Shown: one piece after another, positions 1-64,000 of the stretch
Layout of the letters: each line of letters opens with the position of its first letter
Numbering within the stretch: the stretch's first letter is position 1
Assembly: GCF_900104745.1 (NCBI RefSeq)
Contig: NZ_LT629732.1
Location: 2,343,981-2,407,980 of the forward strand
Length of the DNA stretch: 64,000 nucleotides
Direction: 5' to 3'
Source: Actinopolymorpha singaporensis
Lineage (GTDB): Bacteria > Actinomycetota > Actinomycetes > Propionibacteriales > Actinopolymorphaceae
Notes under the pieces: model-generated
What the model was told of the DNA's origin: nothing
Databases searched by the model: none
Seen by the model: only the letters and a program-made list of their open reading frames with translations
Made by a program: the position numbers and the translations under genes

Positions 1-173
1 GTAGCCTGAGGTCTTGATCATGACGGTTGCTTCCGGGGCGGTGGCATGGACATCGGTTCGACAAGGGGTCGGAACGAACGGCAACGCTCATCCAGACAAG
101 AGGTTGTGCCGTCGGCAAGGCGTGGTGCAGTCTCGCCGAGCTCGGAGGGGCCCGATCGGGAGGCGCTCGACTG

Positions 174-2264
174 ATGGAACTCAAAGCCGAGAAGCAGACG
201 CTGAAGGCGCTCCTGGCGGTAGACGAGCAGCAGTTCAGGATCCCTCCATACCAGCGGCCGTACTCGTGGACCCGTGAACAGATTGACGACCTGTGGACCG
301 ACCTGATCGAGAATGTGCAGGCAGGTCACTTCATTGGCTCGGTCGTTCTGGCGGCCGAAGATGATGCTCGGCCACTCGTCATCGACGGCCAGCAACGCCT
401 GACCACCCTGATGCTGATACTGGGCGCTGTTCGCGACGCGTGTCATGCCCGTGGCATGACGAATGACGTCCAGCAGATCGAGAAGCGGTTCATCGCGGAC
501 GATCTAGCGAATGGCGACGCGCAGTTCAAGTTCAGAACCGGGAACGCCAACTGGCCCGTGTTCCGCGACTTCACACTTCGGTCGGTGGGAGACCCGCTTC
601 GCAAGGCCGAGTCCAGCGCGTTGGACAAGGACATGCGTGCGCGCAACCGGGCTCTACTCAGCAATCGTGACCGGATCGTCTCCCTCCTCGCCTCACATCT
701 GGAGCATCTTCCTGAGCCCGGGCAGGAGAAGTGGCTTCGAGACTTCTGGAAGGCCCTGCTTGGTAAAGTCGAGCTTGTAGTCATCGCGGTGCGAGACCTT
801 GGGGACGCCTTCCTGCTCTTCGAGACCCTCAACGACCGAGGGCTACAACTGTCGGCAGCCGACCTGCTGAAGAGTCACATGCTCGGCGAGATCGCCAAGC
901 GGTCTGCCGAGGAGGATGTCGACCAGGCCGCTTCATCGTGGGACGGGATGCTCGACGATCTCGGCGCAGGTGTCGACGTCACACGATTCCTTCGGCACTA
1001 CCTCCTTGGCTACGTCCCGAAGGTGAAGAAGGACAGCGTCTTCGACCAGTTCAAGGAACTGGTGAAAGACCGTGGCGCGGAGTCTGTGCTCGCGGACCTT
1101 CGGACCGCTGCCGCCGCGTATGGGGAGTTTGAGGCGCCAGCCAAGGCGGGGCACGAGCAGACGAGCGCGGTACTCAAGGACCTTGCCACCCTTCGGGCAG
1201 TGACCTGCTACATAGCTCTGCTGCCGGCACGTCGGTACCTGGCGGAGAAGGACTTCGTCGAGTTCGCGCGGCTGGCGGAGGTACTCACCTACCGATACAG
1301 CAGCGTGGTTGGTCGAGGGACCAACGAGATCGAACCCGTTTATCACAGGGCGGCCAAGATCCTCCATGACAGCCAAGGGACGCGTTTGGCGGAGGCGCGC
1401 GAGACCCTCATCGCAGCTATGCCAGATGCCGAGCAGTTCCGTGTGGCGTTCCAGCGCCTGGAGATGGGGCGACAATACCTCGTTCGATACACGCTCCAGC
1501 GGATAGAGCAGGCGCTGCATCCGGCGTTGGAGAAGATGGTTGACGTGTCCACCCTCGTACACATCGAGCATGTCATGCCGCAGACGCTCAACAAGGACTG
1601 GTCAGTGAGTCTGGGGTCGTTTGCCGACCAGTACCAGGAGTACGTGAATCGTTGGGGAAACCTGACGCTCCTGTTCGCGGGGCTGAACATACCGGCCAGC
1701 AACAAGGCGTTCGAACAGAAGAAGCGATACTACGGCGACTCTCAGGTGAAGATCACCCAGGAACTGTGCCAGTACGAGACCTGGGGGCCAGAGCAGATCG
1801 ACGCTCGCCAGCGTTGGCTCGCGGAGGTGGCGGAACACGTCTGGCGTGTCTACCCAGTCCCGCACGACCAATTGCCCACCCTGCGGTACGAGCACAAGAC
1901 ATCGCTCGACGACTTTCGAGAGAGGGTCGGCGCGCTGTGGCCGGTGATTGCCCCGTATGCCACCGACACCACGGCTCAGGAGATCCGATCGCTGGCAACT
2001 CGTCTGCCAGGCCACCTTGCCGGCCATACCGATCACTCGTCTCTGGCGGGCAAGATCGCTGATGGACTGACCGAGCTCCTCCAAGGCTGGGAGGACTACA
2101 GCCACTCGGATCGCAGGCTGGTCCGCGCGGTGGCCGAGTACTTCCTGGAGCCCGAGGACTCGGCTCCGGACGAGCTTCCGGGTGGTTTGGACGATGACCG
2201 TGCGGCGCTCATCGCCGCATTCGCGGCACTCGATCGTCAGTTGCCTTCCTGCCTGCAGTCCTGA
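174..2264 (+). CDS. GmrSD-like type IV restriction protein (DUF262 + DUF1524)
   Basis: The predicted protein has 696 residues. Its N-terminal part is a DUF262 (GmrS, ParB-like NTPase) domain with the family motif DGQQR at residues 71-75, preceded by an IPPYQRPYSW stretch. The C-terminal part carries the DUF1524 (GmrD, HNH-type nuclease) signature HIEHVMPQ at about 463-470, followed by the conserved NRWGNLTLL segment. Known GmrSD enzymes cut glucosylated or otherwise modified phage DNA using NTP. The ATG at 174 is chosen because a GGGAGG ribosome site sits 10 bases upstream and the conserved domain begins at once; an open frame reaches back to 27 but adds unconserved residues. It lies just outside a BREX operon, which attacks unmodified DNA, so the two would complement each other. 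The modified-DNA target is inferred from the family. Confidence 0.85.
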   Translation: MELKAEKQTLKALLAVDEQQFRIPPYQRPYSWTREQIDDLWTDLIENVQAGHFIGSVVLAAEDDARPLVIDGQQRLTTLMLILGAVRDACHARGMTNDVQQIEKRFIADDLANGDAQFKFRTGNANWPVFRDFTLRSVGDPLRKAESSALDKDMRARNRALLSNRDRIVSLLASHLEHLPEPGQEKWLRDFWKALLGKVELVVIAVRDLGDAFLLFETLNDRGLQLSAADLLKSHMLGEIAKRSAEEDVDQAASSWDGMLDDLGAGVDVTRFLRHYLLGYVPKVKKDSVFDQFKELVKDRGAESVLADLRTAAAAYGEFEAPAKAGHEQTSAVLKDLATLRAVTCYIALLPARRYLAEKDFVEFARLAEVLTYRYSSVVGRGTNEIEPVYHRAAKILHDSQGTRLAEARETLIAAMPDAEQFRVAFQRLEMGRQYLVRYTLQRIEQALHPALEKMVDVSTLVHIEHVMPQTLNKDWSVSLGSFADQYQEYVNRWGNLTLLFAGLNIPASNKAFEQKKRYYGDSQVKITQELCQYETWGPEQIDARQRWLAEVAEHVWRVYPVPHDQLPTLRYEHKTSLDDFRERVGALWPVIAPYATDTTAQEIRSLATRLPGHLAGHTDHSSLAGKIADGLTELLQGWEDYSHSDRRLVRAVAEYFLEPEDSAPDELPGGLDDDRAALIAAFAALDRQLPSCLQS

Positions 2265-2385
2265 CGACCTGCCGGTCCTCTTCCGCCGCGCGCCCGTGTC
2301 CAGCGGTCCACTGTCGCCACTTGCGGTTCAGTCAAATGTAGGAGTGCAACGAGTCGGGGGAGTTCAAGAGCCGATGTTCGGCGAA

Positions 2386-2646
2386 TCAGACCCGCATCCG
2401 CCAGTCAGTAAGGATCGCGTAAACATACGCTGGCCCTCGCACAATTGAATTGATCTCGCTTGGCCCTGCTAGCGGCATGAGCTCATATGCTTTCCGAAAC
2501 TGACTCTTATGGATTGGATATTCGGTTCTGTTAGGAATCACGCTGGTCCCTTCGACGCGGTAGATGAACGGGAGACCAGTCTTTGTGTGGAACTCCTGTC
2601 CAGCGCTGGCTTCGATGCGTGCCCAGACTGCGGTAAAATTGCCCAT
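2386..2646 (-). CDS. Small protein of unknown function, downstream of the caspase-like gene
   Basis: An 86-residue soluble protein with no signal peptide or membrane segment. The ATG at 2646 has an AGGAGG site about 6 bases upstream. I cannot assign it to a named family. It has a compact, mixed charged and aromatic composition with a PLAGP-EINSIVRGPAYVYAIL core, which looks like a folded domain and not a chance frame. It starts 35 bases after the stop of the caspase-like gene on the same strand, so the two are probably co-transcribed. A partner, substrate or inhibitor of the protease is a possible role, but that is inference from position only. Confidence 0.6.
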   Translation of the reverse strand: MGNFTAVWARIEASAGQEFHTKTGLPFIYRVEGTSVIPNRTEYPIHKSQFRKAYELMPLAGPSEINSIVRGPAYVYAILTDWRMRV

Positions 2647-2681
2647 TTCCTGCCTCCTGTGCCGGGCGCAGATCCGTGATT

Positions 2682-3254
2682 CTACCGGCTGTTCTTTCGC
2701 CCATCGGAGTAGAGGATGCGGAAGCCAAGCTTCTGTGTAACTGCGCTCCAGTGGGCTGTGGTGAGCAGCTTCCTTTGCGTACCGTTAGCGAGATGCCCTA
2801 GGAACGCCACATCGAAGGCGGCCGAGTCGAGCCAGTCGACGTCTTTGGTATAGCCACAAATGAGCTCTGCACCTGTTAATTTCAGGAAGTCTGTAAGCGA
2901 CGCGTCGGAAGCGTTCATTACCGAGCAACTGCCAAAGTACAGTCGTCGGCCCCCGCATCTCCCCTCAAGGTGCTGGGCGATGTGATGGAGTGGAACGACG
3001 TTCCCGTTTGACAGTCGGAGCTTGCTAGATTCACCGTGCATAGCGAAGTAGCCCACTGCAAAGTCGCTATAGGCCCTCCGCGCCCAGCGCTCCAGGAAAT
3101 GGTCTAACTCCGGGACGGTGGCGACGTCCTTGTGGATGAACTGTATGTAGCCGAGTCGCTCTAGTAGCTCAAGTGCGGGACGTACGGAGCTGGTGTCGGT
3201 CAGGTTCTCGTCCCATTGACCCTCGAGACAGAAGACTCCACGTGGTGTGGCCAA
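2682..3254 (-). CDS. Caspase-like (DUF6642-type) protein
   Basis: A 190-residue protein whose opening (GVFCLEGQWD, then SVRPALELLERLGYIQFIHKD) resembles DUF6642 proteins. The sequence shows a His within YFAMHGES (about residue 73) and a Cys within YFGSCSV (about residue 108), spaced as in the His-Cys dyad of clan CD (caspase, CHAT, gingipain) peptidases, each after a hydrophobic strand. Peptidase activity is inferred from this dyad. The start is a TTG at 3254 with a GGAGA site about 6 bases upstream. It is the first gene of a probable two-gene operon lying between a type IV restriction gene and a BREX operon. Caspase-fold proteins in bacterial defence islands commonly act as cell-suicide effectors. 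Base composition is lower in GC than the BREX genes, suggesting a separate acquisition. Confidence 0.65.
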   Translation of the reverse strand: MATPRGVFCLEGQWDENLTDTSSVRPALELLERLGYIQFIHKDVATVPELDHFLERWARRAYSDFAVGYFAMHGESSKLRLSNGNVVPLHHIAQHLEGRCGGRRLYFGSCSVMNASDASLTDFLKLTGAELICGYTKDVDWLDSAAFDVAFLGHLANGTQRKLLTTAHWSAVTQKLGFRILYSDGRKNSR

Positions 3255-3655
3255 GGCATCTCCAGTGGTAGATCGCTAGGCGGCGGTCGAGCTCGACGCC
3301 GACGGGCGTGGAGCTGGAAGTGATGATCACTGAGGTTACGGGACCGAGGAGACACTCGGACGGGACTTGTCACAGTCGTGTGGGCAGTAGCTACGCAGTC
3401 GCGGTCCGAGGTGCGCGGCTAACGCTCTTTGAGTAGTTCAACTGGTGCGCAGCAATCTCGTTGGCAAGGCCGGTTAGACCAGATGGCCGACGGTGGACAG
3501 GCTTGCGGAATCGGCATCACCAAACGATCACTTTCTTGGTTGTTCACTGGAGAGTGCTTTACGCGCTGCTAAGGTACCGCGCGAATGATCTTGGTCGCGG
3601 GTCCAACTACTCGTCGGCCGGTTTTCGCGTGTCCAAGCCGTCGGGGAGGGGGGCG
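3255..3655. other. Intergenic region between the caspase-like gene and BREX
   Basis: About 400 bases without a supported gene. It must contain the divergent control signals for the minus-strand protease pair and the plus-strand BREX operon. The pglW frame stays open back to 3461, but the extra 65 codons show no domain and lack a good ribosome site. A run of six G (3648-3653) forms the end of the pglW ribosome site. I could not make out a convincing -35/-10 pair. Confidence 0.5.
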
Positions 3656-6600
3656 ATGGACGTCGGACGCTGGGTTCAGTGCACGCCGTCGGAGTTTTCG
3701 TGGGAGCGTGCTGCGCTCGCATATCTGCGCACCCTCCTGCCCGAGAAGGAGCCCTACCGCGCCTGGGCCAACGCCGAGTTCATCGGCACCGATGGGTCTG
3801 TCAACGAGATCGACCTGCTGCTCGTCACCCCGCGACGCCTGATCGTCCTGGAGGTCAAGTCGTGGGCGGGCATTCTCGTTGGTGACGCCGGCACCTGGCA
3901 GCAGACGCACCGTGCGCCCGTCGACAACCCCGTGATCGGGGCGACCCGCAAAGCCCGCAAGCTGAAGTCTCTTCTCGCAGCCCAGCCCGCATTGCGCGGT
4001 AAGCGGGTTCCATGGATCGAGGGCGCGGTTTTCCTCTCCGACGCCAGTCTCGACGTACGCCTGAAGTCCGAAGGTCTCGCCCACGTCTTCGGCCGTCAGG
4101 ACCACGCCGACCTGCCCAGCGTCCTCGCCCACATCACCGAGCCCGGCGACGACGTCGACACCACGATGGCGGCCGCGATAGCCAAGGCGGTGAACCAGGC
4201 GGGCATTCGTCAGTCTCAGCGCGGGCGCAAGGTCGGCAGCCTCCGGCTGGAGATGCCGGCGATGCAGGAAGGCCCGGGCTGGCAGGACTTCCTGGCCCGC
4301 CACGAGCGCTTCCGGGACGACCCGCCGCGCCGCGTGCGCATTTACCTGGCCGGTGAGGCGGAGGCTGGTGACCGCCGCGCCCAGCTCGTACGAGCGGCCG
4401 AGCGCGAGTACCGCGCGCTTCGCGGCATCGACTACAGCGGCATCGCCAGCCCGATCGACTTCGTCGAACACGACCTCGGCCCGGCGCTGATCTTCCCGCA
4501 CGACCCGAGCCTCGTACGCCTCGACCACTTCCTGCAGCAGGAGGACGCGAAGCTTGACCTGGATGCCCGCCTGTCGCTCCTGCGGACGCTCGCGGAGACC
4601 ATCTCCTACGCCCACCGCCGAACGCTCGCCCACCGCGGCCTGAGCCCTCAATGTGTGTGGGTACGCCGCGACGGTGACGGCTTCCATCTCCAGGTCACCG
4701 ACTGGCAGACCGCGACCCGGGGCTCGGAGTCGACCACGGGCGCGTCGGTGAGTTCGACGCAGACGTTCGCCGAGCTCGCCGAGGAGGGCGCGACCGCCTA
4801 CTTCGCCCCGGAGTGGGCGTGGGGGAGCCAGAACGGCGTCCCGTTGGACGTGTTCGGCGTCGGCGCGATCGCCTACTTGCTGTTCGCCGGGCACCCGCCG
4901 GCTTCGTCGTTCGGCGCTCTGGCCCGTCGGCTGTTGTCCCAGGGGTGCCTGTCCCTGCGTGCGCAGGTCGACAACGTCAGTGACAGGCTGGACATCCTGG
5001 TGGCCAAGGCGACGATGGCTGACGCGGCCAAGCGGACGCAGGACATGGCCGCCTTCCTGCTCGACCTGGACACGCTCCGAGAGCAGCTCACGGCCGAGGC
5101 GGCGGAGCAGGTTGTCGCCGTCGATCCGCTCACCGCAGAGGCCGGAGCGGAGCTGGAGGACGGCTTCAAGGTCGTACGGCGGCTCGGCCGCGGCTCCACC
5201 GCTCTGGCGCTGCTGGTCGAGCGGGACGGGAAGGAAGCGGTCCTCAAGGTCTCACTGGACCCCCAGAAGGACGCCCGGATCCGATCTGAGGCCGCGGCGC
5301 TCGCGCTCCTCGGCGAACACCCGGGCATCGTCCAGTTGCTGGATCCCGATCCGTTGCTTGTTGGCGGCCGGCTGGCGATCCTGCTCACGTTCGCCGGCAG
5401 GGGCACCCTGATGAGGGAGCTCCGCGAGCGCGGGCGCCTGCAGCCGGAGTGGCTGCACGACTGGGGCAAGGACCTGCTCGCCACCGTCGACTACCTCGAA
5501 CGCACCGGCGTCGCACACCGCGACATCAAGCCCGACAACCTCGGCATCAGCGAGCGCGGGGGAAAGGGCAAGAAGCGGCGCCTGGTTCTGTTCGACTTCT
5601 CGCTGTCCCGGGAGCCGCTGGAGGCGGTCGAGGCCGGCACCCCGCCCTACCTGGATCCCTTCCTGGGCCGGGGAGACCGTCGCCGCTGGGACACCGCCGC
5701 CGAGCGGTACGCAGCCGCGGTCACGCTCTACGAGATGGCGACCGCGCGGCGGCCGACCTACGGCGCCGGTGGCGGGCATCCGGGCTACGGCGACGCGGAC
5801 GTGACGATCGACCCGGAGCTGTTCGACCGTTCCTACGCCGTCGGCCTGGCGGACTTCTTCCGGCGCGCCCTGCACCGCGACGCGCGCAAGCGGTTCGACA
5901 CCGCCGAGGACATGCAGCGCGCCTGGGACGCGGTGTTCGCCAAGCCGGCCACGGTTGTTCCGGAGCAGCCGGCGGCACAGCGCGTCAGCCGCGAGACCCC
6001 GATCGGCGCCGTCGGCCTGTCGCCTCAGGTCCTGGCCGTCCTCGAACGACTGAACGCCGCCGACGTGGGCGCCGCGCTCGACCTGCCGCCGGCACAGCTC
6101 ACCTGGCTGCCCGGCATCGGCACGAAGACGCGGGAACGCCTGCGCAAGGAGCTGAGCGACCTCGCCGATCAGGTCGCCGCCTCGACCCAGGAACGGCCCA
6201 CCGAACCCACGTTGCTGGACAAGGTGGCCGACGCGCTGGTCCCCGACTCTGCGGACAGAGCCGTGGCCGAAGCGCTGCTTGGCCTGGGTGAAGCCGGCGG
6301 CACCGCCTGGGCGAGCACCCGCGACGCGTCCAAGGCGCTCGGCCGAGACCAGCGCACCATGCGCCAGGCCGTCCAGCGGCTCGAGGACCACTGGGTCGGC
6401 CTGGACGGCATGCGCGTACTCCGCGACGTCGTGGTCGAGGTCGTCGAGTCCGTCGGCGGTGTTGCGTCCGCCGCGCACTGTGCGGCCAGGTTGCTGGACC
6501 GGCTGGGCAGCACGGTGGAGGAACCACTGCGGTCACGGCTCGCCGAGGCGCTGGTACGGGTGGCCATCGACGCCGAACTCGCCGACGAGCACCTGGACGG

Positions 6601-7801
6601 TGACCCGCGCCTGGTCTACAGCCGCCAGACCCACGGGATCCTGGTCGCGGCAGGTCCGCTGGAAGTCGGCGAGGGCCCGTCGACCGCCGAGCGGCTGGAG
6701 TGGGCTTCGGGGCTCGGCGAGGCCGCGGACACGATGGCGGCGGCGGACCCGCTGCCCGTACCCGCGCGGGTGGTCGAGACGCTGCGCGAGGTCCCCGCTC
6801 CCGATGGCACGGACCCCGCCTTGCTGGCGCCTGACCGTCTGGTCGAGGTGGCCGCGCTCGCCGCGGAGACCGCCGCTGTCACCCCGCGCCTGGAGATCTA
6901 CCCGCGCGGACTGGACGCCGGGCGCGCGGTGCGGCTCGCAGCGGGTGCGTTGTACGGGGTCAGCGAGCTGAGCCCGGGCGAGGTGGCCGAGCGGGTGATG
7001 TCGCGTTTCCCGTACGCCGCGCCGCTGCCAGGCCGACCCGAACTCGACGCGCTGCTGGAGTCCGCCGGCGTACCGCTGGTGTGGAACGCCGAGCAGTCGA
7101 AGTACCTCGCCCGCAAACCCGAGGGCGTGGGGCTCACCTCGGTCTTCCTGACGACTGGCCGCTCGACGCCGCAGCGGGCTTCGACCGGCGGCACGCTGTC
7201 CAAGGCGGACTGGCGCCGAGTCGAGAACGCCGTCGTGGCTGCCGACGACCGGTTGGCGCGTTCGCTGGAGGACGGCGGCTGGGTCGTTCTCTCCGTACGC
7301 CCGAGCCGGTTGGCCCGCGCGGAGGCCTGTCTGTCGCACCAACAGGTGAACACCGTCGACGTCGAACGCGAGTTCCTCGCCGGCCTGCGCGCGTACTGCA
7401 AGGAACGCCGGGTGAAGTGGGACGTTGTGCTCGCCGCCGACGCTGCCGACCGCTCGTCGCGTGACTGGTCACGGCTGTCGAGTGTGGTGCAGGGCGGCGC
7501 ACTGCCCCGGGTGCGCGAGGCGATCCGGGAGGCAGGACCGTGCGTGCTGCTCACCCACGCCGGAGTTCTGACGAGGTACGACCCGAGCCTGCGCATCCTC
7601 GACGAACTCCGCGACGAGGTGTTCAGGGCGACGGCGGACTCCCCGGTGCGCACGGTCTGGCTGGTGGTGCCGGGGCCCGACGACTCGCCGCCGAAGTTGG
7701 ACGGCGTGGCCGTGCCGGTGTTCGGGTCGCAGTGGATGCCGCTGCCGGAGGAATGGATCAGCAAGCACGAGTCGGCACTTCGGGAGGGTGGAGCCGCATG
7801 A
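3656..7801 (+). CDS. pglW: PglW, NERD/protein kinase of type 2 BREX
   Basis: A 1381-residue protein. Order of domains: a NERD nuclease-like domain near the N terminus (EIDLLLVTPRRLIVLEVKSW, about residues 48-67), a degenerate kinase lobe pair in which the catalytic loop reads HRGLSPQ (326-332, Asp replaced by Gly), a complete Ser/Thr kinase with HRDIKPDN (621-628) and a DFS activation segment, a helix-hairpin-helix (LPGIGTKTRERL, about 820), and a long C-terminal region with winged-helix-like segments. PglW is the kinase of the phage growth limitation (Pgl/BREX type 2) system. The ATG at 3656 is preceded by GGAGGGGGG, and conserved sequence begins immediately. It overlaps pglX by four bases (ATGA), showing it heads the operon. 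The first kinase unit is probably a pseudokinase. Confidence 0.92.
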   Translation: MDVGRWVQCTPSEFSWERAALAYLRTLLPEKEPYRAWANAEFIGTDGSVNEIDLLLVTPRRLIVLEVKSWAGILVGDAGTWQQTHRAPVDNPVIGATRKARKLKSLLAAQPALRGKRVPWIEGAVFLSDASLDVRLKSEGLAHVFGRQDHADLPSVLAHITEPGDDVDTTMAAAIAKAVNQAGIRQSQRGRKVGSLRLEMPAMQEGPGWQDFLARHERFRDDPPRRVRIYLAGEAEAGDRRAQLVRAAEREYRALRGIDYSGIASPIDFVEHDLGPALIFPHDPSLVRLDHFLQQEDAKLDLDARLSLLRTLAETISYAHRRTLAHRGLSPQCVWVRRDGDGFHLQVTDWQTATRGSESTTGASVSSTQTFAELAEEGATAYFAPEWAWGSQNGVPLDVFGVGAIAYLLFAGHPPASSFGALARRLLSQGCLSLRAQVDNVSDRLDILVAKATMADAAKRTQDMAAFLLDLDTLREQLTAEAAEQVVAVDPLTAEAGAELEDGFKVVRRLGRGSTALALLVERDGKEAVLKVSLDPQKDARIRSEAAALALLGEHPGIVQLLDPDPLLVGGRLAILLTFAGRGTLMRELRERGRLQPEWLHDWGKDLLATVDYLERTGVAHRDIKPDNLGISERGGKGKKRRLVLFDFSLSREPLEAVEAGTPPYLDPFLGRGDRRRWDTAAERYAAAVTLYEMATARRPTYGAGGGHPGYGDADVTIDPELFDRSYAVGLADFFRRALHRDARKRFDTAEDMQRAWDAVFAKPATVVPEQPAAQRVSRETPIGAVGLSPQVLAVLERLNAADVGAALDLPPAQLTWLPGIGTKTRERLRKELSDLADQVAASTQERPTEPTLLDKVADALVPDSADRAVAEALLGLGEAGGTAWASTRDASKALGRDQRTMRQAVQRLEDHWVGLDGMRVLRDVVVEVVESVGGVASAAHCAARLLDRLGSTVEEPLRSRLAEALVRVAIDAELADEHLDGDPRLVYSRQTHGILVAAGPLEVGEGPSTAERLEWASGLGEAADTMAAADPLPVPARVVETLREVPAPDGTDPALLAPDRLVEVAALAAETAAVTPRLEIYPRGLDAGRAVRLAAGALYGVSELSPGEVAERVMSRFPYAAPLPGRPELDALLESAGVPLVWNAEQSKYLARKPEGVGLTSVFLTTGRSTPQRASTGGTLSKADWRRVENAVVAADDRLARSLEDGGWVVLSVRPSRLARAEACLSHQQVNTVDVEREFLAGLRAYCKERRVKWDVVLAADAADRSSRDWSRLSSVVQGGALPRVREAIREAGPCVLLTHAGVLTRYDPSLRILDELRDEVFRATADSPVRTVWLVVPGPDDSPPKLDGVAVPVFGSQWMPLPEEWISKHESALREGGAA

Positions 7802-10800
7802 TCGACGCGAGGCGACTGCTGACAGACCTGCAACGCCAGGTCCGGTCGATCGAGGCCGATCTCCTGCGGTTGGCCGAGTCCGACACCGGGGCCGCCGAGC
7901 GGCTGGCCAAGCGGTACGAGGCGGCTGTGAAGGGGAAGCGGACGGGTCTGCCGTTCGAGACCTGGCGCGGGCAGCAACTTACCCAGGTGGCGGCGGGCTG
8001 GGTACTAGCCTGCGTGTTCGCGAGGTTCTGCGAGGACAACCGGTTGGTGGAACAGGCAATGCTGGCCGGCCCGGGCGACCGGCTGGCTGAGGCCCGCGAG
8101 CGGCAGGACGCCTACTTCCGCGAGTACTCCTCGCACTCCGACCTTGACTATCTGCGCGCGGCGATCAACCGGTTGGAGGACTCCGAGGTCACCCGGGCCC
8201 TGGTCGAGCGGCAGAACCCGTTGCACGTCATGGATCCGGCACCGGACACCGCGACGGCGTTGCTGGACTTCTGGCGGCGGATTGATCCCGAGACCGGCCT
8301 GCTCGTGCACGACTTCACCGACCCGTCGCTGTCGACGCGGTTCCTCGGTGACCTGTACCAGGACCTGTCCGAGCAGGCCCGCAAGGACTACGCGCTGCTG
8401 CAGACGCCGGAGTTCGTGGAGGAGTTCATCCTCGACCGGACGCTCGACCCAGCCATCGAGGAGTTTGGGCTGGCGGACGTACGGCTGATCGACCCGGCAT
8501 GCGGGTCTGGGCACTTCCTGTTGGGCGCGTTCACCCGACTGCTGCGACGGTGGCAGCATCTGGAGCCGGGCGCGGACGTACGGGTACACGTCGAGCGCGT
8601 GCTGCGTCAGGTGAACGGCGTCGACATCAACCCGTACGCCGTGGCGATCGCTGGGTTTCGGCTGCTCGTCGCGGCGCTGACCGCCTGTGGCATCAATCGC
8701 TTGAAGGACGCCCCGGTCTGGCGGGTGCGGGTAGCGATCGGAGACTCCCTGCTTTTCGGTACGCGGAACGGGCAGGCCGCCATCGCCGGCGTGACCGAGG
8801 CAGCGATGGCGGGGCAGTCCGCGGAGGGCGAATTCGTCTACGAGTACGAAGACGCCGCCGAACTGGAGGAAATCCTCGGTGATCGCTACCATGCGGTGGT
8901 TGCCAACCCGCCCTACATCACTGTCAAGGACCCGCTGCTCAATAAGGTCTACCGTCAGGCGTGGAGTGCATGCGCGGGCCTCTATGCTCTGTCCGTCCCG
9001 TTCGCTCAGCGCCTGTTCGACCTGGCGACGACCGGGGGATTCACAGGTCAGATCACTTCGAACGCCTTTATGAAGCGTGAGTTCGGTCGAAAACTAATCG
9101 AAGATTTCTTCCCGACCGTGGATCTCGCCCTCATCGCCGACACCAGTGGTGCATACATTCCTGGTCACGGGACTCCGACAGTCATCGTCGTTGGACGCAA
9201 TCGAAGGCCGGTAGCGCAGGTCGTCCGCGCGGTGCTAGGCGTACGAGGCGAGCCGAAAGCGCCTGTGGACCCCGCCAAGGGGTTTGTCTGGAGCTCCATC
9301 ACAAACAATGTCGACACACCTGGCGTGGCCGACGAGTACGTGTCGGTCGCTGACGTTGACCGGCTCCTTCTCTCGAAGCACCCATGGAGCCTAAGTGGAG
9401 GAGGGGCACCTGAACTGTTCCTCAGAGTGGAAGGTGCGGCCATCGGAAGGCTGTCTAGCCGAGTGATGTTGATTGGCCGAACCACTCACACTGGATCGGA
9501 TGAGTCCTATTTCTCCTCCGCTGGCACCTGGGCGAGATTCGGAGTAAGTGATCCACAGATTGCAGCGCTGGTTGAAGGGGACCGTGTCCGGGACTGGCAC
9601 ATCGCTACGGTAACCGAAGCCCTGTTCCCCTATAATGAGTGGCTCAAAGCCTCAATTGAGGATCCGTGCCTGCGTGCAATCTTATGGCTAACGAAGCCGT
9701 ACTTGCGCAAACGTCGAGAACCGGGAGGGACGCATGAGGAGATCGGGCTCACCTGGTTCGAATGGAGTCGTTGGCACCCTGAGAGGTACGTGATTCCGTT
9801 AGGTATCGCGATGGCCTTCGTGGCGACGCACAATCAGTTTGTTCTGGATCGCGGGGGGAAGGTCTTCAACCGGACTGGGCCAGCGATCAAGTTGCCAGAG
9901 GGGACGAGCGAGGAGGAGCACCTACGGCTGCTTGGGCTACTGAACTCGTCGACCGCGTGTTTCTGGCTCAAGCAGGTCAGCCACAACAAGGGCGAGGGAG
10001 GCGGTGCCCGCGTTGAAGCGGGCTACGCCGCAATGGGAAGTGAGGACTGGAAGAACCACTACGAGTTCACTGGCACGAAGTTGCAAGAGTTCCCGTTGGC
10101 AGGCGGCGCCCCGCTGACTCTCGCTAGCCGACTTGACTCCCTCGCCCAGGAGTTGCAGGCGATCACTCCGGGCGCTGTTGCGGAGAAGTGTGCACCCGAC
10201 CGGGAGAGGCTGAAAACCGCGCACGCGGAGTGGTCGCGTATCCGGGCGGAGATGATCTCGGCGCAGGAGGAGTTGGACTGGGAGGTCTACGGGCTCTACG
10301 GGCTGCTCGGCGACGACGCTAAGGCGTTTGTTGGCAAGGACGTCATCAAGCCACCGCTGAAGCTGGGCGAGCGGGCGTTTGAGATCGCGTTGGCCCGCAA
10401 GATGGCGGCGGGGGAAGTCGAGACGCAGTGGTTCACGCGCCATGGCTCGACTCCCATCACCGAACTCCCCGATCACTGGCCGGCCGACTACCGCGCGCTG
10501 GTGGAGCGGCGGCTGGAGAAGATCGCGGACGACCCGTACCTCCATCTGATCGAACGGTCGGAGTGCAAGCGGCGTTGGGCAACCAGGTCCTGGGAGGAGA
10601 TGGAGTCCGAGGCGCTGCGTGGCTGGCTGCAGGATCGGTTGGAAGACCGGGCCCTGTGGTTCCGTTCCGAACCGACCCTGCGGAGCGCCGCTCAGCTTGC
10701 CGACGAGTTGCGGACCGACGAGGACTTCGTGTCCGTCGCCCAGCTGTACACCCGCGACCAGGACCTGCTCGACGTGGTGCAGGACCTCGTGCGGGACCAG

Positions 10801-11355
10801 CACGTCCCGGGAACGTCCGCCTGGCGCTACACCGACTCCGGGATGCGCATTCGCAAGGCCTGGGAGCAGACCTGGGACCTGCAGAGACGCGAGGACGCGG
10901 GAGAGAAGGTCGGCAAGATTGCGGTGCCGCCGAAGTACAAGCAGGGCGACTTCCGCTCCGTGTCGTACTGGCGTAACCGCGGCAAGCTCGACGTGCCCAA
11001 GGAGCGCTTCACGTCGTACCCGGAGGCGTCCCGCGACGGCACGCTGCTGTTGGGTTGGGCCGGGTTCGACCACCTTCAGCAGGCGCAGGCCCTCGTCGCC
11101 TATGTCACCGAACGCCAGGAGCTGGACGCCTGGGGCGCGGAGCAACTCGTCCCGCTGCTTGCCGCACTGGCCGAGCTGCTGCCCTGGATCCGGCAGTGGC
11201 ATCCCGACGTCGACCCGGAGTTCGGGCAGGCCCCGGCCGACGCCTACGACGGCTACCTCGACCAGGTGCTGCTCCAGCTCGGCCTGACCCGAGACGACCT
11301 CACCGCGTGGCGGCCACCGGCCCCGACCCGCGGCCGCCGGCGCAAGACCACCTGA
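7798..11355 (+). CDS. pglX: PglX, adenine-specific DNA methyltransferase of BREX
   Basis: An 1185-residue protein. The SAM-binding motif I DPACGSGHF is at residues 232-240 and the catalytic NPPY motif of N6-adenine methyltransferases at 370-373. The remaining two thirds would carry target recognition. In BREX systems PglX methylates one strand of a non-palindromic site, marking host DNA as self; phage DNA replication is blocked without cutting. The ATG at 7798 overlaps the pglW stop by four bases; the same frame is open back to 7540, inside pglW, but that is spurious. A run of six G at 9853-9858 lies inside the gene; slippage in a G tract of pglX causes phase variation of Pgl in Streptomyces coelicolor, so it is worth noting. 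Length is normal for the family. Confidence 0.95.
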   Translation: MIDARRLLTDLQRQVRSIEADLLRLAESDTGAAERLAKRYEAAVKGKRTGLPFETWRGQQLTQVAAGWVLACVFARFCEDNRLVEQAMLAGPGDRLAEARERQDAYFREYSSHSDLDYLRAAINRLEDSEVTRALVERQNPLHVMDPAPDTATALLDFWRRIDPETGLLVHDFTDPSLSTRFLGDLYQDLSEQARKDYALLQTPEFVEEFILDRTLDPAIEEFGLADVRLIDPACGSGHFLLGAFTRLLRRWQHLEPGADVRVHVERVLRQVNGVDINPYAVAIAGFRLLVAALTACGINRLKDAPVWRVRVAIGDSLLFGTRNGQAAIAGVTEAAMAGQSAEGEFVYEYEDAAELEEILGDRYHAVVANPPYITVKDPLLNKVYRQAWSACAGLYALSVPFAQRLFDLATTGGFTGQITSNAFMKREFGRKLIEDFFPTVDLALIADTSGAYIPGHGTPTVIVVGRNRRPVAQVVRAVLGVRGEPKAPVDPAKGFVWSSITNNVDTPGVADEYVSVADVDRLLLSKHPWSLSGGGAPELFLRVEGAAIGRLSSRVMLIGRTTHTGSDESYFSSAGTWARFGVSDPQIAALVEGDRVRDWHIATVTEALFPYNEWLKASIEDPCLRAILWLTKPYLRKRREPGGTHEEIGLTWFEWSRWHPERYVIPLGIAMAFVATHNQFVLDRGGKVFNRTGPAIKLPEGTSEEEHLRLLGLLNSSTACFWLKQVSHNKGEGGGARVEAGYAAMGSEDWKNHYEFTGTKLQEFPLAGGAPLTLASRLDSLAQELQAITPGAVAEKCAPDRERLKTAHAEWSRIRAEMISAQEELDWEVYGLYGLLGDDAKAFVGKDVIKPPLKLGERAFEIALARKMAAGEVETQWFTRHGSTPITELPDHWPADYRALVERRLEKIADDPYLHLIERSECKRRWATRSWEEMESEALRGWLQDRLEDRALWFRSEPTLRSAAQLADELRTDEDFVSVAQLYTRDQDLLDVVQDLVRDQHVPGTSAWRYTDSGMRIRKAWEQTWDLQRREDAGEKVGKIAVPPKYKQGDFRSVSYWRNRGKLDVPKERFTSYPEASRDGTLLLGWAGFDHLQQAQALVAYVTERQELDAWGAEQLVPLLAALAELLPWIRQWHPDVDPEFGQAPADAYDGYLDQVLLQLGLTRDDLTAWRPPAPTRGRRRKTT

Positions 11356-11370
11356 GGGGTACCGCCAACC

Positions 11371-14300
11371 ATGACGCTGATCTCCGAAGTCATCGAGGTC
11401 CCCGATGCGGTTCACAAGGGCGACTTTGTACTCGACCTCTCCCAGGGGGTTGGTGACGTCGACCGCACCCTGGACAACTACGTCGTCACACCGGAGCTCG
11501 CCCAGCGCTTCGACGAGGCGCTGTCGCTGATCCGGTCCGCGCTCGCCGACCGCAGCAGCAAGGCGGCCTACCTCAACGGCTCGTTCGGCTCCGGTAAGAG
11601 CCACTTCATGGCCGTCCTGCACGCCCTGTTGGACAACCACCCCAGGGCGCGCGCCATCGAAGATCTCGCGCCGGTGGTGCACAAGTACGACAAGCTCATC
11701 GGCAGCAAGCGGTTCCTGATGGTGCCGTACCACCTGGTCGGCAAGGAGTCGGTGGAGGACGGCGTTCTCGGCGGCTACCTGTCGTACGTGCGGACCGTGC
11801 ACCCGGACGCGCCGCTGCCCGCCGTCCTCATCGACACACCGCTGCTGGACAGCGCTCGGGCACTGCGCGAGCGGCTCGGGGACGAGGCCTTCTTCGCCCT
11901 GCTCGGGGACAAGGAGGAGGACGACGGCTGGGGTGAGGTCGCCGCCGGCTGGGACGCCGAGCGGTTCGACGCCGCCCTGCAGAAGCCACCCAATGATCCC
12001 GACCGGGCCGAGCTGGTCACCTCACTGCAGGACGTCCTGCCGGGCTTCGCCGAACTGGCCCGCGGCGCGCGGTCGTCGTACGTGAACATCGACGACGGGT
12101 TGGCGGCGATCAGCCAGCATGCCGCCCAGCTCGGCTACGACGGGCTGGTGTTGTTCCTGGACGAGCTGATCCTGTGGTTCGCAACCAGGATGGGTGACCA
12201 CACCTGGGTCGCCCGCGAGGCGCCGAAGGTCGGCAAGCTCGTGGAGGCCGCCAACGCCAACCGGCCCGCGCCGATCATCAGCTTCATCGCCCGCCAGCGC
12301 GATCTGCGCGAACTCGTCGGCACCAACCTGCCCGGCACCGAGCACCTCGCGTTCGCGGACAGCCTGAAGTGGTGGGAGGGCCGGTTCGGCACGATCAGCC
12401 TGTCCGACAACAACCTTCCGCTGATCGCGTCCCGGCGCGTCCTCAAGCCCCGAAGCGATTCGGCTCGCGCGCAGATCGACGCCGCGTTCGCCGCGACCGA
12501 ACAGGTACGCCAGGACATCCGCTCGGCGTTGATGACGGAGAACGCGGGCCGCAAGGAGTTCCGGCTGACGTATCCGTTCACCCCGGCGTTCGTGGAGACC
12601 CTCATCGCGCTGTCCGGTGCGCTGCAGCGGGAGCGGACCGCGCTGCGGGTCATGCGGCAGATCCTGGTCGAGCAGCGCGACACCCTCCAGCTCGGCCAGC
12701 TCGTCCCGATCGCGGACCTGTTCGACGTGCTGGTGGCCGGTGACGACCCGCTCACCGGCGAGCTCGGCAACCTGTGGCGCAGCGCGCAGAAGGTCTACGG
12801 CGACCTGCGCCGGCTGATCCTGGAGATCAACAAGGTGAGCGAGGACGACGTGCCGGGCCTGGCGGCCACGCACGCCTTCCGCCGCGACGACCGGATCGCG
12901 AAGACACTGGTGCTCGCCGCGCTGATGCCCGAGGTCGACTCACTGCGCGATCTCACCGCGCGGAAGATTGTGGCTCTCAACCACGGTTACATCCGCTCGA
13001 TGGTGCCCGGTCAGGAGGCTGGGATCGTGCTGGGGGCCGTACGCCAGTGGGCGGCTCGGCTGGGCACGGTGCAGATCACCGGTGACGAGACGAACCCGCT
13101 GATCTCCGTACGTCTCGAAGGCGTGGACATCGAGGGCATCCTCGACAACGCCAAGTCCGCCGACTCCTCCGGCGCGCGGCGTCAGGTCGTGCGGCTCCTG
13201 CTGTTCGACATGCTCGGCACCCGGGAGAGCCTTGGCATCGACGGAGTCACCGTCACCTCCACCATCTGGCGCGGCACCCGGCGTACCGTCGAACTCCTCT
13301 ACGGCAACGTCCGCGACCCGGCGGACCTCGGCGACAGCGCGTTCCAGCCCAGCCACGACGGCTGGCGGGCGGTCCTGGACTACCCCTTCGACGAGGAGGG
13401 GCACTCCCCGGTCGAGGACCTCGAACGCATCCGTAACCTCCGTGACCGCCGGCCCGCGCACACCGTGTGCTGGGTGCCGCGGCACCTCACCTCCCAGGCG
13501 GTCAGTGACCTTGGCCGTTACGTACGGCTGCAGTACGCGCTGGGTGCGAGCTTCGACCAGTTGGCCGGGCACCTGTCCGACAACGACCGCGCGGTCGCGC
13601 GGCAGCAGATGGTCGCCCAGCGGGACCAGCTGCGAAGCCGGCTGGAGAACGCGCTGCTGCAGGCGTACGGCGTGGGCACTCCCGACGAGACGCTGGTCGA
13701 CACCGCGCACGGCGGGATCGACATGTTCGCCAGTCTCGACCCCAGCTTCGAGCCGAAGGTGCCGGCCGGGGCAAGCCTGCGGCAGGCGTACGAGAACCTG
13801 CTGGACCAGATGCTCACGTCGGACTTCCCGGCGCATCCGCTGTTCGGGACGGCCGAGGTGCGGACCGCGGACCTGCGCAAGGTCCACGCCCAGGTGCGCC
13901 GGGCGATCGAGGACCCCGGCCACCGCATCATGGTCGAGTCCGGCGAACGCGGCGTGATGAGCCGGATCGCGATGCCGCTCCGACTCGGCGAACAGCACGC
14001 GCAGCACTTCGTGCTCGGTCACCACTGGGTGCAGCACCTCAACCGGAAGATCTCCGACGCGGGGCTGGGCGGGAAGCCGGTGAGCGTCGGCCAGCTGCGC
14101 GCGTGGCTGGACGAGCCGAAGCGGATGGGGCTCCCGCAGGAGATCGCGGACCTGGTGTTGCTGGTTTTCGCCGAGCAGACCAACCGCAGTATCGCCAGCC
14201 GTAGCCGCCCGCCGATCGACGTGGGGACGCTGCAGACGCTGCCTTCCGACGCCGAGCTCGTCGAGCAGGAACTCCCCGGTGAGGACGCGTGGCGGGAGGC

Positions 14301-15036
14301 GCGCGAGCGGGCGCAGGCGATCTTCGGGATCGGCGACGTCACCGAACTGCTGACCGCACGCAACGTCAGCGTGCTCGCCGGACACGTGCGGTCGAAGGTC
14401 GCGTCGTACCGAAGTGCGGCCGAGCAGTTGGTCACCGCACTCGCCGAACGAGGGCCGACTGTGCTGCGCGGGGCCGACCCGACGTCGACCGAGCGGTACC
14501 AGATCGCCGACGGTGCGAGCCGGCTGTGCGAGGAGCTGGGAGCAGCCACTGGCGACGTGGCGCTGGTCGATCGGCTCGCTGGCATCGCGTTGCCTGCTGC
14601 CGGACTGCACGTCGGGCGGAGCCTGGCGACCGCTGGGGATCTGCTCAGTGCCATCCGTCGGGTGGACTGGAACATCCTGGCCACCGTGGCGAGCTGGGGA
14701 ACCGACCACCCGCTCGGGCTGCGGGCCACCGGCATCGTCGACGACCTGGCGCAGGTGTGGACGGCGAACGAGTTCACCAAGCATCTGCAGCCGGCGCTAG
14801 GGTCCGCGGATGCCGGCGCGCGCCAGCTCGTCCTGGAGGCGACGAGGAAGCCGGAGACCAAGCCCGACGGTCCTCGTCCGCCGTCGGACCCAGAGTTGCC
14901 ACCGTGGCGGCGGGACGAAACATCGCACGGGGAGGCGCTCGTCGCCAACACCGCAGACATACGGGGCGTCGTCGCCACGATCGAGGATCTTGTACGAAAG
15001 CACCAGCGGGTACGGATCACCTGGGAGGTGGAGTGA
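11371..15036 (+). CDS. pglY: PglY, large P-loop ATPase of BREX
   Basis: A 1221-residue protein with a Walker A motif GSFGSGKS at residues 70-77, placed near the N terminus as in PglY/BrxC-type ATPases. The rest is long and mostly helical. PglY is a core component of every type 2 BREX locus, and its ATPase is thought to drive assembly or action of the complex. It begins 15 bases after the pglX stop, with a GAGGGG ribosome site overlapping the pglX stop, and its own stop overlaps pglZ by four bases. Gene order and size both match the type 2 arrangement. Its exact biochemical role is not known for the family. Confidence 0.93.
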   Translation: MTLISEVIEVPDAVHKGDFVLDLSQGVGDVDRTLDNYVVTPELAQRFDEALSLIRSALADRSSKAAYLNGSFGSGKSHFMAVLHALLDNHPRARAIEDLAPVVHKYDKLIGSKRFLMVPYHLVGKESVEDGVLGGYLSYVRTVHPDAPLPAVLIDTPLLDSARALRERLGDEAFFALLGDKEEDDGWGEVAAGWDAERFDAALQKPPNDPDRAELVTSLQDVLPGFAELARGARSSYVNIDDGLAAISQHAAQLGYDGLVLFLDELILWFATRMGDHTWVAREAPKVGKLVEAANANRPAPIISFIARQRDLRELVGTNLPGTEHLAFADSLKWWEGRFGTISLSDNNLPLIASRRVLKPRSDSARAQIDAAFAATEQVRQDIRSALMTENAGRKEFRLTYPFTPAFVETLIALSGALQRERTALRVMRQILVEQRDTLQLGQLVPIADLFDVLVAGDDPLTGELGNLWRSAQKVYGDLRRLILEINKVSEDDVPGLAATHAFRRDDRIAKTLVLAALMPEVDSLRDLTARKIVALNHGYIRSMVPGQEAGIVLGAVRQWAARLGTVQITGDETNPLISVRLEGVDIEGILDNAKSADSSGARRQVVRLLLFDMLGTRESLGIDGVTVTSTIWRGTRRTVELLYGNVRDPADLGDSAFQPSHDGWRAVLDYPFDEEGHSPVEDLERIRNLRDRRPAHTVCWVPRHLTSQAVSDLGRYVRLQYALGASFDQLAGHLSDNDRAVARQQMVAQRDQLRSRLENALLQAYGVGTPDETLVDTAHGGIDMFASLDPSFEPKVPAGASLRQAYENLLDQMLTSDFPAHPLFGTAEVRTADLRKVHAQVRRAIEDPGHRIMVESGERGVMSRIAMPLRLGEQHAQHFVLGHHWVQHLNRKISDAGLGGKPVSVGQLRAWLDEPKRMGLPQEIADLVLLVFAEQTNRSIASRSRPPIDVGTLQTLPSDAELVEQELPGEDAWREARERAQAIFGIGDVTELLTARNVSVLAGHVRSKVASYRSAAEQLVTALAERGPTVLRGADPTSTERYQIADGASRLCEELGAATGDVALVDRLAGIALPAAGLHVGRSLATAGDLLSAIRRVDWNILATVASWGTDHPLGLRATGIVDDLAQVWTANEFTKHLQPALGSADAGARQLVLEATRKPETKPDGPRPPSDPELPPWRRDETSHGEALVANTADIRGVVATIEDLVRKHQRVRITWEVE

Positions 15037-17705
15037 GCCTCCTCGCCACACCGGCCCTGGTGCGCTCCAAGGTCGTCGACGTCCTCAAGGCTGACAGCAC
15101 GGCGCGCGTGGTCGCGTTGCTCGCCAGCCCGTCATGGAGCCACGACGAGCGGGTGGACCTGTCCGGCGGGCGGGGCATCGTCGTACGCCCGTGCGTCTCC
15201 ACTCTGGCCATCCGGGACGCTCTGGACCAGCTGGAGGAGCTGCCGGAGTCCGATCTGCTCGTCCTCCTCACCGACCAGGAAAGCGCCGAACTCGGCGACA
15301 GCATCCGCGCCCGGATCGCGGGGCAGCGGGTGCTACCGCTCGACCGCTGGTACCAGCTGACCAGCCTGTTCCGCTGCCGCGAGATCGCCCCGGAACTCAC
15401 CCGGATGAGCTGGGCCGTGGACGCCCTGCTGAAGTACGCGCCGAGCGAGGGATACGAGCCCGTACGAAGCGGCTACCTGGACAAGGAGACCGCCCTCTCG
15501 GAGCTGTGTCACCGCCTGGCCGGACTTGGCCGGGCTGACCTCGACCTGGCTGCCCTGCTGCAGTGGACGCTCGATCTCGCGCACATCGACAGGTGGCGGG
15601 CGGTCGAGGAACCAGTGCGAGCCGGACTGTCGGAGTGGCTGGTCGGGCGCAGCCGGGACGGCCGGGTCATCGACGCGGTGGTGCGCTGCATGTCCGGCGA
15701 GCATGGCGAGGACACCGTGGCGGTGGGTCTCGTCCTGTCCGCGCTGACGCAGCCTCGTGTGCTGAACGACGGCAAGGTTCCCCGCACGATGTTGGAGACT
15801 CGTACGGTCGGCGGCGCGCTGGCCGACGAGGTGGCCCGTGAATGGGGCAAGGCCGCGGACGCGCTTGTCCAGCGACGGTTGACAGCGGGTGGTCGCGCCG
15901 GAGTGGGCGAGGTCATTCACCGCGCCGAAGAGATTCTTGCCGAGCAGAACGCCACGGGTCTGGCGTACGCGAGTGTCATCCTCGAGATCGGCCTCGGCCA
16001 GCGCATCGGCCGGCTGGGAGCCGAGATCGCCCGTCTGCTGCGTAAACGGTCTCTCTCGCCCGCGCACCTGGGGCCGATGGAGGAGGCGCTCGGCGACGTC
16101 CTGTCCCACGCGCTGGTGGGCAACCACACCGAACGCTGCCGGCGGGCCGAGATGGCCGCTCGGCTGATGCGCTGGGTGGCTTCGCAGCGGAGCAATCCGC
16201 CCAAACCCGCGCCCGAGCTGGCCGAGGCTGCGCGCCGGCAACAGCGCGAGGACGCCTGGGTGGACGTGGCGCGAGTGGGGGTCTGGGAGGGCGACGTCGA
16301 CCGAGCCGTCGGCGAGGCGTACGCAGCACTGTGTGAGGTCGTCGACGGGATTCGCGCTTCGCACGAGGAACGGTTCGCTCGCCTTCTTGCGGATCACGTA
16401 CGAACCGGCTCTACCCTGACCGACTTGCTGCCCGCCGAGGATGTGCTGAGCGACGTCGTACTTCCGCTGGCAGAGCAGGAACGTGTGCTGGTACTCGTAC
16501 TCGACGGCATGTCCACCGGTGTCGCCTGCGAGCTCGTGGAGGACCTGTCCAACCGGGGTTGGTTCGAGCACACGTTGGCGCCCGAGCGTCCGGTCATCTC
16601 GGTGTTGCCGTCCATCACTCGCGTCTCCCGGACCAGCCTGCTGACCGGCCGCCTCACCGACGGATCAGCCGCCACCGAGCGAGCTGCCTTCGGCGAACGG
16701 GGATGGTCGCTGTTCCACAAGAGCGACCTGACGGCGGCGAAGGTTGGCAGCGCCTTGTCGACGGAAGTGCGCGACGCCATCAGCGGGCCCGCGAAGGTGG
16801 TGGGCGCGGTCGTCAACACAGTGGACGACACACTCGACAAGGGTGGCCGTGCGCCGTGGACCGCTGACTCCGTGGACCGCTTCGTGGAGCTCCTCACCGC
16901 GGCGCAGGAGGCCGATCGGCTAGTGCTCCTGGTCAGCGACCACGGCCATGTCCACGAACGCGGGTCCCGGCTGGAGTCCGACAGCAGCGGGGGAGCGCGG
17001 TTCCGTACGTCCACGCGTCCAGTCGAGGTTGACGAGGTCGAACTCACCGGGCCTCGGGTGCTGCTCGGCGGCGGTCGGGTGGTCGCGCCGTGGAACGAGA
17101 AGCTGCGCTATGCCAAGCAGCGCAACGGCTACCACGGGGGCGCGAGCGCCCAGGAGGTCGTCATCCCGCTTGCGCTGTTGGCGCGTACGGCGCTGGACCT
17201 GCCCGGTTGGCGCGTACGGCATCATCCCCAGCCCGACTGGTGGGTGGGCACGACGAACGGGGTGGAGGCGGAGCGACCGGCGGCCGAGCGTGCACCGTCG
17301 AAGCGGAAGAACGGCGGCAACGGCCGCCGCGCGGCCTCGGGCCCAACTCCCGCTTCGGCATCCGCCGAGGATGCGCTCTTCGGGGCCGAGGAACTCGCGG
17401 CCGAGAACTGGATCACCTGGGTACTCGCCAGCGAAGCGGTCACCGCCCAGCTGCAGCGCGTCCGGCGCGGTTGCATGCCGGCCGAACGCCTCGAGGTGCT
17501 GCTGCGAGCACTCGACGACCACGGCGGTGCTGCGACACGGGCGGTCGTGGCGCGGGCGTTGGACATCCCGGAGGGGCGGGTGGCCAACCAGGTCGCGGCT
17601 GCGCAGCGGGTCGTTAACTTGGACGGTTACGAGGTACTCACGATCGAGGGCGACACCGTACGACTCAATGCGGCCCTACTCAGGACGCAGGCGGGAGAGA
17701 CGTGA
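15033..17705 (+). CDS. pglZ: PglZ, alkaline-phosphatase-superfamily protein of BREX
   Basis: An 890-residue protein. It shows the PglZ alkaline phosphatase core: LVLVLDGMS with the metal-binding Asp at 491, a Ser/Thr-rich nucleophile region (SITRVSRTSLLTG, Thr 529 being the likely nucleophile), the metal-binding SDHGH at 635-639, and a later YHGGAS. PglZ is the signature protein of all BREX types; some characterised members act as metal-dependent nucleases or phosphodiesterases. The GTG at 15033 forms GTGA with the pglY stop. The same frame is open back to 14289 inside pglY, but this extension is out-of-frame pglY sequence and is rejected. It overlaps brxD by GTGA too, so translation of the operon is coupled. 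Confidence 0.95.
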   Translation: MSLLATPALVRSKVVDVLKADSTARVVALLASPSWSHDERVDLSGGRGIVVRPCVSTLAIRDALDQLEELPESDLLVLLTDQESAELGDSIRARIAGQRVLPLDRWYQLTSLFRCREIAPELTRMSWAVDALLKYAPSEGYEPVRSGYLDKETALSELCHRLAGLGRADLDLAALLQWTLDLAHIDRWRAVEEPVRAGLSEWLVGRSRDGRVIDAVVRCMSGEHGEDTVAVGLVLSALTQPRVLNDGKVPRTMLETRTVGGALADEVAREWGKAADALVQRRLTAGGRAGVGEVIHRAEEILAEQNATGLAYASVILEIGLGQRIGRLGAEIARLLRKRSLSPAHLGPMEEALGDVLSHALVGNHTERCRRAEMAARLMRWVASQRSNPPKPAPELAEAARRQQREDAWVDVARVGVWEGDVDRAVGEAYAALCEVVDGIRASHEERFARLLADHVRTGSTLTDLLPAEDVLSDVVLPLAEQERVLVLVLDGMSTGVACELVEDLSNRGWFEHTLAPERPVISVLPSITRVSRTSLLTGRLTDGSAATERAAFGERGWSLFHKSDLTAAKVGSALSTEVRDAISGPAKVVGAVVNTVDDTLDKGGRAPWTADSVDRFVELLTAAQEADRLVLLVSDHGHVHERGSRLESDSSGGARFRTSTRPVEVDEVELTGPRVLLGGGRVVAPWNEKLRYAKQRNGYHGGASAQEVVIPLALLARTALDLPGWRVRHHPQPDWWVGTTNGVEAERPAAERAPSKRKNGGNGRRAASGPTPASASAEDALFGAEELAAENWITWVLASEAVTAQLQRVRRGCMPAERLEVLLRALDDHGGAATRAVVARALDIPEGRVANQVAAAQRVVNLDGYEVLTIEGDTVRLNAALLRTQAGET

Positions 17706-19030
17706 GCATCAGCGAGCAGCGTCGACGGGAGGTGGTCGACGCGCTGCGCCGTGGGACCGTGCCGCAGCAGGGGCTGGACGTCCTGGCCGTCGGGCTGGGC
17801 CGGTTCGAGTCCGCCGTGGGGGAGGAACTCGGGCGCATCGCTGCTGGTCAGGCGGTCTTCAAGGCGGTGCGCGGTGAGTACGGCGCGGGCAAGACGTTCT
17901 TCAGCCGCTGGCTCGCCGAACGCGCCAAACGTGCCGGGCTCGCCACCACCGAGGTGCAGATCTCGGAGAACGAGACGCCCCTGCACCGCCTGGAGACCGT
18001 CTACCGGCGGCTCACCGAGCATCTGGCCACCGCCGAGTTCACCCCCAGCGCACTGCGGCCGATCGTCGACTCGTGGTTCTTCGCGCTCGAGGAAGACGTG
18101 CTCGCCGAGGGCCAGGTGGACGAGGACGAGCTGGAACGACGCGTCGGGGGACTGCTGGAGCAGCGGCTGGCCGCGGTCAGCCGGGTCGCTCCGTCGTTCG
18201 CCGCCGCGCTGCGTGCCTACCGGCGGGCGAGCGTCGCCGGTGACGTCGCGGTGGCCGAAGGGCTGATGGCCTGGTTGGGCGGGCAGCCGCACGTCGGCGC
18301 CTCGGTCAAGCGGGTCGCCGGGATCCGGGGCGACCTGGACCATGACGGTGCGCTCGGGTTCCTGCAGGGACTGCTCGCCGTGCTGCGGGACAGTGGGCAC
18401 GCGGGGCTGCTGGTCGTACTGGACGAGGTGGAGACGCTGCAGCGGGTTCGTTCCGACGTACGCGACAAGGCGCTGAACGCGCTGCGGCAGCTCGTCGATG
18501 ACGTGGACTCCGGGCGCTTTCCGGGGCTGATGCTCGTGATCACCGGTACACCGGCGTTCTTCGACGGGCCGCAGGGGATGCAACGGCTCGCGCCGCTCGC
18601 CCAGCGGTTGCACGTGGACTTCTCCAGCGAGCCGACGTTCGACAATCCCCGGGCGGTGCAGATCCGCCTGCCGGGCTTTGACAAGGACTCCTTGCTAGAA
18701 CTCGGGTCGCGGGTGCGGGATTTGTACGTGCAGGGATCGTCGCACCGCGACCGGCTCACTGATCTGGTCGACGACGCCTATGTCGCAGACCTGGCGCGGG
18801 CAGTTGCCGGCCACTTCGGTGACAAGGTGGGCGTGGCGCCCCGGATCTTCGTCAAGAAGCTGGTCGACGTGCTGGACCGGGTTGATCAGCATGCTTCGTT
18901 CGATCCCCGGCGGGACTACTCGGTGCGGGTATCGGGGAGGGAGCTCACCGACGCCGAGCGGGCGACCATGCCCGCACCTCCGCCACTGGCTTCCGCAGAA
19001 TCCGTCGACGAGATCGACCTGAGGCTGTGA
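17702..19030 (+). CDS. brxD: BrxD, P-loop ATPase of type 2 BREX
   Basis: A 442-residue protein with Walker A GEYGAGKT at residues 58-65 and a Walker B-like LLVVLDEVE ending in D241-E242. These and the position after pglZ fit BrxD, the DUF2791-type ATPase found only in type 2 BREX. It is thought to work with the BrxHI helicase encoded next. The GTG start at 17702 overlaps the pglZ stop (GTGA), and the stop overlaps the next start in the same way. Length and layout are typical and I see no defect. Confidence 0.93.
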   Translation: MSISEQRRREVVDALRRGTVPQQGLDVLAVGLGRFESAVGEELGRIAAGQAVFKAVRGEYGAGKTFFSRWLAERAKRAGLATTEVQISENETPLHRLETVYRRLTEHLATAEFTPSALRPIVDSWFFALEEDVLAEGQVDEDELERRVGGLLEQRLAAVSRVAPSFAAALRAYRRASVAGDVAVAEGLMAWLGGQPHVGASVKRVAGIRGDLDHDGALGFLQGLLAVLRDSGHAGLLVVLDEVETLQRVRSDVRDKALNALRQLVDDVDSGRFPGLMLVITGTPAFFDGPQGMQRLAPLAQRLHVDFSSEPTFDNPRAVQIRLPGFDKDSLLELGSRVRDLYVQGSSHRDRLTDLVDDAYVADLARAVAGHFGDKVGVAPRIFVKKLVDVLDRVDQHASFDPRRDYSVRVSGRELTDAERATMPAPPPLASAESVDEIDLRL

Positions 19031-21138
19031 GCGGTTTCGCCGACCTGCACCCGGCCGTTCAGTACCACGTGGTGAACAGCCTGGGATGGTCGTCGCTGCG
19101 GCCGTTGCAGGAGGCAGCGGTGTCGCCGGTGCTCGCGGGTGAGGACGCGTTGCTACTTGCTCCTACCGCCGGCGGAAAGACGGAGGCGGCGATGTTGCCG
19201 CTGCTATCTCGGATGGCCGCCGGCGGTTGGCGAGGGCTGAGCGTCCTGTACGTGTGCCCGCTGCGTGCGCTGGTCAACAACCTCGAGCCGCGTCTGTCGG
19301 CCATGACCGCCTGGCTCGGCCGTCGCGCCACGGTGTGGCATGGGGACGTGCCGGACTCGGTTCGGCAGCGGATCGCCAAGGACCCACCCGACGTACTCCT
19401 CACCACGCCCGAGTCGCTGGAAGCGATGCTGATGTCTGCTCGGGTGGACCACCAGTGGCTGTTCGGCGACCTACGGACGATCGTGGTCGACGAGCTTCAC
19501 GCGTTTGGTGGCGACGACCGTGGCTGGCACCTGCTCGGAGTCCTTTCCCGGCTCACCCGGCTGGCCAGCCGGGCCGTGCAACGGGTCGGGCTGTCGGCGA
19601 CGGTCGGCAACCCTGAGGTGCTGCTGGACTGGTTCGCGGGGGACTCGCCTGCGGCTCGGCGGGTTGTGAATCCGCCTGTAGCGGGGTCCGACGCCGTGCC
19701 GGAGGTGGAGCTGGACTACGTGGGCTCGGTGCAGAACGCGGCCCACGTGATCGCCCGCCTGCACCAGGGTGAGAAGCGGCTGGTGTTCTGCGATTCCAGG
19801 ACGCAGGTGGAGGACCTGGCGGTCGCGCTTCGATATAACGGCGTGCAGACGTTCGTGTCGCACTCGTCCCTCTCGGCGGCGGAGCGGCGCCAGTCCGAAG
19901 CCGGGTTCGCCGCTGCGTCGAACTGCGCCATCGTCGCCACGTCGACGCTCGAGCTCGGGGTGGACATCGGTGACCTCGATCGCGTGATCCAGATCGACGC
20001 GCCATCGACCGTCGCTGCCTTTCTGCAGCGAATGGGGCGCACTGGGCGGCGGCCCGGCACCACGCGGAACACGCTCTTCCTCACTACCCGCCAGGCCTCC
20101 TTGTGGCAGGCCGCGTCGATCCTGTTGCTGTGGAGTCGCGGCTACGTGGAGCCGGTACGTCCACCTGTGCTCCCGCTGCACATCGTCGCGCAGCAGATCC
20201 TCGGGCTGATGCTTCAGGAGCGTCAGGTCGTTCACCACGACCTGTGGGACTGGCTCGACGGACTGGCGGTCGTACCGGGTGCTGACATGGTGCTTGCTCA
20301 TCTTGTCGCCGAAGGCTTCGTGGTCGACGACGGCGGCTTGTTGTCGATCGGTCCAAGGGCGGAGAAGGAGTACGGGCGACGGCACTTCCTGGAGTTGACG
20401 TCCGCCTTCACCAGCGAGCCGATGCTCCAGGTCCTCTTTGGTCGGCAGGTGCTGGGGTCGCTGTCCGCGCTGTCCCTGGTGACGCGGCCCGAGGGCGGAC
20501 CGCGGTTGGTGTTGCTCGGCGGACGCTCGTGGCTGGTGAGGCACGTGGACTGGAGAAGACGACAGGTCTTCGTGGAGGCGACCGATCTACGTGGCCGTTC
20601 GCGATGGAACGGTGGAGGGCGGACGATGTCTCACGAGCTCGCTTGGGCGCACCACGACGCCGTGGCTGGCTCGTCGCCCGACGGAGTGCGGCTTTCCCGC
20701 CGAGCCCAGGACGCGCTGGGCGAGCTGCGCGAAGACCACGCCTTCGTTAGCGCCGGCGACCGGACGTACGTGGTCAGCGACAGCGCCGGGGCAGTGAACT
20801 GGTGGACCTTCGCCGGCTTCGCCGCCAACTCGGCGCTAGCTCAAGGATTGAGCGATCTTGTGGACGACACCGCAGCCGTCGGGGACCTGAGACTAAGGCT
20901 AAGGCCGCACGTGCGCGCCGCCGACCTTCAGTCCGCCCTGGACGAGCGCCGCGAAGCCCTACTCGAAGCCCGCCCCTGTGTGGACAACGCAGCCCTCGAC
21001 GGCCTGAAGTTCTCCGCCGCGCTGCCACCCGAACTAGCTAGAGCTACCCTCGCAGAGCGACTCAAAGATCTGTCCGGCGTGCGTTGGGCGCGGGAAGCCC
21101 TCCTCCGTGATGTCGACGTCAGCGCTGGCCATAGATGA
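19027..21138 (+). CDS. brxHI: BrxHI, Lhr-like superfamily 2 helicase of BREX
   Basis: A 703-residue DEAD/DEAH-superfamily helicase. Motif I reads APTAGGKT (45-52), motif II DELH (155-158) and motif VI QRMGRTGRR (334-342). The C-terminal third resembles the Lhr-type extension. BrxHI is the helicase that marks type 2 BREX loci and probably remodels DNA or the BREX complex. The GTG start at 19027 overlaps the brxD stop by four bases, so this is the last gene of a six-gene coupled operon. Its stop lies only 22 bases from the stop of a convergent kinase gene, leaving little room for a dedicated terminator. Confidence 0.93.
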   Translation: MSGFADLHPAVQYHVVNSLGWSSLRPLQEAAVSPVLAGEDALLLAPTAGGKTEAAMLPLLSRMAAGGWRGLSVLYVCPLRALVNNLEPRLSAMTAWLGRRATVWHGDVPDSVRQRIAKDPPDVLLTTPESLEAMLMSARVDHQWLFGDLRTIVVDELHAFGGDDRGWHLLGVLSRLTRLASRAVQRVGLSATVGNPEVLLDWFAGDSPAARRVVNPPVAGSDAVPEVELDYVGSVQNAAHVIARLHQGEKRLVFCDSRTQVEDLAVALRYNGVQTFVSHSSLSAAERRQSEAGFAAASNCAIVATSTLELGVDIGDLDRVIQIDAPSTVAAFLQRMGRTGRRPGTTRNTLFLTTRQASLWQAASILLLWSRGYVEPVRPPVLPLHIVAQQILGLMLQERQVVHHDLWDWLDGLAVVPGADMVLAHLVAEGFVVDDGGLLSIGPRAEKEYGRRHFLELTSAFTSEPMLQVLFGRQVLGSLSALSLVTRPEGGPRLVLLGGRSWLVRHVDWRRRQVFVEATDLRGRSRWNGGGRTMSHELAWAHHDAVAGSSPDGVRLSRRAQDALGELREDHAFVSAGDRTYVVSDSAGAVNWWTFAGFAANSALAQGLSDLVDDTAAVGDLRLRLRPHVRAADLQSALDERREALLEARPCVDNAALDGLKFSAALPPELARATLAERLKDLSGVRWAREALLRDVDVSAGHR

Positions 21139-21160
21139 CCACCACTTTGCCAACCTGATG

Positions 21161-23404
21161 TCAGCGACCTGTGAAGACGAAGTGCAGGTAGCGCATGTGC
21201 GACAGCCTCTGCTGATCTTCTCTGGCCCGGCCAAGCGCATCATCAACGATGGCAAGGTTGAGTCGGCTGTTCTGCAGATCTGCAAGCTGCTGGTCGAACG
21301 ACGAACGTTTGGTCTTTGCGCGCATTATTGCGGACGCATCCTCTGTCTCAAGGATCTCTAGCTCTCGTTGGACCCGTCGTTTCACATCGTCCCGCATCTT
21401 GCGTGCCGTCTCCGCCGCGGTGGTTCGCTCGCCCTCAAGCTTGATCTTCTTCCTGTTGACCTGACTCTTGATGTCGTCGCGTTCTTGATGCGTAAGCTGG
21501 ATGGGGCAGCCTTTAGCTGCCAGCAATTCGCGCCGACTTCTCCAATCCTTGAGAATACGGGCCCTTTCCGGTCCTATGCCCGGAACCCTCGTAGTGCGGC
21601 CGCTGGGCAGGACAAGAACTACGTTCGTGCCGCCGCCACCCCCGGCAGTGAGTCGAAAATCAACGAAATCCGCAGCTGTCCGGATCCCACGAGCAGCGAG
21701 ATTGGCGATCGTCTTCTCGCCGATGGAAGAGAGGTTCGCTCGGGAAATCAGCGCTTTCCGCAGTTCGTTCTCCACATATGTCCTCTGACGCGGGGCCAAC
21801 GCCCTTGTAAAGGCAGCCTGTAGATCGCTGCTAAGATTGGCAATCTTTATGTCGATAGCTTGAATAGCGTCAGCGCTGGTCACGTTAACGGAGGCCAACT
21901 CGCGCGACATCCCGTCATTCAGGTCTCGCCGCTTCTTGGCGACGGTGGCAGCTCGGAGAGACTCGGTCTTTTCGAATGATTCTCGCTCCCGCTGAATGCG
22001 GTCAGCTTCGGCCGACGGATTAACGGCTGCCCGGCGTTGTTGCTCGAGCTCGCGGATCCGACTTCGGGTGTCCCGGCTCTCTGTCCGTATACGCCTTCCC
22101 AGCAGACTCAGGAGCAGTACTCCACTGAATGTGGCGACAAGAGTGCTCGGAAACGCTCCTGGAGCGAGCCGTCCGGAGACGTCTAGAAGCGCTGGCAGCA
22201 AAACTGACAGGGGGATTAGTAGTAACAGGACAACATCGAAGAAACGACGTCCTGAGAATTCCGCTCTAACAGATCCACTGGTCGCCGGAGAGGCAGGTAC
22301 TTGTGACGGGGATGGTGTAGGTGTTCCTTCGGCGGAGATGTGAGAAGCGAGCCACCCAGGCAGGCTGCCGGGCCGTGCCCCAGTGGCATGTGTAGGAGGT
22401 GTCGACGTCATCCATGAAGCTTTAACTCCAGCCGCAGGCTGCGTCGACGCGACGGGCTGTGAGGTGGACAGCGGAGGCAGCGCGTCCAGCGGTTGCCACG
22501 TTAGGCTGCGAACAGCTTGGGCAAGGTCCCGAACAGCTTGATCCGTATGGCTTAGCAGTTCCGGGAACCGCGGCGCAGTGTCAGGTGACTTGAAATCATC
22601 TTCCGCGAGCAGCAGGTATTCGCCGCCGGGTTCGTGCAACTTGGCCCAGAGGCCAGGATCAACGGAGAGCGCGAGAAGGGACAAGTAGATGACCCATGCG
22701 GAGAACCGGTCCATGGTCGGCCCGAAGTCTGCCTCACTACGCGACGGAGACTGGTAGTGGCGATGGCCGGTCTCCGACGCGCGGAGGCCGCGCATGCCGG
22801 GGACGTACATGCCGTCGTAGTCGACCAGGCGGAAGGTTCCGTCCGATGCGACCAACAGGTTGCCGTGCTGAAGATCACCGTGGGCGATGCCGGCCTTGTC
22901 GAGATCAACCGTAAGGTCTGCAAACCGCTTGGCGAGGCGCCTTGTCGCAGCCCTGTCTGAATAGTTTTGCTCAAGCCAGTTCGCCAGTGTGGTTGCCTCT
23001 ACCCACTCCATTTTCAATACGGGATACCGGCTGCCATTAACCAGTATGCCATCGCGCAAATACTCGAAGCCCATCTTCCATGGCTGCGATAGTTGCGCCA
23101 TGGAGAGTTTGCTTAGCTGACTGCTGATCTCGTGATATCGTGATTCTTGGTCAGGGACATACCGCGTAAAGCATTTTAGTGCGTATCGTCGACCAGTTGT
23201 AGTCTCAAGCGAAAAAACACTCGCGAAGTTCCCCGACATGGGTTTCGGCATGCCGAGTTTGTTCGTGTCAACCCGACATGTCCTGAGCTCAGGTGCCCTA
23301 AAAACGTGGGCCGGGTTTTGAAGTGCAGTAGCGTAGTCGGCGCCCGATGGAAAAGCTTTGGGTGAGCCTGCATTTCCGAGACCCGCTGAACCGGCCGCCA
23401 TCAC
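21161..23404 (-). CDS. Membrane-anchored protein kinase with helix-hairpin-helix domain (TerY-P triad)
   Basis: A 747-residue protein. An N-terminal protein kinase shows the ATP-binding Lys in YALKCF (Lys 77), a catalytic loop HGDLQHGN (175-182) and DYDG (195-198) in place of DFG. A Pro/Ser/Thr-rich linker leads to two hydrophobic stretches at about 390-440 that can span the membrane, then a long charged coiled coil and a helix-hairpin-helix around GIGPERARILKDW, followed by more coiled coil. Together with the upstream PP2C and vWA genes it forms the TerY-phosphorylation triad, described as an antiviral module. The start is GTG 23404 or ATG 23401; the gene begins two bases after the PP2C stop. 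Codon use is less GC-biased than in the BREX operon, suggesting independent origin. Confidence 0.8.
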   Translation of the reverse strand: MMAAGSAGLGNAGSPKAFPSGADYATALQNPAHVFRAPELRTCRVDTNKLGMPKPMSGNFASVFSLETTTGRRYALKCFTRYVPDQESRYHEISSQLSKLSMAQLSQPWKMGFEYLRDGILVNGSRYPVLKMEWVEATTLANWLEQNYSDRAATRRLAKRFADLTVDLDKAGIAHGDLQHGNLLVASDGTFRLVDYDGMYVPGMRGLRASETGHRHYQSPSRSEADFGPTMDRFSAWVIYLSLLALSVDPGLWAKLHEPGGEYLLLAEDDFKSPDTAPRFPELLSHTDQAVRDLAQAVRSLTWQPLDALPPLSTSQPVASTQPAAGVKASWMTSTPPTHATGARPGSLPGWLASHISAEGTPTPSPSQVPASPATSGSVRAEFSGRRFFDVVLLLLIPLSVLLPALLDVSGRLAPGAFPSTLVATFSGVLLLSLLGRRIRTESRDTRSRIRELEQQRRAAVNPSAEADRIQRERESFEKTESLRAATVAKKRRDLNDGMSRELASVNVTSADAIQAIDIKIANLSSDLQAAFTRALAPRQRTYVENELRKALISRANLSSIGEKTIANLAARGIRTAADFVDFRLTAGGGGGTNVVLVLPSGRTTRVPGIGPERARILKDWRSRRELLAAKGCPIQLTHQERDDIKSQVNRKKIKLEGERTTAAETARKMRDDVKRRVQRELEILETEDASAIMRAKTKRSSFDQQLADLQNSRLNLAIVDDALGRAREDQQRLSHMRYLHFVFTGR

Positions 23405-23406
23405 GA

Positions 23407-24234
23407 CTAACCCTGTACCTCGACATGAATCACAGAGACGTCGTCGTTGTGAATTTCTCCAGTCGCCCGGAGCTCAGAGATCCACTGAGTAAAGTCTTCC
23501 AAATTCTCATGCAGGCTGTATTTCCGCAACTGGTGTAGTGCCTCTTCGGACCTGGCCTTATCGTTACACGAGAAGAACCATGCCGCCAGCGCATCAGTCA
23601 TAATGAATAGCTCGTCGCCAGCTTCGCAGATGCCGTGGCGAAACTGCGTCCGCTCAGAAATAAGAGCGACGTCGCGGTTTAAGCTCCCAAAGAGCATTGG
23701 GGTATTCCCGAACTCGTTGATGTTCTGGATCGGAAATGACTCGATGACCTGTTCGTCGCGCACGTGGAACAAGCATGTATCTCCGAGGGCGGCGGCCTTC
23801 CACGAAGCGGCGTGGTCGTCACTGGTTGGATCGACCCGCATAACCAGCAGCGTTGAGAACGCCCCCTGCGGAATCTTTGCCTCCTCGTACCACTTCAGCG
23901 GTCGTCCCTGCTGAGACCGAGTTGCAAGGTATTCGGCCAGCCAGTTGCGCCATTTGACGATAGCGTCAGTTGCGAAGTCAGAAAATGATTCCGCGGCATC
24001 GAAGAATGAGGCAGTCGAAGCGTGCTGCAAGGCGGTCTCGGCAAGTAAGCCGGCCCAGTGCTCAACGAGCATGCTCTCCGAGGCGCCGTCGCACATTGCC
24101 GCAATAACGGCGTCCTCAAAGTAGTCGTGGTATGGCACGTCAGGAGAAACTCGCAGTGCATCCTCACACTCGGCAGGAGTGTTTCCGGCTTTCGGTACTT
24201 GGAGATGCGTGCGGAAAAAACGTGTCGGAGTCAC
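23407..24234 (-). CDS. PP2C-family serine/threonine phosphatase (TerY-P triad)
   Basis: A 275-residue protein with the scattered metal-binding motifs of PP2C phosphatases: an early acidic CEDA segment, CDGAS at about 49-53, GDTCLF in the middle, TDALAAW and the terminal NDDVS. It would reverse phosphorylation by the kinase encoded next. The start is a GTG at 24234 that overlaps the vWA stop (GTGA), so the three genes are translationally coupled. Protein partners are inferred from the gene order vWA, PP2C, kinase, which is conserved in TerY-P loci. Confidence 0.8.
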   Translation of the reverse strand: MTPTRFFRTHLQVPKAGNTPAECEDALRVSPDVPYHDYFEDAVIAAMCDGASESMLVEHWAGLLAETALQHASTASFFDAAESFSDFATDAIVKWRNWLAEYLATRSQQGRPLKWYEEAKIPQGAFSTLLVMRVDPTSDDHAASWKAAALGDTCLFHVRDEQVIESFPIQNINEFGNTPMLFGSLNRDVALISERTQFRHGICEAGDELFIMTDALAAWFFSCNDKARSEEALHQLRKYSLHENLEDFTQWISELRATGEIHNDDVSVIHVEVQG

Positions 24235-25076
24235 CGGAGTTCGGAGGCTCGGGTGCCGATGTCGAGGAACTGAACGATCGAAACAATGTCCGCGTTGTAA
24301 ACAAAGCCTCGTGCGTTTTCTCCGATTCGGCTGCCAAGGACTTCTGCAGCGTATCCGCGGGTATTTGCAGGAAGGAGACTCGACATCCCGAAGAGCGTGC
24401 GAGCATACGAGTCCGGGAGACCAGCGTCAGAGTCCGGGAAGGTGACAGGGACGCCTCCAGCTGCGGAAACGTGTGAGTTGAAGAGAAGAGTTTCGCCATC
24501 GCTCGTGGCGTGACTCGTCAACGCGCTCGCTGCAGATGTCGGATCTCCGTCGGTCGACTCACCATCGGTGAGGTTCAAGACAATGGGCGGATAGCCATCA
24601 GGATGGCGTGCGACCCACTCCGATACTAAGGTTTCTGCGTAGCGCAGTGCCCGGTTCATCGGTGTGCCGCCGTTGGCAACAGGATCCATCCAGATGGCGA
24701 ACTTGGCCGTGGTCTCGATCAAGCCGCCGGCGCCGTCAGGTATCTTCTTCTGTCGGTCTTCTACGCGCGCGGGGTTGTCGGCGACTTCGCTCAACGGGAC
24801 CAGGTCCCGGCTGGAAAGTTCCCCGGCAAAAGCTGAGCCGACGGTGGAGCCGTAGCCGATGGCGGCGACATGGAAGTAGTCACGCACGCCCTCTTCCTTG
24901 GCGCACCTCACCGACAACTCGATGAGGATCCGGTTGATGGCGTCCGCAACGACGTCCGCCTTCCGCTGGGGAACCTCGCTGTCGCCTCCAATCGCATCGG
25001 TCATGGAGGTGGACTGATCTACCAGGAAGATGAAGCAGCCCGGGTTGTTACGGCTGATCTCGGCCGTGTACGGCAT
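24231..25076 (-). CDS. vWA domain protein, TerY-like (TerY-P triad)
   Basis: A 281-residue von Willebrand factor A domain protein. The metal-ion-dependent adhesion site DQSTS lies at residues 20-24 after a hydrophobic FIFLV strand, and a later LNLTDGES fits the second metal-binding loop. Length suits a single vWA domain as in TerY. The ATG at 25076 is preferred over one at 25127 because a GGGAG site sits about 9 bases upstream and the vWA fold begins directly. It is first in an operon with a PP2C phosphatase and a kinase. TerY-type proteins are thought to scaffold the phospho-signalling partners. Confidence 0.8.
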   Translation of the reverse strand: MPYTAEISRNNPGCFIFLVDQSTSMTDAIGGDSEVPQRKADVVADAINRILIELSVRCAKEEGVRDYFHVAAIGYGSTVGSAFAGELSSRDLVPLSEVADNPARVEDRQKKIPDGAGGLIETTAKFAIWMDPVANGGTPMNRALRYAETLVSEWVARHPDGYPPIVLNLTDGESTDGDPTSAASALTSHATSDGETLLFNSHVSAAGGVPVTFPDSDAGLPDSYARTLFGMSSLLPANTRGYAAEVLGSRIGENARGFVYNADIVSIVQFLDIGTRASELR

Positions 25077-25489
25077 GCGTGGTGCTCCCGAAGTGTGTGT
25101 CGCCTCAGAGACCGCAGCCCCCAGCACCGGACCGGTCCCCCCTGGGCGGAGATTCTAACGGGGCCGCCCGAGTCCTGTCACTACTTTGGGTAGGGGCGCC
25201 CTCGGTGCTGTCCGCTGTGGCCGGCACGTCGGTGCTCCCCGATGGACGCCGGCGACGTCCGGTTCACAAGACCGAGCGCAGTCCAACCTGCGGGATCGTC
25301 CTGTTCCGGATGCCTGTAACTAGTAGCTGCCGTGGGGGCCGGTTGTAGCGTTCGACGCACGCGGTGGACTGTCCCCGGGGTTGAGCGGGAGGAGACGGGG
25401 TGGTGTACACACCGGGATCGACGTCTCATGTGCAATTGACGTCAGCGGCACTGCTAGCCAGAGTCGCGCACTCCGTGGCTTACAAGGGT
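25077..25489. other. Intergenic region upstream of the TerY-P triad
   Basis: About 410 bases without a supported gene. It contains the promoter region of the vWA gene (minus strand) and lies downstream of the small membrane protein gene, which is also on the minus strand. I see no tRNA, repeat or strong hairpin. This is the right-hand edge of the recognisable defence island. Confidence 0.4.
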
Positions 25490-25882
25490 TCACTTGGACA
25501 GGCCGGGGATAAACGGCGTGATGCTCGCCACGATGCCAGAGACAATCGCGACCACCCCGCCGACAGTCGCTAGGCAGTCCTTCGGGCTCGCCCAAAGTCC
25601 CTTGTTGAGAGCCCGCCAGCGGTGGGTTATGAAGATCATCTTGAGCTTCTGCCACTTGTGCTCTCTGAAGTGGCAGCCCAGGAGGAGTCCGTACGCGTTG
25701 TTGCGGCACAGCGTGTGCTGGCGTGTCTCTGCTCCACACCATCCAGGCGCGCGGAACAGGAAGTAGACCGCGACGATCGCCGACAGGATGACCAACGCAA
25801 CGGGGCCGACTTGCCTGCTCCACCAGGCTGCTATGAGCAGCGCAAAGATCAGGTACCCCCAGTACTGACCCAGCTTCTTCAT
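25490..25882 (-). CDS. Small membrane protein of unknown function
   Basis: A 130-residue protein from the ATG at 25882. Hydrophobic stretches YLIFALLIAAWW, VALVILSAIVAVYFLF and a C-terminal VGGVVAIVSGIVASITPFI suggest three membrane segments. A central loop with several His, Cys and basic residues (CRNNAYGLLLGCHFREHKW) lies between them. The frame extends to 25960, but the upstream codons are not hydrophobic or conserved-looking. I do not recognise the family. Confidence 0.55.
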   Translation of the reverse strand: MKKLGQYWGYLIFALLIAAWWSRQVGPVALVILSAIVAVYFLFRAPGWCGAETRQHTLCRNNAYGLLLGCHFREHKWQKLKMIFITHRWRALNKGLWASPKDCLATVGGVVAIVSGIVASITPFIPGLSK

Positions 25883-26258
25883 GGAGCCGAACGTAGGCCG
25901 ATCACGAGGCGAGGTAAACACGTCGCACGGTGTTACTTCCGGACAAGGAGGTCCCGACATACGGGAAGTGCGCGCCCCGCCGGCAGTGATCCCAGGGCTT
26001 GCCGAACGTGCCTGTGGCTGACGCGGTGATGGTCCTACGCCGCGTTGCGCCTGCTCCGGATCCTGGCCTGCCCGTTGATCCCGATGGCGCCGCAGCGCCG
26101 ACGTGAGGTGGCCGGGACAACTGATCCGGCCGCGTCCGACATCGGCCCGGACACCGTCCTGGCGAAGTCGCGAGCGGACATGAGCTAGCCCCGGTGGGTG
26201 TACGCGACACCTCCGGGGCCTGCGGGCGAGCAGTACACGCCGGGTGTGCTGTAAGGGT
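25883..26258. other. Intergenic region
   Basis: About 375 bases between two minus-strand genes. I see no convincing gene, RNA or repeat. Short open frames here lack ribosome sites and recognisable protein features. Confidence 0.35.
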
Positions 26259-26711
26259 TCAGCAGTAGGTGTAGCTGCCGGTGCTGCCCCAGGAGCAGGT
26301 GTCGAGCTGGGTGCCGTTGTTGTTGCGTAGGTATGCGGTGTCGCCGGTGTTGTTCCACACGTATGCGCTGCGGCCCCAGTAGCGGTGGACGCTGGTGTTG
26401 GTGCCCTTGCCGGTGTGGATGTAGACGCTCTTCCCGGCGCCGAGGGAGAAGCTGGTGAAGGTGTAGACGTGGTTGGACTTGTCGCGGACGGTGTAGTTCT
26501 TGAGGTTGATCGCGTACGTGCGTGTGTTCTTCAGCCGGACGTACTCGGCGTTGAGGCTGGTGTTGGAGCCGGTGTCGGTGCCTGGTGAGTTGTAGTACGC
26601 CATGGTGAACATGACGGCCGGTGTGGCGGCCTGCGCCGGTACGGTGGCGGCCAGCGAGACCGCCAATCCGATGGCTAGAGACGAGACGAGGCCGATCAGC
26701 CGCTTCCTCAC
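26259..26711 (-). CDS. Secreted lamin-tail-domain protein
   Basis: A 150-residue exported protein. A Sec signal peptide (basic VRKRLIG start, hydrophobic core, VPAQAA cleavage site at about residue 30) is followed by a lamin tail domain: NAEYVRLKNTRTYAINLKNY, then FTSFSLGAGKSVYIHTGKG, and NNTGDTAYLRNNNG near the end. Bacterial lamin tail domains are beta-sandwich modules on secreted nucleases and surface proteins; here it stands alone, and its role is unknown. The GTG at 26711 has a GAGGGGA site about 6 bases upstream; the in-frame ATG at 26741 lacks one. Confidence 0.8.
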   Translation of the reverse strand: MRKRLIGLVSSLAIGLAVSLAATVPAQAATPAVMFTMAYYNSPGTDTGSNTSLNAEYVRLKNTRTYAINLKNYTVRDKSNHVYTFTSFSLGAGKSVYIHTGKGTNTSVHRYWGRSAYVWNNTGDTAYLRNNNGTQLDTCSWGSTGSYTYC

Positions 26712-26918
26712 GTGGTTCCCCTCTTGGTGTTGACCTGACATCGGGCCGGATGAGCCGCCCGCTCATTCCGCCCTGCCCCCGCGTTGCTGAGGAGATGTTG
26801 CAAGGCCGGCGTCAACGAGTCGTGAACAGCGCGCGGATCGTGCTGGACGACCATCGCCTCGCAAGCGGCGCCGGAAACGATGACGCCGATCGGCCGATGG
26901 TGGGGCGAGGCACTGGGC

Positions 26919-27603
26919 GTCAGAACCGTCTCGGTCGACGGCACCCGTTTCCTGATCAACGGTGAGCCGGTCTACTTCAGGGGTTTCGGCGAGCATGAGG
27001 ACAGCGACCTGCGTGGTAAGGCACACGACAGCGTGGTGATGGTGCACGACTTCGCGCTGACGGACTGGCTCGGTGCGAACTCGTTCCGCACCTCCCACTA
27101 CCCCTACGCCGAGGAGGTGTCGGACTACGCCGACCGGCACGGCATCGTCGTCATCGACGAGACCCCCGCGGTCGGGCTGAACCTCGGCCTCGGCGGCGCC
27201 TTCTTCGGTGCCAGCGGGCTTGCGACGTTCTCCGAGGAGACCATCAAGGCCGCCACACAGAAGGTCCACCACCGAGCGATCGGGGAGCTGGTCGCCCGTG
27301 ACAAGAACTATCCGTGCGTGGTGCTCTGGAGCGCCGTTGGCGGAGGAGGCCTGGCGGCTCGACCCGACCCGGCCGGTTGGCTTCGTCAACGTCATGATGG
27401 CGTCCGCGGACAAGGAGGTCGTCACCGCCCTTTTCGACGTGGTGATGCTCAACCGCTACTAGGGCTGGTACGTCAACACCGGGGACCTCGCGGCCGCAGA
27501 ACGCGGACTGGAAACCGAGCTGCGCGCCTGGGCCGACAGGCACCACAAGCCGCTCATCATCACCGAGTCGCCCCTGGGTGCCGACTGCGCGCCCGTGGCG
27601 TAG
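26919..27603 (+). pseudogene. Decayed GH2 beta-glucuronidase-like gene
   Basis: Three stretches match the middle of family 2 beta-glucuronidases. The first reads TVSVDGTRFLINGEPVYFRG through NSFRTSHYPYAEE to KNYPCVVLWS. The reading then shifts frame near 27330 and continues as RLDPTRPVGFVNVMMA to VMLNRY. A TAG at 27460-27462 interrupts what is NRYYGWY in intact enzymes, and the frame goes on as GWYVNTGDLAAAE to 27603. The N-terminal third, the acid/base WSIANEP segment and the nucleophile end are missing. No function is expected. It was probably a glycosidase of the same lifestyle as the intact enzymes further right. Confidence 0.85.
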
Positions 27604-27649
27604 CGCCCACGGCGCGAACTCCTCGGGGACCGGGGACCGCGTTGTTGTG

Positions 27650-28090
27650 TCAGTCGACGGGTGGGATCAGGAACGGATTCGCCACGTGCGGGTCCGGCGG
27701 CTCGATGAGCGTGCGGTCGGCGCCCTCGGGCCAGTCGACGAGCCGGCCCGTCTCTGGGTCGAGGAGGAGTTTGACTTCCGCGACCATCGACTTCACGGCC
27801 ATGACCACGGCGTCGAGCTCGCCGGTCTCGAACTCCTCGCGCCCCGCTCCGTCCCATGTCTGGACCCGCCAGACGGCCGCGCCGAGCGGGGAGAAGTAGG
27901 TTCGGGTGACCAGGAGGACGGTCGCGTGCTGCCTGGGGTCCTCAGGAGGCTCGGGGAGGTCCGGGTCGTGTTCTGCCAGGGTCTCGGTCATGCTTCTGCC
28001 TCTCGAGAAGACCGCTCGGGCGATGGAGAAAAGTGTCCACCAGACCGATGCCATGACGAGCAGAACAATCGCCCATTCCGCGACTTTCAC
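27650..28090 (-). CDS. Membrane-anchored hypothetical protein
   Basis: A 146-residue protein with one N-terminal membrane helix (WAIVLLVMASVWWTLFSIA) and a soluble acidic domain with no family I recognise. The start is GTG at 28090; the ribosome site is weak, so the exact start is uncertain. It follows a decayed glycosidase and stands alone. The amino-acid composition and codon positions look like real coding sequence. Confidence 0.55.
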   Translation of the reverse strand: MKVAEWAIVLLVMASVWWTLFSIARAVFSRGRSMTETLAEHDPDLPEPPEDPRQHATVLLVTRTYFSPLGAAVWRVQTWDGAGREEFETGELDAVVMAVKSMVAEVKLLLDPETGRLVDWPEGADRTLIEPPDPHVANPFLIPPVD

Positions 28091-28720
28091 CGGGTCGACG
28101 TTCAGTTCACGGGCCTAGCCCGCGTTGCGGCCCCGATGGACGACGTACTCCAGGCGGCTCTGCCAGGTCAGCCTGCACCTGGACGACGTTTGATGGCGAG
28201 CGATCCACTAATTGATCCATCGCCTGCTCGACGAATGCAGGATCAGCAGCGTGTGGCCCGGTACACGTCGAGAGGGCCACTTCAGGTGTCCCGCCGAGCG
28301 CCTGGATCGCTACCTCCGCGGCCCCTTCCGTATTCACTCAGCCCTCGCGACGCTGGCCGCCGCCCGACCGGGGGCGCGCGACGGGTGTGGCCCGGCACGC
28401 CGTGTCTGGCGTAGGAGATCATGCCGCGAGCGAAGTGTACGACCCTTCATGAAGTAGATGATCTTACTCCACCGGACGTGGAGATCTCTGAGCTGACCAC
28501 ACTGAACGTGCCTAACGAACCAGTCGCAGTGACCCTGCGAACCCGTCGGCGACCCGCTGTTGAGGCGGCTTGAGCACAGGTCCCGCCGCCATGCCTTCTG
28601 TGTTTGTTTCAGAGGGACAGCTATGTTCCCGCTCGCGCAGGGCTGACGGCAGGTCAGCACGGACGTAGGTCTGGGGCACTGTGAGTTCGTTGTTGGCCTG
28701 CTGGTGTTGCTGGCTCTGGG
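28091..28720. other. Gene-poor region
   Basis: About 630 bases with no gene that I can support on either strand. The open frames present have no ribosome sites and low-complexity Arg/Pro/Ala translations typical of shadow frames in GC-rich DNA. It separates two decayed genes. Confidence 0.4.
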
Positions 28721-29180
28721 GTGGTGGCTGTGGCGGAGGCACGCCGGGAAGAGCGAGCCCAGCTGGCGGCGGCGCAGGATGCTGTGGAGCCGAGGCGGCC
28801 TGCCGTACGGGTGACTTCGGGGCCGTATCCGTTCGCAGAGCTGAGTCAGGCCGTGGGCGGAGGTAGGTCCGGGAGGTTCGCCAAGTCAGATGCGCGGGGT
28901 CCGCTGTTGGTGTACGGGGATGTACCTGGCAAGTCCGCGTATCGGCACGACGGCGTGTACCTGGTGATCGACCTGGAGACCACGGGCTTCTCTCCGGCTC
29001 AATGCGACCGGATCATAGAGATCGCCGTTGCCCGGGTAGACGCATCGGGTCGCATCCTTGGATGAAAACGCGACGTTGATGAATCCGCAGGGCCGCGATG
29101 CCGGTCCGGTCTTCGTGCACGGCATCAGCAACGACGCCGTACGCGATGCCCCGATGTTTGCCGATGTTGCCGGTGACATT
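28721..29180 (+). pseudogene. Frameshifted DEDDh exonuclease (DnaQ/polymerase III epsilon-like)
   Basis: The first frame encodes the exonuclease I motif VIDLETTGFSP followed by DRIIEIAVARVDASGRIL. One extra base at about 29059 then ends that frame, and the reading continues in the next one as DENATLMNPQGRD and VFVHGISNDAVRDAP, which is exo II-type sequence. After about 29180 the similarity stops, so the exo III region is missing too. The known family function is 3'-5' DNA exonuclease. Both the shift and the truncation indicate a dead gene. Confidence 0.8.
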
Positions 29181-29430
29181 TGGTCACCAATGCCCTCGGA
29201 TGGAAGACACCTGCTGAGGTCTTCGAGGATCAACTACGCCCGCTTTAACAAGCCAGTGTTGCGTCGACCGGTTGAACTCACCCAGTCCGGGTCACGGGCC
29301 TTCACCGACCGCGCCAAGGACTCCGGCCTGGTGCCCTCGACCAGAGCGCCGATACGGCGTGAACGGGTCTCGCCCGGCGACGTTAGCAACGCCTGGTCTG
29401 TAACGAGCCGCAGATCAGAGCCGGTCGATA

Positions 29431-29468
29431 GTCCGAGGTCCGTGGGGAGTTCCAGTCCCCCCTCGGAC
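29431..29468 (-). terminator. Hairpin downstream of nadE
   Basis: An 8-bp stem GTCCGAGG/CCTCGGAC (29431-29438 with 29461-29468) encloses a second stem GGGGA/TCCCC (29444-29448 with 29456-29460). It lies about 48 bases past the nadE stop on the minus strand, with no U tract, as is usual for actinomycete terminators. The direction is inferred from context. Confidence 0.5.
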
Positions 29469-29515
29469 ATCCTGTGATGTCGCGGGACGGCGTGGCCGGA
29501 TTTCTCGGCTTGGGC

Positions 29516-31570
29516 TCAGGTCGCCGGGCCGTTTCGCTGGAGCTCGTCCAGCCAGGCGGCGGCACTGGCGTCGGAGGGTGCCCGCCAATCGCCGCGCGGC
29601 GATAGCGCGCCGCCGGCGCTGACCTTGGGCCCGTTGGGCAGTGCGGAGCGCTTGAACTGTGAGAAGGCGACGTAGCGCTGGAGGAATTCTCTGAGCCAGC
29701 GCACGATCGTGGGCAGGTCGTAGGCGTGGCGGGCGTCATCGGGTAAGCCGGCGGGCCAGCGGCCCGCGTCGGCGTCGCGCCAGGCGTGCCAGGCGAGGAA
29801 AGCGATCTTCGACGGCGGTAGACCGTAGCGCAGTACGTGGAAGAGGAAGAAGTCGTGCAGCTCGTACGGGCCGACGCGGTCCTCGGTGCTCTGGAGCGTC
29901 CCGGTTTCCTCGTCGGCGGGGACGAGTTCCGGGGAGATCTCGGTGTCGAGGATCGAGGTGAGCAGTTCGCTGGTGCGTTCGTCGAACTGCCCGGTGTTGA
30001 CCGTCCAGCGGATCAGGTACTGGATTAGCGTCTTGGGTACGCCGGCGTTGACGGCGTAATGGCTCATCTGGTCGCCGACACCGTAGGTGCACCAGCCCAG
30101 CGCGAGCTCACTGAGGTCGCCGGTGCCGACGACGAAACCACGGCGCTGGTTGGCCAGCCGGAACAGGTAGTCGGTGCGGAGCCCGGCCTGGACGTTTTCG
30201 AAGGTGACGTCGTAGGCCTGCTCGCCGCGGCTGTAGGGGTGGCCCATGTCCTTGAGCATCTGCTCGGCCGCCGGGCGGATGTCGATCTCGCCGGCCTCGA
30301 CACCGAGCGCCTTCATCAGCGCCCATGCGTTGGATTTGGTCGCCTCGCCGGTGGCGAATCCGGGCATCGTGAACCCGAGGATCGACGAGCGCGGCACGCC
30401 GAGCTGGTCGCAGGCCTTGGCCGCAACGATCAGGGCGTGGGTCGAGTCGAGCCCGCCGGACACGCCGATGACCATGCGGTCGCCGGCGGCACGGTAGCGG
30501 CGGGCCAGGGCGGCGACCTGGATGTTGAATGTCTCGTAGCAGTCCTGGTCCAGATGCTGCTGGTCGTCGGGGACGAACGGGAAGCGGCGCAGCGGACGCC
30601 GCAGGCCGAGGTCACCGGGGAGCGGCCGGTGCTCGAACGGGACCGTCCGGATCCGCCGCTCGGGCCCGCCCGCAAGCTCGGCGGCGTCGGCGAACGTCGG
30701 CGTGCGCATGCGCTCCAGTCGGATGCGTTGGAGGTCGACGTCGGCGATCAGCAGCTGCGCCTCGTCGGCGAAGCGATCGGACTCGGCGAGCAAAGCGCCC
30801 AGTTCATGCACCGTGCCCTGCCCGTCCCAGGACAGGTCGGTGCTGCTTTCGCCGGGCCCGGCGGCGGAGTAGATGTACGCAGCCATGGCCCGGGTCGATT
30901 GAGCGGCCGACAGCGCCGCCCTGTCGGCAGCCTTGCCGACGGTGATGTTGGATGCCGACAAGTTGGCCAGGACGGTCGCGCCGGCCAGCGCCGCGTAGGA
31001 CGACGGCGGAGTGGCCGACCAGAAGTCCTCGCAGATCTCGACACCGATGCTGAAGTCGGCCAGGTCCGTCGCCGCGAAGATCAGGTCGGTGCCGAAGGGG
31101 ACGGTCGCCCCGGCGACGGTGATCTCCTGCCCGGCGGTCCCGGCGCCGGAAGCGAACCAGCGCTTCTCGTAGTACTCGCGGTAGTTCGGCAGGAACGTCT
31201 TCGGCACGACGCCCAGGATCTCGCCGCGGCTGACTGCCACCGCGCTGTTGTAGAGGCGTCCGCCGCGGCGCAGCGGAGCGCCGACCAGCAGAACGGGACC
31301 GAGCTCGCGGCTGGCGTCGCGCACAGCGGCGACCGCGTCCTCGGCGGCGTCGAGCAGCGCCTCCTGCAACAACAGATCGTCGATCGCGTACGACGAGAGC
31401 CCCAGCTCCGGGAACACGACCAGGTCGACTCCCTCGGTGTCGGCCTGCCGGGCGAGGTCGACCGTGGCCTCGGCGTTGCGGGCGGGCTCGGCCGTCCAGA
31501 CCAGCGGGGTGGCCGCAGCGACCCGGACCATGCCGTGGCTGTGCAGCCCGGCGAACTCTCGGTTGCTCAC
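29516..31570 (-). CDS. nadE: Glutamine-dependent NAD+ synthetase
   Basis: A 684-residue enzyme that amidates nicotinic acid adenine dinucleotide to NAD+, using ammonia from glutamine. The N-terminal nitrilase-type amidase shows [10 protein letters not shown] (catalytic Glu 55), a later lysine region and the Cys nucleophile in VEICEDFW. The C-terminal synthetase has the ATP-binding SGGLDSTHA loop, and [12 protein letters not shown] and [10 protein letters not shown] segments. It closely follows the Mycobacterium tuberculosis enzyme from end to end, including the terminal [15 protein letters not shown]. The GTG at 31570 is chosen by homology and a GGGAGAG site; the open frame reaching to 31816 is shadow sequence. 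It starts four bases after the pncC stop, so the two genes form an operon for NAD recycling. Confidence 0.95.
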
Positions 31571-31574
31571 CGGA

Positions 31575-32102
31575 TCAACTCTCCCGGAAGCCGAGCTGCC
31601 GGTCCAGCTCAGCCGCCAGATCTGCCAGGGCGGCGGCCGCGGCCGCCGAGCGGATCTCGCTCCGGTTTCCCTCGAAGTGATGCTCGTGGCTGCTGACGCC
31701 CTGCGCCGAGGCGATGCCGACGTGCACCTCGCCGACCGGGCGCCCGCCCTGCGGACCCGGCCCGGCGACCCCGGTGATGCCGACGCCGTAATCGGCGTCG
31801 ACGCGTTCGCGGGCACCGATGGCCAGCTCCTCGGCGACGGCGGGGTGGACCGGGCCGTGCTTGCTCAGTAGATCGTTGTCCACCCCGGCCATGTGATTTT
31901 TGGTGTCCGTTCCGTAGACGATCAGGCCGCCCCGGTAGGTCACACTGGTCGCCGGCGCTTCGGTCAACAGCACCCCGAGGAGCCCGCCGGTCAACGATTC
32001 CGTGGTCGCCACCGTGGCGCCGAGCTCCACGAGCCGGCTGTGAACCTGGTCGGCGTGACGTCGCGCCTCCTGCACGGGGCCGAGGGGTTCGGAATCGTTC
32101 AT
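31575..32102 (-). CDS. pncC: Nicotinamide-nucleotide amidase (CinA C-terminal type)
   Basis: A 175-residue stand-alone CinA C-terminal domain. Signature segments are TTESLTGGLLG near residue 33, the VTYRGGLIVYGTDTKN core and GITGVAGPGPQGG at about 108-120. PncC removes the amide of NMN to give nicotinic acid mononucleotide, which re-enters NAD synthesis. The ATG at 32102 gives the normal domain length; earlier in-frame starts add unconserved residues. The gene directly precedes nadE, whose enzyme performs the last step of the same salvage route. Confidence 0.9.
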   Translation of the reverse strand: MNDSEPLGPVQEARRHADQVHSRLVELGATVATTESLTGGLLGVLLTEAPATSVTYRGGLIVYGTDTKNHMAGVDNDLLSKHGPVHPAVAEELAIGARERVDADYGVGITGVAGPGPQGGRPVGEVHVGIASAQGVSSHEHHFEGNRSEIRSAAAAAALADLAAELDRQLGFRES

Positions 32103-33030
32103 CCGGCCGTCAGCCCTCACATTCGTGTCGTGGCCCGTGGCGATGTCGTTCGCCGGCTCCATCGTATCGGCGCGGCCGTGCGGAGTCCTGAGGCCGGTGG
32201 GGCGGTCAGGTCGGATCGTCAGGTGCCTCGGGCGGCCAGACCGCCCGGAGGGCCATCCGTCAAGGCCGCCCGGCGCTGGGAGTGCGGGGAGATGAGTGGG
32301 GTCGTGGAGTCCTACGACAAGGGGTACGTGATGGCGTGGGTGCGGGCGCGGATGGCGCCGGCGACCGTGCACATGTACGGCGGGGAATCGTGGCCCGAGA
32401 CGTAAGCGTGCCGTGGCCGCTACCCTCCGTGCGAGGTTTCTTGTAAGCGGAGACCAAGTGACCCGCGGGGCGGCCGAGGCTGGCGCTTGGGCCTCCCTGC
32501 TCGGTTCGGACAGTGTCGTCAGCTCGGCCATCTGCCGCGTTACGTACGTGCATCGCTGACGGGCAGGAGTACGGGCTCAAGTGGCGATGTCGTAGGACCC
32601 GGCGGCGCCAAGGCTGCGGCTAGCTCGTAAGTTCCAGCCGCTGTACCTGCCACGCGAGGAAAACCAGCCCCTGACCTGCGCAAACAGGTCCAGGGCCGTT
32701 CTCGTTGGCTTCCGGTGGCGTTCGGCTGTCGGCGGTCGTGGGCCAGTGTCTGCGGCCGTTGCGGCTGGCGTGGGTCGGCTTCTGGCCTTCGCTACCCGAA
32801 GCGCATGCGACTTGATGTCGACGTGACAAAAGTCGACTGCTAGCTGCGGGCCCGTGCCGCCACACACGGGAGGCATGCCCTGTGCGTCTCCGCTGTGCCG
32901 CGGGTGTCGCGGCTTACAGTCGTCGGACCTCTGCGAAACTCCTGCGCAAAACGATCTCCCGCGGTGAGAATTGCCGAACAATTGACCGGACGCGCATCGC
33001 CGGTGCCGGTCTGACTCCCAGGGAGGGACG
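32103..33030. other. Gene-poor region upstream of pncC
   Basis: About 930 bases. It must hold the pncC-nadE promoter and that of the secreted protein gene at 33031. A short plus-strand frame at 32292-32405 looks like possible residual coding but has no family. No RNA gene or repeat is evident. Confidence 0.4.
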
Positions 33031-33489
33031 ATGAAGCGCCTCGTTAGCCTTCTGTCGCTCGCCGCGCTGCTACTCGGGGTAGGTGCGGCACCGGCGACGG
33101 CAGCCGTAACCCACGAGCGACACATACGGCACAAGTTCCACTTCACTCAGCACGAGGTGAACTTCTGCGGGAACACCGGCACCTACAGCTACGTGTCCAC
33201 GGGCCACATATTCTTTGCGTGGAGAGCCGACGGATCGTTCCACTTGAACAGCACGATGGTCAATCGGTGGACCGTCGTCTACGACGATCCCGCACTGGGC
33301 ACCAGGACCGGCAAGTCGACGGTGACGAACACCGGCACCACAAGATCTGACGGACGCTACAAAGTGTTCCACGAGAGCTGGAATCTCCGAGAAGGGCCGC
33401 TGACGATCCGGAACCGCACCACACTCGTCTGGGACGCGAAAGATCGCTTGCGGGTCCAAAACCAAGTGGTCAGAGTCAAAGGCTGCTAG
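33031..33489 (+). CDS. Secreted protein of unknown function
   Basis: A 152-residue protein with a clear Sec signal peptide: basic MKRL, a Leu/Ala-rich core and APATAA cleavage near residue 25. The mature part is rich in aromatic and beta-forming residues and has two Cys (in NFCGNTG and the final KGC) that could form a disulfide. The ATG has an ideal GGGAGGG site about 5 bases upstream. I do not recognise the family; similar small exported proteins are common in actinomycetes. Confidence 0.75.
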   Translation: MKRLVSLLSLAALLLGVGAAPATAAVTHERHIRHKFHFTQHEVNFCGNTGTYSYVSTGHIFFAWRADGSFHLNSTMVNRWTVVYDDPALGTRTGKSTVTNTGTTRSDGRYKVFHESWNLREGPLTIRNRTTLVWDAKDRLRVQNQVVRVKGC

Positions 33490-33993
33490 CCTCGACCTTT
33501 CACGCAGCTGACGGTCGCTGTTCGGTGGCGTGGTGGGTCTCCCCAAATCTGGGTGGACGGCTTCAGGGGACCGTGCTTATCGCCCCGGGCAAGCAGGTCG
33601 GTGAGAAGCTCCGCCGCCTGGGTGAATCTGCTCGCGTCCACCGCGGCGAATGTGGCAGCAGCCCAGCGTTGCTGATGCGAAAATGCGCCGTCGACCTGGC
33701 TCAGATCGACGCCGGCCGACCGTACTGCGCTCTGAACCATCTGCCCCCCAACCTCCGCTTCAGGGCTGAGCAGCTCGGGTGTCCGCCGAGCGTCGTCATG
33801 CCCCGTTGCTGCAGCGTCGTACGGCCGATACACGGCGTCAATGCGCAGGTCCAGGCCAGTTCCACGCCTCGTTCACCAACGCGGATCACGACCGTTGACG
33901 GACCCCTGGGGGACGCCTACTTTGTGGCATCGGCGGCTGATTCGACGGCGGGCCGTCGCGCACGACGGGGGGGGGCGGGGATATGGAGGAGGA
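33490..33993. other. Intergenic region with a nine-G tract
   Basis: About 500 bases. A minus-strand frame at 33486-33833 (115 codons) has a fairly protein-like composition but no start signal or family; it may be a remnant. A run of nine G lies at 33967-33975, about 18 bases before the start of the GH3 gene, followed by a GGAGGAG ribosome site. Homopolymers of this length are prone to slippage. Confidence 0.4.
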
Positions 33994-35400
33994 GTGTCCG
34001 TCGGTCCGACCGTTGCCCGGATGACCCTGCGCGTTGCCGTCGCCGTGCTGGCGGCGGTCGTCGTCGCCGCTGGGTGCGCGAACAACGGGGCCTCACCGGG
34101 CCCACCGCCGCGGACATCGTCGATCAGGGCGACCTCGCAGGAACCCAGCCCGTCGGCGACGCCCTCGCAGGAGCCGAGCCCGTCGGCGACGACCTCGCAG
34201 GAACCCAGCCCGTCGGCGACGCCCTCGCAGGAGCCGAGCCCGTCGGCGACGCCCTCGCAGGAACCCAGTCCTCCGGCTACTCCCTCCGACACACCGACCA
34301 CCCCGGCGCGGGACACGCCCACACCGGACTCGACCGCACAGCCCCAGGGATGCGTCGACCGCGTGTACGCCGGGATGTCCCGCGCCCAGCGGGTCGGCCA
34401 GCTGATTATGTCCGCGGTCAGCACGTCGGGGGTCACCTCATCGGAGCTCGACGTGCTCCGCCGCGACCATGTCGGCGGGGTCATCCTCATGGGGCACACC
34501 TACGCCGGGGCGAACCACGTCAGGTCGGTCACCAACCGCACGCAGTCGGTGGCCCCGACGGTCGCCGGGTCCAGGGTGGGCCTGCTGGTCGCCACGGACC
34601 AGGAGGGAGGCAAGGTCCAGGTGCTCAACGGCCCCGGCTTCTCGGCCATACCCACCGCCGTCGTCCAGGGCCAGTGGTTGACGGCGCAGCTCCGGCAGCG
34701 TGCGGCGGAATGGGGCCGCCAGTTGCGCGGCGCAGGTGTCAACCTGGACCTGGCGCCGGTGGTCGACGTGGTCCCGCCGAACCTCGTCTCCGCCAACCAT
34801 CCGATCGGTCGCCTGTCCCGCGAGTACGGCAACGACCCCGAGACCGTCGCCCGGCAGTCCTCCGCGTTCGTCCGGGGGCTCGGGCAGTCGCGTGTCGAGT
34901 CTGCACTCAAGCACTTCCCGAGCCTGGGCCACGTCGTCGGCAACACCGACTTCTCGGCGGATGTCGTCGACGACGTGACCACGCGCAGCGGCGACTTCGT
35001 CCTTCCCTACCGCAGCGGCACCCAGGCCGGGGCGGGCTTCGTCATGGCGTCGCTGGCCAGGTACACCCGGATCGACCCCGCGAACCTCTCCGTCTTCTCA
35101 CCCGTACTGCTACGGGACGTGCTGCGCGGCCAGCTCGGGTTCCGGGGCGTCGTGATCTCCGACGACCTGGGCGCCGCCGTGGCCGTGCACTCGGTGTCGC
35201 CGGGCAAACGCGCCACTAGGTTCTTGTCCGCCGGTGGCGACATGGTGCTGACGGTCGACCCGTCGACCGTGGACGCCATGACCTCCGCAGTGCTGTCCAG
35301 GGTGTCGAGCGACACGTCGTTCCGTGCGCACGTGGACGCGAGCGTGCACCGGGTGCTCACCGCAAAGGTGGAAGCCGGTCTGCTCGGCTGCGCAGGATGA
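33994..35400 (+). CDS. GH3 beta-N-acetylhexosaminidase-like lipoprotein
   Basis: About 468 residues from GTG 33994, or 459 from ATG 34021. A hydrophobic signal ends in VVVAAGC, a plausible lipobox, so the protein is probably lipid-anchored outside the cell. Next comes a linker of five SQEPSPSATP-type repeats. The catalytic domain is a family 3 glycoside hydrolase of the NagZ type: LIMSAVS, ATDQEGGKVQ, GVNLDLAPVVDV, ALKHFPSLGHV and GFRGVVISDDLGA, the last carrying the catalytic Asp. NagZ relatives release N-acetylglucosamine from peptidoglycan or chitin fragments. GTG 33994 is favoured by its GGAGGAG site, although spacing is short; the ATG has no ribosome site. Confidence 0.85.
   Translation: MSVGPTVARMTLRVAVAVLAAVVVAAGCANNGASPGPPPRTSSIRATSQEPSPSATPSQEPSPSATTSQEPSPSATPSQEPSPSATPSQEPSPPATPSDTPTTPARDTPTPDSTAQPQGCVDRVYAGMSRAQRVGQLIMSAVSTSGVTSSELDVLRRDHVGGVILMGHTYAGANHVRSVTNRTQSVAPTVAGSRVGLLVATDQEGGKVQVLNGPGFSAIPTAVVQGQWLTAQLRQRAAEWGRQLRGAGVNLDLAPVVDVVPPNLVSANHPIGRLSREYGNDPETVARQSSAFVRGLGQSRVESALKHFPSLGHVVGNTDFSADVVDDVTTRSGDFVLPYRSGTQAGAGFVMASLARYTRIDPANLSVFSPVLLRDVLRGQLGFRGVVISDDLGAAVAVHSVSPGKRATRFLSAGGDMVLTVDPSTVDAMTSAVLSRVSSDTSFRAHVDASVHRVLTAKVEAGLLGCAG
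34135..34284 (+). repeat. Five 30-bp tandem repeats in the GH3 linker
   Basis: Five units of 30 bp encode a Ser/Glu/Pro linker. Units 1, 3 and 5 use one codon version (GAACCC) and units 2 and 4 another (GAGCCG), so the true period is 60 bp. Expansion by duplication of a 60-bp block is likely. The last unit has diverged. Confidence 0.9.
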
Positions 35401-35415
35401 ACCTCCGGCGAGGGC

Positions 35416-35619
35416 GAGCAGGAGGTTGGGGTTCGATGTGTGGCTGTGACCGTACCGGAAGCGCCGGCACCAACGGCGATCTCCATCTCCGGTCCCACCG
35501 TTCGCATCACCGACGAGCTTGTGGGCACAGCTGCACGGCTACTCCTGGAGACCTCGGAGCGGCTTGGAGCCGAGTTGAGGTCCTACAAGAGGGGCCCATG
35601 GAGGGTGCTGGACGGTTGA
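35416..35619 (+). pseudogene. C-terminal remnant of an IclR-family regulator
   Basis: In one frame the DNA reads EVGVRCVAVTVP, AISISGPTVRITDEL and then an amphipathic helix, which matches the C-terminal effector-domain end of IclR-type transcription regulators. The DNA-binding half and most of the effector domain are absent, and the preceding sequence is the end of the GH3 gene. It is presumably what is left after a deletion. Confidence 0.55.
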
Positions 35620-35703
35620 GCTCGGGTGGCCACACCCGCTTCGGCGACCACGTGAGCGATCGGACGGGTCTGGCACCGCGTGGGACACGAGGGATGGTCC
35701 CTT

Positions 35704-36204
35704 TCAGCGAGCAAGACGGTTGGTCGCACTTCCATCCTGCCGCCCGGCGATGTACCCCTCCCTCTCGCCCCAGCCCGCGTCAACAACCTCATGAGCCACA
35801 ACACCTAGACAGTCGTGTAACCGGGCGAGCAGCGGCATCCCGAGCCGCAGCCGATCCCAGGTGTCCATTCCTGAGTCCGACTCGACGAACTCCTCCACCT
35901 CCACGAGCCGATCACCGAACTTCGCCCAGCCATGCCCTTCCGGCGTCAGGCACAGGTCAGCCACAGGGAGTCCGCCGCCGGCGAGGATGCTGCGCACCAG
36001 ATGCAGCGACTCCAACCGCTCGGCATCTACCCACGGCCGATGGGCCCGGACAACCAGCCGACGCCTGCCGGACCATACGGCCATGTTGAGGCTGAACCCG
36101 CCGCCCAGGTCAACTGGGTCGACAAGCTCGCCCAGCCCGTACCGCTCACGGACGAACTGAAGCAGATCGCAAGAGAATCCGGCACGTGGCAGAACGTCGG
36201 TCAT
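35704..36204 (-). pseudogene. Truncated aminoglycoside-phosphotransferase-like gene
   Basis: From ATG 36204 the frame encodes 166 residues resembling the N-terminal lobe of APH/choline-kinase-type phosphotransferases: GGGFSLNMAVWSG, RLVVRAHRPWV (the ATP-binding Lys position reads Arg) and VEEFVESD, ending with MPLLARLHD. The catalytic loop (HGDxxxxN) and the metal-binding Asp that follow in intact enzymes are missing. The family is normally about 300 residues, so this is a 3'-truncated and probably inactive gene. Confidence 0.6.
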
Positions 36205-36273
36205 GGTCTGAGAAGCTAGCGAAGCCGCCAATCTCGGCGCCACCCGATTCCGACCCTCCGGCGGGTCTGTGCC

Positions 36274-36314
36274 CCGGCGGGGCGCCGCGAGGCAGACTTC
36301 GCGGCACCCGCCGG
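36274..36314 (-). terminator. Strong hairpin after the multimodular glycosidase gene
   Basis: Stem CCGGCGGG/CCCGCCGG (36274-36281 with 36307-36314) continues as GCCGCGA/TCGCGGC (36284-36290 with 36299-36305) around an 8-base loop, with a small internal bulge. It begins three bases past the stop of the minus-strand gene at 36318, so it is a clear candidate terminator without a U tract. Confidence 0.75.
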
Positions 36315-36317
36315 TGG

Positions 36318-39300
36318 CTACTGCCAGGTCACGTTGTCGAGCTGGAACTCGCCGGGCCACGCCCCGTAGTCCGTGTCGGCCGTGCGGGTCCCGATCTCGA
36401 TCCGGCTCACCGCCGACGCACCTGCCCAGCCCTTCAGCTCGAACGAGAGCGACGTCCACGCGTCCGCCGACGTGTTGAACGTCTTGGTCAGCGTGGCGCC
36501 GTTGGCGCCGGTCAGCTTCACGGTCACCTGGTACCCGGTCGCCTGGTCGACGCCGGGCACGCTGCCCCAGGAGTTGAACTTCAGCGAGAAGGTCGAGGCT
36601 CGTGACATGTCGATCGGCTGGTCGGGGGCGAGGTAGACGCTGCGTACCGCTGTCGGCGCCACGGACGCGGTGTTCGCCTGCAGGCAGCCACCGGAGAAGC
36701 ATCTGCCCGGGCTGTTCGCGATGGAGGTCACCTGTTCCACCCCGGTCACGTTCTGACCCGCCTGCCAGCCCTGCACACTGTCGTCGAAGGTGTAGCGAGG
36801 ATCGATGTTTTTCCACGGGCTGTTCGCTTCACCTGGCACCTGATTGCGGGTGTACTGCAGCGCCTCGTACAGATGGCCCTGATAGCTGGCCTTGTCGCCG
36901 GCGTGGAAAATCCGCGAGGGCGTCCAGATTGGCGTGCCGTCGTCGGTCATCGCGATTTCCTGCCACGGACCGTTCGGGTCGCCCGGGGTCTGGTTGCGGG
37001 AATGCCATGCGGCGAGGTACGTCTTGCCCTGGTAGCTGACCTTGTCGCCGGCCTCGAATATCCGTGAGGCCGTCCACTTCGGGGTGCCGTCGTCGGTCGT
37101 CGCGGTCTCCTGCCACGGGCCGTTCGGGTCGCCCGGGGTCTGGTCGTAGGAGCGCCATGCGGCGAGGTAGGTCTTGCCCTGATAGCTGACCCGGTCGCCG
37201 GTGTTGTAGACGGTGGTCAGTTTCCAGGCCGGTGGGTGCTCGTAGTCGTAGCCGGTGGGCAGCGCGTACAGCACCGCCTCGCCCGCATCGAGGTGGCGGT
37301 CCAGCGGCGTGCCATCGGTCAGCGCGATCGGCGTGCGGAGGGTTCCGTCGGTGCGGCTGAGCTCCTGTACCGAACCGATGCCGTGGTCGAAGGTGAGGGA
37401 GATGTCCTGACCCCTGGTGAAGTCGTTGTTGACGACCATCAGGTAGTTGCGGCCGGTGTCCCGATCACGCAGGTAGGAGAGTGTCAGGTTCTGGTTGGAG
37501 CCGGCATGGGTGAAGAAGTCCTTCGGCACCGTCGGCTGACCGTAGGTGTTGCCGTTCTGCCAGACCTGCCTCGCGTCCAGCTTCACCAGGGTCGAGCCGA
37601 TCGCGTGGATCTCGCTGTCGAGCTGCTTGACCGGCTCGTACAGGTCGGTCTTTTGCCCGTCGGCGGTCACGATGGCGTCGGTGAACGTCTGGCTACGGTT
37701 GGTCGGGGTGAACCAGGTGAAGTAGGACAGCTGCTTGTATCCGTAGGCCAGGGCCAGGTTGGCCTCGTAGCGGATCTCGGTGGCGTTGGGTCGGCGGAAG
37801 CCGCCCGGTAGCCCTATCGACTGCAGGTAGGTCGCCGTCTTGGTGTTGTTGGCAAGTCCGACCTTGCGTACCGTGTTGAGGTTGGTCAGGAAGCCGGTGT
37901 AGTCCATGCTGTCCGCCGCCAGTCCTAACGGATACCGGTCGAACATCAGGTAGCCACGGCCATCGATGCCGGTCAGGTAGTTCTGCATGACCTGCGCGTA
38001 CGCCGCCTCTGACGGGTAAACGCTGCTGGGCAGGAAGTTCAGGTGCGCGTCGTAGCCGGGTGCGACGTCGGCGATGGCGTTGACGACATGCTGGTACGGG
38101 GTGGGGTCGTACGGCTCGTCCACGAGGTAGAACCCACCCACGCCCGGCACGTCGGTGTACTCCCGCACGAGCTTCTTGATCTGGTCGTCGGACATCGACG
38201 GGAAGCTCGTGAAGCGACTGTCGTAGACCGTCGCCTGCAGGCCGTGCTGGTACGCGAGTTGGGCCATCTTCAGGTTGATGTCCTTGGTCGCCAATGTGTC
38301 GTTGCCCACTACGTCATCGATGCCGGCGTCGCCGAGATAGCGGTACTGGGTGTCGTTGACGTAGTTGGCACCCGTGGGTGGCCAGAACACCGAGATGAGG
38401 ATGTTGTCCTCACCCATCCGCGCTACGTGGTCCTGCACCTTGACCGAGATCGACGTCGAGACGTCGAGCTGCGGTGCGGTCAACGTGATCGTCGCCTCGC
38501 CCGGCGCCACCGCCGTCACCTTGCCGGTGTCGTCCACCGTCGCCACCGCCGGGTCGGAGGAGGACCAGGCCACCTGCGGCGTACCACCGGGTGCGGCGGC
38601 CCGGTACGGCAACTGGTCACTGCCGCCGGTCTCCAAGAGCAGCGCGGGCTTGTCGATGGACAGATGTACGCCACTGATCGTGCCGAAGACCGCGAGCTCG
38701 GACAGCTGTACCAGGTATCCGTCGCCGGTGGCGACGCCGTTGCGCCGGGTGACGTACAGGCGCAGGTACCGCCCTTTCACCCCCGCCAGGTCAACCACCG
38801 CTGGATCGGTGCGGTCGTCGGCGTTGCCGCTGCTGGAGAAGACGGTGGTGTAGGTGTCGCCGTCGTCGGACACCTCGACGCGGAAGTCGGCCGGGAAGCT
38901 CTTGCTCCGTGGGAAGACGACGACCCGGTCCAGATCGTAGGTATCGCCGAAGTCGTAGCGCACCCACGCCGTGGCCGTCGGGTCCTGCACCTTCTCGTAC
39001 GGATTGGTGCTCCACCCGTCGGCGGTGCCCGCCACCTGGTTGTTCAGGAAGGCCATGGCCCAGGTCTCGCTGGGCATCTCGTAACTGGAGGAAGACGTCA
39101 CCGTGGCACCGACCGCAATGTTGCTGGTGCCGTCCGGAGCGTAGCCGGCCACGTCGTTGGGATCCGAGGGAACCGACGTGGCACCTGCGGGGCTGACCGT
39201 GACAGCCGAGCCCGCTGTTGCCGCGGCGAAGGTTCGTGTCGGTGCCAGGGCCACCGACCAGACCGATGTTGCCGCGACGGCGAGAGCTACCGCCATCGCG

Positions 39301-39320
39301 CGGCGCAGTAGTCCTTGCAT
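36318..39320 (-). CDS. Multimodular secreted glycosidase-like protein with three CBM5/12 modules
   Basis: A 1000-residue exported protein. A signal peptide covers about residues 1-33. A discoidin (F5/8 type C, CBM32-like) domain follows at about 60-215, and a bacterial Ig-like (BIG2) domain at about 217-295. The central region of about 380 residues looks like a TIM-barrel glycosidase (GFYLVDEPYDPTPYQ with a candidate acid Glu, then YLMFDRYPLG and ALAYGYKQLSYFTW). Three CBM5/12-type chitin- or cellulose-binding modules then occupy about 690-850. A galactose-binding-like domain ends the protein (about 860-1000). The substrate is not evident from sequence; the modules suggest chitin or another insoluble polymer. 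ATG 39320 has GAGGGG upstream. A strong hairpin follows the stop. Confidence 0.85.
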   Translation of the reverse strand: MQGLLRRAMAVALAVAATSVWSVALAPTRTFAAATAGSAVTVSPAGATSVPSDPNDVAGYAPDGTSNIAVGATVTSSSSYEMPSETWAMAFLNNQVAGTADGWSTNPYEKVQDPTATAWVRYDFGDTYDLDRVVVFPRSKSFPADFRVEVSDDGDTYTTVFSSSGNADDRTDPAVVDLAGVKGRYLRLYVTRRNGVATGDGYLVQLSELAVFGTISGVHLSIDKPALLLETGGSDQLPYRAAAPGGTPQVAWSSSDPAVATVDDTGKVTAVAPGEATITLTAPQLDVSTSISVKVQDHVARMGEDNILISVFWPPTGANYVNDTQYRYLGDAGIDDVVGNDTLATKDINLKMAQLAYQHGLQATVYDSRFTSFPSMSDDQIKKLVREYTDVPGVGGFYLVDEPYDPTPYQHVVNAIADVAPGYDAHLNFLPSSVYPSEAAYAQVMQNYLTGIDGRGYLMFDRYPLGLAADSMDYTGFLTNLNTVRKVGLANNTKTATYLQSIGLPGGFRRPNATEIRYEANLALAYGYKQLSYFTWFTPTNRSQTFTDAIVTADGQKTDLYEPVKQLDSEIHAIGSTLVKLDARQVWQNGNTYGQPTVPKDFFTHAGSNQNLTLSYLRDRDTGRNYLMVVNNDFTRGQDISLTFDHGIGSVQELSRTDGTLRTPIALTDGTPLDRHLDAGEAVLYALPTGYDYEHPPAWKLTTVYNTGDRVSYQGKTYLAAWRSYDQTPGDPNGPWQETATTDDGTPKWTASRIFEAGDKVSYQGKTYLAAWHSRNQTPGDPNGPWQEIAMTDDGTPIWTPSRIFHAGDKASYQGHLYEALQYTRNQVPGEANSPWKNIDPRYTFDDSVQGWQAGQNVTGVEQVTSIANSPGRCFSGGCLQANTASVAPTAVRSVYLAPDQPIDMSRASTFSLKFNSWGSVPGVDQATGYQVTVKLTGANGATLTKTFNTSADAWTSLSFELKGWAGASAVSRIEIGTRTADTDYGAWPGEFQLDNVTWQ
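36806..37236 (-). repeat. Three tandem CBM5/12 modules (147-bp units)
   Basis: Three adjacent units of 49 codons encode the pattern W-x5-Y/F-x2-GD-x-x-SYQG-x-x-Y-x-A, then PG-x3-PW. The first two units are nearly identical at both protein and DNA level, which indicates recent duplication; the third has diverged. Confidence 0.85.
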
Positions 39321-39921
39321 CAGTACCCCTCAGAACACTAAGCGCAGGCGTGTCATCACGACGGCGGTGAACAGGGCCGGAAAACACATGGCATGGTCGG
39401 GTGTTCCCTTCACCTGGAGCGGATCACGGTGGCGTGTGCAATGAGACGGCGATGGACAGCGCCCTACGGTGTGCTTGAGACGGGATCGGGAACCGGACTG
39501 CGAATCTCGTGCCGGTCCGTCGCTCCAGCAGGGCCCCGGCGAACTTGGACCGTTCTACGAAGCGCTGCCATACAAATTCAGCGCCCGTCATCACGATCAT
39601 CAAGGCCTGTGACACGTTCAGGCCACATCCGCCCCTGTCCGGCGGACAGGCGTGGGCCTGCCCCGCACCACCAAAGCCAGCCAGCCTCGTCTCCGCGATC
39701 GCGACCTTGCTCAAGACCAGGTCCGACAGGCCGCCCGCTCGGCCCGTGTCATCCCGGCACCAACCCGGCACACGCGACCGGCTGATGGACGACGCACCCG
39801 ATCCACGGATCGAGGCCTAAGGCCGGCCTAAGGTTTCTTGAGAGTTCCCTTGAGTTCCACATGGTCTTCTCGACTTTGGGCGGCGGCAGTCGCCGGCCCA
39901 CGAGTGCGAAGGGGAGCAGGT
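39321..39921. other. Divergent intergenic region
   Basis: About 600 bases between two divergently transcribed genes for secreted proteins. It should carry both promoters. Open frames here look like chance frames without ribosome sites. No repeat or RNA gene is apparent. Confidence 0.4.
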
Positions 39922-40731
39922 ATGAGAAGCAGGGTGCGTTTGATGGCTGTGGTGGCCGCGGTCGCCACGGCGGTCAGCCTGACTGCGTCCGCGGCCGCGT
40001 CCGCGAGCCCGTCGTCCGACACGGCCAAGGCCAAGGCGGTTGCAGCTGCCGGGGCGAAGGGCAAGCCGGGGGACGGCAAGGTCGTCATCAGGCACAGGGG
40101 ACCGGACGACGCCGGCACCGTGAGGCTCTTGGCCGAGGCCGCCGCCGCCCGGCTGGACGTCGGCGTCGCCTCCGCGGAGCACGCGCTGAAGGAGCTGTTC
40201 GCGCTGGCCGATCGGTCGCACGGTGTCGACCCGCGCAGCGCCGAGTTCGCGGCGATCGCGAAGGAACTGGGCGTCAGTCCCGTGCGTTTCGAGAAGGCTC
40301 TGGCGGCGGCCAAGCAGGCCCTCGGCAAGCAGGTCGTGGAGGAGAAGGGCAAGGGCAAGCCGGGGGACGGCAAGGTCGTCATCAGGCACAGGGGACCGGA
40401 CGACGCCGGCACCGTGAGGCTCTTGGCCGAGGCCGCCGCCGCCCGGCTGGACGTCGGCGTCGCCTCCGCGGAGCACGCGCTGAAGGAGCTGTTCGCGCTG
40501 GCCGATCGGTCGCACGGTGTCGACCCGCGCAGCGCCGAGTTCGCGGCGATCGCGAAGGAACTGGGCGTCAGTCCCGTGCGTTTCGAGAAGGCTCTGGCGG
40601 CGGCCAAGCAGGCCCTCGGCAAGCAGGTCGTGGAGGAGAAGGGCAAGGGCAAGCCGGGGGACGGCAAGGTCGTTATCAGGCACAGGGGACCGGATGAGCT
40701 GGCCGCCGGCGGGCAGTCCTCGAAGCGCTGA
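39922..40731 (+). CDS. Secreted repeat protein of unknown function
   Basis: A 269-residue protein. A Sec signal peptide ([20 protein letters not shown], cleaved after about residue 30) is followed by an Ala/Lys-rich segment and two identical 98-residue repeats plus the start of a third. Each repeat contains a helical block with [19 protein letters not shown] and [20 protein letters not shown], joined by a Lys/Gly-rich stretch. ATG 39922 has a GGGGAG site; the longer frame from 39838 does not. I do not know the family. It lies immediately before a two-component system, separated by a terminator hairpin, and may be its target, which is inference. Confidence 0.75.
40057..40694 (+). repeat. Exact 294-bp tandem direct repeat, 2.2 copies
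   Basis: Copy 1 spans 40057-40350, copy 2 spans 40351-40644, and a partial third copy covers 40645-40694. I saw no difference between copies 1 and 2, even at silent positions; the partial copy has one change (C to T). The unit is 98 codons, so the reading frame is kept. This marks a very recent duplication or ongoing recombination. Confidence 0.9.
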
Positions 40732-40740
40732 ACCGACAGC

Positions 40741-40777
40741 GGGCGGCCGGCCCCGGGACTCTCCGGGCTGGCCGCCC
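40741..40777 (+). terminator. Hairpin between the repeat protein and the two-component genes
   Basis: GGGCGGCC (40741-40748) pairs with GGCCGCCC (40770-40777), with further pairing of CCCGG and CCGGG inside. It starts nine bases after the stop of the repeat protein gene. The GC-rich stem without a U tract is typical of actinomycete terminators. Confidence 0.65.
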
Positions 40778-40816
40778 ATGTTCGCCATTGACCTCCTGGA
40801 CGGGACGATTGCAGCC

Positions 40817-41491
40817 ATGCGTGTGCTGGTGGTGGACGACGACGACGCGGTGCGCCTCGCGCTTTCCAGGGCCCTGACCCGGGACGGCCACGAGGTGGCC
40901 GAGGCAGCGGACGGTACCGAGGCGTTGGAGGCACTCGGCGGTGGCCAGCCCGACGTCGTCATCCTCGACGTGCTGATGCCGGAGCCGAACGGCCTGGAGG
41001 TGTGCCGCCGGGTCCGGGCCCGGGGCGACCGCGTGCCAATTCTCATGCTGACTGCCCGGGACCTTGTCGAGGACCGGGTGGCCGGTCTGGATGCGGGCGC
41101 CGACGACTACCTGGTCAAGCCGTTCGCCCTCGACGAGCTCAGGGCCCGCGTACGCGCGTTGCTGCGGCGCGGCGCCGCCGCCCAGGAGGAGGTCATCCGC
41201 TTCGCCGACCTGGAACTGGACATGGCGGCCTGCCAGGCCCGCCGCGGCGGGCGGACGCTGGAGCTCACCCGCACCGAGTACGCGCTGCTGGAGCTGTTCC
41301 TGCGCAACCCGCGGCGGGTGCTGAGCCGGTCGCTGATCTTCGAGTCGGTGTGGGGCTACGACTTCGGGCCGTCCTCCAACGCGCTGTGGGTCTATATCAG
41401 TTATCTGCGCGGCAAGCTGGAGGCCGGCGGCGAGCCCCGGCTGCTCCAGACCGTGCGCGGGCTCGGCTATGTGCTGCGGGAGGAGCCGTGA
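40817..41491 (+). CDS. OmpR-family response regulator (MprA-like)
   Basis: A 224-residue regulator. The receiver domain has the acidic pocket VVDDDD, the phosphoacceptor Asp 51 in [10 protein letters not shown], the Thr of LMLTARD and the Lys of YLVKPF. The C-terminal part is a winged-helix DNA-binding domain ([17 protein letters not shown], then [16 protein letters not shown] and [10 protein letters not shown]). ATG 40817 gives the standard receiver start; an in-frame ATG at 40778 sits directly against a hairpin and is less likely. It overlaps the kinase gene by GTGA, so the two are translated together. The signal and regulon are unknown. Confidence 0.92.
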
Positions 41492-42849
41492 CCCTGGGAA
41501 ACCGGGTGGCACTGGCGGGCGGCACGGTGGTCTTCGCGGCGCTGCTGCTGGCCTCGCTGATCATCTACCCTTCGCTCAGCGCCGACCTGCACCATCAGCA
41601 CGACGAGATCCTCGTCGCCGCCGCCGACCAGGACGCCTCCAAGCTGCTCGAGGACTTCAAGTTCAAGGTGCAGCAGATGAAGCAGGAGCGGGAGGGATCC
41701 CGGCTGACGGTGCCGACCTCGCCGGTCACCGTCGGCTCCACGCAGCTGCAGTTCATGGTCCCGCCGGTCGAGGCCGGTCCTGGCGGCGCCTTCATAGCGG
41801 TCACCGAGCGGGACGTGCTGGTCTCCCAGGGCAAGGCCCCGGCGTACTTCCAGGACGCGGAGTACCAGGGGGTGCACTATCGCGTGTACACCGCGCCGCT
41901 GGCCGGCTGGAAGGGCGCGGTGGTCCGGGCGGCGATACCGCAGTCAGTGGTCGAGTCCACCCTCCGTCCGCTCGCCGCCCTGCTTGCCGCGATCACGGCC
42001 ATCGGCACCCTGTTGGCGGCCCTCGGCGCGCGACTCGTGGCCGGCCGGGTACTCCGCCCGGTGCGGAGGCTCACCGAGACGGTCGAGCACGTGACGGCCA
42101 CCCGGGACCTCACCGCCCGGATCGACGTCCGGGGACGCGACGAGATCGCCCGGCTGGCGCGCTCCTTCACCGCGATGATGGCCGCGGTGGAGGAGTCTGT
42201 ATGGGCGCAGCGGCGGCTGGTCGCCGACGCCTCGCACGAACTGCGTACCCCGCTGACCAGTATCATCACCAATCTGGACCTGCTCGGCGACGGCCCCGGC
42301 GTGGCCGACCCGCAAGCCCCCGCGCTGGTCGAGCAGGCCCGCTCCCAGGCCGAGGAGCTCCGGTCCCTCGTCAACGACCTGGTGGAACTGGCCCGGTACG
42401 GGCAGCAGCACACCCACGCCGAGGACACCCGCCTCGACCTCCTCGCAGAACGGGTGGTGGCCCGGGCCGCCCGGCGAAGCCCGCATGTGTCGCTGCATAC
42501 CGACCTGTCCGAATGCCTGGTACACGCCGACCCCGACGCACTGGAACGCGCCGTGGGCAACCTCGTCGACAACGCGGTCAAATGGAGCCCGGACGGCGGC
42601 CAGGTCCTGGTCGGGGTATTCCCCGACGGTACGGTCACCGTCACCGACCAGGGCCCGGGCATCCCGGCGGACGACCTGCCCTTCGTCTACGACCGCTTCT
42701 ACCGCTCACCGACCGCCCGCTCTCTCCCCGGATCCGGCCTCGGACTCGCCATCGTCAAACAGGTCGTCGAGACCCACGGCGGCACCGTCGCAGCCGAACC
42801 CCTGGACCGCGGTCTCCGCATGCGGCTTTGCCTCCCCTCCTCGACCTGA
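41488..42849 (+). CDS. Sensor histidine kinase (MprB-like)
   Basis: A 453-residue membrane kinase. An N-terminal membrane helix ([14 protein letters not shown]) and a second ([20 protein letters not shown]) enclose an extracellular sensor of about 130 residues. A HAMP domain follows ([17 protein letters not shown]). The H box [12 protein letters not shown] carries the phosphorylated His 250, and the ATPase domain shows the N box [10 protein letters not shown], the G1 box DQGPGIP and [12 protein letters not shown]. The GTG at 41488 overlaps the response regulator stop. It should phosphorylate the adjacent regulator. Confidence 0.92.
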
Positions 42850-43523
42850 CACCCGCGCGGGGGTCCGCGGCCGCACCGAACCGGGCACGCTGGAGCCGCC
42901 ACTGGTCCAGGATCCGGCCCAACAGACGCGGCAAGATGCGCACAGGGCCGGAAGACTGCCGGCCACCTGGCGCCAGCGCCCGACTGGACCCGACTGCCTG
43001 ACGCACCGTGCGCCAACCTGTAACTGTGCAGGTCAAGTGCCCGGTTGGGGGCTTTCCTGTAAAAGCATCAATGGCTTTGCGCCACCGTGATGATCGTGTC
43101 GGGATCGCAGTTTCGGGCCGTTATGGCTGACTGCGTGTGTGGTCAGGTGATCAGTTGTCTCGCCGAATAAGTGGGCGAGGTGGCAGACGTCAGCGAAGTC
43201 GCCTCCCTCCGCCCGATCGAATCCGGCCTCACCGAGAATGGTCTTGGCGGCAACCTCGTCAGGGTCGCTCTCGTAGTGCAGGCGCGAGTCCGGCCAGGCG
43301 TCCGCTGCCGACCCGGCGACGTGGCTGCCCAGGTCAGACGACCCGTGGCGGTCCAAGCCTGTGATGGCTCTGAACCGGCGCAGAAGTCTCGCACAATCTC
43401 CGTCAGTCCACGCGACACGCAGCTCGTCCTCGGCCGACATACCCAGGAAGTCACAAATCTCGGCAATCACGTGGCGTCGAGGAGCGTCACGAGATCAAGG
43501 CGTTGGCTCTGGGGAGGCGCTGG
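42850..43523. other. Region with a possible gene remnant
   Basis: About 670 bases. A minus-strand frame at 43033-43470 begins RRHVIAEICDFLGM when read from just upstream of its GTG; this resembles a segment near the C terminus of some sulfotransferases, but the rest does not convince me. It may be the 3' remnant of such a gene. Nothing else is supported. Confidence 0.35.
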
Positions 43524-44177
43524 TCAGGGACCCGAGATGTATCCCGATGAGGCGCGTCGGCTGAACCATCCCAGCAGGGTGCCCTCGAATGTCACGACCG
43601 CGCCGATACCGCCTACGGCCACGGCAGGCCCCCAGAACCAGTTGTCCGACCACATCCCGCCGAAGCCGAAGGGTAGGTAAGACTGGATCCGGTTGTCCCA
43701 TCCAGTCCATCCGAAGACGGGGACCGGCCCGTCGTAGAACGTCCACGCACCTTTCCCGTACGGCTGGTCGTAGACGAAGATCGTGTGCAGAATGCCGCGC
43801 TCGTGTGCCTCCTTGAACAGCTGCGGTGAGTCCTTGGGAATCCCCAGGTCGGCGGCCAGCTTCGACAACGCAGGCTTGATTGACTCGTTCCTCACGCGCC
43901 AGTCATGGACGAACTGCTCCTCGGTGACCGCGCGACTGGATCGCAGCTCCGCGGCCTTGGCGAATGAGTGATGCATCGGTTCTCGCGCCGGGCCGGCCGG
44001 CAACCACCGCAGGAAGCTCTGTACGTCGTCGAACACGACGGCCTCATCCGGGTCGTCGTGCAGACCGGCTGCGACGACTCCATGTCCGTTCTTGCCCAAG
44101 CCGGGCAGTTGCGCCAGACGTTCAGGAGCGAGGTGTTCGCCGCGGTAGAGGAGGTGAGGTTCCTTCCTTGTGGCCAT
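43524..44177 (-). CDS. Hypothetical protein with hydrophobic C terminus
   Basis: A 217-residue protein of no recognised family. The first 130 residues are soluble and charged (YRGEHLAPERLAQLPGLG, then SKLAADLGIPKDSPQLFKEA). The last third is rich in Gly, Trp and Phe (YDGPVPVFGWTGWDNR, WFWGPAVAVGGIGAVVTFEG) and could insert in a membrane or bind a surface. ATG 44177 with an upstream GGGGAG is preferred to GTG 44234. It lies 160 bases from an insertion sequence and has no operon partner. Confidence 0.5.
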   Translation of the reverse strand: MATRKEPHLLYRGEHLAPERLAQLPGLGKNGHGVVAAGLHDDPDEAVVFDDVQSFLRWLPAGPAREPMHHSFAKAAELRSSRAVTEEQFVHDWRVRNESIKPALSKLAADLGIPKDSPQLFKEAHERGILHTIFVYDQPYGKGAWTFYDGPVPVFGWTGWDNRIQSYLPFGFGGMWSDNWFWGPAVAVGGIGAVVTFEGTLLGWFSRRASSGYISGP

Positions 44178-44339
44178 GGGCTCCCCAGGGATGAGTCGTG
44201 TCGTGGTCTTCGAGCGGCATCTCGGGTCTGTCACCCCGTTGCTGCGTCGATGTCAACGCTCCTGAACGTCGTACCGCAGCAATGCCCCGGTGACAAGCGA
44301 ACAGAACCCCCGCGTCCGGACAAGTCTCTTGGCGGGCAC

Positions 44340-44367
44340 TGAATCGCCCTGGGTCGCTTGGAGGCTC
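44340..44367 (+). repeat. IS3 element left terminal inverted repeat
   Basis: The 28-bp left end, TGAATCGCCCTGGGTC followed by 12 more bases ending GGAGGCTC, pairs with the right end with three mismatches at positions 17-19. Confidence 0.9.
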
Positions 44368-44393
44368 CTGACCTTGGATATGAGGATGGAGCC

Positions 44394-44738
44394 ATGCCGA
44401 AGGAGCAGGTGCCTGGGAAGCCGCAGACGCGGCGGTACAGCCCAGAGGAGAAGGCTGCGGCGGTGCGGATGGTGCGCACGTTGCGGACCGAGTTGGGGTC
44501 TGAGCACGGGACGGTGCAGCGGGTCGCGGAACAGTTGGGCTACGGGGTGGAGTCCCTGCGGACGTGGGTGCGTCAGGCCGACATCGACGACGGCGCGAAG
44601 CCTGGGATGACCTCGGCTGAAGCTGCGCGGATCGCTGAGCTGGAGCAGGAGAACCGGGAGCTGCGCCGGGCGAATGAGATCCTCAAGCGTGCGGCGTCTT
44701 TCTTCGGGGCGGAGCTCGACCGCCAGCACAAGAAGTAG
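44394..44738 (+). CDS. IS3-family transposase OrfA (helix-turn-helix subunit)
   Basis: A 114-residue protein. A helix-turn-helix (YSPEEKAAAVRMV to GVESLRTWVRQ) binds the inverted repeats, and a leucine-zipper-like coiled coil (ARIAELEQENRELRRANEIL) serves dimerisation. The end, KRAASFFGAELDR, is the standard IS3 OrfA C terminus. The ATG at 44394 lies after the inverted repeat; ATG 44358 is within it and is rejected. OrfB lies in the -1 frame, so an OrfAB fusion by programmed frameshifting near the final Lys codons is expected from the family, though the slippery site is not a perfect A-tract. Confidence 0.9.
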   Translation: MPKEQVPGKPQTRRYSPEEKAAAVRMVRTLRTELGSEHGTVQRVAEQLGYGVESLRTWVRQADIDDGAKPGMTSAEAARIAELEQENRELRRANEILKRAASFFGAELDRQHKK

Positions 44739-44764
44739 CTGCCTTCATCGACGCGAACCGTCAC

Positions 44765-45673
44765 GTGGTGTTTGAGGGTAGGGAGCTTGGAGTCGAGCCC
44801 ATCTGCGCGGTCCTGCGGTCCGCAGGAGTGCGGGTGGCGTCCAGCACCTACTACGCGATCAAGTCCCGCACACCGTCGGCGCGGGCACGCCGCGACGCAC
44901 AGCTGCGGGCGGTACTGCGCAAGCTGTGGGAGGACAACTACTCCGTCTACGGGGCACACAAGTTGTGGAAGGCGGCCCGACGGGCCGGGCACGACATCGG
45001 CCGGGACCAGACCGCCCGGCTGATGCGGGCCGAACACATCGCCGGCGCCCGCCGCAGTAAACGGGTGATCACCACCCGTCCCGGTGAGGGCATACCGCGG
45101 CATTCGGACCTGGTGCGGCGCGACTTCACCGCCACCGCGCCGAACCAGCTGTGGGTGACCGACCTGACCTACGTGCCGACCTTCGCCGGTGTCGCCTACG
45201 TGTGCTTCATCGTCGACGCGTTCTCGAGGGCGATCGTGGGCTGGCGGGTCGCCTCCCACATGCGCACCCAGATGGTGCTCGACGCGATCGAGATGGCCCG
45301 ATGGTCACGGGGCACCCGGCTGGGTGGGCTGCGCTGTCACTCCGATGCCGGGTCGCAGTTCACCAGCGTGCGCTACGGCGAACGGCTCGCCGAGATCGGT
45401 GCGGTGCCCTCGATCGGCACGGTCGGGGACTCCTACGACAACGCCCTGGCCGAGACGGTCAACGGCTACTACAAGACCGAACTCATCCGCGGCCCAGCAC
45501 ACACGGGCCCGTGGCGCACCGTCGACGACGTCGAATTGGCCACCCTGGGCTGGGTGCACTGGCACAACACCACCCGGCTCCACGGCTACCTCAACGACCT
45601 ACCGCCCACCGAGTTCGAAGCAGCGTTCTACGCTACCCAACAGGGCGACAAGCCCCTGGCCGGAATCACATAG
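44765..45673 (+). CDS. IS3-family transposase OrfB (DDE integrase)
   Basis: About 302 residues from GTG 44765, with the frame open upstream into the end of orfA (VAAFIDANRH). An HTH_21-type region (YSVYGAHKLWKAARR) precedes an rve integrase core with the DDE triad: Asp in WVTDLTYV, Asp in CHSDAGSQF and Glu in DSYDNALAETVNG. It cuts and joins the element ends, probably as an OrfAB fusion. There is no internal stop or shift. Confidence 0.92.
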   Translation: MVFEGRELGVEPICAVLRSAGVRVASSTYYAIKSRTPSARARRDAQLRAVLRKLWEDNYSVYGAHKLWKAARRAGHDIGRDQTARLMRAEHIAGARRSKRVITTRPGEGIPRHSDLVRRDFTATAPNQLWVTDLTYVPTFAGVAYVCFIVDAFSRAIVGWRVASHMRTQMVLDAIEMARWSRGTRLGGLRCHSDAGSQFTSVRYGERLAEIGAVPSIGTVGDSYDNALAETVNGYYKTELIRGPAHTGPWRTVDDVELATLGWVHWHNTTRLHGYLNDLPPTEFEAAFYATQQGDKPLAGIT

Positions 45674-45676
45674 CCA

Positions 45677-45704
45677 GAGCCTCCACAAGACCCAGGGCGA
45701 TTCA
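45677..45704 (-). repeat. IS3 element right terminal inverted repeat
   Basis: The right 28-bp end is the near-perfect reverse complement of the left end (25 of 28) and is followed at once by the CAC target duplication. Confidence 0.9.
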
Positions 45705-45867
45705 CACCTCCGGATGTCACATCTCGAGGCTGGTTTTGACAGTCATATGACCCCGGAGCATCTGCGGCCAGGCCTGAGGGCACTCGCAGGAGGTATTGAT
45801 CACGCTTGCTCGATCGAACCTGGCTGGCCCGAGATCAGCATTCGCTGCCAGTCGGACACACCCATCC

Positions 45868-45894
45868 GCAGAGATCGAAGTCGAACCAGGTCAG
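45868..45894. repeat. 27-bp dispersed repeat, copy A
   Basis: GCAGAGATCGAAGTC followed by 12 bases, matching 53654-53680 at 25 of 27 positions in the same orientation. Each copy lies next to debris or an element. On the minus strand both can encode LTW-DFDLC, so they may be ends of a decayed gene. Confidence 0.5.
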
Positions 45895-45915
45895 CGTTGG
45901 CCTCCGCCTCGGCTG

Positions 45916-46266
45916 TCAGGGGAGGAACTTGGAGAGGGTTTCGGGGTCCCTGGCGATGGCGGTGGTGGAGTCGTCGGCGGTGAGGATGGGGCGTTGGATG
46001 AGGATGGGGTGGGCGACCATCGCTTCGATCCAGGTCTCGCGGTGTGCGGCGTCGCGGGGTACCTCACGGAGAGGTTTGGCTTGGGGTTCGTTGTGGCGGA
46101 CGAGGTCCCAGGGTTCGAGGTTCAGGCGGGACAGGACATCGGCCAGCTCCGCGGCGGTGGGCGGGTCGTCGAGGTAGCGGCGGACCGTGTAGGCGAGCCC
46201 GGCCTCGTCGAGCGCCTTGGTGGCGGTACGACTCTTGGAACAGGCCGGGTTGATCCAGATCTCCAC
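45916..46266 (-). CDS. ArsC-family (arsenate reductase/Spx-like) protein
   Basis: A 116-residue thioredoxin-fold protein. The active-site Cys lies in NPACSKSRTA (Cys 9), and the family segments TVRRYLDDPPTAAEL, LVRHNEP and a HPILIQRPIL stretch are all present. Members reduce arsenate using glutathione or mycothiol-type thiols, or act as Spx-like regulators; sequence alone does not decide. It has a single Cys at the active site. GTG 46266 is supported by a GGAGGACC site about 8 bases upstream. No arsenic operon surrounds it. Confidence 0.85.
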   Translation of the reverse strand: MEIWINPACSKSRTATKALDEAGLAYTVRRYLDDPPTAAELADVLSRLNLEPWDLVRHNEPQAKPLREVPRDAAHRETWIEAMVAHPILIQRPILTADDSTTAIARDPETLSKFLP

Positions 46267-46424
46267 GGGTGAGGTCCTCCACGTCAGAAGTGGTCTCGGT
46301 CGGCTGATAGAGCATCAGTACCAGCAATGTGCCGCGAGTCGCCAGGCGGTCGTGAGCAGCAGACGTCGTATGACGCAACCATGAGCGCGGTTCGAAGTCT
46401 TCACTCGCGCGGCCGCCGTTCGAA

Positions 46425-46495
46425 GGTGCGCCGCACGGTATCCGCGTCAACGCCATCGCGCCGGTCGCCGTGATCACCGACTGGAACGCCCACAG
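46425..46495 (+). pseudogene. Short-chain dehydrogenase fragment
   Basis: One frame reads GAPHGIRVNAIAPVAVITDW, matching the segment after the active site of short-chain dehydrogenases (IRVNAI-P). Only about 24 codons remain, and it breaks off at the 77-bp copied segment that follows. Confidence 0.55.
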
Positions 46496-46569
46496 GGCCC
46501 GGTTGAACGCGCCCGTCACCGCTCTGGTGTCGACTTCGACCGTACGCACCGAACTCGACGCCTGGGCGC
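46493..46569 (-). repeat. 77-bp perfect inverted copy of part of the GH39-like gene
   Basis: The reverse complement of these 77 bases is identical to 60025-60101, codons 44-69 of the secreted GH39-like gene. No similarity extends beyond either end. The identity shows that the copying event is recent. Confidence 0.9.
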
Positions 46570-47137
46570 AGAAGATTCTCCACGCCGGGCGACGTTGGTC
46601 GCCACGTTGAGCGTGCGGTCACTGCGATTTCAACGCTCTGAGGATTGAGGGTCAAGTCCCGACGCGCAGGACGTCGAGCAGCTGCAGGGTCCCTCTTCCC
46701 CACCGAGCAGCCCGGTTGGAGGATCCCGACAGGATGCGGGGAGGGCTTCAGATGCATGCCTGTGACCGGCGACGACCGCCCCTGACCATTGACGGTCAAC
46801 GCGTTGACCGGGTCCGACCCGAGGATTAGGTTGTCCGCAGTTCTTCGTTCAATCACTGATGAATGCAACACGAAATTGTCTTTGTTTGGCGCCAGAAAAG
46901 TTAGTCGCCTCATCGAATTGCAGCCGCCGATGGCGATTAAGTTTTATGCCTTGGAGCAAATGGTAGTCAACGAATATCGGTCGACACTGAAGTCGACCTT
47001 CTCATGCGGACTCATAAACGGGCGCTGATGACCTGACGGTCTTCCGAACAGGAGCCTTGTTGTGCCCACAGGGCCCAACCGACACTCGCCCCTTCTTTCG
47101 ACGAACCGCAGCAACGCACCAGCTGTGACGACCGACC

Positions 47138-47181
47138 AACAAAGGCGGACGTCCGACGATCGTCGGACGACTCGCCTTGTT
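47138..47181. promoter_or_regulatory. Bulged palindrome with a 20-bp perfect core
   Basis: The core 47150-47169 is a perfect palindrome with half-site CGTCCGACGA. Outer arms AAGGCG (47142-47147) and CGCCTT (47173-47178), then AAC and GTT, extend the symmetry with small bulges. It ends about 40 bases before the ATG at 47223. It could be the operator of a dimeric repressor for the dioxygenase/transport operon, or a terminator closing the preceding debris; the uninterrupted core favours an operator. Confidence 0.5.
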
Positions 47182-47222
47182 ACTCGGTGCCTAGTGATTC
47201 CGGAGTCGACAGGAGGTACGTA

Positions 47223-48095
47223 ATGACTGCGTCCACACGGGAGCCGAGTTGCGATCAGAGAGACTCGGCGGAGTGGCGCGACCAGATCATGAAGTACGGA
47301 TACGTGATCGTGCATGACGCGGTTCCCGCCGACGATCTGCAGGCGGTCATCGACGACATGTGGCGACACACCGGCGCCAGCCCGGACGACCCGGATTCGT
47401 GGTATCGGCCGGACGTCATCCGGCCGGTGGGCATGGTGGAGATGTATCACTACCAGTCGATGTGGAACATCCGGCAGAGCCCACGGGTCTATGAGATCTT
47501 CAAGGCGATTCATGGCACGGACAGGCTCTCGGTGTCGATCGACCGTGTCGGACTCAAGCCGCCGGTAGATCCGCGCTATCCGGAGTACGACCACAAGGGC
47601 ATGATCCACTGGGATACCGACATGACACAGTATCCCGACATCCCGTTTCGCGTCCAGGGTGTGCTCGCGCTGACCGACACCGAGCCGGACATGGGCGGTT
47701 TCCAGTGTGTCCCCGAGATCTACCAGGACCTCGAGGCGTACCTGAAGACGCAGACGCCCGAGCGGATCGCGTCTCGAAACCCCGACTACTCGGCATACAC
47801 GGTGACAAGGCCCCGGCTCGCGGCCGGCGACCTGCTGATCTGGACGACCCGACTCCTGCATGGAAACGGCCACAACACCTCACAGCGTCCGCGGTTCGCA
47901 CAGTACCTCAGCATGAATCCCGTCGGCACCGATGAGGCTGCGCGTCAACAGCGGATCCAGTGCTGGCAGGCCAACACCCACCCGTCCGGCGCGGCGTTCC
48001 CGGGCGATCCACGCGGGATCGAAGAGAAGCGATCTGCGCCCGCCGAGTTGACTCCGCTGGGACGCAAGCTCCTGGGCGTCGACCTCTGGGACTGA
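47223..48095 (+). CDS. Phytanoyl-CoA dioxygenase-family (PhyH) oxygenase
   Basis: A 290-residue Fe(II)/2-oxoglutarate-dependent oxygenase. The iron ligands are seen as HWDTD (His and Asp of the HxD motif, about residue 131) and the distal His in LLHGNGHN, followed by RPRFAQYLSMNP with the 2-oxoglutarate-binding Arg. The substrate is unknown; bacterial PhyH proteins hydroxylate diverse small molecules. ATG 47223 is preceded by AGGAGGT. It is the first gene of a likely operon with two sugar-type permeases and a binding protein, and a second PhyH gene lies at 53884, so an oxidative step on the imported compound is plausible. Confidence 0.85.
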   Translation: MTASTREPSCDQRDSAEWRDQIMKYGYVIVHDAVPADDLQAVIDDMWRHTGASPDDPDSWYRPDVIRPVGMVEMYHYQSMWNIRQSPRVYEIFKAIHGTDRLSVSIDRVGLKPPVDPRYPEYDHKGMIHWDTDMTQYPDIPFRVQGVLALTDTEPDMGGFQCVPEIYQDLEAYLKTQTPERIASRNPDYSAYTVTRPRLAAGDLLIWTTRLLHGNGHNTSQRPRFAQYLSMNPVGTDEAARQQRIQCWQANTHPSGAAFPGDPRGIEEKRSAPAELTPLGRKLLGVDLWD

Positions 48096-48156
48096 ACCAT
48101 GACCGGCCTCCGTGCGCGAGGGCGCCGGTGTGTCGGGTGTACGAAGGGAGTCGGAG

Positions 48157-49137
48157 GTGGCCGTCCAGGGCTCAGCAACGAGTTCGGACACTGTCGAGAG
48201 GAGCAAGCTTCCGGCGCGTCCGGATGATTCCCGGCACGTGTCCTTGTGGTCGCGAGTGTGGCAGGAACGAGCGATGTATCTGTTCATCCTGCCCGGGTTC
48301 TTGTTCTTCGTTGTCTTCCGGTACCTGCCGCTGGCCGGCAACATCGTGGCCTTCGAAAACTACTCGCCGTATCAGGGAATCATCCAGAGCGAGTGGGTCG
48401 GGCTGAACAACTTCGTCCAGCTCTTCCAGGACCCGAGGGTGGGTCAGGCCCTCGTTAACACGCTCGTCATCAACGGACTCCAGCTGATCTTCTTCTTTCC
48501 CGCTCCCATCGCACTTGCCCTTCTGCTGAACAGCATTCTCTCGCCGACGGTCAAACGGGTCATCCAGACGATTGTCTATCTGCCCTATTTCATTGGCTGG
48601 GTCGTGCTGGTCAGCGTTTGGCAGTCCGTGCTTGGTGGCGACGGCCTGCTGAACCAGGCGCTGGCCGACCACGGCTTCGGTGCGATCAACCTGATGAGCA
48701 ATCCGGAGCTGTTCAAGCCGATGATGGTCGTGCAGTACATGTGGAAGTACGTGGGTTGGGGCACGATCATCTTCCTCGCGGCCCTCACGAAGATCGACCC
48801 GGCGCTGTACGAGTCGGCCGTGGTCGACGGCGCCAGGCCGATCCGTCGAATGTGGCACGTCACCCTGCCGGGGATCAAAGGGATCGCGATCCTGCTGCTG
48901 ATTCTCAACCTCGGAAACATCCTGACCACCGGGTTCGAGCAGATCCTCCTGCAGGAGCCAGCGGTGGGTGAGCAGGCCGGCCAGGTCCTCGACACCTTCG
49001 TCTATCTCGAGGGAGTCGTGGGCGGCAACTGGGGCTTGGCGACCGCCGTCGGCTTGTTCAAGGGTGTGGTCGGCACGATCCTGATCGTCGTGGCGAACAA
49101 GGTCGCGCACCTGCTCGGTGAGGATGGAGTGTTCTGA
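48157..49137 (+). CDS. ABC transporter permease, LplB/UgpA-like
   Basis: A 326-residue inner-membrane permease with about six helices (FILPGFLFFVVF, LIFFFPAPIALALLL, VYLPYFIGWVVLVS and others). The EAA loop that docks the ATPase reads YESAVVDGARPIRRMWHVTLPGI in part. It belongs to the carbohydrate-uptake (CUT1) permeases that work with LplA-type binding proteins. GTG 48157 follows an AAGGGAG site by 6 bases; earlier in-frame codons lack one. It is followed by the second permease with a one-base overlap (TGATG). Confidence 0.92.
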   Translation: MAVQGSATSSDTVERSKLPARPDDSRHVSLWSRVWQERAMYLFILPGFLFFVVFRYLPLAGNIVAFENYSPYQGIIQSEWVGLNNFVQLFQDPRVGQALVNTLVINGLQLIFFFPAPIALALLLNSILSPTVKRVIQTIVYLPYFIGWVVLVSVWQSVLGGDGLLNQALADHGFGAINLMSNPELFKPMMVVQYMWKYVGWGTIIFLAALTKIDPALYESAVVDGARPIRRMWHVTLPGIKGIAILLLILNLGNILTTGFEQILLQEPAVGEQAGQVLDTFVYLEGVVGGNWGLATAVGLFKGVVGTILIVVANKVAHLLGEDGVF

Positions 49138-50045
49138 TGGCACTACGCACGGCACCGCCACGGGCGTCCCGGCCGATCTGGATCGAGAAGGCGTCCGTCG
49201 GCACCAGTATCACGAAGGTCGTCACCATCGCGGTCATCGTCGGCGTGATGCTGTTCCCGTTCCTCTACGTCCTGTCGGTCAGCCTGTCCACCCAGGCGGA
49301 CCTTGCCGGATCGTCGGTGACGCTGATCCCGAAACACCCAACGCTGGAGGCGTACCGGCAGATTCTGGCCGGTGGCGTGGTCACCCGCGCCCTGCTGGTG
49401 AGCGTGTGCGTCACAGTCGTCGGCACCGTCGTGAGCATGGTGATGACGACGACATTGGCGTACGGGCTGACCCGCACCCGGCAGGTACCCGGAAGCAGAC
49501 TCGTCCTGCTCATGGTGCTCGGGACGCTGCTGTTCAGCGCCGGCATCATCCCCAACTACCTGCTCGTTCGGTACCTGGGGATGCTCAACTCCTACGGGGC
49601 CCTGATCGTGCCCGGACTGATCAGCGCGTTCAACCTGGTTGTCGTCCGGCAGTTCTTCATGAACATCCCCGACGAGTTGACCGACGCAGCACGGATCGAC
49701 GGGGCCGGTCCCTTCCAGGTGTTCTGGCACATCATCCTGCCGTTGTCGAAGGCGGTCCTGGCCGTCGTCGCGTTGTTCTACGGCGTGGCCTTGTGGTCGG
49801 ACTTCTTCAACGCGCTCATCTACCTGAACGACACGACAAAGTGGCCCATCCAGTTGGTCCTGCGACTGTTCGTCCTTCAGGGCCAGAACATCGCACAGAG
49901 TCAGCAGGTCGGCCAGCCGGCTCCACCGGCGGAGACCGTGCAGATGGCAGTCGTGATCATCGCGACCGCGCCGATCATCCTCGTGTATCCCTTCCTGCAG
50001 AAGTACTTCACACAGGGCGTTCTGTCAGGTGCGGTCAAGGGATGA
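49137..50045 (+). CDS. ABC transporter permease, LplC/YtcP-like
   Basis: A 302-residue permease, partner of the preceding gene. Hydrophobic helices include VVTIAVIVGVMLFPFLYVLS and LVLLMVLGTLLFSAGIIPNYLL; the EAA loop is DELTDAARIDGAGPFQVFWHIILPL. The second permease of a CUT1 system completes the membrane channel. Its ATG overlaps the stop of the first by one base. No ATPase gene is nearby, so a shared MsiK-type ATPase elsewhere probably energises it. Confidence 0.92.
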   Translation: MALRTAPPRASRPIWIEKASVGTSITKVVTIAVIVGVMLFPFLYVLSVSLSTQADLAGSSVTLIPKHPTLEAYRQILAGGVVTRALLVSVCVTVVGTVVSMVMTTTLAYGLTRTRQVPGSRLVLLMVLGTLLFSAGIIPNYLLVRYLGMLNSYGALIVPGLISAFNLVVVRQFFMNIPDELTDAARIDGAGPFQVFWHIILPLSKAVLAVVALFYGVALWSDFFNALIYLNDTTKWPIQLVLRLFVLQGQNIAQSQQVGQPAPPAETVQMAVVIIATAPIILVYPFLQKYFTQGVLSGAVKG

Positions 50046-50103
50046 GAAGCGACAACGCGGCCCCAATTAGATGCCCGTCGATGCTCCAGGAAGGTGAACA
50101 GCG

Positions 50104-51804
50104 ATGGAATCTGGCGATCTACCAAGCCCAGGTATCGGCGTTGGTGGGAGAGTGGACAGAAGGATCTTCCTTTCGGGACTCGCGGGAGCGGGCCTGGCGT
50201 TCCTGGGCGGGTGCGGAAAGGCGGGCTCGTCGAGTGCCAGTTGTGTCTCCGAGCTGAAATTTCCGGCGAGCACGGTGAAGCACCAACCGGAGGAGGTCGT
50301 GTCGAAGGTCAAGAACACGCCGATCGCGTGGACGGCCTACCCGAAGCCGTACGTCACGATGCCGGAGCCCCCCGGCAAGGGCGGCACGGTGTCCACGTTC
50401 CAGATCCTCTTCAGCTCGCCGCCGCCGGGGCTGGGCAAGAACCCGTGGTGGCAGGAGCTGAACAAGCGACTCAACGTCAAGTTGCAACCAACTCTCGCGC
50501 CGTCGCCGGACTACGCCACGAAGCTGCTGACCCTGGCTGCGAGCGGCAACTTCCCGGACATCACCTACATCAACTTCAACCAGAACGGCCAGTACAACGG
50601 TGCCGGCTTCCAGAAGTTCATCGCCCAGGGCGCGTTCCACGACCTGACGCAGTACCTCAGCGGTGACGGGCTCAAGGACTTCCCCAACCTGCAGCGGATC
50701 CCGCCGCTGACGTGGCAGGGCAGTTCGTTCCAGGGAAAGCTCTACGGTGTCCCGTATCCGATCCAGGCCGTCAACGGGCAGCTCGGCATGTACCGCAAGG
50801 ACTGGGCCGAGAAGCTCGGCGTGGACAACCCTAAGAATGCCGACGAAGTGCTGGAAATGTTCGTCGCCTTCGCCACCCAGGACCCCAACGGTGACGGGAA
50901 GAGGAACACCTACGGCCTGGACGGGTTGCGCCAGAGCATGTGGATGGGCATGTTCCGCGCTCCGAACAACTGGCGCCTCGGCAAGGAGGGCACCCTGCAG
51001 AAGGACTTCGAGACCGAGGAGTACAGGGCGGCGCTGGAATTCACCAACAAGCTCTGGAAGAAGGGCGCGATCCACCCCGACGCGCTGACCCTGACGCTGA
51101 ACCAGAACCAGGACCTCTTCCATGGTGGACGGACGGGGTTCTTCACGCAGGGTGGGTGGGGCTTCTTCGGCAACCAGCCGAACACCGACTACACCCAGAC
51201 GAGGCAGAACAACCCGAAGGCGAATCCCCAACCATGGCTGCCGCCAGGTCACGACGGCGGGAAACCCGCGATGGCGATCGGAACGGCGAGCTACGGCTTC
51301 GGCGGTATCCCGTCGTCCGTCAAGGACGAGAAGAAGATCGTCGAACTGATCCACATCATGGAGTACTGGGCGGCTCCTTTCGGCAGCGAGGAGTTCACCT
51401 TCATGTACAAGGGCATCGAGGGCAAGATGTTCAACTACGTGAAGGGTGCGCCGGTCGCGGTGTCCAACGGCAACCAGAACTGGGCGAACGGCATCAACTA
51501 CCTGTGCGGCCCGGGTGAGATCAACTACTTCTACGCCAACCAGCCCGGCGAGGCCGAGCGGATGCAGCACTGGCAGGAGGAGTCACTCGACGGCGCGACG
51601 GCGGACCCGACCCAGGGCCTCTACTCGCCGGCATGGGTGCAAAACGCGGCGAGCCTGGTGAAGATGGAGCAGGACGCGTTCAACCGGATCGCGACGGGCG
51701 CCCAGCCGATGTCCCACCTCGACGAGGTCATCAAGACCTGGAAGCGCCAGGGCGGCGACCAGGCTCGCAAGGAGTTCCAGGACGCCCTCCAGAAATGCAA
51801 GTGA
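50104..51804 (+). CDS. Extracellular solute-binding lipoprotein, LplA-like
   Basis: A 566-residue binding protein. The N terminus has a twin-arginine-like DRRIFLSGLAGAGLAFLGGC with a lipobox LGGC, so the mature protein is lipid-anchored outside the membrane. The rest is a family 1 extracellular solute-binding fold (LLTLAASGNFPDITYIN, GVPYPIQAVNGQLGMYRKDW, GKRNTYGLDG). Such proteins bind oligosaccharides. ATG 50104 has an AGGAAGG site upstream. It ends the phyH-permease-permease-binding protein operon, as the gap of 58 bases is small. Confidence 0.92.
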   Translation: MESGDLPSPGIGVGGRVDRRIFLSGLAGAGLAFLGGCGKAGSSSASCVSELKFPASTVKHQPEEVVSKVKNTPIAWTAYPKPYVTMPEPPGKGGTVSTFQILFSSPPPGLGKNPWWQELNKRLNVKLQPTLAPSPDYATKLLTLAASGNFPDITYINFNQNGQYNGAGFQKFIAQGAFHDLTQYLSGDGLKDFPNLQRIPPLTWQGSSFQGKLYGVPYPIQAVNGQLGMYRKDWAEKLGVDNPKNADEVLEMFVAFATQDPNGDGKRNTYGLDGLRQSMWMGMFRAPNNWRLGKEGTLQKDFETEEYRAALEFTNKLWKKGAIHPDALTLTLNQNQDLFHGGRTGFFTQGGWGFFGNQPNTDYTQTRQNNPKANPQPWLPPGHDGGKPAMAIGTASYGFGGIPSSVKDEKKIVELIHIMEYWAAPFGSEEFTFMYKGIEGKMFNYVKGAPVAVSNGNQNWANGINYLCGPGEINYFYANQPGEAERMQHWQEESLDGATADPTQGLYSPAWVQNAASLVKMEQDAFNRIATGAQPMSHLDEVIKTWKRQGGDQARKEFQDALQKCK

Positions 51805-51976
51805 CGAGCTGAGCGCTGACGGTCGAGCACCCCACCAGGGGTCAGGTAACAATCGGAAGGGCAGGCGGTCGCCCGACGCAACGTCGAAGGCCGATGGTAC
51901 GGAGGGGGTGCGCGGGATCAGGTCGCTACAGGACCGGCACGACCACGGGCACCCAGGGTGCTGAGACCGCCTGCCG

Positions 51977-52081
51977 GCCGATCTGGTCCCGGCGGGACTT
52001 CACCGCCCAGGCTCCGGACCGGGGGTGGCTGGCCGACCTGACGTATGTGCTCACCCACTCCGGCTGGTCCGGAATAGCAAG
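51977..52081 (+). pseudogene. IS3 transposase fragment
   Basis: About 35 codons (RPIWSRRDFTAQAPDRGW, LADLTYVLTHSGW) match the start of the integrase core of an IS3 OrfB, as in the intact copy at 44765. Both ends are lost and the fragment abuts IS110 sequence. Confidence 0.75.
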
Positions 52082-52089
52082 GTGAGGTG

Positions 52090-52938
52090 CGGCGTAACGG
52101 TGTGCTGGCCGTCGACGTCGGTGGTGTCCTCCTGCGCCACCTCGGACCCGAGGTGTCGCAGGAGCGGTACGACACGAACCCCAGCTCCGCACATGGTGCC
52201 GGGGCGGTGACGGTCTGTTCGTCCAGCGCGGCCTGGATCGCCTCGGCATTTGCGCGCCCATCTGGGGTGTGTTCTTGACCGCGATCGAGGTGAGTTTGCG
52301 GCGTCCGGCGTTGCGAAGTCCGATCGGTCCGCCGCAGCGGGCCAATAGCTCCAGCACCGCCGGGTGCTGCACCTTCGGACCGAGGACTCGTTCCAGGGCC
52401 GGCTGGATCTGGGTGAGCAGGCCGCGGGTGCGGTTGGCGAGGCGGGTGGCCTCACCGGCGAGGTCGTCGTCGTAGCCGACGAGGACCTCCAGTTCGGCCA
52501 GTGTCTCCTCACCGGTGTCGACCCGCCGCAAGGTGTGCGGCAGGGTGCGGGCCGCGTCAGCGATCACGTAGGCGTCGCGGGCGTCGGTCTTCGCCGCGCC
52601 GGGGGGCAGGTCGGCGATCCGCCGCATCGCCAGACCGGGCAGGTGGGCCACCTGATGGCCACAGGCGCGGGCGACGCTACCGGCAACGCACCGATCGAGG
52701 CGGGCTGGTCGACCACGACCAGTACCGAGCCCTAGGTGGTGAGCTTGTCGAACAGCTGCCGCAGCCTGGCCTCGGTGTTGGGCAGCGGTGCGTCGTCGTG
52801 CAGCCGCGTTCCGTCTGGAGCCAGCCCAACCGCGTGGTGATCACCCTTGCCCAGGTCCAACCCGAGGAACACCCCGTAGCCGCCGTGCACGCCCTTCGCC
52901 TCCCAGTCCCGTGCCACTTCCTTCAGCCGCTGGTCCAA
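52090..52938 (-). pseudogene. Decayed IS110-family transposase
   Basis: From ATG 52938 the sequence reads GVFLGLDLGKGDHHAVGLAP, the DEDD motif start of IS110 transposases. A TAG at 52732-52734 stops it, then LVVVDQPA continues; a shift of frame near 52660 leads to PGLAMRRIADLPPGAAKTDARDAYVIADAARTLP and on to KLTSIAVKN. Further shifts follow and the C-terminal transposase_20 domain (PGIG helix-hairpin-helix) is missing. It is inactive, and is fused to an IS3 remnant at its lost end. Confidence 0.85.
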
Positions 52939-53174
52939 GCGCCGGGCTGCCGGCAGCCACGTTACGAAGAGACCTACCCGAAGGTGGCCGTGTCCCTATC
53001 AGCGGTCCGCTGACGCCACCCGACCCGGCGACAAAACCCCGGATCATGCCTACGACTGGGGCAGTAAGTCATACCGAGCCGGGCGACCGAGGAGTCCCCG
53101 ACCGGGGACGATCAAAAAGGTAACGGGGGCACACCCTCAGCGGCGTCCGCGTACGACGGCCACGCCCGGGCCCG

Positions 53175-53542
53175 ACGAGCGTCTCGACGAGCCGGGCGCC
53201 GAGGTGTCGCGCGTGCTGTGTGAAGCCGTCGGCCGCGGTGTGGTCGTCAAGGGGCTCATCTGGCGTTCGCACTGGGACCGGTTGGCGTTCAGCGCGGAGC
53301 AGAACCGGCATTTGGGCGAGGACATCAATGCCGCGGGCGGTGAGTGCATCCGCGACATGCGGGTGCGTCCGGGCGGGTCTCATCATCAGAAGTTCGTCGT
53401 CGTCCGGCACGTCCGACACCCCGAGCGGGACGTGGCATTCGCCGGCGGTATCGACCTGTGCCACAGCCGGCGCGACACCAGCGAACACCACGGCGACCCG
53501 CAGCGGCAGCCGATGAGCGAGGTCTATGGATCTCGTCCGTGA
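53175..53542 (+). pseudogene. Phospholipase D-like gene fragment
   Basis: A frame of about 120 codons encodes one HKD half of a phospholipase D protein: VVVKGLIWRSHWDRL, GGSHHQKFVVVRH with the catalytic His and Lys, and VAFAGGIDLCHSRRD. The N-terminal part and the second HKD half are absent and a stop follows SEVYG. Intact enzymes of this kind have about 500 residues. Confidence 0.75.
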
Positions 53543-53883
53543 TGCGGACGAGCGTGGGGGGATCGCCGACGACCGCGAACGGCCTTGGTGGTCGGCGGTG
53601 CGACCGCCCGGTCCAGCCGGGCGATGGCGGCACCGACACGCCGGCAGTCGTTCGCAGAGATCGAAGTCAATCCAGGTCAGGGCCCGCGTCAACACGGAGC
53701 GTAACGCGGCGTCATCCTCACAGACCGCAACTGTCTACACGGCGGCCACCACAGCGATGGTTCCTGCGGCATGCGTGTCATGCTCGGTGCGCGGCTCCGG
53801 TCCGGTCGCCACCGATGGCGGGGGTGGGCCGGCGGTGCCGGCAGGTGCGGTGGTGAGCTTGGGGAACGAGCGGTCCAGCGCTG
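53543..53883. other. Intergenic region with dispersed repeat
   Basis: About 340 bases with no intact gene. It contains copy B of the 27-bp dispersed repeat (53654-53680) and otherwise looks like decayed sequence. The minus-strand dioxygenase gene ends at its right edge. Confidence 0.4.
53654..53680. repeat. 27-bp dispersed repeat, copy B
   Basis: Matches 45868-45894 at 25 of 27 positions in the same orientation. See copy A; both copies sit in gene debris. Confidence 0.5.
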
Positions 53884-54738
53884 TCACATCCACCCGTCGA
53901 CGCCGAGGAGTTCGCGTGTCTCCTGGTCGGCGTCGGGCAGCAGGCTGTCGGTCAGGGGATGGGCGGGTCGTTCTCCGTAGATGGAGGATTTCATCCACGT
54001 GGGCCCGTAACCCAGGATGAGCAGACGCCGGACGGTCCCGTCCGGACGGTTGGGCATGGCGCGGTGCCAGAGAGCTCCATGAGCGAAGACGCATCCTCCG
54101 GCCGGCACTCGCAGCACCACCTGGTCGGGTTTGTCTGCGTAGTCGTCCAGGGGAAGGTCCTGCCCGATCCGCTGGTGAGAGCCCGGCACGACGCACAGCG
54201 GACCGTTCGAGTCATCCGCCTCGTCGAGGTAGACCAGAGCCTCGACGGTGTGCGGGCGGCTGAAGAACGGCGGCAGCGGGTCTGGGATGAGCCGCTGGTG
54301 GAAGTGCCATTCGGTCTCCTGGTCCGGCTGGTCCGGATAGACGACCCGTGCGGACACCCCGCGCATCTGCACCTGCGGTCCGAGGACCGCACGAACGACC
54401 GACAGGATTGGCTCGAACCGCAGAAGGTCGAGGAAGGCTGGGTGCTTGTCCATGAGATGCCGGACGAAGACGCCACCAAATCGTCGGGAGCCTTCACTGT
54501 CGGCCTTCGGTGACCGGGCGCCGGACTCGGCTTCCACCACCTCGTCGAGCGCGGTCCGCAGGGCTTCGAGTTGGTCTCGTTCTATCATGCCTTCCCGCAA
54601 CAGATACCCATCCTCGACGAGCCGGCCGATGCTTTCCTGTGACGCGTGCACTCGTATCGTTCGGTGTGGGTCACCGAAATCGTGACTGCGGAGGCGGTAG
54701 TTCAGTACGTACGACTCTTCGTTTTTGGCGGCGGTCAT
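53884..54738 (-). CDS. Phytanoyl-CoA dioxygenase-family (PhyH) oxygenase
   Basis: A 284-residue Fe(II)/2-oxoglutarate oxygenase. The iron site appears as the His in WHFHQRL with downstream acidic residues, and the distal His in FAHGALWHRAMPN; the conserved PHTVEALVYLDEADDSNGPLCVVPGSH block is complete, and Arg residues near RPDGTVRRLLILGY fit the 2-oxoglutarate site. ATG 54738 has an AAGGAG site upstream. It lies 42 bases after the binding protein gene on the same strand. It is distinct from the PhyH at 47223, with little similarity outside the motifs. Confidence 0.85.
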   Translation of the reverse strand: MTAAKNEESYVLNYRLRSHDFGDPHRTIRVHASQESIGRLVEDGYLLREGMIERDQLEALRTALDEVVEAESGARSPKADSEGSRRFGGVFVRHLMDKHPAFLDLLRFEPILSVVRAVLGPQVQMRGVSARVVYPDQPDQETEWHFHQRLIPDPLPPFFSRPHTVEALVYLDEADDSNGPLCVVPGSHQRIGQDLPLDDYADKPDQVVLRVPAGGCVFAHGALWHRAMPNRPDGTVRRLLILGYGPTWMKSSIYGERPAHPLTDSLLPDADQETRELLGVDGWM

Positions 54739-54780
54739 AGTACTCCTTGTCTGTGAGCTCTCACCCGAGGCGATGGCTTC

Positions 54781-56766
54781 TCAGGAATTGAGGAAGAACT
54801 GCTCCGGCCTGTCGGGGCCGGGGTCCGGGTGAAGGTACGCGAGGATCATCGGGTCCGGCGCGTTCTTGAAGTTGTCGGTCTTGACGCCGTACACGCTCAG
54901 GGGAAGTACTGTTCCGATCACGTAGAACTGCTGCTTGGCGATCTTGAGGATTTCTCGGAAGATGTCTGTGCGACGGTCGGCGCCGGGCTCTTCGAGTAGC
55001 TTCCAGTACAGCTGCATCTGCCGGAGTGGTGCGGCCGGTGGCTTCTCGCCGGACTGTCCACGGCTGGTGAACCATGTCGCCCACGGAACGGCGTAGTTCG
55101 ACTCCGCGTTCGCTGGAAAGTACCATCGCGGGTCCAGCATGGCGTCCTTGAGGCCGCCGTCGCCGCCCCACACGCTCGCGTCGTGTTTGTTGGCTTCCTT
55201 GCGGGTGTAGAACAAGGAACGGTCGATGCTGTTGATTTCGATGTGGATACCTAGGTTCTTCCAGTCGTCACGCACGAATCCGAGCGCGTCCACCGCCTGG
55301 GTGTCGCCGTTGTTGACGTCGAAGGTGATGAAGATCGGTTTGCCGTCGGCGCCCAGGCGGGCGCCGTTCTTGTCGCGCTCGTAACCGGCGGCGTCAAGCA
55401 GCTTGTTTGCCTTGTCGAGGTCGTACTCGGTGTATTGGGTGGCCATCTCCTCGTCGTAGAACTCGGCTTGCTCCTGACGCGGTGCTGCCTGCCAGGGCTT
55501 GCCTGTTCGCTGGAAGACGGCCTCGATGAGCTGGGTGCGGTTGATGGCATGGGAGAGCGCGATACGAAAGTCTCTGTTCTGGAAGGTGCGCCGCGTCGCC
55601 GCGTCCCTGTGGGTGAGGTTGAGGGCGATCACCATCCAGTTCATCCGGGTGAAGGTCATCGGGAAGATCTTGTACCGACCCCGGTCACGGTAGCGCGCGA
55701 TGACGGGCTTGTTCTGCAGGGTGTTGACGACCGGGTAGTGAAACTGATACTCGCCGTTCATGACCTTCAGGAGCATTGTGTTCGGGTCGCCTGCGGTGTC
55801 GTAGACGATCCTGTCGATGTAGGGCAGTTGCTTCCCGTCGGTGTCGACCTTCCAGTAGTACGGGTTGCGCCCGACCGAGGCCTGGTTTCCCCTGCCCACT
55901 GGTGAGGTCAGGTGCCAGGCGTTGAGGGTTGGCAGGTCAAGGTTCGTCGTGTAGTCGGCCTTTGACAGGAACAACTCCGTCCACTTGGAGAAGTGCTGCT
56001 TCCTGGCGTCTTGCTTGGCGCTCGGGTTGTATTTCGGGTGGGACTTCCCCAGGTAATGGCGCGGATAGCTCGCGGTGTCTCCGAACACCGTGCCGTAGGA
56101 CTGTGATGCCATGCGCTGAAGGAAGAGGCCGTTCGGCGTGTCGAAGCTGACGCGAAAGGTGTGGTCGTCCACCTTCGTGAGCTGGGCCGGCTTTCCGTCG
56201 GCGCTGACCATGAAGCTGACCGGGATGGGGAAGAGGTCCTTGTTGAGCATGCAGTCTTCCCAGGAGAACATGATGTCCGCCGCCGTGAACGGCTTCCCGT
56301 CGGACCACCTGACGCCCTTTCGTAGCGTGAAGGTGAACTCCTTGCCGTCGGGGGACGCCTCGACCGACTCCGCGACGTTTGGGACGACCTGGTTCCACTT
56401 GCTGTCCCACCGCACGAGGCCCTCGTATCCGGCCGTGTAGTAGATCCAGTAGCTGTTGGCCGGGCCCAGGAAGCCGGTGCGCCAGGTCCCGCCGTACGTG
56501 CCGACCTTCTCGACAGGGGTTACGACCAGCGGCTTGTCAGGAAGCCGCCTGCTCAAGGGCGGAAGTTTGCCTGCCTTGACCTGCTCGGCCAGGGCGGGAG
56601 CTTCGCGCGTGTCGCCGGATCCGCCGCCGTGCTGTTCGTGGCGGGACCTGGGACTGGTGGACAGGTCGCAGGCGGCAGCGGATGCGGTGACCAGAAGGCC
56701 CGCCCCGGCAGCTTGGAGGACGAACCTCCTGGAGGGACGGGGAGTCTCGGATGGGAGAGCACTCAT
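54781..56766 (-). CDS. Family 5 extracellular solute-binding lipoprotein
   Basis: A 661-residue periplasmic-type binding protein of the oligopeptide/nickel (SBP_bac_5) family. The signal has a twin-arginine-like SRRFVLQAAGAGLLVTASAAAC with a lipobox ending in AAAC. Family segments include FTFTLRKGVRWSDGKPFTAADI, NTMLLKVMNGEYQF and FRIALSHAINRTQLIE. No permease genes adjoin it; family 5 proteins in actinomycetes can bind oligosaccharides as well as peptides. ATG 56766 lies 7 bases after a GGAGG site, whereas ATG 56772 directly abuts it and is rejected. It forms an apparent operon with the upstream glycosidase and downstream PhyH. Confidence 0.88.
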   Translation of the reverse strand: MSALPSETPRPSRRFVLQAAGAGLLVTASAAACDLSTSPRSRHEQHGGGSGDTREAPALAEQVKAGKLPPLSRRLPDKPLVVTPVEKVGTYGGTWRTGFLGPANSYWIYYTAGYEGLVRWDSKWNQVVPNVAESVEASPDGKEFTFTLRKGVRWSDGKPFTAADIMFSWEDCMLNKDLFPIPVSFMVSADGKPAQLTKVDDHTFRVSFDTPNGLFLQRMASQSYGTVFGDTASYPRHYLGKSHPKYNPSAKQDARKQHFSKWTELFLSKADYTTNLDLPTLNAWHLTSPVGRGNQASVGRNPYYWKVDTDGKQLPYIDRIVYDTAGDPNTMLLKVMNGEYQFHYPVVNTLQNKPVIARYRDRGRYKIFPMTFTRMNWMVIALNLTHRDAATRRTFQNRDFRIALSHAINRTQLIEAVFQRTGKPWQAAPRQEQAEFYDEEMATQYTEYDLDKANKLLDAAGYERDKNGARLGADGKPIFITFDVNNGDTQAVDALGFVRDDWKNLGIHIEINSIDRSLFYTRKEANKHDASVWGGDGGLKDAMLDPRWYFPANAESNYAVPWATWFTSRGQSGEKPPAAPLRQMQLYWKLLEEPGADRRTDIFREILKIAKQQFYVIGTVLPLSVYGVKTDNFKNAPDPMILAYLHPDPGPDRPEQFFLNS

Positions 56767-56916
56767 GCTCATACCTCCGTGATGTGATCCCACCTCGCCA
56801 GGAGTCTTGTTCTGGGACCGCGCAAGGTCAATGCGTCAGGCGGGCGCCCATCGCGTATTGCGGAAGTTGGCCACGCGTCGGAGCAACTGACGTGGCGGAG
56901 GGCCCCGCCGCCACTC

Positions 56917-59526
56917 TCAGAGCCGCTCGCCGACGAACGTCCACGTCGAGAACAGCGAGGAGTCCCACGCGTTGCCGATGCCGGGCGTCCAGTAGATCCA
57001 GCCTGACCGGCCGGAGCCGTCGTTGTCGTTGACGAGGAAGTCCATGCCGATCCGGGTGCCGACGCCCGGTTCGATGCCCAGCTCGGTCATGGGCAGGGCG
57101 AAGGTGTAGACGATCCCGCTGTTCTCGCCGCGTCGGCACACCAGCCTCGCGCCGGGGACGTCGCTCGACCCGCCGCTGAAGCGGTGCACCTGTTCGCCCT
57201 GGGACGTCAGAGCCAGTCCGTACTCCTGGGCGCCCGGGGGCATGCCCTGCTTGACGTTGTCCGGATCGAACATCAGCTGCACGCTGTCACCGTTCCAGAT
57301 GTCGCCACCGGTGTACGGCTGGTGGAACACGTCGTCGGTGACGCTGACGGCGAAGTAGAAGTTGTCCTCGTCCCACATCGCCCAGGCGGTCGCCGAGCAT
57401 CCGGCAGGAGTCCAGTTCGGGATGCCGACCACCTGGTCGGGGCGTTGGACGTGCACCGGTGCGGCTGTCCGGAAGCCGTCCAGGGTCCCGTCGATGGGGG
57501 GTGTTCCGCGTACGACGGCGGTGACGAACAGGGTGGTTTGGGCGGTGACCACGCCGGGCGCGGCGGGAGTGGTCGCGCTGATCCGGACGGGGTAGGTGTT
57601 GTCGGGGTTCGTCGGGGCCTGTTGGAGTCGGTAGCGCAGGACGGTCGACGCGCCGGGTGCGAGTGGCCCGTAGGGCAGTTCGGGTTCTGCGACGCTCCAG
57701 CCGTCGGGCAGGGTGAGGGTGGCGGTGCCGTGTTGGTCGACGTTGACGCGGTTGGTGATCGTCACGGTCAGGTCGGGCAGGTTCACGGGCAGGTCGGCGA
57801 GGTTGTCGATACCGATGTCCAGCGGGGTCAGGCCGTGGACGGAGCCGGCCTTGACGATCCGGGCGAGCCGCTCGGGGGAGAGGCCGGGTGCTACCAGGAA
57901 GACCGGCCGCCCGGTGAGCGGCACCTCCACGGGGCCTCGTCCGGTGTCGAGGCGGTTGCCCATGACGTCGTGGGGCTGGATCTGGTGCGCACCGGCATGC
58001 AGGTTCAGGCTGCCGTTCTCCGCGGTGCTCCACACCACCGCCGTGGCGCCCTGCTCCGCGCCGAACACGTAGGCCCGGACGGCTGACCCCATGGGCACGC
58101 CCACGGAGGGGCGGTGGTCGCGCAACCGGTCGGTCAGGGCCGCGTAGGCGGCGTAGGCGACCCGGGGATGGAGGGCGTCGTCGAGGATTCCCCAGCCCTC
58201 ACCGCCGTATTGCAGGGTGAAGTCCAGGACCCGTTCGACTCCCGCGGCGACCGCCTCGACGTTGGCGCGGACGATGTACGCGGCCTGCTCCCACGGCGAG
58301 ACACCGCCGTGGACGTTCCAGCCCGTCTCAGTGACCCACAGCCTCACCTGCCTGCCGTCGTTGCGGTCCAGGAACGTGCGTGCCTGGTGGATCTGCTCGA
58401 CGAACTTGCCCTCCTCCGGTCCGGCCGGGCCCGGGTAGAGATGGATGGCCATGGCGTCGTAGGAGCCGATGCCGGCGACGTCGACCACCTGCTGGTCGAA
58501 GCTTTCCCCGCCGTTGGACACGACCACGAACGCATCCGGGTCGGCGCGGCGGATCGCGGCGGAGGCGGCGCGGACTAGCCGGCCGAACTCCTCGGCGGTG
58601 CCGAACCAGAAGGTGGGCGGCTCGTTCCACACCTCCCAGTGGCGGATGCCGTAGTCGTCGTCCCAGCCGAGGACGCGGGCAAGGGTGCCTCCCGGTTTGT
58701 AACGGGACACGACCTGAAAGCAGTAGTTCGCGAAGTTGTCGATGGCCTCCGCCCAGGGCGTCGGGTGGGACTGGCCCTGGTAGCCGTCGGGCAGCGACCA
58801 GCTCGCCCAGTAGTCCAGCAGGGCGAGGAAGAGAACCTTCTTGTTCCGCGCAGCGATGACGGCCGGGTCGAACCGCTCCCAGTGCCATTCGCCTTCGCTG
58901 GGTTCGATGGTGTCCCAGAAGATCTCCTCCCGGCTGAACGCGATGCCCGCCTCGGCGACCAGTTGGAGGCGGGTGGCGATGGTGGTCTCGTCGAAGCGGA
59001 TCCCGATGAACGAGCCGCCACCGCCGATGCCCCATGGCGAGTCCGGCTGGAGCCGGTCCGGCGATTGGGGCACCCGAGCCAGCGCGGTGGTGGTGGTCGC
59101 GACCGTCGTTCCGTCGCTGGCGCGGAGCGTGGCGTCGGCGGTGTAGGCGCCGTATGCGTCGGCTCCGACGGGTGCGACGTACTTCACCGGCTCGGCCGAG
59201 GCGACGCGGAGCGTTTGGGTGTGGCGGGACACGATGATCCCGTCGGCGTCCCTGCCGACCAACTCGACCTCGTAGGTGCTGGGCCGGCCGGAGGGGTCGC
59301 GCAGCACTTCACGAAGGCGCATCGGTTCGTCGCCCGCGAAGACGTTCCCGGGCTGTACGTCGGTGAGGTCGAGGGTGACCGGTGTCGCAGCCCAGGCGTG
59401 TGGCAGGCGGTGGATGCTTTCCGGCACCAGTCCGGATCCCAGCGCCGAGGAGGCCAGGACCAGGCCACCGCCGCGCTGGAGGAACCGCCGCCGCGACCAT
59501 TTCGGGGTGTTCGCCCTCGCGTTCAT
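56917..59526 (-). CDS. Secreted clan GH-A glycoside hydrolase with C-terminal CBM9-like domain
   Basis: An 869-residue exported protein. The N terminus is a Tat signal (SRRRFLQRGGGLVLASSALG). A beta-sandwich of about 120 residues leads to a TIM barrel with the acid/base Glu in HWEVWNEPP and the nucleophile Glu in RLWVTETGW, as in GH39/GH5-like enzymes. An NPCBM/NEW3-like region (DLTVTITNRVNVDQHG) follows, and the end (AWAMWDEDNFYFAVSVTDD to NAWDSSLFSTWTFVG) is a CBM9-like sugar-binding module. It likely attacks a plant or fungal polysaccharide outside the cell. ATG 59526 has an AGGAGAGG site. It is divergent from the GH39-like gene at 59895. Confidence 0.87.
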   Translation of the reverse strand: MNARANTPKWSRRRFLQRGGGLVLASSALGSGLVPESIHRLPHAWAATPVTLDLTDVQPGNVFAGDEPMRLREVLRDPSGRPSTYEVELVGRDADGIIVSRHTQTLRVASAEPVKYVAPVGADAYGAYTADATLRASDGTTVATTTTALARVPQSPDRLQPDSPWGIGGGGSFIGIRFDETTIATRLQLVAEAGIAFSREEIFWDTIEPSEGEWHWERFDPAVIAARNKKVLFLALLDYWASWSLPDGYQGQSHPTPWAEAIDNFANYCFQVVSRYKPGGTLARVLGWDDDYGIRHWEVWNEPPTFWFGTAEEFGRLVRAASAAIRRADPDAFVVVSNGGESFDQQVVDVAGIGSYDAMAIHLYPGPAGPEEGKFVEQIHQARTFLDRNDGRQVRLWVTETGWNVHGGVSPWEQAAYIVRANVEAVAAGVERVLDFTLQYGGEGWGILDDALHPRVAYAAYAALTDRLRDHRPSVGVPMGSAVRAYVFGAEQGATAVVWSTAENGSLNLHAGAHQIQPHDVMGNRLDTGRGPVEVPLTGRPVFLVAPGLSPERLARIVKAGSVHGLTPLDIGIDNLADLPVNLPDLTVTITNRVNVDQHGTATLTLPDGWSVAEPELPYGPLAPGASTVLRYRLQQAPTNPDNTYPVRISATTPAAPGVVTAQTTLFVTAVVRGTPPIDGTLDGFRTAAPVHVQRPDQVVGIPNWTPAGCSATAWAMWDEDNFYFAVSVTDDVFHQPYTGGDIWNGDSVQLMFDPDNVKQGMPPGAQEYGLALTSQGEQVHRFSGGSSDVPGARLVCRRGENSGIVYTFALPMTELGIEPGVGTRIGMDFLVNDNDGSGRSGWIYWTPGIGNAWDSSLFSTWTFVGERL

Positions 59527-59894
59527 CTCGACCTCTCCTTACCCAGATTCCTCGGACTGTCAGGTTCCGCGGCCAGCTCAGGGCCGCGTTCTCGGCGCTC
59601 CGTGCTCAGATCGAGTCCAGCCCCGGCCGCGCGGGCTCCGCGCGCACGGCCGGGATGGTGACCGCTTCAGCCTCGTAGAGCGGAGGGTGAGTCGGCGGCC
59701 GGTGGGACAGGTCGACGTGCGTACCGGTCACGCGGTCACCTCCGCGGTCTCGACCGTGGAGCGTAGGTGAGAGACAGGCCCGACGGCGTGGGACTGGTCC
59801 GTACTTGGCCGTCACCTCGTCCAGCCACGGCACTACGCTTGGTGACACTTGGGCTGCGCAGTCCTCATCGACCAACGACAGATGGAGGTGGCGG
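59527..59894. promoter_or_regulatory. Divergent control region with a strong hairpin
   Basis: The 368-base gap separates two divergent glycosidase genes and should hold both promoters. A bulged hairpin lies at 59622-59654: CCCGGCCG pairs with CGGCCGGG and CGCGG with CCGCG around a 3-base loop. On the minus strand, codons ending at 59606 (PTHPPLYEAEAVTIPAV and onward) look like the tail of a lost gene, so the hairpin may be a relic within it. I see no clear operator. Confidence 0.45.
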
Positions 59895-61670
59895 ATGTCG
59901 CACCCGCCTGAGGTTCGCCCGCACGCACAGGGTGGAGCTGGAGCCGCGTTGCCGCGGCGGAGGGTGTTGCAGCTGTCAGGTGTCGCCACGGTGGGGGCCG
60001 CGCTGCCGGCGTTGGGTGGCGTGAGCGCCCAGGCGTCGAGTTCGGTGCGTACGGTCGAAGTCGACACCAGAGCGGTGACGGGCGCGTTCAACCGGGCCCT
60101 GTTCAGCTGCACCGGCTACGCCCAGCTGAAGCTCGACGGGTCGGCCCTGGCGTTGGACAGCTACCGCCAGCTCCACCCGGTAGGAACGCAGGCCCGCATC
60201 GAGGTCATGATGAACCAGGCCTCACCGGCGCCGGGAGAGTTCCGCCCCGACCAGATGCTCCGGTTCGTCGACAACACCGGCGACGCCTACGTCAACCACG
60301 TCGAGGGTCTGGGCATGGAGCCGGTACTGCTGTGCGCGTACAACACCGGCTGGCTCACCCGGACCGGAGCGTTGAACGAGGCGCCGACCGACCCGAGGGC
60401 GTGGGCCGACATCGTGGCGAACGTCGTCTCACACTTCAACGGCGAGGGCACCGACCCCGGCTACCGGTTGCGCGTCCGCCATGTCGAGGTGTGGAACGAA
60501 CCGAACCTGGAACAGTTCTGGCTCGGCAGCGACGAGGAGTACTTCGAGCTGTTTCGGATCACCGCGGACCTCATCCACGCCCGGTTCCCGGGAGTGCTGG
60601 TCGGCGGACCGGTGTTCTCGCCGGGGATCGAGGGCTACTACGACTACGGTAAGGCGTTCATCGACGCGGCTGGCGAGCACATGGACTTCTTCGTCTACCA
60701 CTCCTACGGCGACACCCCAGCCAAGGTCGTCGCGGACCTGGGGCTGTGGGAGTCCTACATCCGCGATCACACCACCAAGGCGGACCCGAAGCTGATGGTG
60801 ACAGAGTCGGAGTCGTTCTTCGACTCCGACGCGCTCAAGGTGCAGGACCTGATGAGCCGGCAGTTCTCCCTCATCGAGAACGGCGGCCACCTGCTCGGCT
60901 GGCACCAGTTCACGCTGCTGGAGTATCGCGAGGGCACCTACACCTTCGGCCTGGTCCGCCGCGACGGCTCGGTGTTCGATCGCAACTACTGGCCCTACTG
61001 GATATTCCGCGATGCCCGAGGCGAGACTCTGCGCGTCCGGACGCAAGGCGCCCGGTCCCCTGGGGAGCACGTGGTGGCGACCCGCGACGGGGACGGCCGT
61101 CGCTTCAGCGTCGTGTACTGGCGTGACCCGGCCCTCGCGGCCGGAACCCAGCCGACCCGGTTCACGATGGAGCTTCCGGGCGACGGGCGCGACCGAATCC
61201 TTGTCGTGTCGATGGTGAGTGGTACGTCCGGGCAGGTCGTCGCGGCGCGACGCGTCGACGGGCACACCGGGCAGCTGACCGAGACGGTGCGGCTCGCCCC
61301 CGGCGCCGCCGTCGCCCACACCCTCGTCGATGCCGGCGATGCGAGGGCGCCGTGGCTGGGGCTGTCCGCGAGCGCGCCGAGCGTCACCGTCGGGTCGACG
61401 TTCACCGCCACCGCCCGCCTGGTCAACACCACCCCTGCCGCGATCGGCGGGGTCCTGCGGCTGGTCGGCCTTCCCGGGGACTGGCAGGTGCGGCTCGTCT
61501 CTGGCGCGAAGGAGTTCGCGGACCTGGAGACCGGAGGCGTGGCCAGCGCGGCATGGGAGATCTCGGCCACCTCAGCCGTGACGGACGTCGCCTACCACGC
61601 GGACGTTCAGGTGACCGGCGCCGACGCCACGCACTCCATCCCCCTCCGGATCAACGCCACCGCGAGCTGA
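59895..61670 (+). CDS. Secreted GH39-like glycoside hydrolase
   Basis: A 591-residue exported protein. The N terminus has PRRRVLQLSGVATVGAALPAL, a twin-arginine-like signal ending near residue 45. The TIM barrel shows the acid/base Glu in HVEVWNEPNLEQFW and a candidate nucleophile in LMVTESESFF, typical of clan GH-A families such as GH39. The C-terminal third is beta-rich with a NEW3-like segment (SVTVGSTFTATARLVN). The substrate is not evident. ATG 59895 has a GGAGGTGG site; the frame back to 59805 is unlikely. A 77-bp internal segment recurs inverted at 46493-46569. It is followed, 85 bases on, by the GxGYxYP gene. Confidence 0.87.
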   Translation: MSHPPEVRPHAQGGAGAALPRRRVLQLSGVATVGAALPALGGVSAQASSSVRTVEVDTRAVTGAFNRALFSCTGYAQLKLDGSALALDSYRQLHPVGTQARIEVMMNQASPAPGEFRPDQMLRFVDNTGDAYVNHVEGLGMEPVLLCAYNTGWLTRTGALNEAPTDPRAWADIVANVVSHFNGEGTDPGYRLRVRHVEVWNEPNLEQFWLGSDEEYFELFRITADLIHARFPGVLVGGPVFSPGIEGYYDYGKAFIDAAGEHMDFFVYHSYGDTPAKVVADLGLWESYIRDHTTKADPKLMVTESESFFDSDALKVQDLMSRQFSLIENGGHLLGWHQFTLLEYREGTYTFGLVRRDGSVFDRNYWPYWIFRDARGETLRVRTQGARSPGEHVVATRDGDGRRFSVVYWRDPALAAGTQPTRFTMELPGDGRDRILVVSMVSGTSGQVVAARRVDGHTGQLTETVRLAPGAAVAHTLVDAGDARAPWLGLSASAPSVTVGSTFTATARLVNTTPAAIGGVLRLVGLPGDWQVRLVSGAKEFADLETGGVASAAWEISATSAVTDVAYHADVQVTGADATHSIPLRINATAS

Positions 61671-61755
61671 CCAGACCACGTCGTCGCCGTCAACGACACC
61701 TTGCGCCAGTGCCTTCACATCCGCTGAGCACCTCGAGAACCTGACTGGAGGCCTC

Positions 61756-63720
61756 ATGCCCCCCGATTCGTGGATCGGCCGACAACTTCGGCGGAGGGAG
61801 CTCCTTGCCTATGGGGCGGCGATAGGCGCGGCACCACTCGGACCGCGGATGGGCGATGGATTCGTTCGGCAGAAGTTGGAACCGACCGGTGACACCTGTT
61901 TCAGGGCGGTCGTGAGCACGTTCGACCTCGACGGCCAAGACAAGGGTGTCCGGGTGGCGCTTGCCTCGTTGCAGGGGCTGGTTGCGCGCCGCCGACCGGA
62001 GATCTATCTGCTACAGAGCTGGGACGATGTACGCAGCAATCACGGCTACCTGCGGTGGTACATGGACAAGGCCTGGGTCAAGGAAGAACACCGCTACGAC
62101 GATCCGTACCGGCTGATCGCCGCCTTCCGTGATGCTGCCCATGGGCTCGTGGTCGTCGATCCCGAGCAGGAGCACACGCTCAACGTGGCGACCAACGTCG
62201 CCGGTGTGGAGAATCTTCTGATCGTCTACCCGGACCAACTGCCCGAGGTGGACCTGCCGGTGGTATGTGACCTGCGCGGGAAGTTCGCCGATGCGGCCGG
62301 CGCCTACGCCTGGGCATACAAGCGTTGCTGGCCGAGGCAGAGCCGGGCGATGCTGTGCTGTTTCCACACGTCCGTCGCGCACGACTTCCAACGGGACTAC
62401 GCCGTCCAGCACCGTCTGCACACGTTCTGGCTGCCAGGCCCGGACGACCCCGACCACAGCCCGGATCTGGAGGCGCACGTCGAGAGGCTGCTGCACGATG
62501 CACCTGCGAACATTCCGGTCCTGGGGTTCTGGAGTGCGGTGAGCGACGACGGCGCTCCGCGGGGAGTGGGGGAGTACGCGGGGGTCAGGCTGGCCGGCAC
62601 GTACGCGAAGTACACCTGGGTGTCGGACTGGGCTGGCAACTACAGCTTCCACGCGGCCGCGCCGGTCGACGCGACGGTATTCGAGCGCCAGCCCGCTCGC
62701 CGCAAGACCTTCCGCCCCTACCGGCCGGACGTGACCTACGTGGCGCTGATCATGATCGAGAGCGGGGACGCGCCCGGCTATCTGCAGTACGGGCTGCGGT
62801 TCTTCCAGTGGGACGACCCGACTCGCGGGAAGGTGCCATTGTCGTACGGCATCACACCAGCGGCGCGGAAGCTCCTTCCCGGGATCCTGCAATGGCTGTA
62901 CGAGACCGCCACACCGAACGACTACTTCTTCTCCTCGATCTCCGGGGCCGGGTACTGCTACCCGCTGGAGGGGTACGGCTCAGCGAGCCCGGTCGACCAA
63001 GACGGCCGTCGGGTCACCGAGCACGAAGCGGTCGCGGAGTACTTCCGGGCCACCGACGAACGGATGTCCGGCCTCGACATGGACATGCTCGGGCTGTACT
63101 CCCACCCCTGGACGCCATGGACCGATGCCGACGACACGTTCGTTGACGACACGATCGTCCCCCACATGCCGAAGGTGACAGCTGTCCTTGCAGACATGGG
63201 ACGCAACGACGGCACCACCCCAGCCAATGCAAACCGGATGGCCGCGGGCGGCGTCAGTGTTCACCACACCCTCACGCGCTGGCCGAACCAGGCGTGGTAC
63301 CCGCCGTACGACACCACCAACGACGAAGCCGCAGCGCAGTGGCTCGCTGACCAGATCCGTACGAACGCAGCCGGGGGAAGGTTCGTCCAAGCGATGTTCT
63401 ACAGCTGCACTACGGGCCTCGGCGACTGCGACGGGTCGCCGACCTCCTCCAACCAGATGGCTACGTCTTCGTCACAGCCGACGAGTTCGACCACCTCTGG
63501 AGAACAGCGAACGACCAGAACGGACCGAGTTGAAGCCGCATCTTGCACAAGGGTGGAAGCTGGTGGGACTGCGCTGCATCGAGGTCAACTGCACGGCGGG
63601 CCTCGGTGCGATAGCCGCGCCCCCAGATGGTGCGGTCGGGGACGTCGAAGGCGGCCGGCAACTCGAGGCCTCGTCGTACGGCATCCTCGGCGTGCGCCAG
63701 GACTGTGGCGTCCCCTGTGA
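61756..63720 (+). CDS. GxGYxYP-domain putative glycoside hydrolase, frameshifted near the end
   Basis: The literal frame has 654 codons. The signature SISGAGYCYPLEG of the GxGYxYP domain lies at about 395-407, and an N-terminal RRRELLAYGAAIGAA could be a Tat signal. Such proteins are found with carbohydrate-active genes and probably act on polysaccharides. After FVQAMFYSCTTGLGDCD (about codon 560) the frame turns to low-complexity sequence. Dropping back one position near 63431 restores VADLLQPDGYVFVTADEF and DHLWRTANDQ, ending at a TGA at 63533. One missing base is the simplest explanation, so the original protein was about 592 residues. The loss may be real or a sequencing error. ATG 61756 has a TGGAGG site. 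Confidence 0.8.
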   Translation: MPPDSWIGRQLRRRELLAYGAAIGAAPLGPRMGDGFVRQKLEPTGDTCFRAVVSTFDLDGQDKGVRVALASLQGLVARRRPEIYLLQSWDDVRSNHGYLRWYMDKAWVKEEHRYDDPYRLIAAFRDAAHGLVVVDPEQEHTLNVATNVAGVENLLIVYPDQLPEVDLPVVCDLRGKFADAAGAYAWAYKRCWPRQSRAMLCCFHTSVAHDFQRDYAVQHRLHTFWLPGPDDPDHSPDLEAHVERLLHDAPANIPVLGFWSAVSDDGAPRGVGEYAGVRLAGTYAKYTWVSDWAGNYSFHAAAPVDATVFERQPARRKTFRPYRPDVTYVALIMIESGDAPGYLQYGLRFFQWDDPTRGKVPLSYGITPAARKLLPGILQWLYETATPNDYFFSSISGAGYCYPLEGYGSASPVDQDGRRVTEHEAVAEYFRATDERMSGLDMDMLGLYSHPWTPWTDADDTFVDDTIVPHMPKVTAVLADMGRNDGTTPANANRMAAGGVSVHHTLTRWPNQAWYPPYDTTNDEAAAQWLADQIRTNAAGGRFVQAMFYSCTTGLGDCDGSPTSSNQMATSSSQPTSSTTSGEQRTTRTDRVEAASCTRVEAGGTALHRGQLHGGPRCDSRAPRWCGRGRRRRPATRGLVVRHPRRAPGLWRPL

Positions 63721-63810
63721 CGATGCGCGTGCCGCCGGTGGACGAAGGTCGTGCGGGCGCCGAGCTACTGGTGGAGCGGCCCAGAACGGACGGTGGACCG
63801 GGCACCGCCA

Positions 63811-64000
63811 CCTACCAGGAATACCTGGATCGCTTTGTTGCGGAGGTAGAGCCAGCTCTCATCTCCTTTGATCATTACATGCTCGTCGGCCCGAGCCCGG
63901 GTGTCCGGGAGACTACTTCTACAACTGGGTGCTCGTACGCAACAAGTCCTTTGCAGACCGGGCTACCTTCATGGGTGTTCATCCTGGCCTGCCAGCACTT
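63811..64000 (+). pseudogene. Glycosidase-like fragment at the window edge
   Basis: The frame from about 63811 reads TYQEYLDRFVAEVEPALISF and DHYMLVGP, then shifts to DYFYNWVLVRNKS and again to LQTGLPSWVFILACQH. These pieces correspond to the barrel segment around FDRYPLG in the 1000-residue secreted protein at 36318. At least two frame changes in 190 bases suggest a decayed gene; the part beyond the window could change this view. A minus-strand frame at 63461-63811 is also fairly protein-like but unassigned. Confidence 0.55.

Follow-up and report, generated by a model that had tools for sequence, protein, structure and literature searches.

Each of the defense systems considered here is already known by itself; the question that they raise is how systems sharing an island work together. 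The type-2 BREX (Pgl) system of Streptomyces coelicolor consists of six genes (PglW, PglX, PglY, PglZ, BrxD, and BrxHI) on one strand, and the same six genes are present, likewise on one strand, in the soil actinomycete Actinopolymorpha singaporensis, where several anti-phage systems lie side by side. In contrast to S. coelicolor Pgl, the BREX-2 operon in our window (the whole 64,000-nucleotide stretch of DNA that was analyzed) is flanked by a GmrSD-family enzyme, a DUF6642 protein, and a triad of vWA, PP2C, and kinase genes. As described in excerpts of PMC8565348, the pEFER island carries a BREX-1 system beside the GmrSD-family enzyme BrxU, and complementary protection was shown experimentally; the window likewise has BREX next to a type IV enzyme of the GmrSD family, but its BREX is of type 2 and its GmrSD gene lies outside the operon. 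The TerY-P triad is a stand-alone defense system of Gao 2020 (as cited in excerpted text of PMC11090510) and also occurs in CoCoNuTs. Adjoining TerY vWA, PP2C, and Ser/Thr kinase genes are likewise found in the window, but the C-terminus of the window kinase combines hydrophobic stretches with a weak match to HhH, and no zinc ribbon or OB-fold was matched there (Pfam, PADLOC STK_OB), for which reason we call the triad TerY-P-like. CoCoNuT types II and III-A have McrB/CnuB, CnuC, CnuH, and CnuE genes beside TerY-P; the genes scanned in the window and its left flank, which cover part of those near the triad, gave no McrB- or CnuH-like match.

Further parallels come from PMC7159879, excerpts of which describe actinobacterial GAP1-N2 GTPase systems with a TM-fused kinase linked to a PP2C and a stand-alone vWA gene. 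The window shares with these a kinase with hydrophobic stretches, a PP2C, and a separate vWA gene, but no GTPase partner was recognized among the window genes scanned. The EACC1-caspase systems in the same excerpts occur beside both triad and BREX-2 in four Streptomyces-type relatives (L080, L082, L083, and L084), where an Mrr-EACC1-caspase/helicase operon joins the two; in contrast, the window genes scanned gave no EACC1 or caspase-helicase match, and DUF6642 is a different Pfam family. BREX is not mentioned in that paper, and the available parts of the main text of a 2026 BREX survey (PMC12839542) contain no mention of TerY, PP2C, caspase, or EACC1.

The island spans positions 174 to 25076 of the window, with all frames open (Table 1). 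The original prediction was of four independent defense modules back to back. Profile matches place GmrSD, DUF6642, BREX-2, and the triad just so; the claimed independence fails, since 3 of the 6 genomes in the genus carry GmrSD, DUF6642, and BREX-2 as a single collinear block, with the fourth module alone differing. The idea that the modules are layered has a precedent in the BREX-1 and BrxU experiments excerpted above. BREX and triad do adjoin convergently, the stop codons of BrxHI and the kinase being 22 bp apart, and the predicted end of the triad at 25076 agrees with a TerY alignment that starts at Met18.

Table 1. Features of the defense island and its surroundings, in window coordinates.
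Feature	Position	Strand	Evidence
GmrSD-family type IV restriction enzyme (HEC-06-like)	174..2264	+	PF03235 E 1.7e-37, PF07510 E 1.9e-25
86-aa ORF left over from the tail of another GmrSD_N-type gene	2386..2646	-	G614 homologue whole
DUF6642 protein with caspase-like His73/Cys110 pair	2682..3254	-	PF20347 E 9.7e-22
Complete type-2 BREX operon	3656-21138	+	PglW, PglX, PglY, PglZ, BrxD, BrxHI
PglW, comprising NERD, a kinase that looks degenerate by eye, and a kinase of the active type (HRD)	3656..7801	+	NF033442 1380 bits, cut-off 990; HRD and NERD motifs present
PglX, BREX-2 adenine methyltransferase	7798..11355	+	NF033451 1637 bits, cut-off 400; NPPY
PglY / BrxC ATPase	11371..15036	+	PDLC02488 1493 bits; Walker A
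PglZ (BREX-2 type)	15033..17705	+	NF033446 789 bits, cut-off 200
BrxD ATPase	17702..19030	+	PF10923 E 9e-143; PDLC02494 E 4e-205
BrxHI helicase	19027..21138	+	PDLC02503 E 6e-296
Triad kinase	21161..23404	-	PDLC02223 E 2e-74, residues 17-313
Triad PP2C-type phosphatase	23407..24234	-	PDLC02222 E 5e-28
TerY-type vWA protein	24231..25076	-	PDLC02224 E 2e-104
Broken, truncated exonuclease remnant of the congeners' slot module	28692..29186	+	74% DNA identity to L297 and L299

The BREX operon is assigned to type 2 on finding all six genes together in one run; PglY falls below the NF047891 cut-off (1074 versus 1700 bits), yet aligns over its full length to the PADLOC BrxC/PglY model. None of the seven GmrSD and BREX frames contains an internal stop, and the motifs sought in them (kinase, methyltransferase, ATPases, and helicase) are in place. 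GmrSD begins with an ATG at 174 and carries GmrSD_N and GmrSD_C on one chain, with DGQQR and IEHVMP (HNH-type) motifs. In the DUF6642 protein, all 5 aligned sequences share the His and Cys, which sit in MHG-like and YFGSC-like contexts; the caspase-like label given in the original prediction stands as a motif-level assignment. Comparison by fold was uninformative: hhalign against a caspase domain (PF00656 match) gave a probability of 1%, with the His and Cys regions lining up, and a PDB profile search returned no significant match.

The triad is similarly well conserved at its catalytic positions. K77 of the kinase is nearly invariant and H175-G176-D177, N182, and D195 are invariant across 41 sequences; among 12 sequences each, D25, D49-G50, D152, D214, and N263-D264-D265 of PP2C and D37, S39, S41, T155, and D188 of TerY are invariant. 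The kinase, which matches only the kinase half of STK_OB, runs from its kinase domain through hydrophobic stretches (385-436, by hydropathy) to a coiled-coil-like region (by eye); it had been predicted as an HhH kinase, a name of which the kinase part stands and the HhH part rests on a below-cut-off match (HHH_5 E 3e-4) in the C-terminal region. Around the triad, matches to promoters and terminators are about as frequent as chance would give, and a tRNA scan found no tRNA. Plasmid searches did not point to recent acquisition from a plasmid: TerY had two plasmid matches (47% and 39% identity), BrxHI had 12, all below 60% (E<=1e-60), and the congeners' PP2C had none.

Comparison with congeners separates a stable core from variable edges. 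G624 and G616 share with the window the order of GmrSD, DUF6642, and the six BREX genes but lack the triad; DNA identity over aligned pieces of the block is 86-94% and 84-89%, respectively, and the GmrSD copies are 93% and 91% identical. Relative to three congeners, PglX is 78-81% identical, with DNA alignments breaking inside it (~9184-9820), and the other BREX proteins are 91-98% identical over best pieces (83-84% for the C-terminal half of BrxHI). On the PglW side, the 86-aa ORF is a scar and no orphan: its entire length aligns at 73% identity with residues 658-743 of a 743-aa protein (PF03235, E 1e-25) whose gene stands whole beside PglW in G614. The ORF is also present in G624 (93%) and G616 (86%), whereas the G614 stretch lacks both DUF6642 and the window-type GmrSD and has this different GmrSD_N protein instead.

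On the other side, blastn homology ends near the 3' end of BrxHI (at window positions 21027 against L297, 21020 against L299, and 21054 against L295). Past this point, G616 (L299) and G624 (L297) carry a slot module with a UvrD-type helicase, an exonuclease, a weakly ZorA-like protein, a small family-less protein, a vWA protein (PF00092), a PP2C (PF13672; the L297 copy is 68% identical), and two kinase-like proteins. By blastp, none of these is significantly similar to the triad of the window (best E 0.22). The window nevertheless bears a second scar, an exonuclease remnant in two reading frames covering ~147 of 580 residues, with a stop in the first frame; its first ORF matches PF00929 RNase_T (E 2.4e-5). 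G614 has neither module past BrxHI and carries there a 1327-aa, weakly Aga/PDC-S73-like gene. The same BREX-2 core thus offers a natural replacement, with two unrelated kinase-phosphatase-vWA modules in one slot, although this exchange on the BrxHI side happened once, within a single genus.

To place this neighborhood in a wider context, we searched 374 genomes of the class for PglW, TerY, and DUF6642. All three occur together in none of the 373 other genomes, so that four-way co-occurrence, the check suggested in the original prediction, permits no test and the set cannot be called enriched; PglW and TerY are both present in 13 genomes, and within 30 kb of each other only in the window. Across 219 Streptomyces genomes, TerY lies within 30 kb at 2 of 51 PglW places, and genome-level co-occurrence is 5 against ~2.7 expected. 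The BREX-2/triad pair fares better in one respect: BREX-2 is within 10 kb of 7 of the 25 triads in the clade to which that of the window belongs and of 0 of 55 outside it (Fisher p 1.5e-4, a statistic that ignores phylogeny), far above random placement. It is not clearly above the GmrSD control (BREX-2 neighbors at 2 of 12 triads versus 1 of 57 long GmrSD genes; p=0.076, suggestive only). The BREX-2-adjacent triads of this clade show five arrangements beside several PglW lineages, and PglW remnants stand beside TerY in two further triads. Simple descent of one neighborhood can be rejected for the Streptomyces-type loci, whose arrangements differ and whose PglW partners do not form one clade (L082 and L084 pair sister triads with distant PglWs); it may apply to the window and A. 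pittospori, which share a genus and come out as sisters in both trees.

The reading that we favor, at slightly better than even, is of a modular, layered phage-defense island with a stable BREX-2 core, exchangeable edges, and the triad as a second-line switch. If the swaps ran in this direction, a GmrSD-type gene like that still whole in G614 would have given way on the PglW side to DUF6642 and another GmrSD, leaving its tail behind. The occupant of the BrxHI side would be a phospho-signaling module (vWA protein, PP2C, and one or two kinases), and in the lineage of the window an older one would have been lost but for an exonuclease fragment, with the TerY-P-like triad now in its place. In the most likely mode of action, BREX-2 would methylate the host and block unmodified phage DNA, GmrSD would cut modified phage DNA, and the kinase, which is probably tethered to the membrane, would be assembled on the vWA protein, counteracted by PP2C, and act as the switch if infection persists; the triad may in turn benefit from adjoining BREX-2. 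Alternatively, the four components may simply gather in insertion-tolerant hotspots, each working alone with slot occupants at random, which we consider a realistic possibility, though short of even. Exchange at both BREX-2 edges, the 86-aa tail included, is what a plain hotspot would give; it fits both of these readings and therefore leaves the balance between them unchanged. A trmA/APC hotspot holds triads without BREX-2 (L071-L075 and L081), BREX-2 alone (6 of 40 triad-less loci), and both (L084), in G450 a GmrSD gene and TerY are 6 kb apart, and the 1327-aa gene of G614 is yet another occupant after BrxHI. Against this, only 1 of the 7 BREX-2-adjacent triads is at the trmA site, only two flank genes of the other six loci recur in pairs in triad-less BREX-2 flanks (L281 with L258 and L260), and the filling of a single slot by two unrelated modules, each drawn from the same three enzyme classes, would have to be a coincidence.

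Narrower links between components seem less probable. DUF6642 might be an effector protease paired with GmrSD, and not with BREX or the triad: the two are ~0.4 kb apart in the window, a GmrSD-like protein is 1.1 kb away from DUF6642 in an otherwise different island of G295 (L285), and both partners are absent together from the G614 stretch. We think this unlikely, as 3 of 5 DUF6642 loci in the class (two from one genus) are among ordinary-looking genes, judged by eye, and the caspase fold is unconfirmed. Direct cross-talk, with PglW phosphorylating triad proteins or the triad PP2C dephosphorylating PglW or PglZ in one circuit, appears more improbable still. In excerpts of PMC4365076, PglW is an autokinase whose kinase lysine is needed for Pgl defense; catalytic residues are conserved in both kinase/phosphatase sets, adjacency recurs, and the best indirect support comes from the unrelated vWA-PP2C-kinase module in the same slot of two congeners. 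However, most BREX-2 places have no triad and most triads no nearby BREX-2, and therefore neither needs the other.

Within the favored picture of a BREX-2 core with exchangeable edges, a more speculative and rather doubtful extension is that some BREX-2 systems have a dedicated but interchangeable phospho-relay partner, whereby any vWA-PP2C-kinase module past BrxHI would sense the PglW kinase state (or a stall in BREX action) and set off a further layer, which may be abortive. The window's triad and the module of G616 and G624 would then be two solutions to one role, paralleling the two different GmrSD-type enzymes that have stood on the PglW side. Genomes with the triad, with the other module, and with neither provide a natural comparison for asking whether BREX-2 gains from a phospho-signaling partner and whether PglW talks to it. 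As a BREX-wide rule for the slot, the notion finds no support in Streptomyces: home-made profiles found no complete vWA-PP2C-kinase set in 40 triad-less BREX-2 flanks, of which 38 downstream stretches were covered, 26 of them including BrxHI itself. Individual flanks in this survey do contain related genes, with one kinase ~0.1 kb past BrxHI at L242, and vWA-like, kinase-like, and caspase-like genes at L256.

The four modules that the original prediction had described as independent defence systems are all present in the first 25 kb of the window, with all frames open (coordinates in the table below), at 2.34–2.41 Mb on one contig of 6.40 Mb. GmrSD carries the motifs DGQQR and IEHVMP. Within the BREX-2 operon, PglW combines a NERD motif with two kinase regions, of which the first (HRG/TDW) looks degenerate by eye and the second has HRD; PglX has an NPPY motif, PglY and BrxD each have a Walker A, and BrxHI has a DELH motif. 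The main new result comes from comparison within the genus: modules appear to have been exchanged on both sides of a BREX-2 core that is otherwise conserved, and on one side the modules concerned are unrelated but of like make-up. We consider this module exchange the most interesting part; it goes beyond the original prediction.

Features of the window and breaks in its alignment to congeners (window positions)
Feature	Position	Strand	Remarks
GmrSD	174-2264	+	Both family domains present
86-aa ORF	2386-2646		Matches the C-terminal 86 residues of the 743-aa protein of G614 at 73% identity
DUF6642	2682-3254	-	After GmrSD, on the opposite strand; small protein with caspase-like His/Cys pair
Type-2 BREX operon, complete	3656-21138	+	PglW start to BrxHI stop; profile matches and motifs
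PglX	7798-11355		
Break in congener DNA alignments	~9184-9820		Within PglX
Stop of congener DNA alignments	21020-21054		Near the BrxHI end
Triad (kinase, PP2C, TerY)	21161-25076	-	End lies 22 bp from BrxHI
Exonuclease piece	28692-29186		Truncated and frame-broken; from the exonuclease of the congener module

Among six genomes of the genus, TerY occurs in two and PglW in five. One genome of the genus, G627, has a PglW place identical to that of A. pittospori (L064/G374) and a TerY place in agreement with L064, so that the window most likely belongs to Actinopolymorpha. Two congeners, G624 and G616, have GmrSD, DUF6642, and BREX-2 in the same order and orientation as the window (protein identities of 93% and 91% for GmrSD, 99% and 84% for DUF6642, and 96% and 94% for PglW, respectively), with DNA identity over the aligned pieces of 86–94% for G624 and 84–89% for G616. 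G624 shares the left flank of the window and, further on, its right flank; G616 has scattered right-hand matches only. Beside BREX-2 the triad is absent from both, and the place past BrxHI holds, going outward, a UvrD-type helicase and an exonuclease, next a protein weakly like ZorA and a small one, and then vWA and PP2C proteins followed by two kinase-like proteins. The vWA and PP2C matches to Pfam are above cut-off; the kinases match PADLOC kinase models weakly (E 1e-3 to 1e-2) and keep the GD...N...D motifs. By BLAST, none of these proteins is significantly similar to the window triad, and the window has no match to the congener vWA, PP2C, or kinases. Profile comparison with the triad gave probabilities of 91% for the vWA proteins (one superfamily), a marginal 49% for the kinases, with motifs aligned, and 1% for PP2C, where no likeness was detectable. 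In a third congener, G614, neither module lies past BrxHI, and a 1327-aa protein is found instead; a whole-genome search for the congener vWA protein, run without a positive control, found it in none of G000, G614, and G621 (0/3). Because G616 is the more distant by DNA identity, the simplest history would be that the congener module is older and was ousted by the triad. A lone Streptomyces kinase approximately 0.1 kb past BrxHI (L242:14581-15477) is 38% identical to one of the congener kinases, K1. Window PglX is only 78–81% identical to its congener counterparts (L300, L301, L302), with the DNA break in one segment, which suggests that its recognition specificity has changed.

At the PglW edge, G614 has BREX-2 without DUF6642 or a window-type GmrSD, and a 743-aa GmrSD_N protein stands directly upstream of PglW. 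Since the tail of this protein remains in the window, as the 86-aa ORF, and in G624 and G616, a GmrSD-type gene probably once occupied the present place of DUF6642. In A. pittospori, neither DUF6642 nor GmrSD was matched in the stretches examined around BREX-2.

In the triad kinase, HGD, N182, and D195 are kept in 41/41 aligned sequences, and no fewer than 90% keep K77. Hydrophobic stretches lie at 385-413 and 417-436, with at least one such stretch in all 41 rows, and residues 605-630 match a helix-hairpin-helix below cut-off (Pfam E 3e-4). Neither an OB-fold nor a zinc ribbon was matched in this kinase, and we therefore call the triad TerY-P-like. The catalytic residues of the other two proteins, acidic in PP2C and of the MIDAS in TerY, are invariant in 12/12 aligned sequences each.

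Scanning named genomes with TerY, from the best 80 of 121 relatives, gave 79 loci (56 of at least 20 kb). In a tree of 80 TerY proteins, all triads with BREX-2 within 10 kb belong to a single clade with 25 members (support 92/81), where they make up 7/25 vs 0/55 of the other rows (Fisher p=1.5e-4, phylogeny ignored). These seven, in which the BREX-2 gene set is complete except at L080, whose contig stops inside BrxD, show five arrangements: BREX followed by a convergent triad (window); a triad divergent from PglW (A. pittospori L064 and S. griseus NCTC13033 L078); PglW divergent from a Mrr-EACC1-caspase/helicase-triad set (S. longispororuber strains L082 and L084); that arrangement with an inverted triad (Streptomycetaceae MP113-05 L080); and BREX, Mrr-EACC1-caspase/helicase, and convergent triad (Streptomyces ISL-96 L083). 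In a FastTree of 79 PglW sequences, the triad partners are scattered over several positions. The triads of L082 and L084 are sisters and share their neighbours, but the PglWs beside them (L151, L145) sit on distant branches, which looks like an exchange of the BREX partner. Beyond the seven, broken PglW pieces adjoin TerY at L079 (L184:15802-18904), which also has a BREX-2 accessory gene, and at L131, apparently decayed BREX-2 systems with the triad retained.

How far this proximity exceeds chance depends on the comparison. In 374 genomes of the class, searched for PglW (E<=1e-50), TerY (E<=1e-20), and DUF6642, PglW occurs in 54 and TerY in 21, at 27 places; 13 genomes have both, and the window alone has the two within 30 kb on one contig, many of the other 12 assemblies being fragmented, such that neighbours beyond contig ends could be missed. 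DUF6642 occurs in five, and the four besides the window lack PglW. Among 219 Streptomyces genomes, TerY is found in 12 (12 places), PglW in 49 (51 places), and both in 5, vs approximately 2.7 expected if independent. Two pairs lie within 30 kb (L080 and L082, by coordinates), vs approximately 0.02 under uniform placement (60 kb per 8.5 Mb x 51/219 x 12). The pairing thus greatly exceeds random placement, but an excess over the usual clustering in defence islands is not clear: of 57 GmrSD_C matches taken as a defence-gene control, counted by eye in frames of at least 532 aa among those listed to approximately E 1.6e-18, one (G434) has PglW within 30 kb on the same contig, vs 2 of 12 triads (Fisher p=0.076).

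A real rival is that a shared hotspot explains the proximity of triads and BREX-2. A trmA-like/APC transporter site in Streptomyces (L276, L071-L075, L081, L232, L246, L254, L268, L271, L273) holds BREX-2, triads, or both. Triads lie near the trmA-like gene without BREX at L071, L072, L073, L074, L075, and L081; BREX-2 without a triad is accompanied by two or more of the three site genes at 6/40 loci, four of them with the trmA-like gene (40 of the 51 places sampled); and at L084 the BREX-2 operon is bordered by APC/trmA-like genes on one side and by the Mrr-EACC1-caspase/helicase-triad set on the other. L078 and L082 have one flank in common, and flank genes of the other loci show no paired recurrence in triad-less BREX-2 flanks, save two (L281, which is L080, with L258/L260).

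We favour a layered island with a phospho-signalling layer in the place past BrxHI, a place that would tend to carry such a layer. This reading is favoured on several grounds. GmrSD enzymes cleave DNA that is modified, and BREX targets DNA that is not; protection by BREX-1 and BrxU is complementary (PMC8565348). PglW is an autokinase, and Pgl requires its kinase lysine (PMC4365076). TerY-P-like modules act as stand-alone defence (PMC11090510, citing Gao 2020). The last source also describes CoCoNuT superoperons as often including BREX and other systems. The original observation is confirmed and its interpretation partly supported; for the cross-talk it raised, we hypothesize that the phospho-signalling layer may answer to PglW. 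Our literature search found nothing joining TerY with PglW and nothing on DUF6642, and the main text of a 2026 BREX survey (PMC12839542) does not mention TerY, PP2C, caspase, or EACC1.

A further recurring partner is cluster c4, present in 14/24 examined loci. At L082, the only Streptomyces version scanned, it is a fusion of a Peptidase_C14 caspase with an AAA_11/AAA_12 helicase, adjoining EACC1 and a Mrr-type nuclease; the scanned Nocardia version (L066) has no caspase match. This Mrr-EACC1-caspase-helicase operon (L082:4839-13925, the one locus scanned for these families) recurs by TerY-P-like triads at L071, L072, L075, L080, L083, and L084. Four Streptomyces-type loci combine caspase, triad, and BREX-2, with a caspase family different from DUF6642. 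DUF6642 has a GmrSD-like protein nearby in a second, different island as well (L285:9800-13398, in G295, of another family but in the same order). In A. pittospori, a ZacC-like helicase (L064:17327-20575; PADLOC, 1107 bits) lies approximately 3.4 kb past the triad, with a transposase-like gene, judged by eye, between them. L122 and L067 each hold two triads of different subfamilies, and a protein of approximately 637 aa (L175:12011-13924), with relatives in about two dozen loci, lies within or adjoins many Streptomyces BREX-2 operons.
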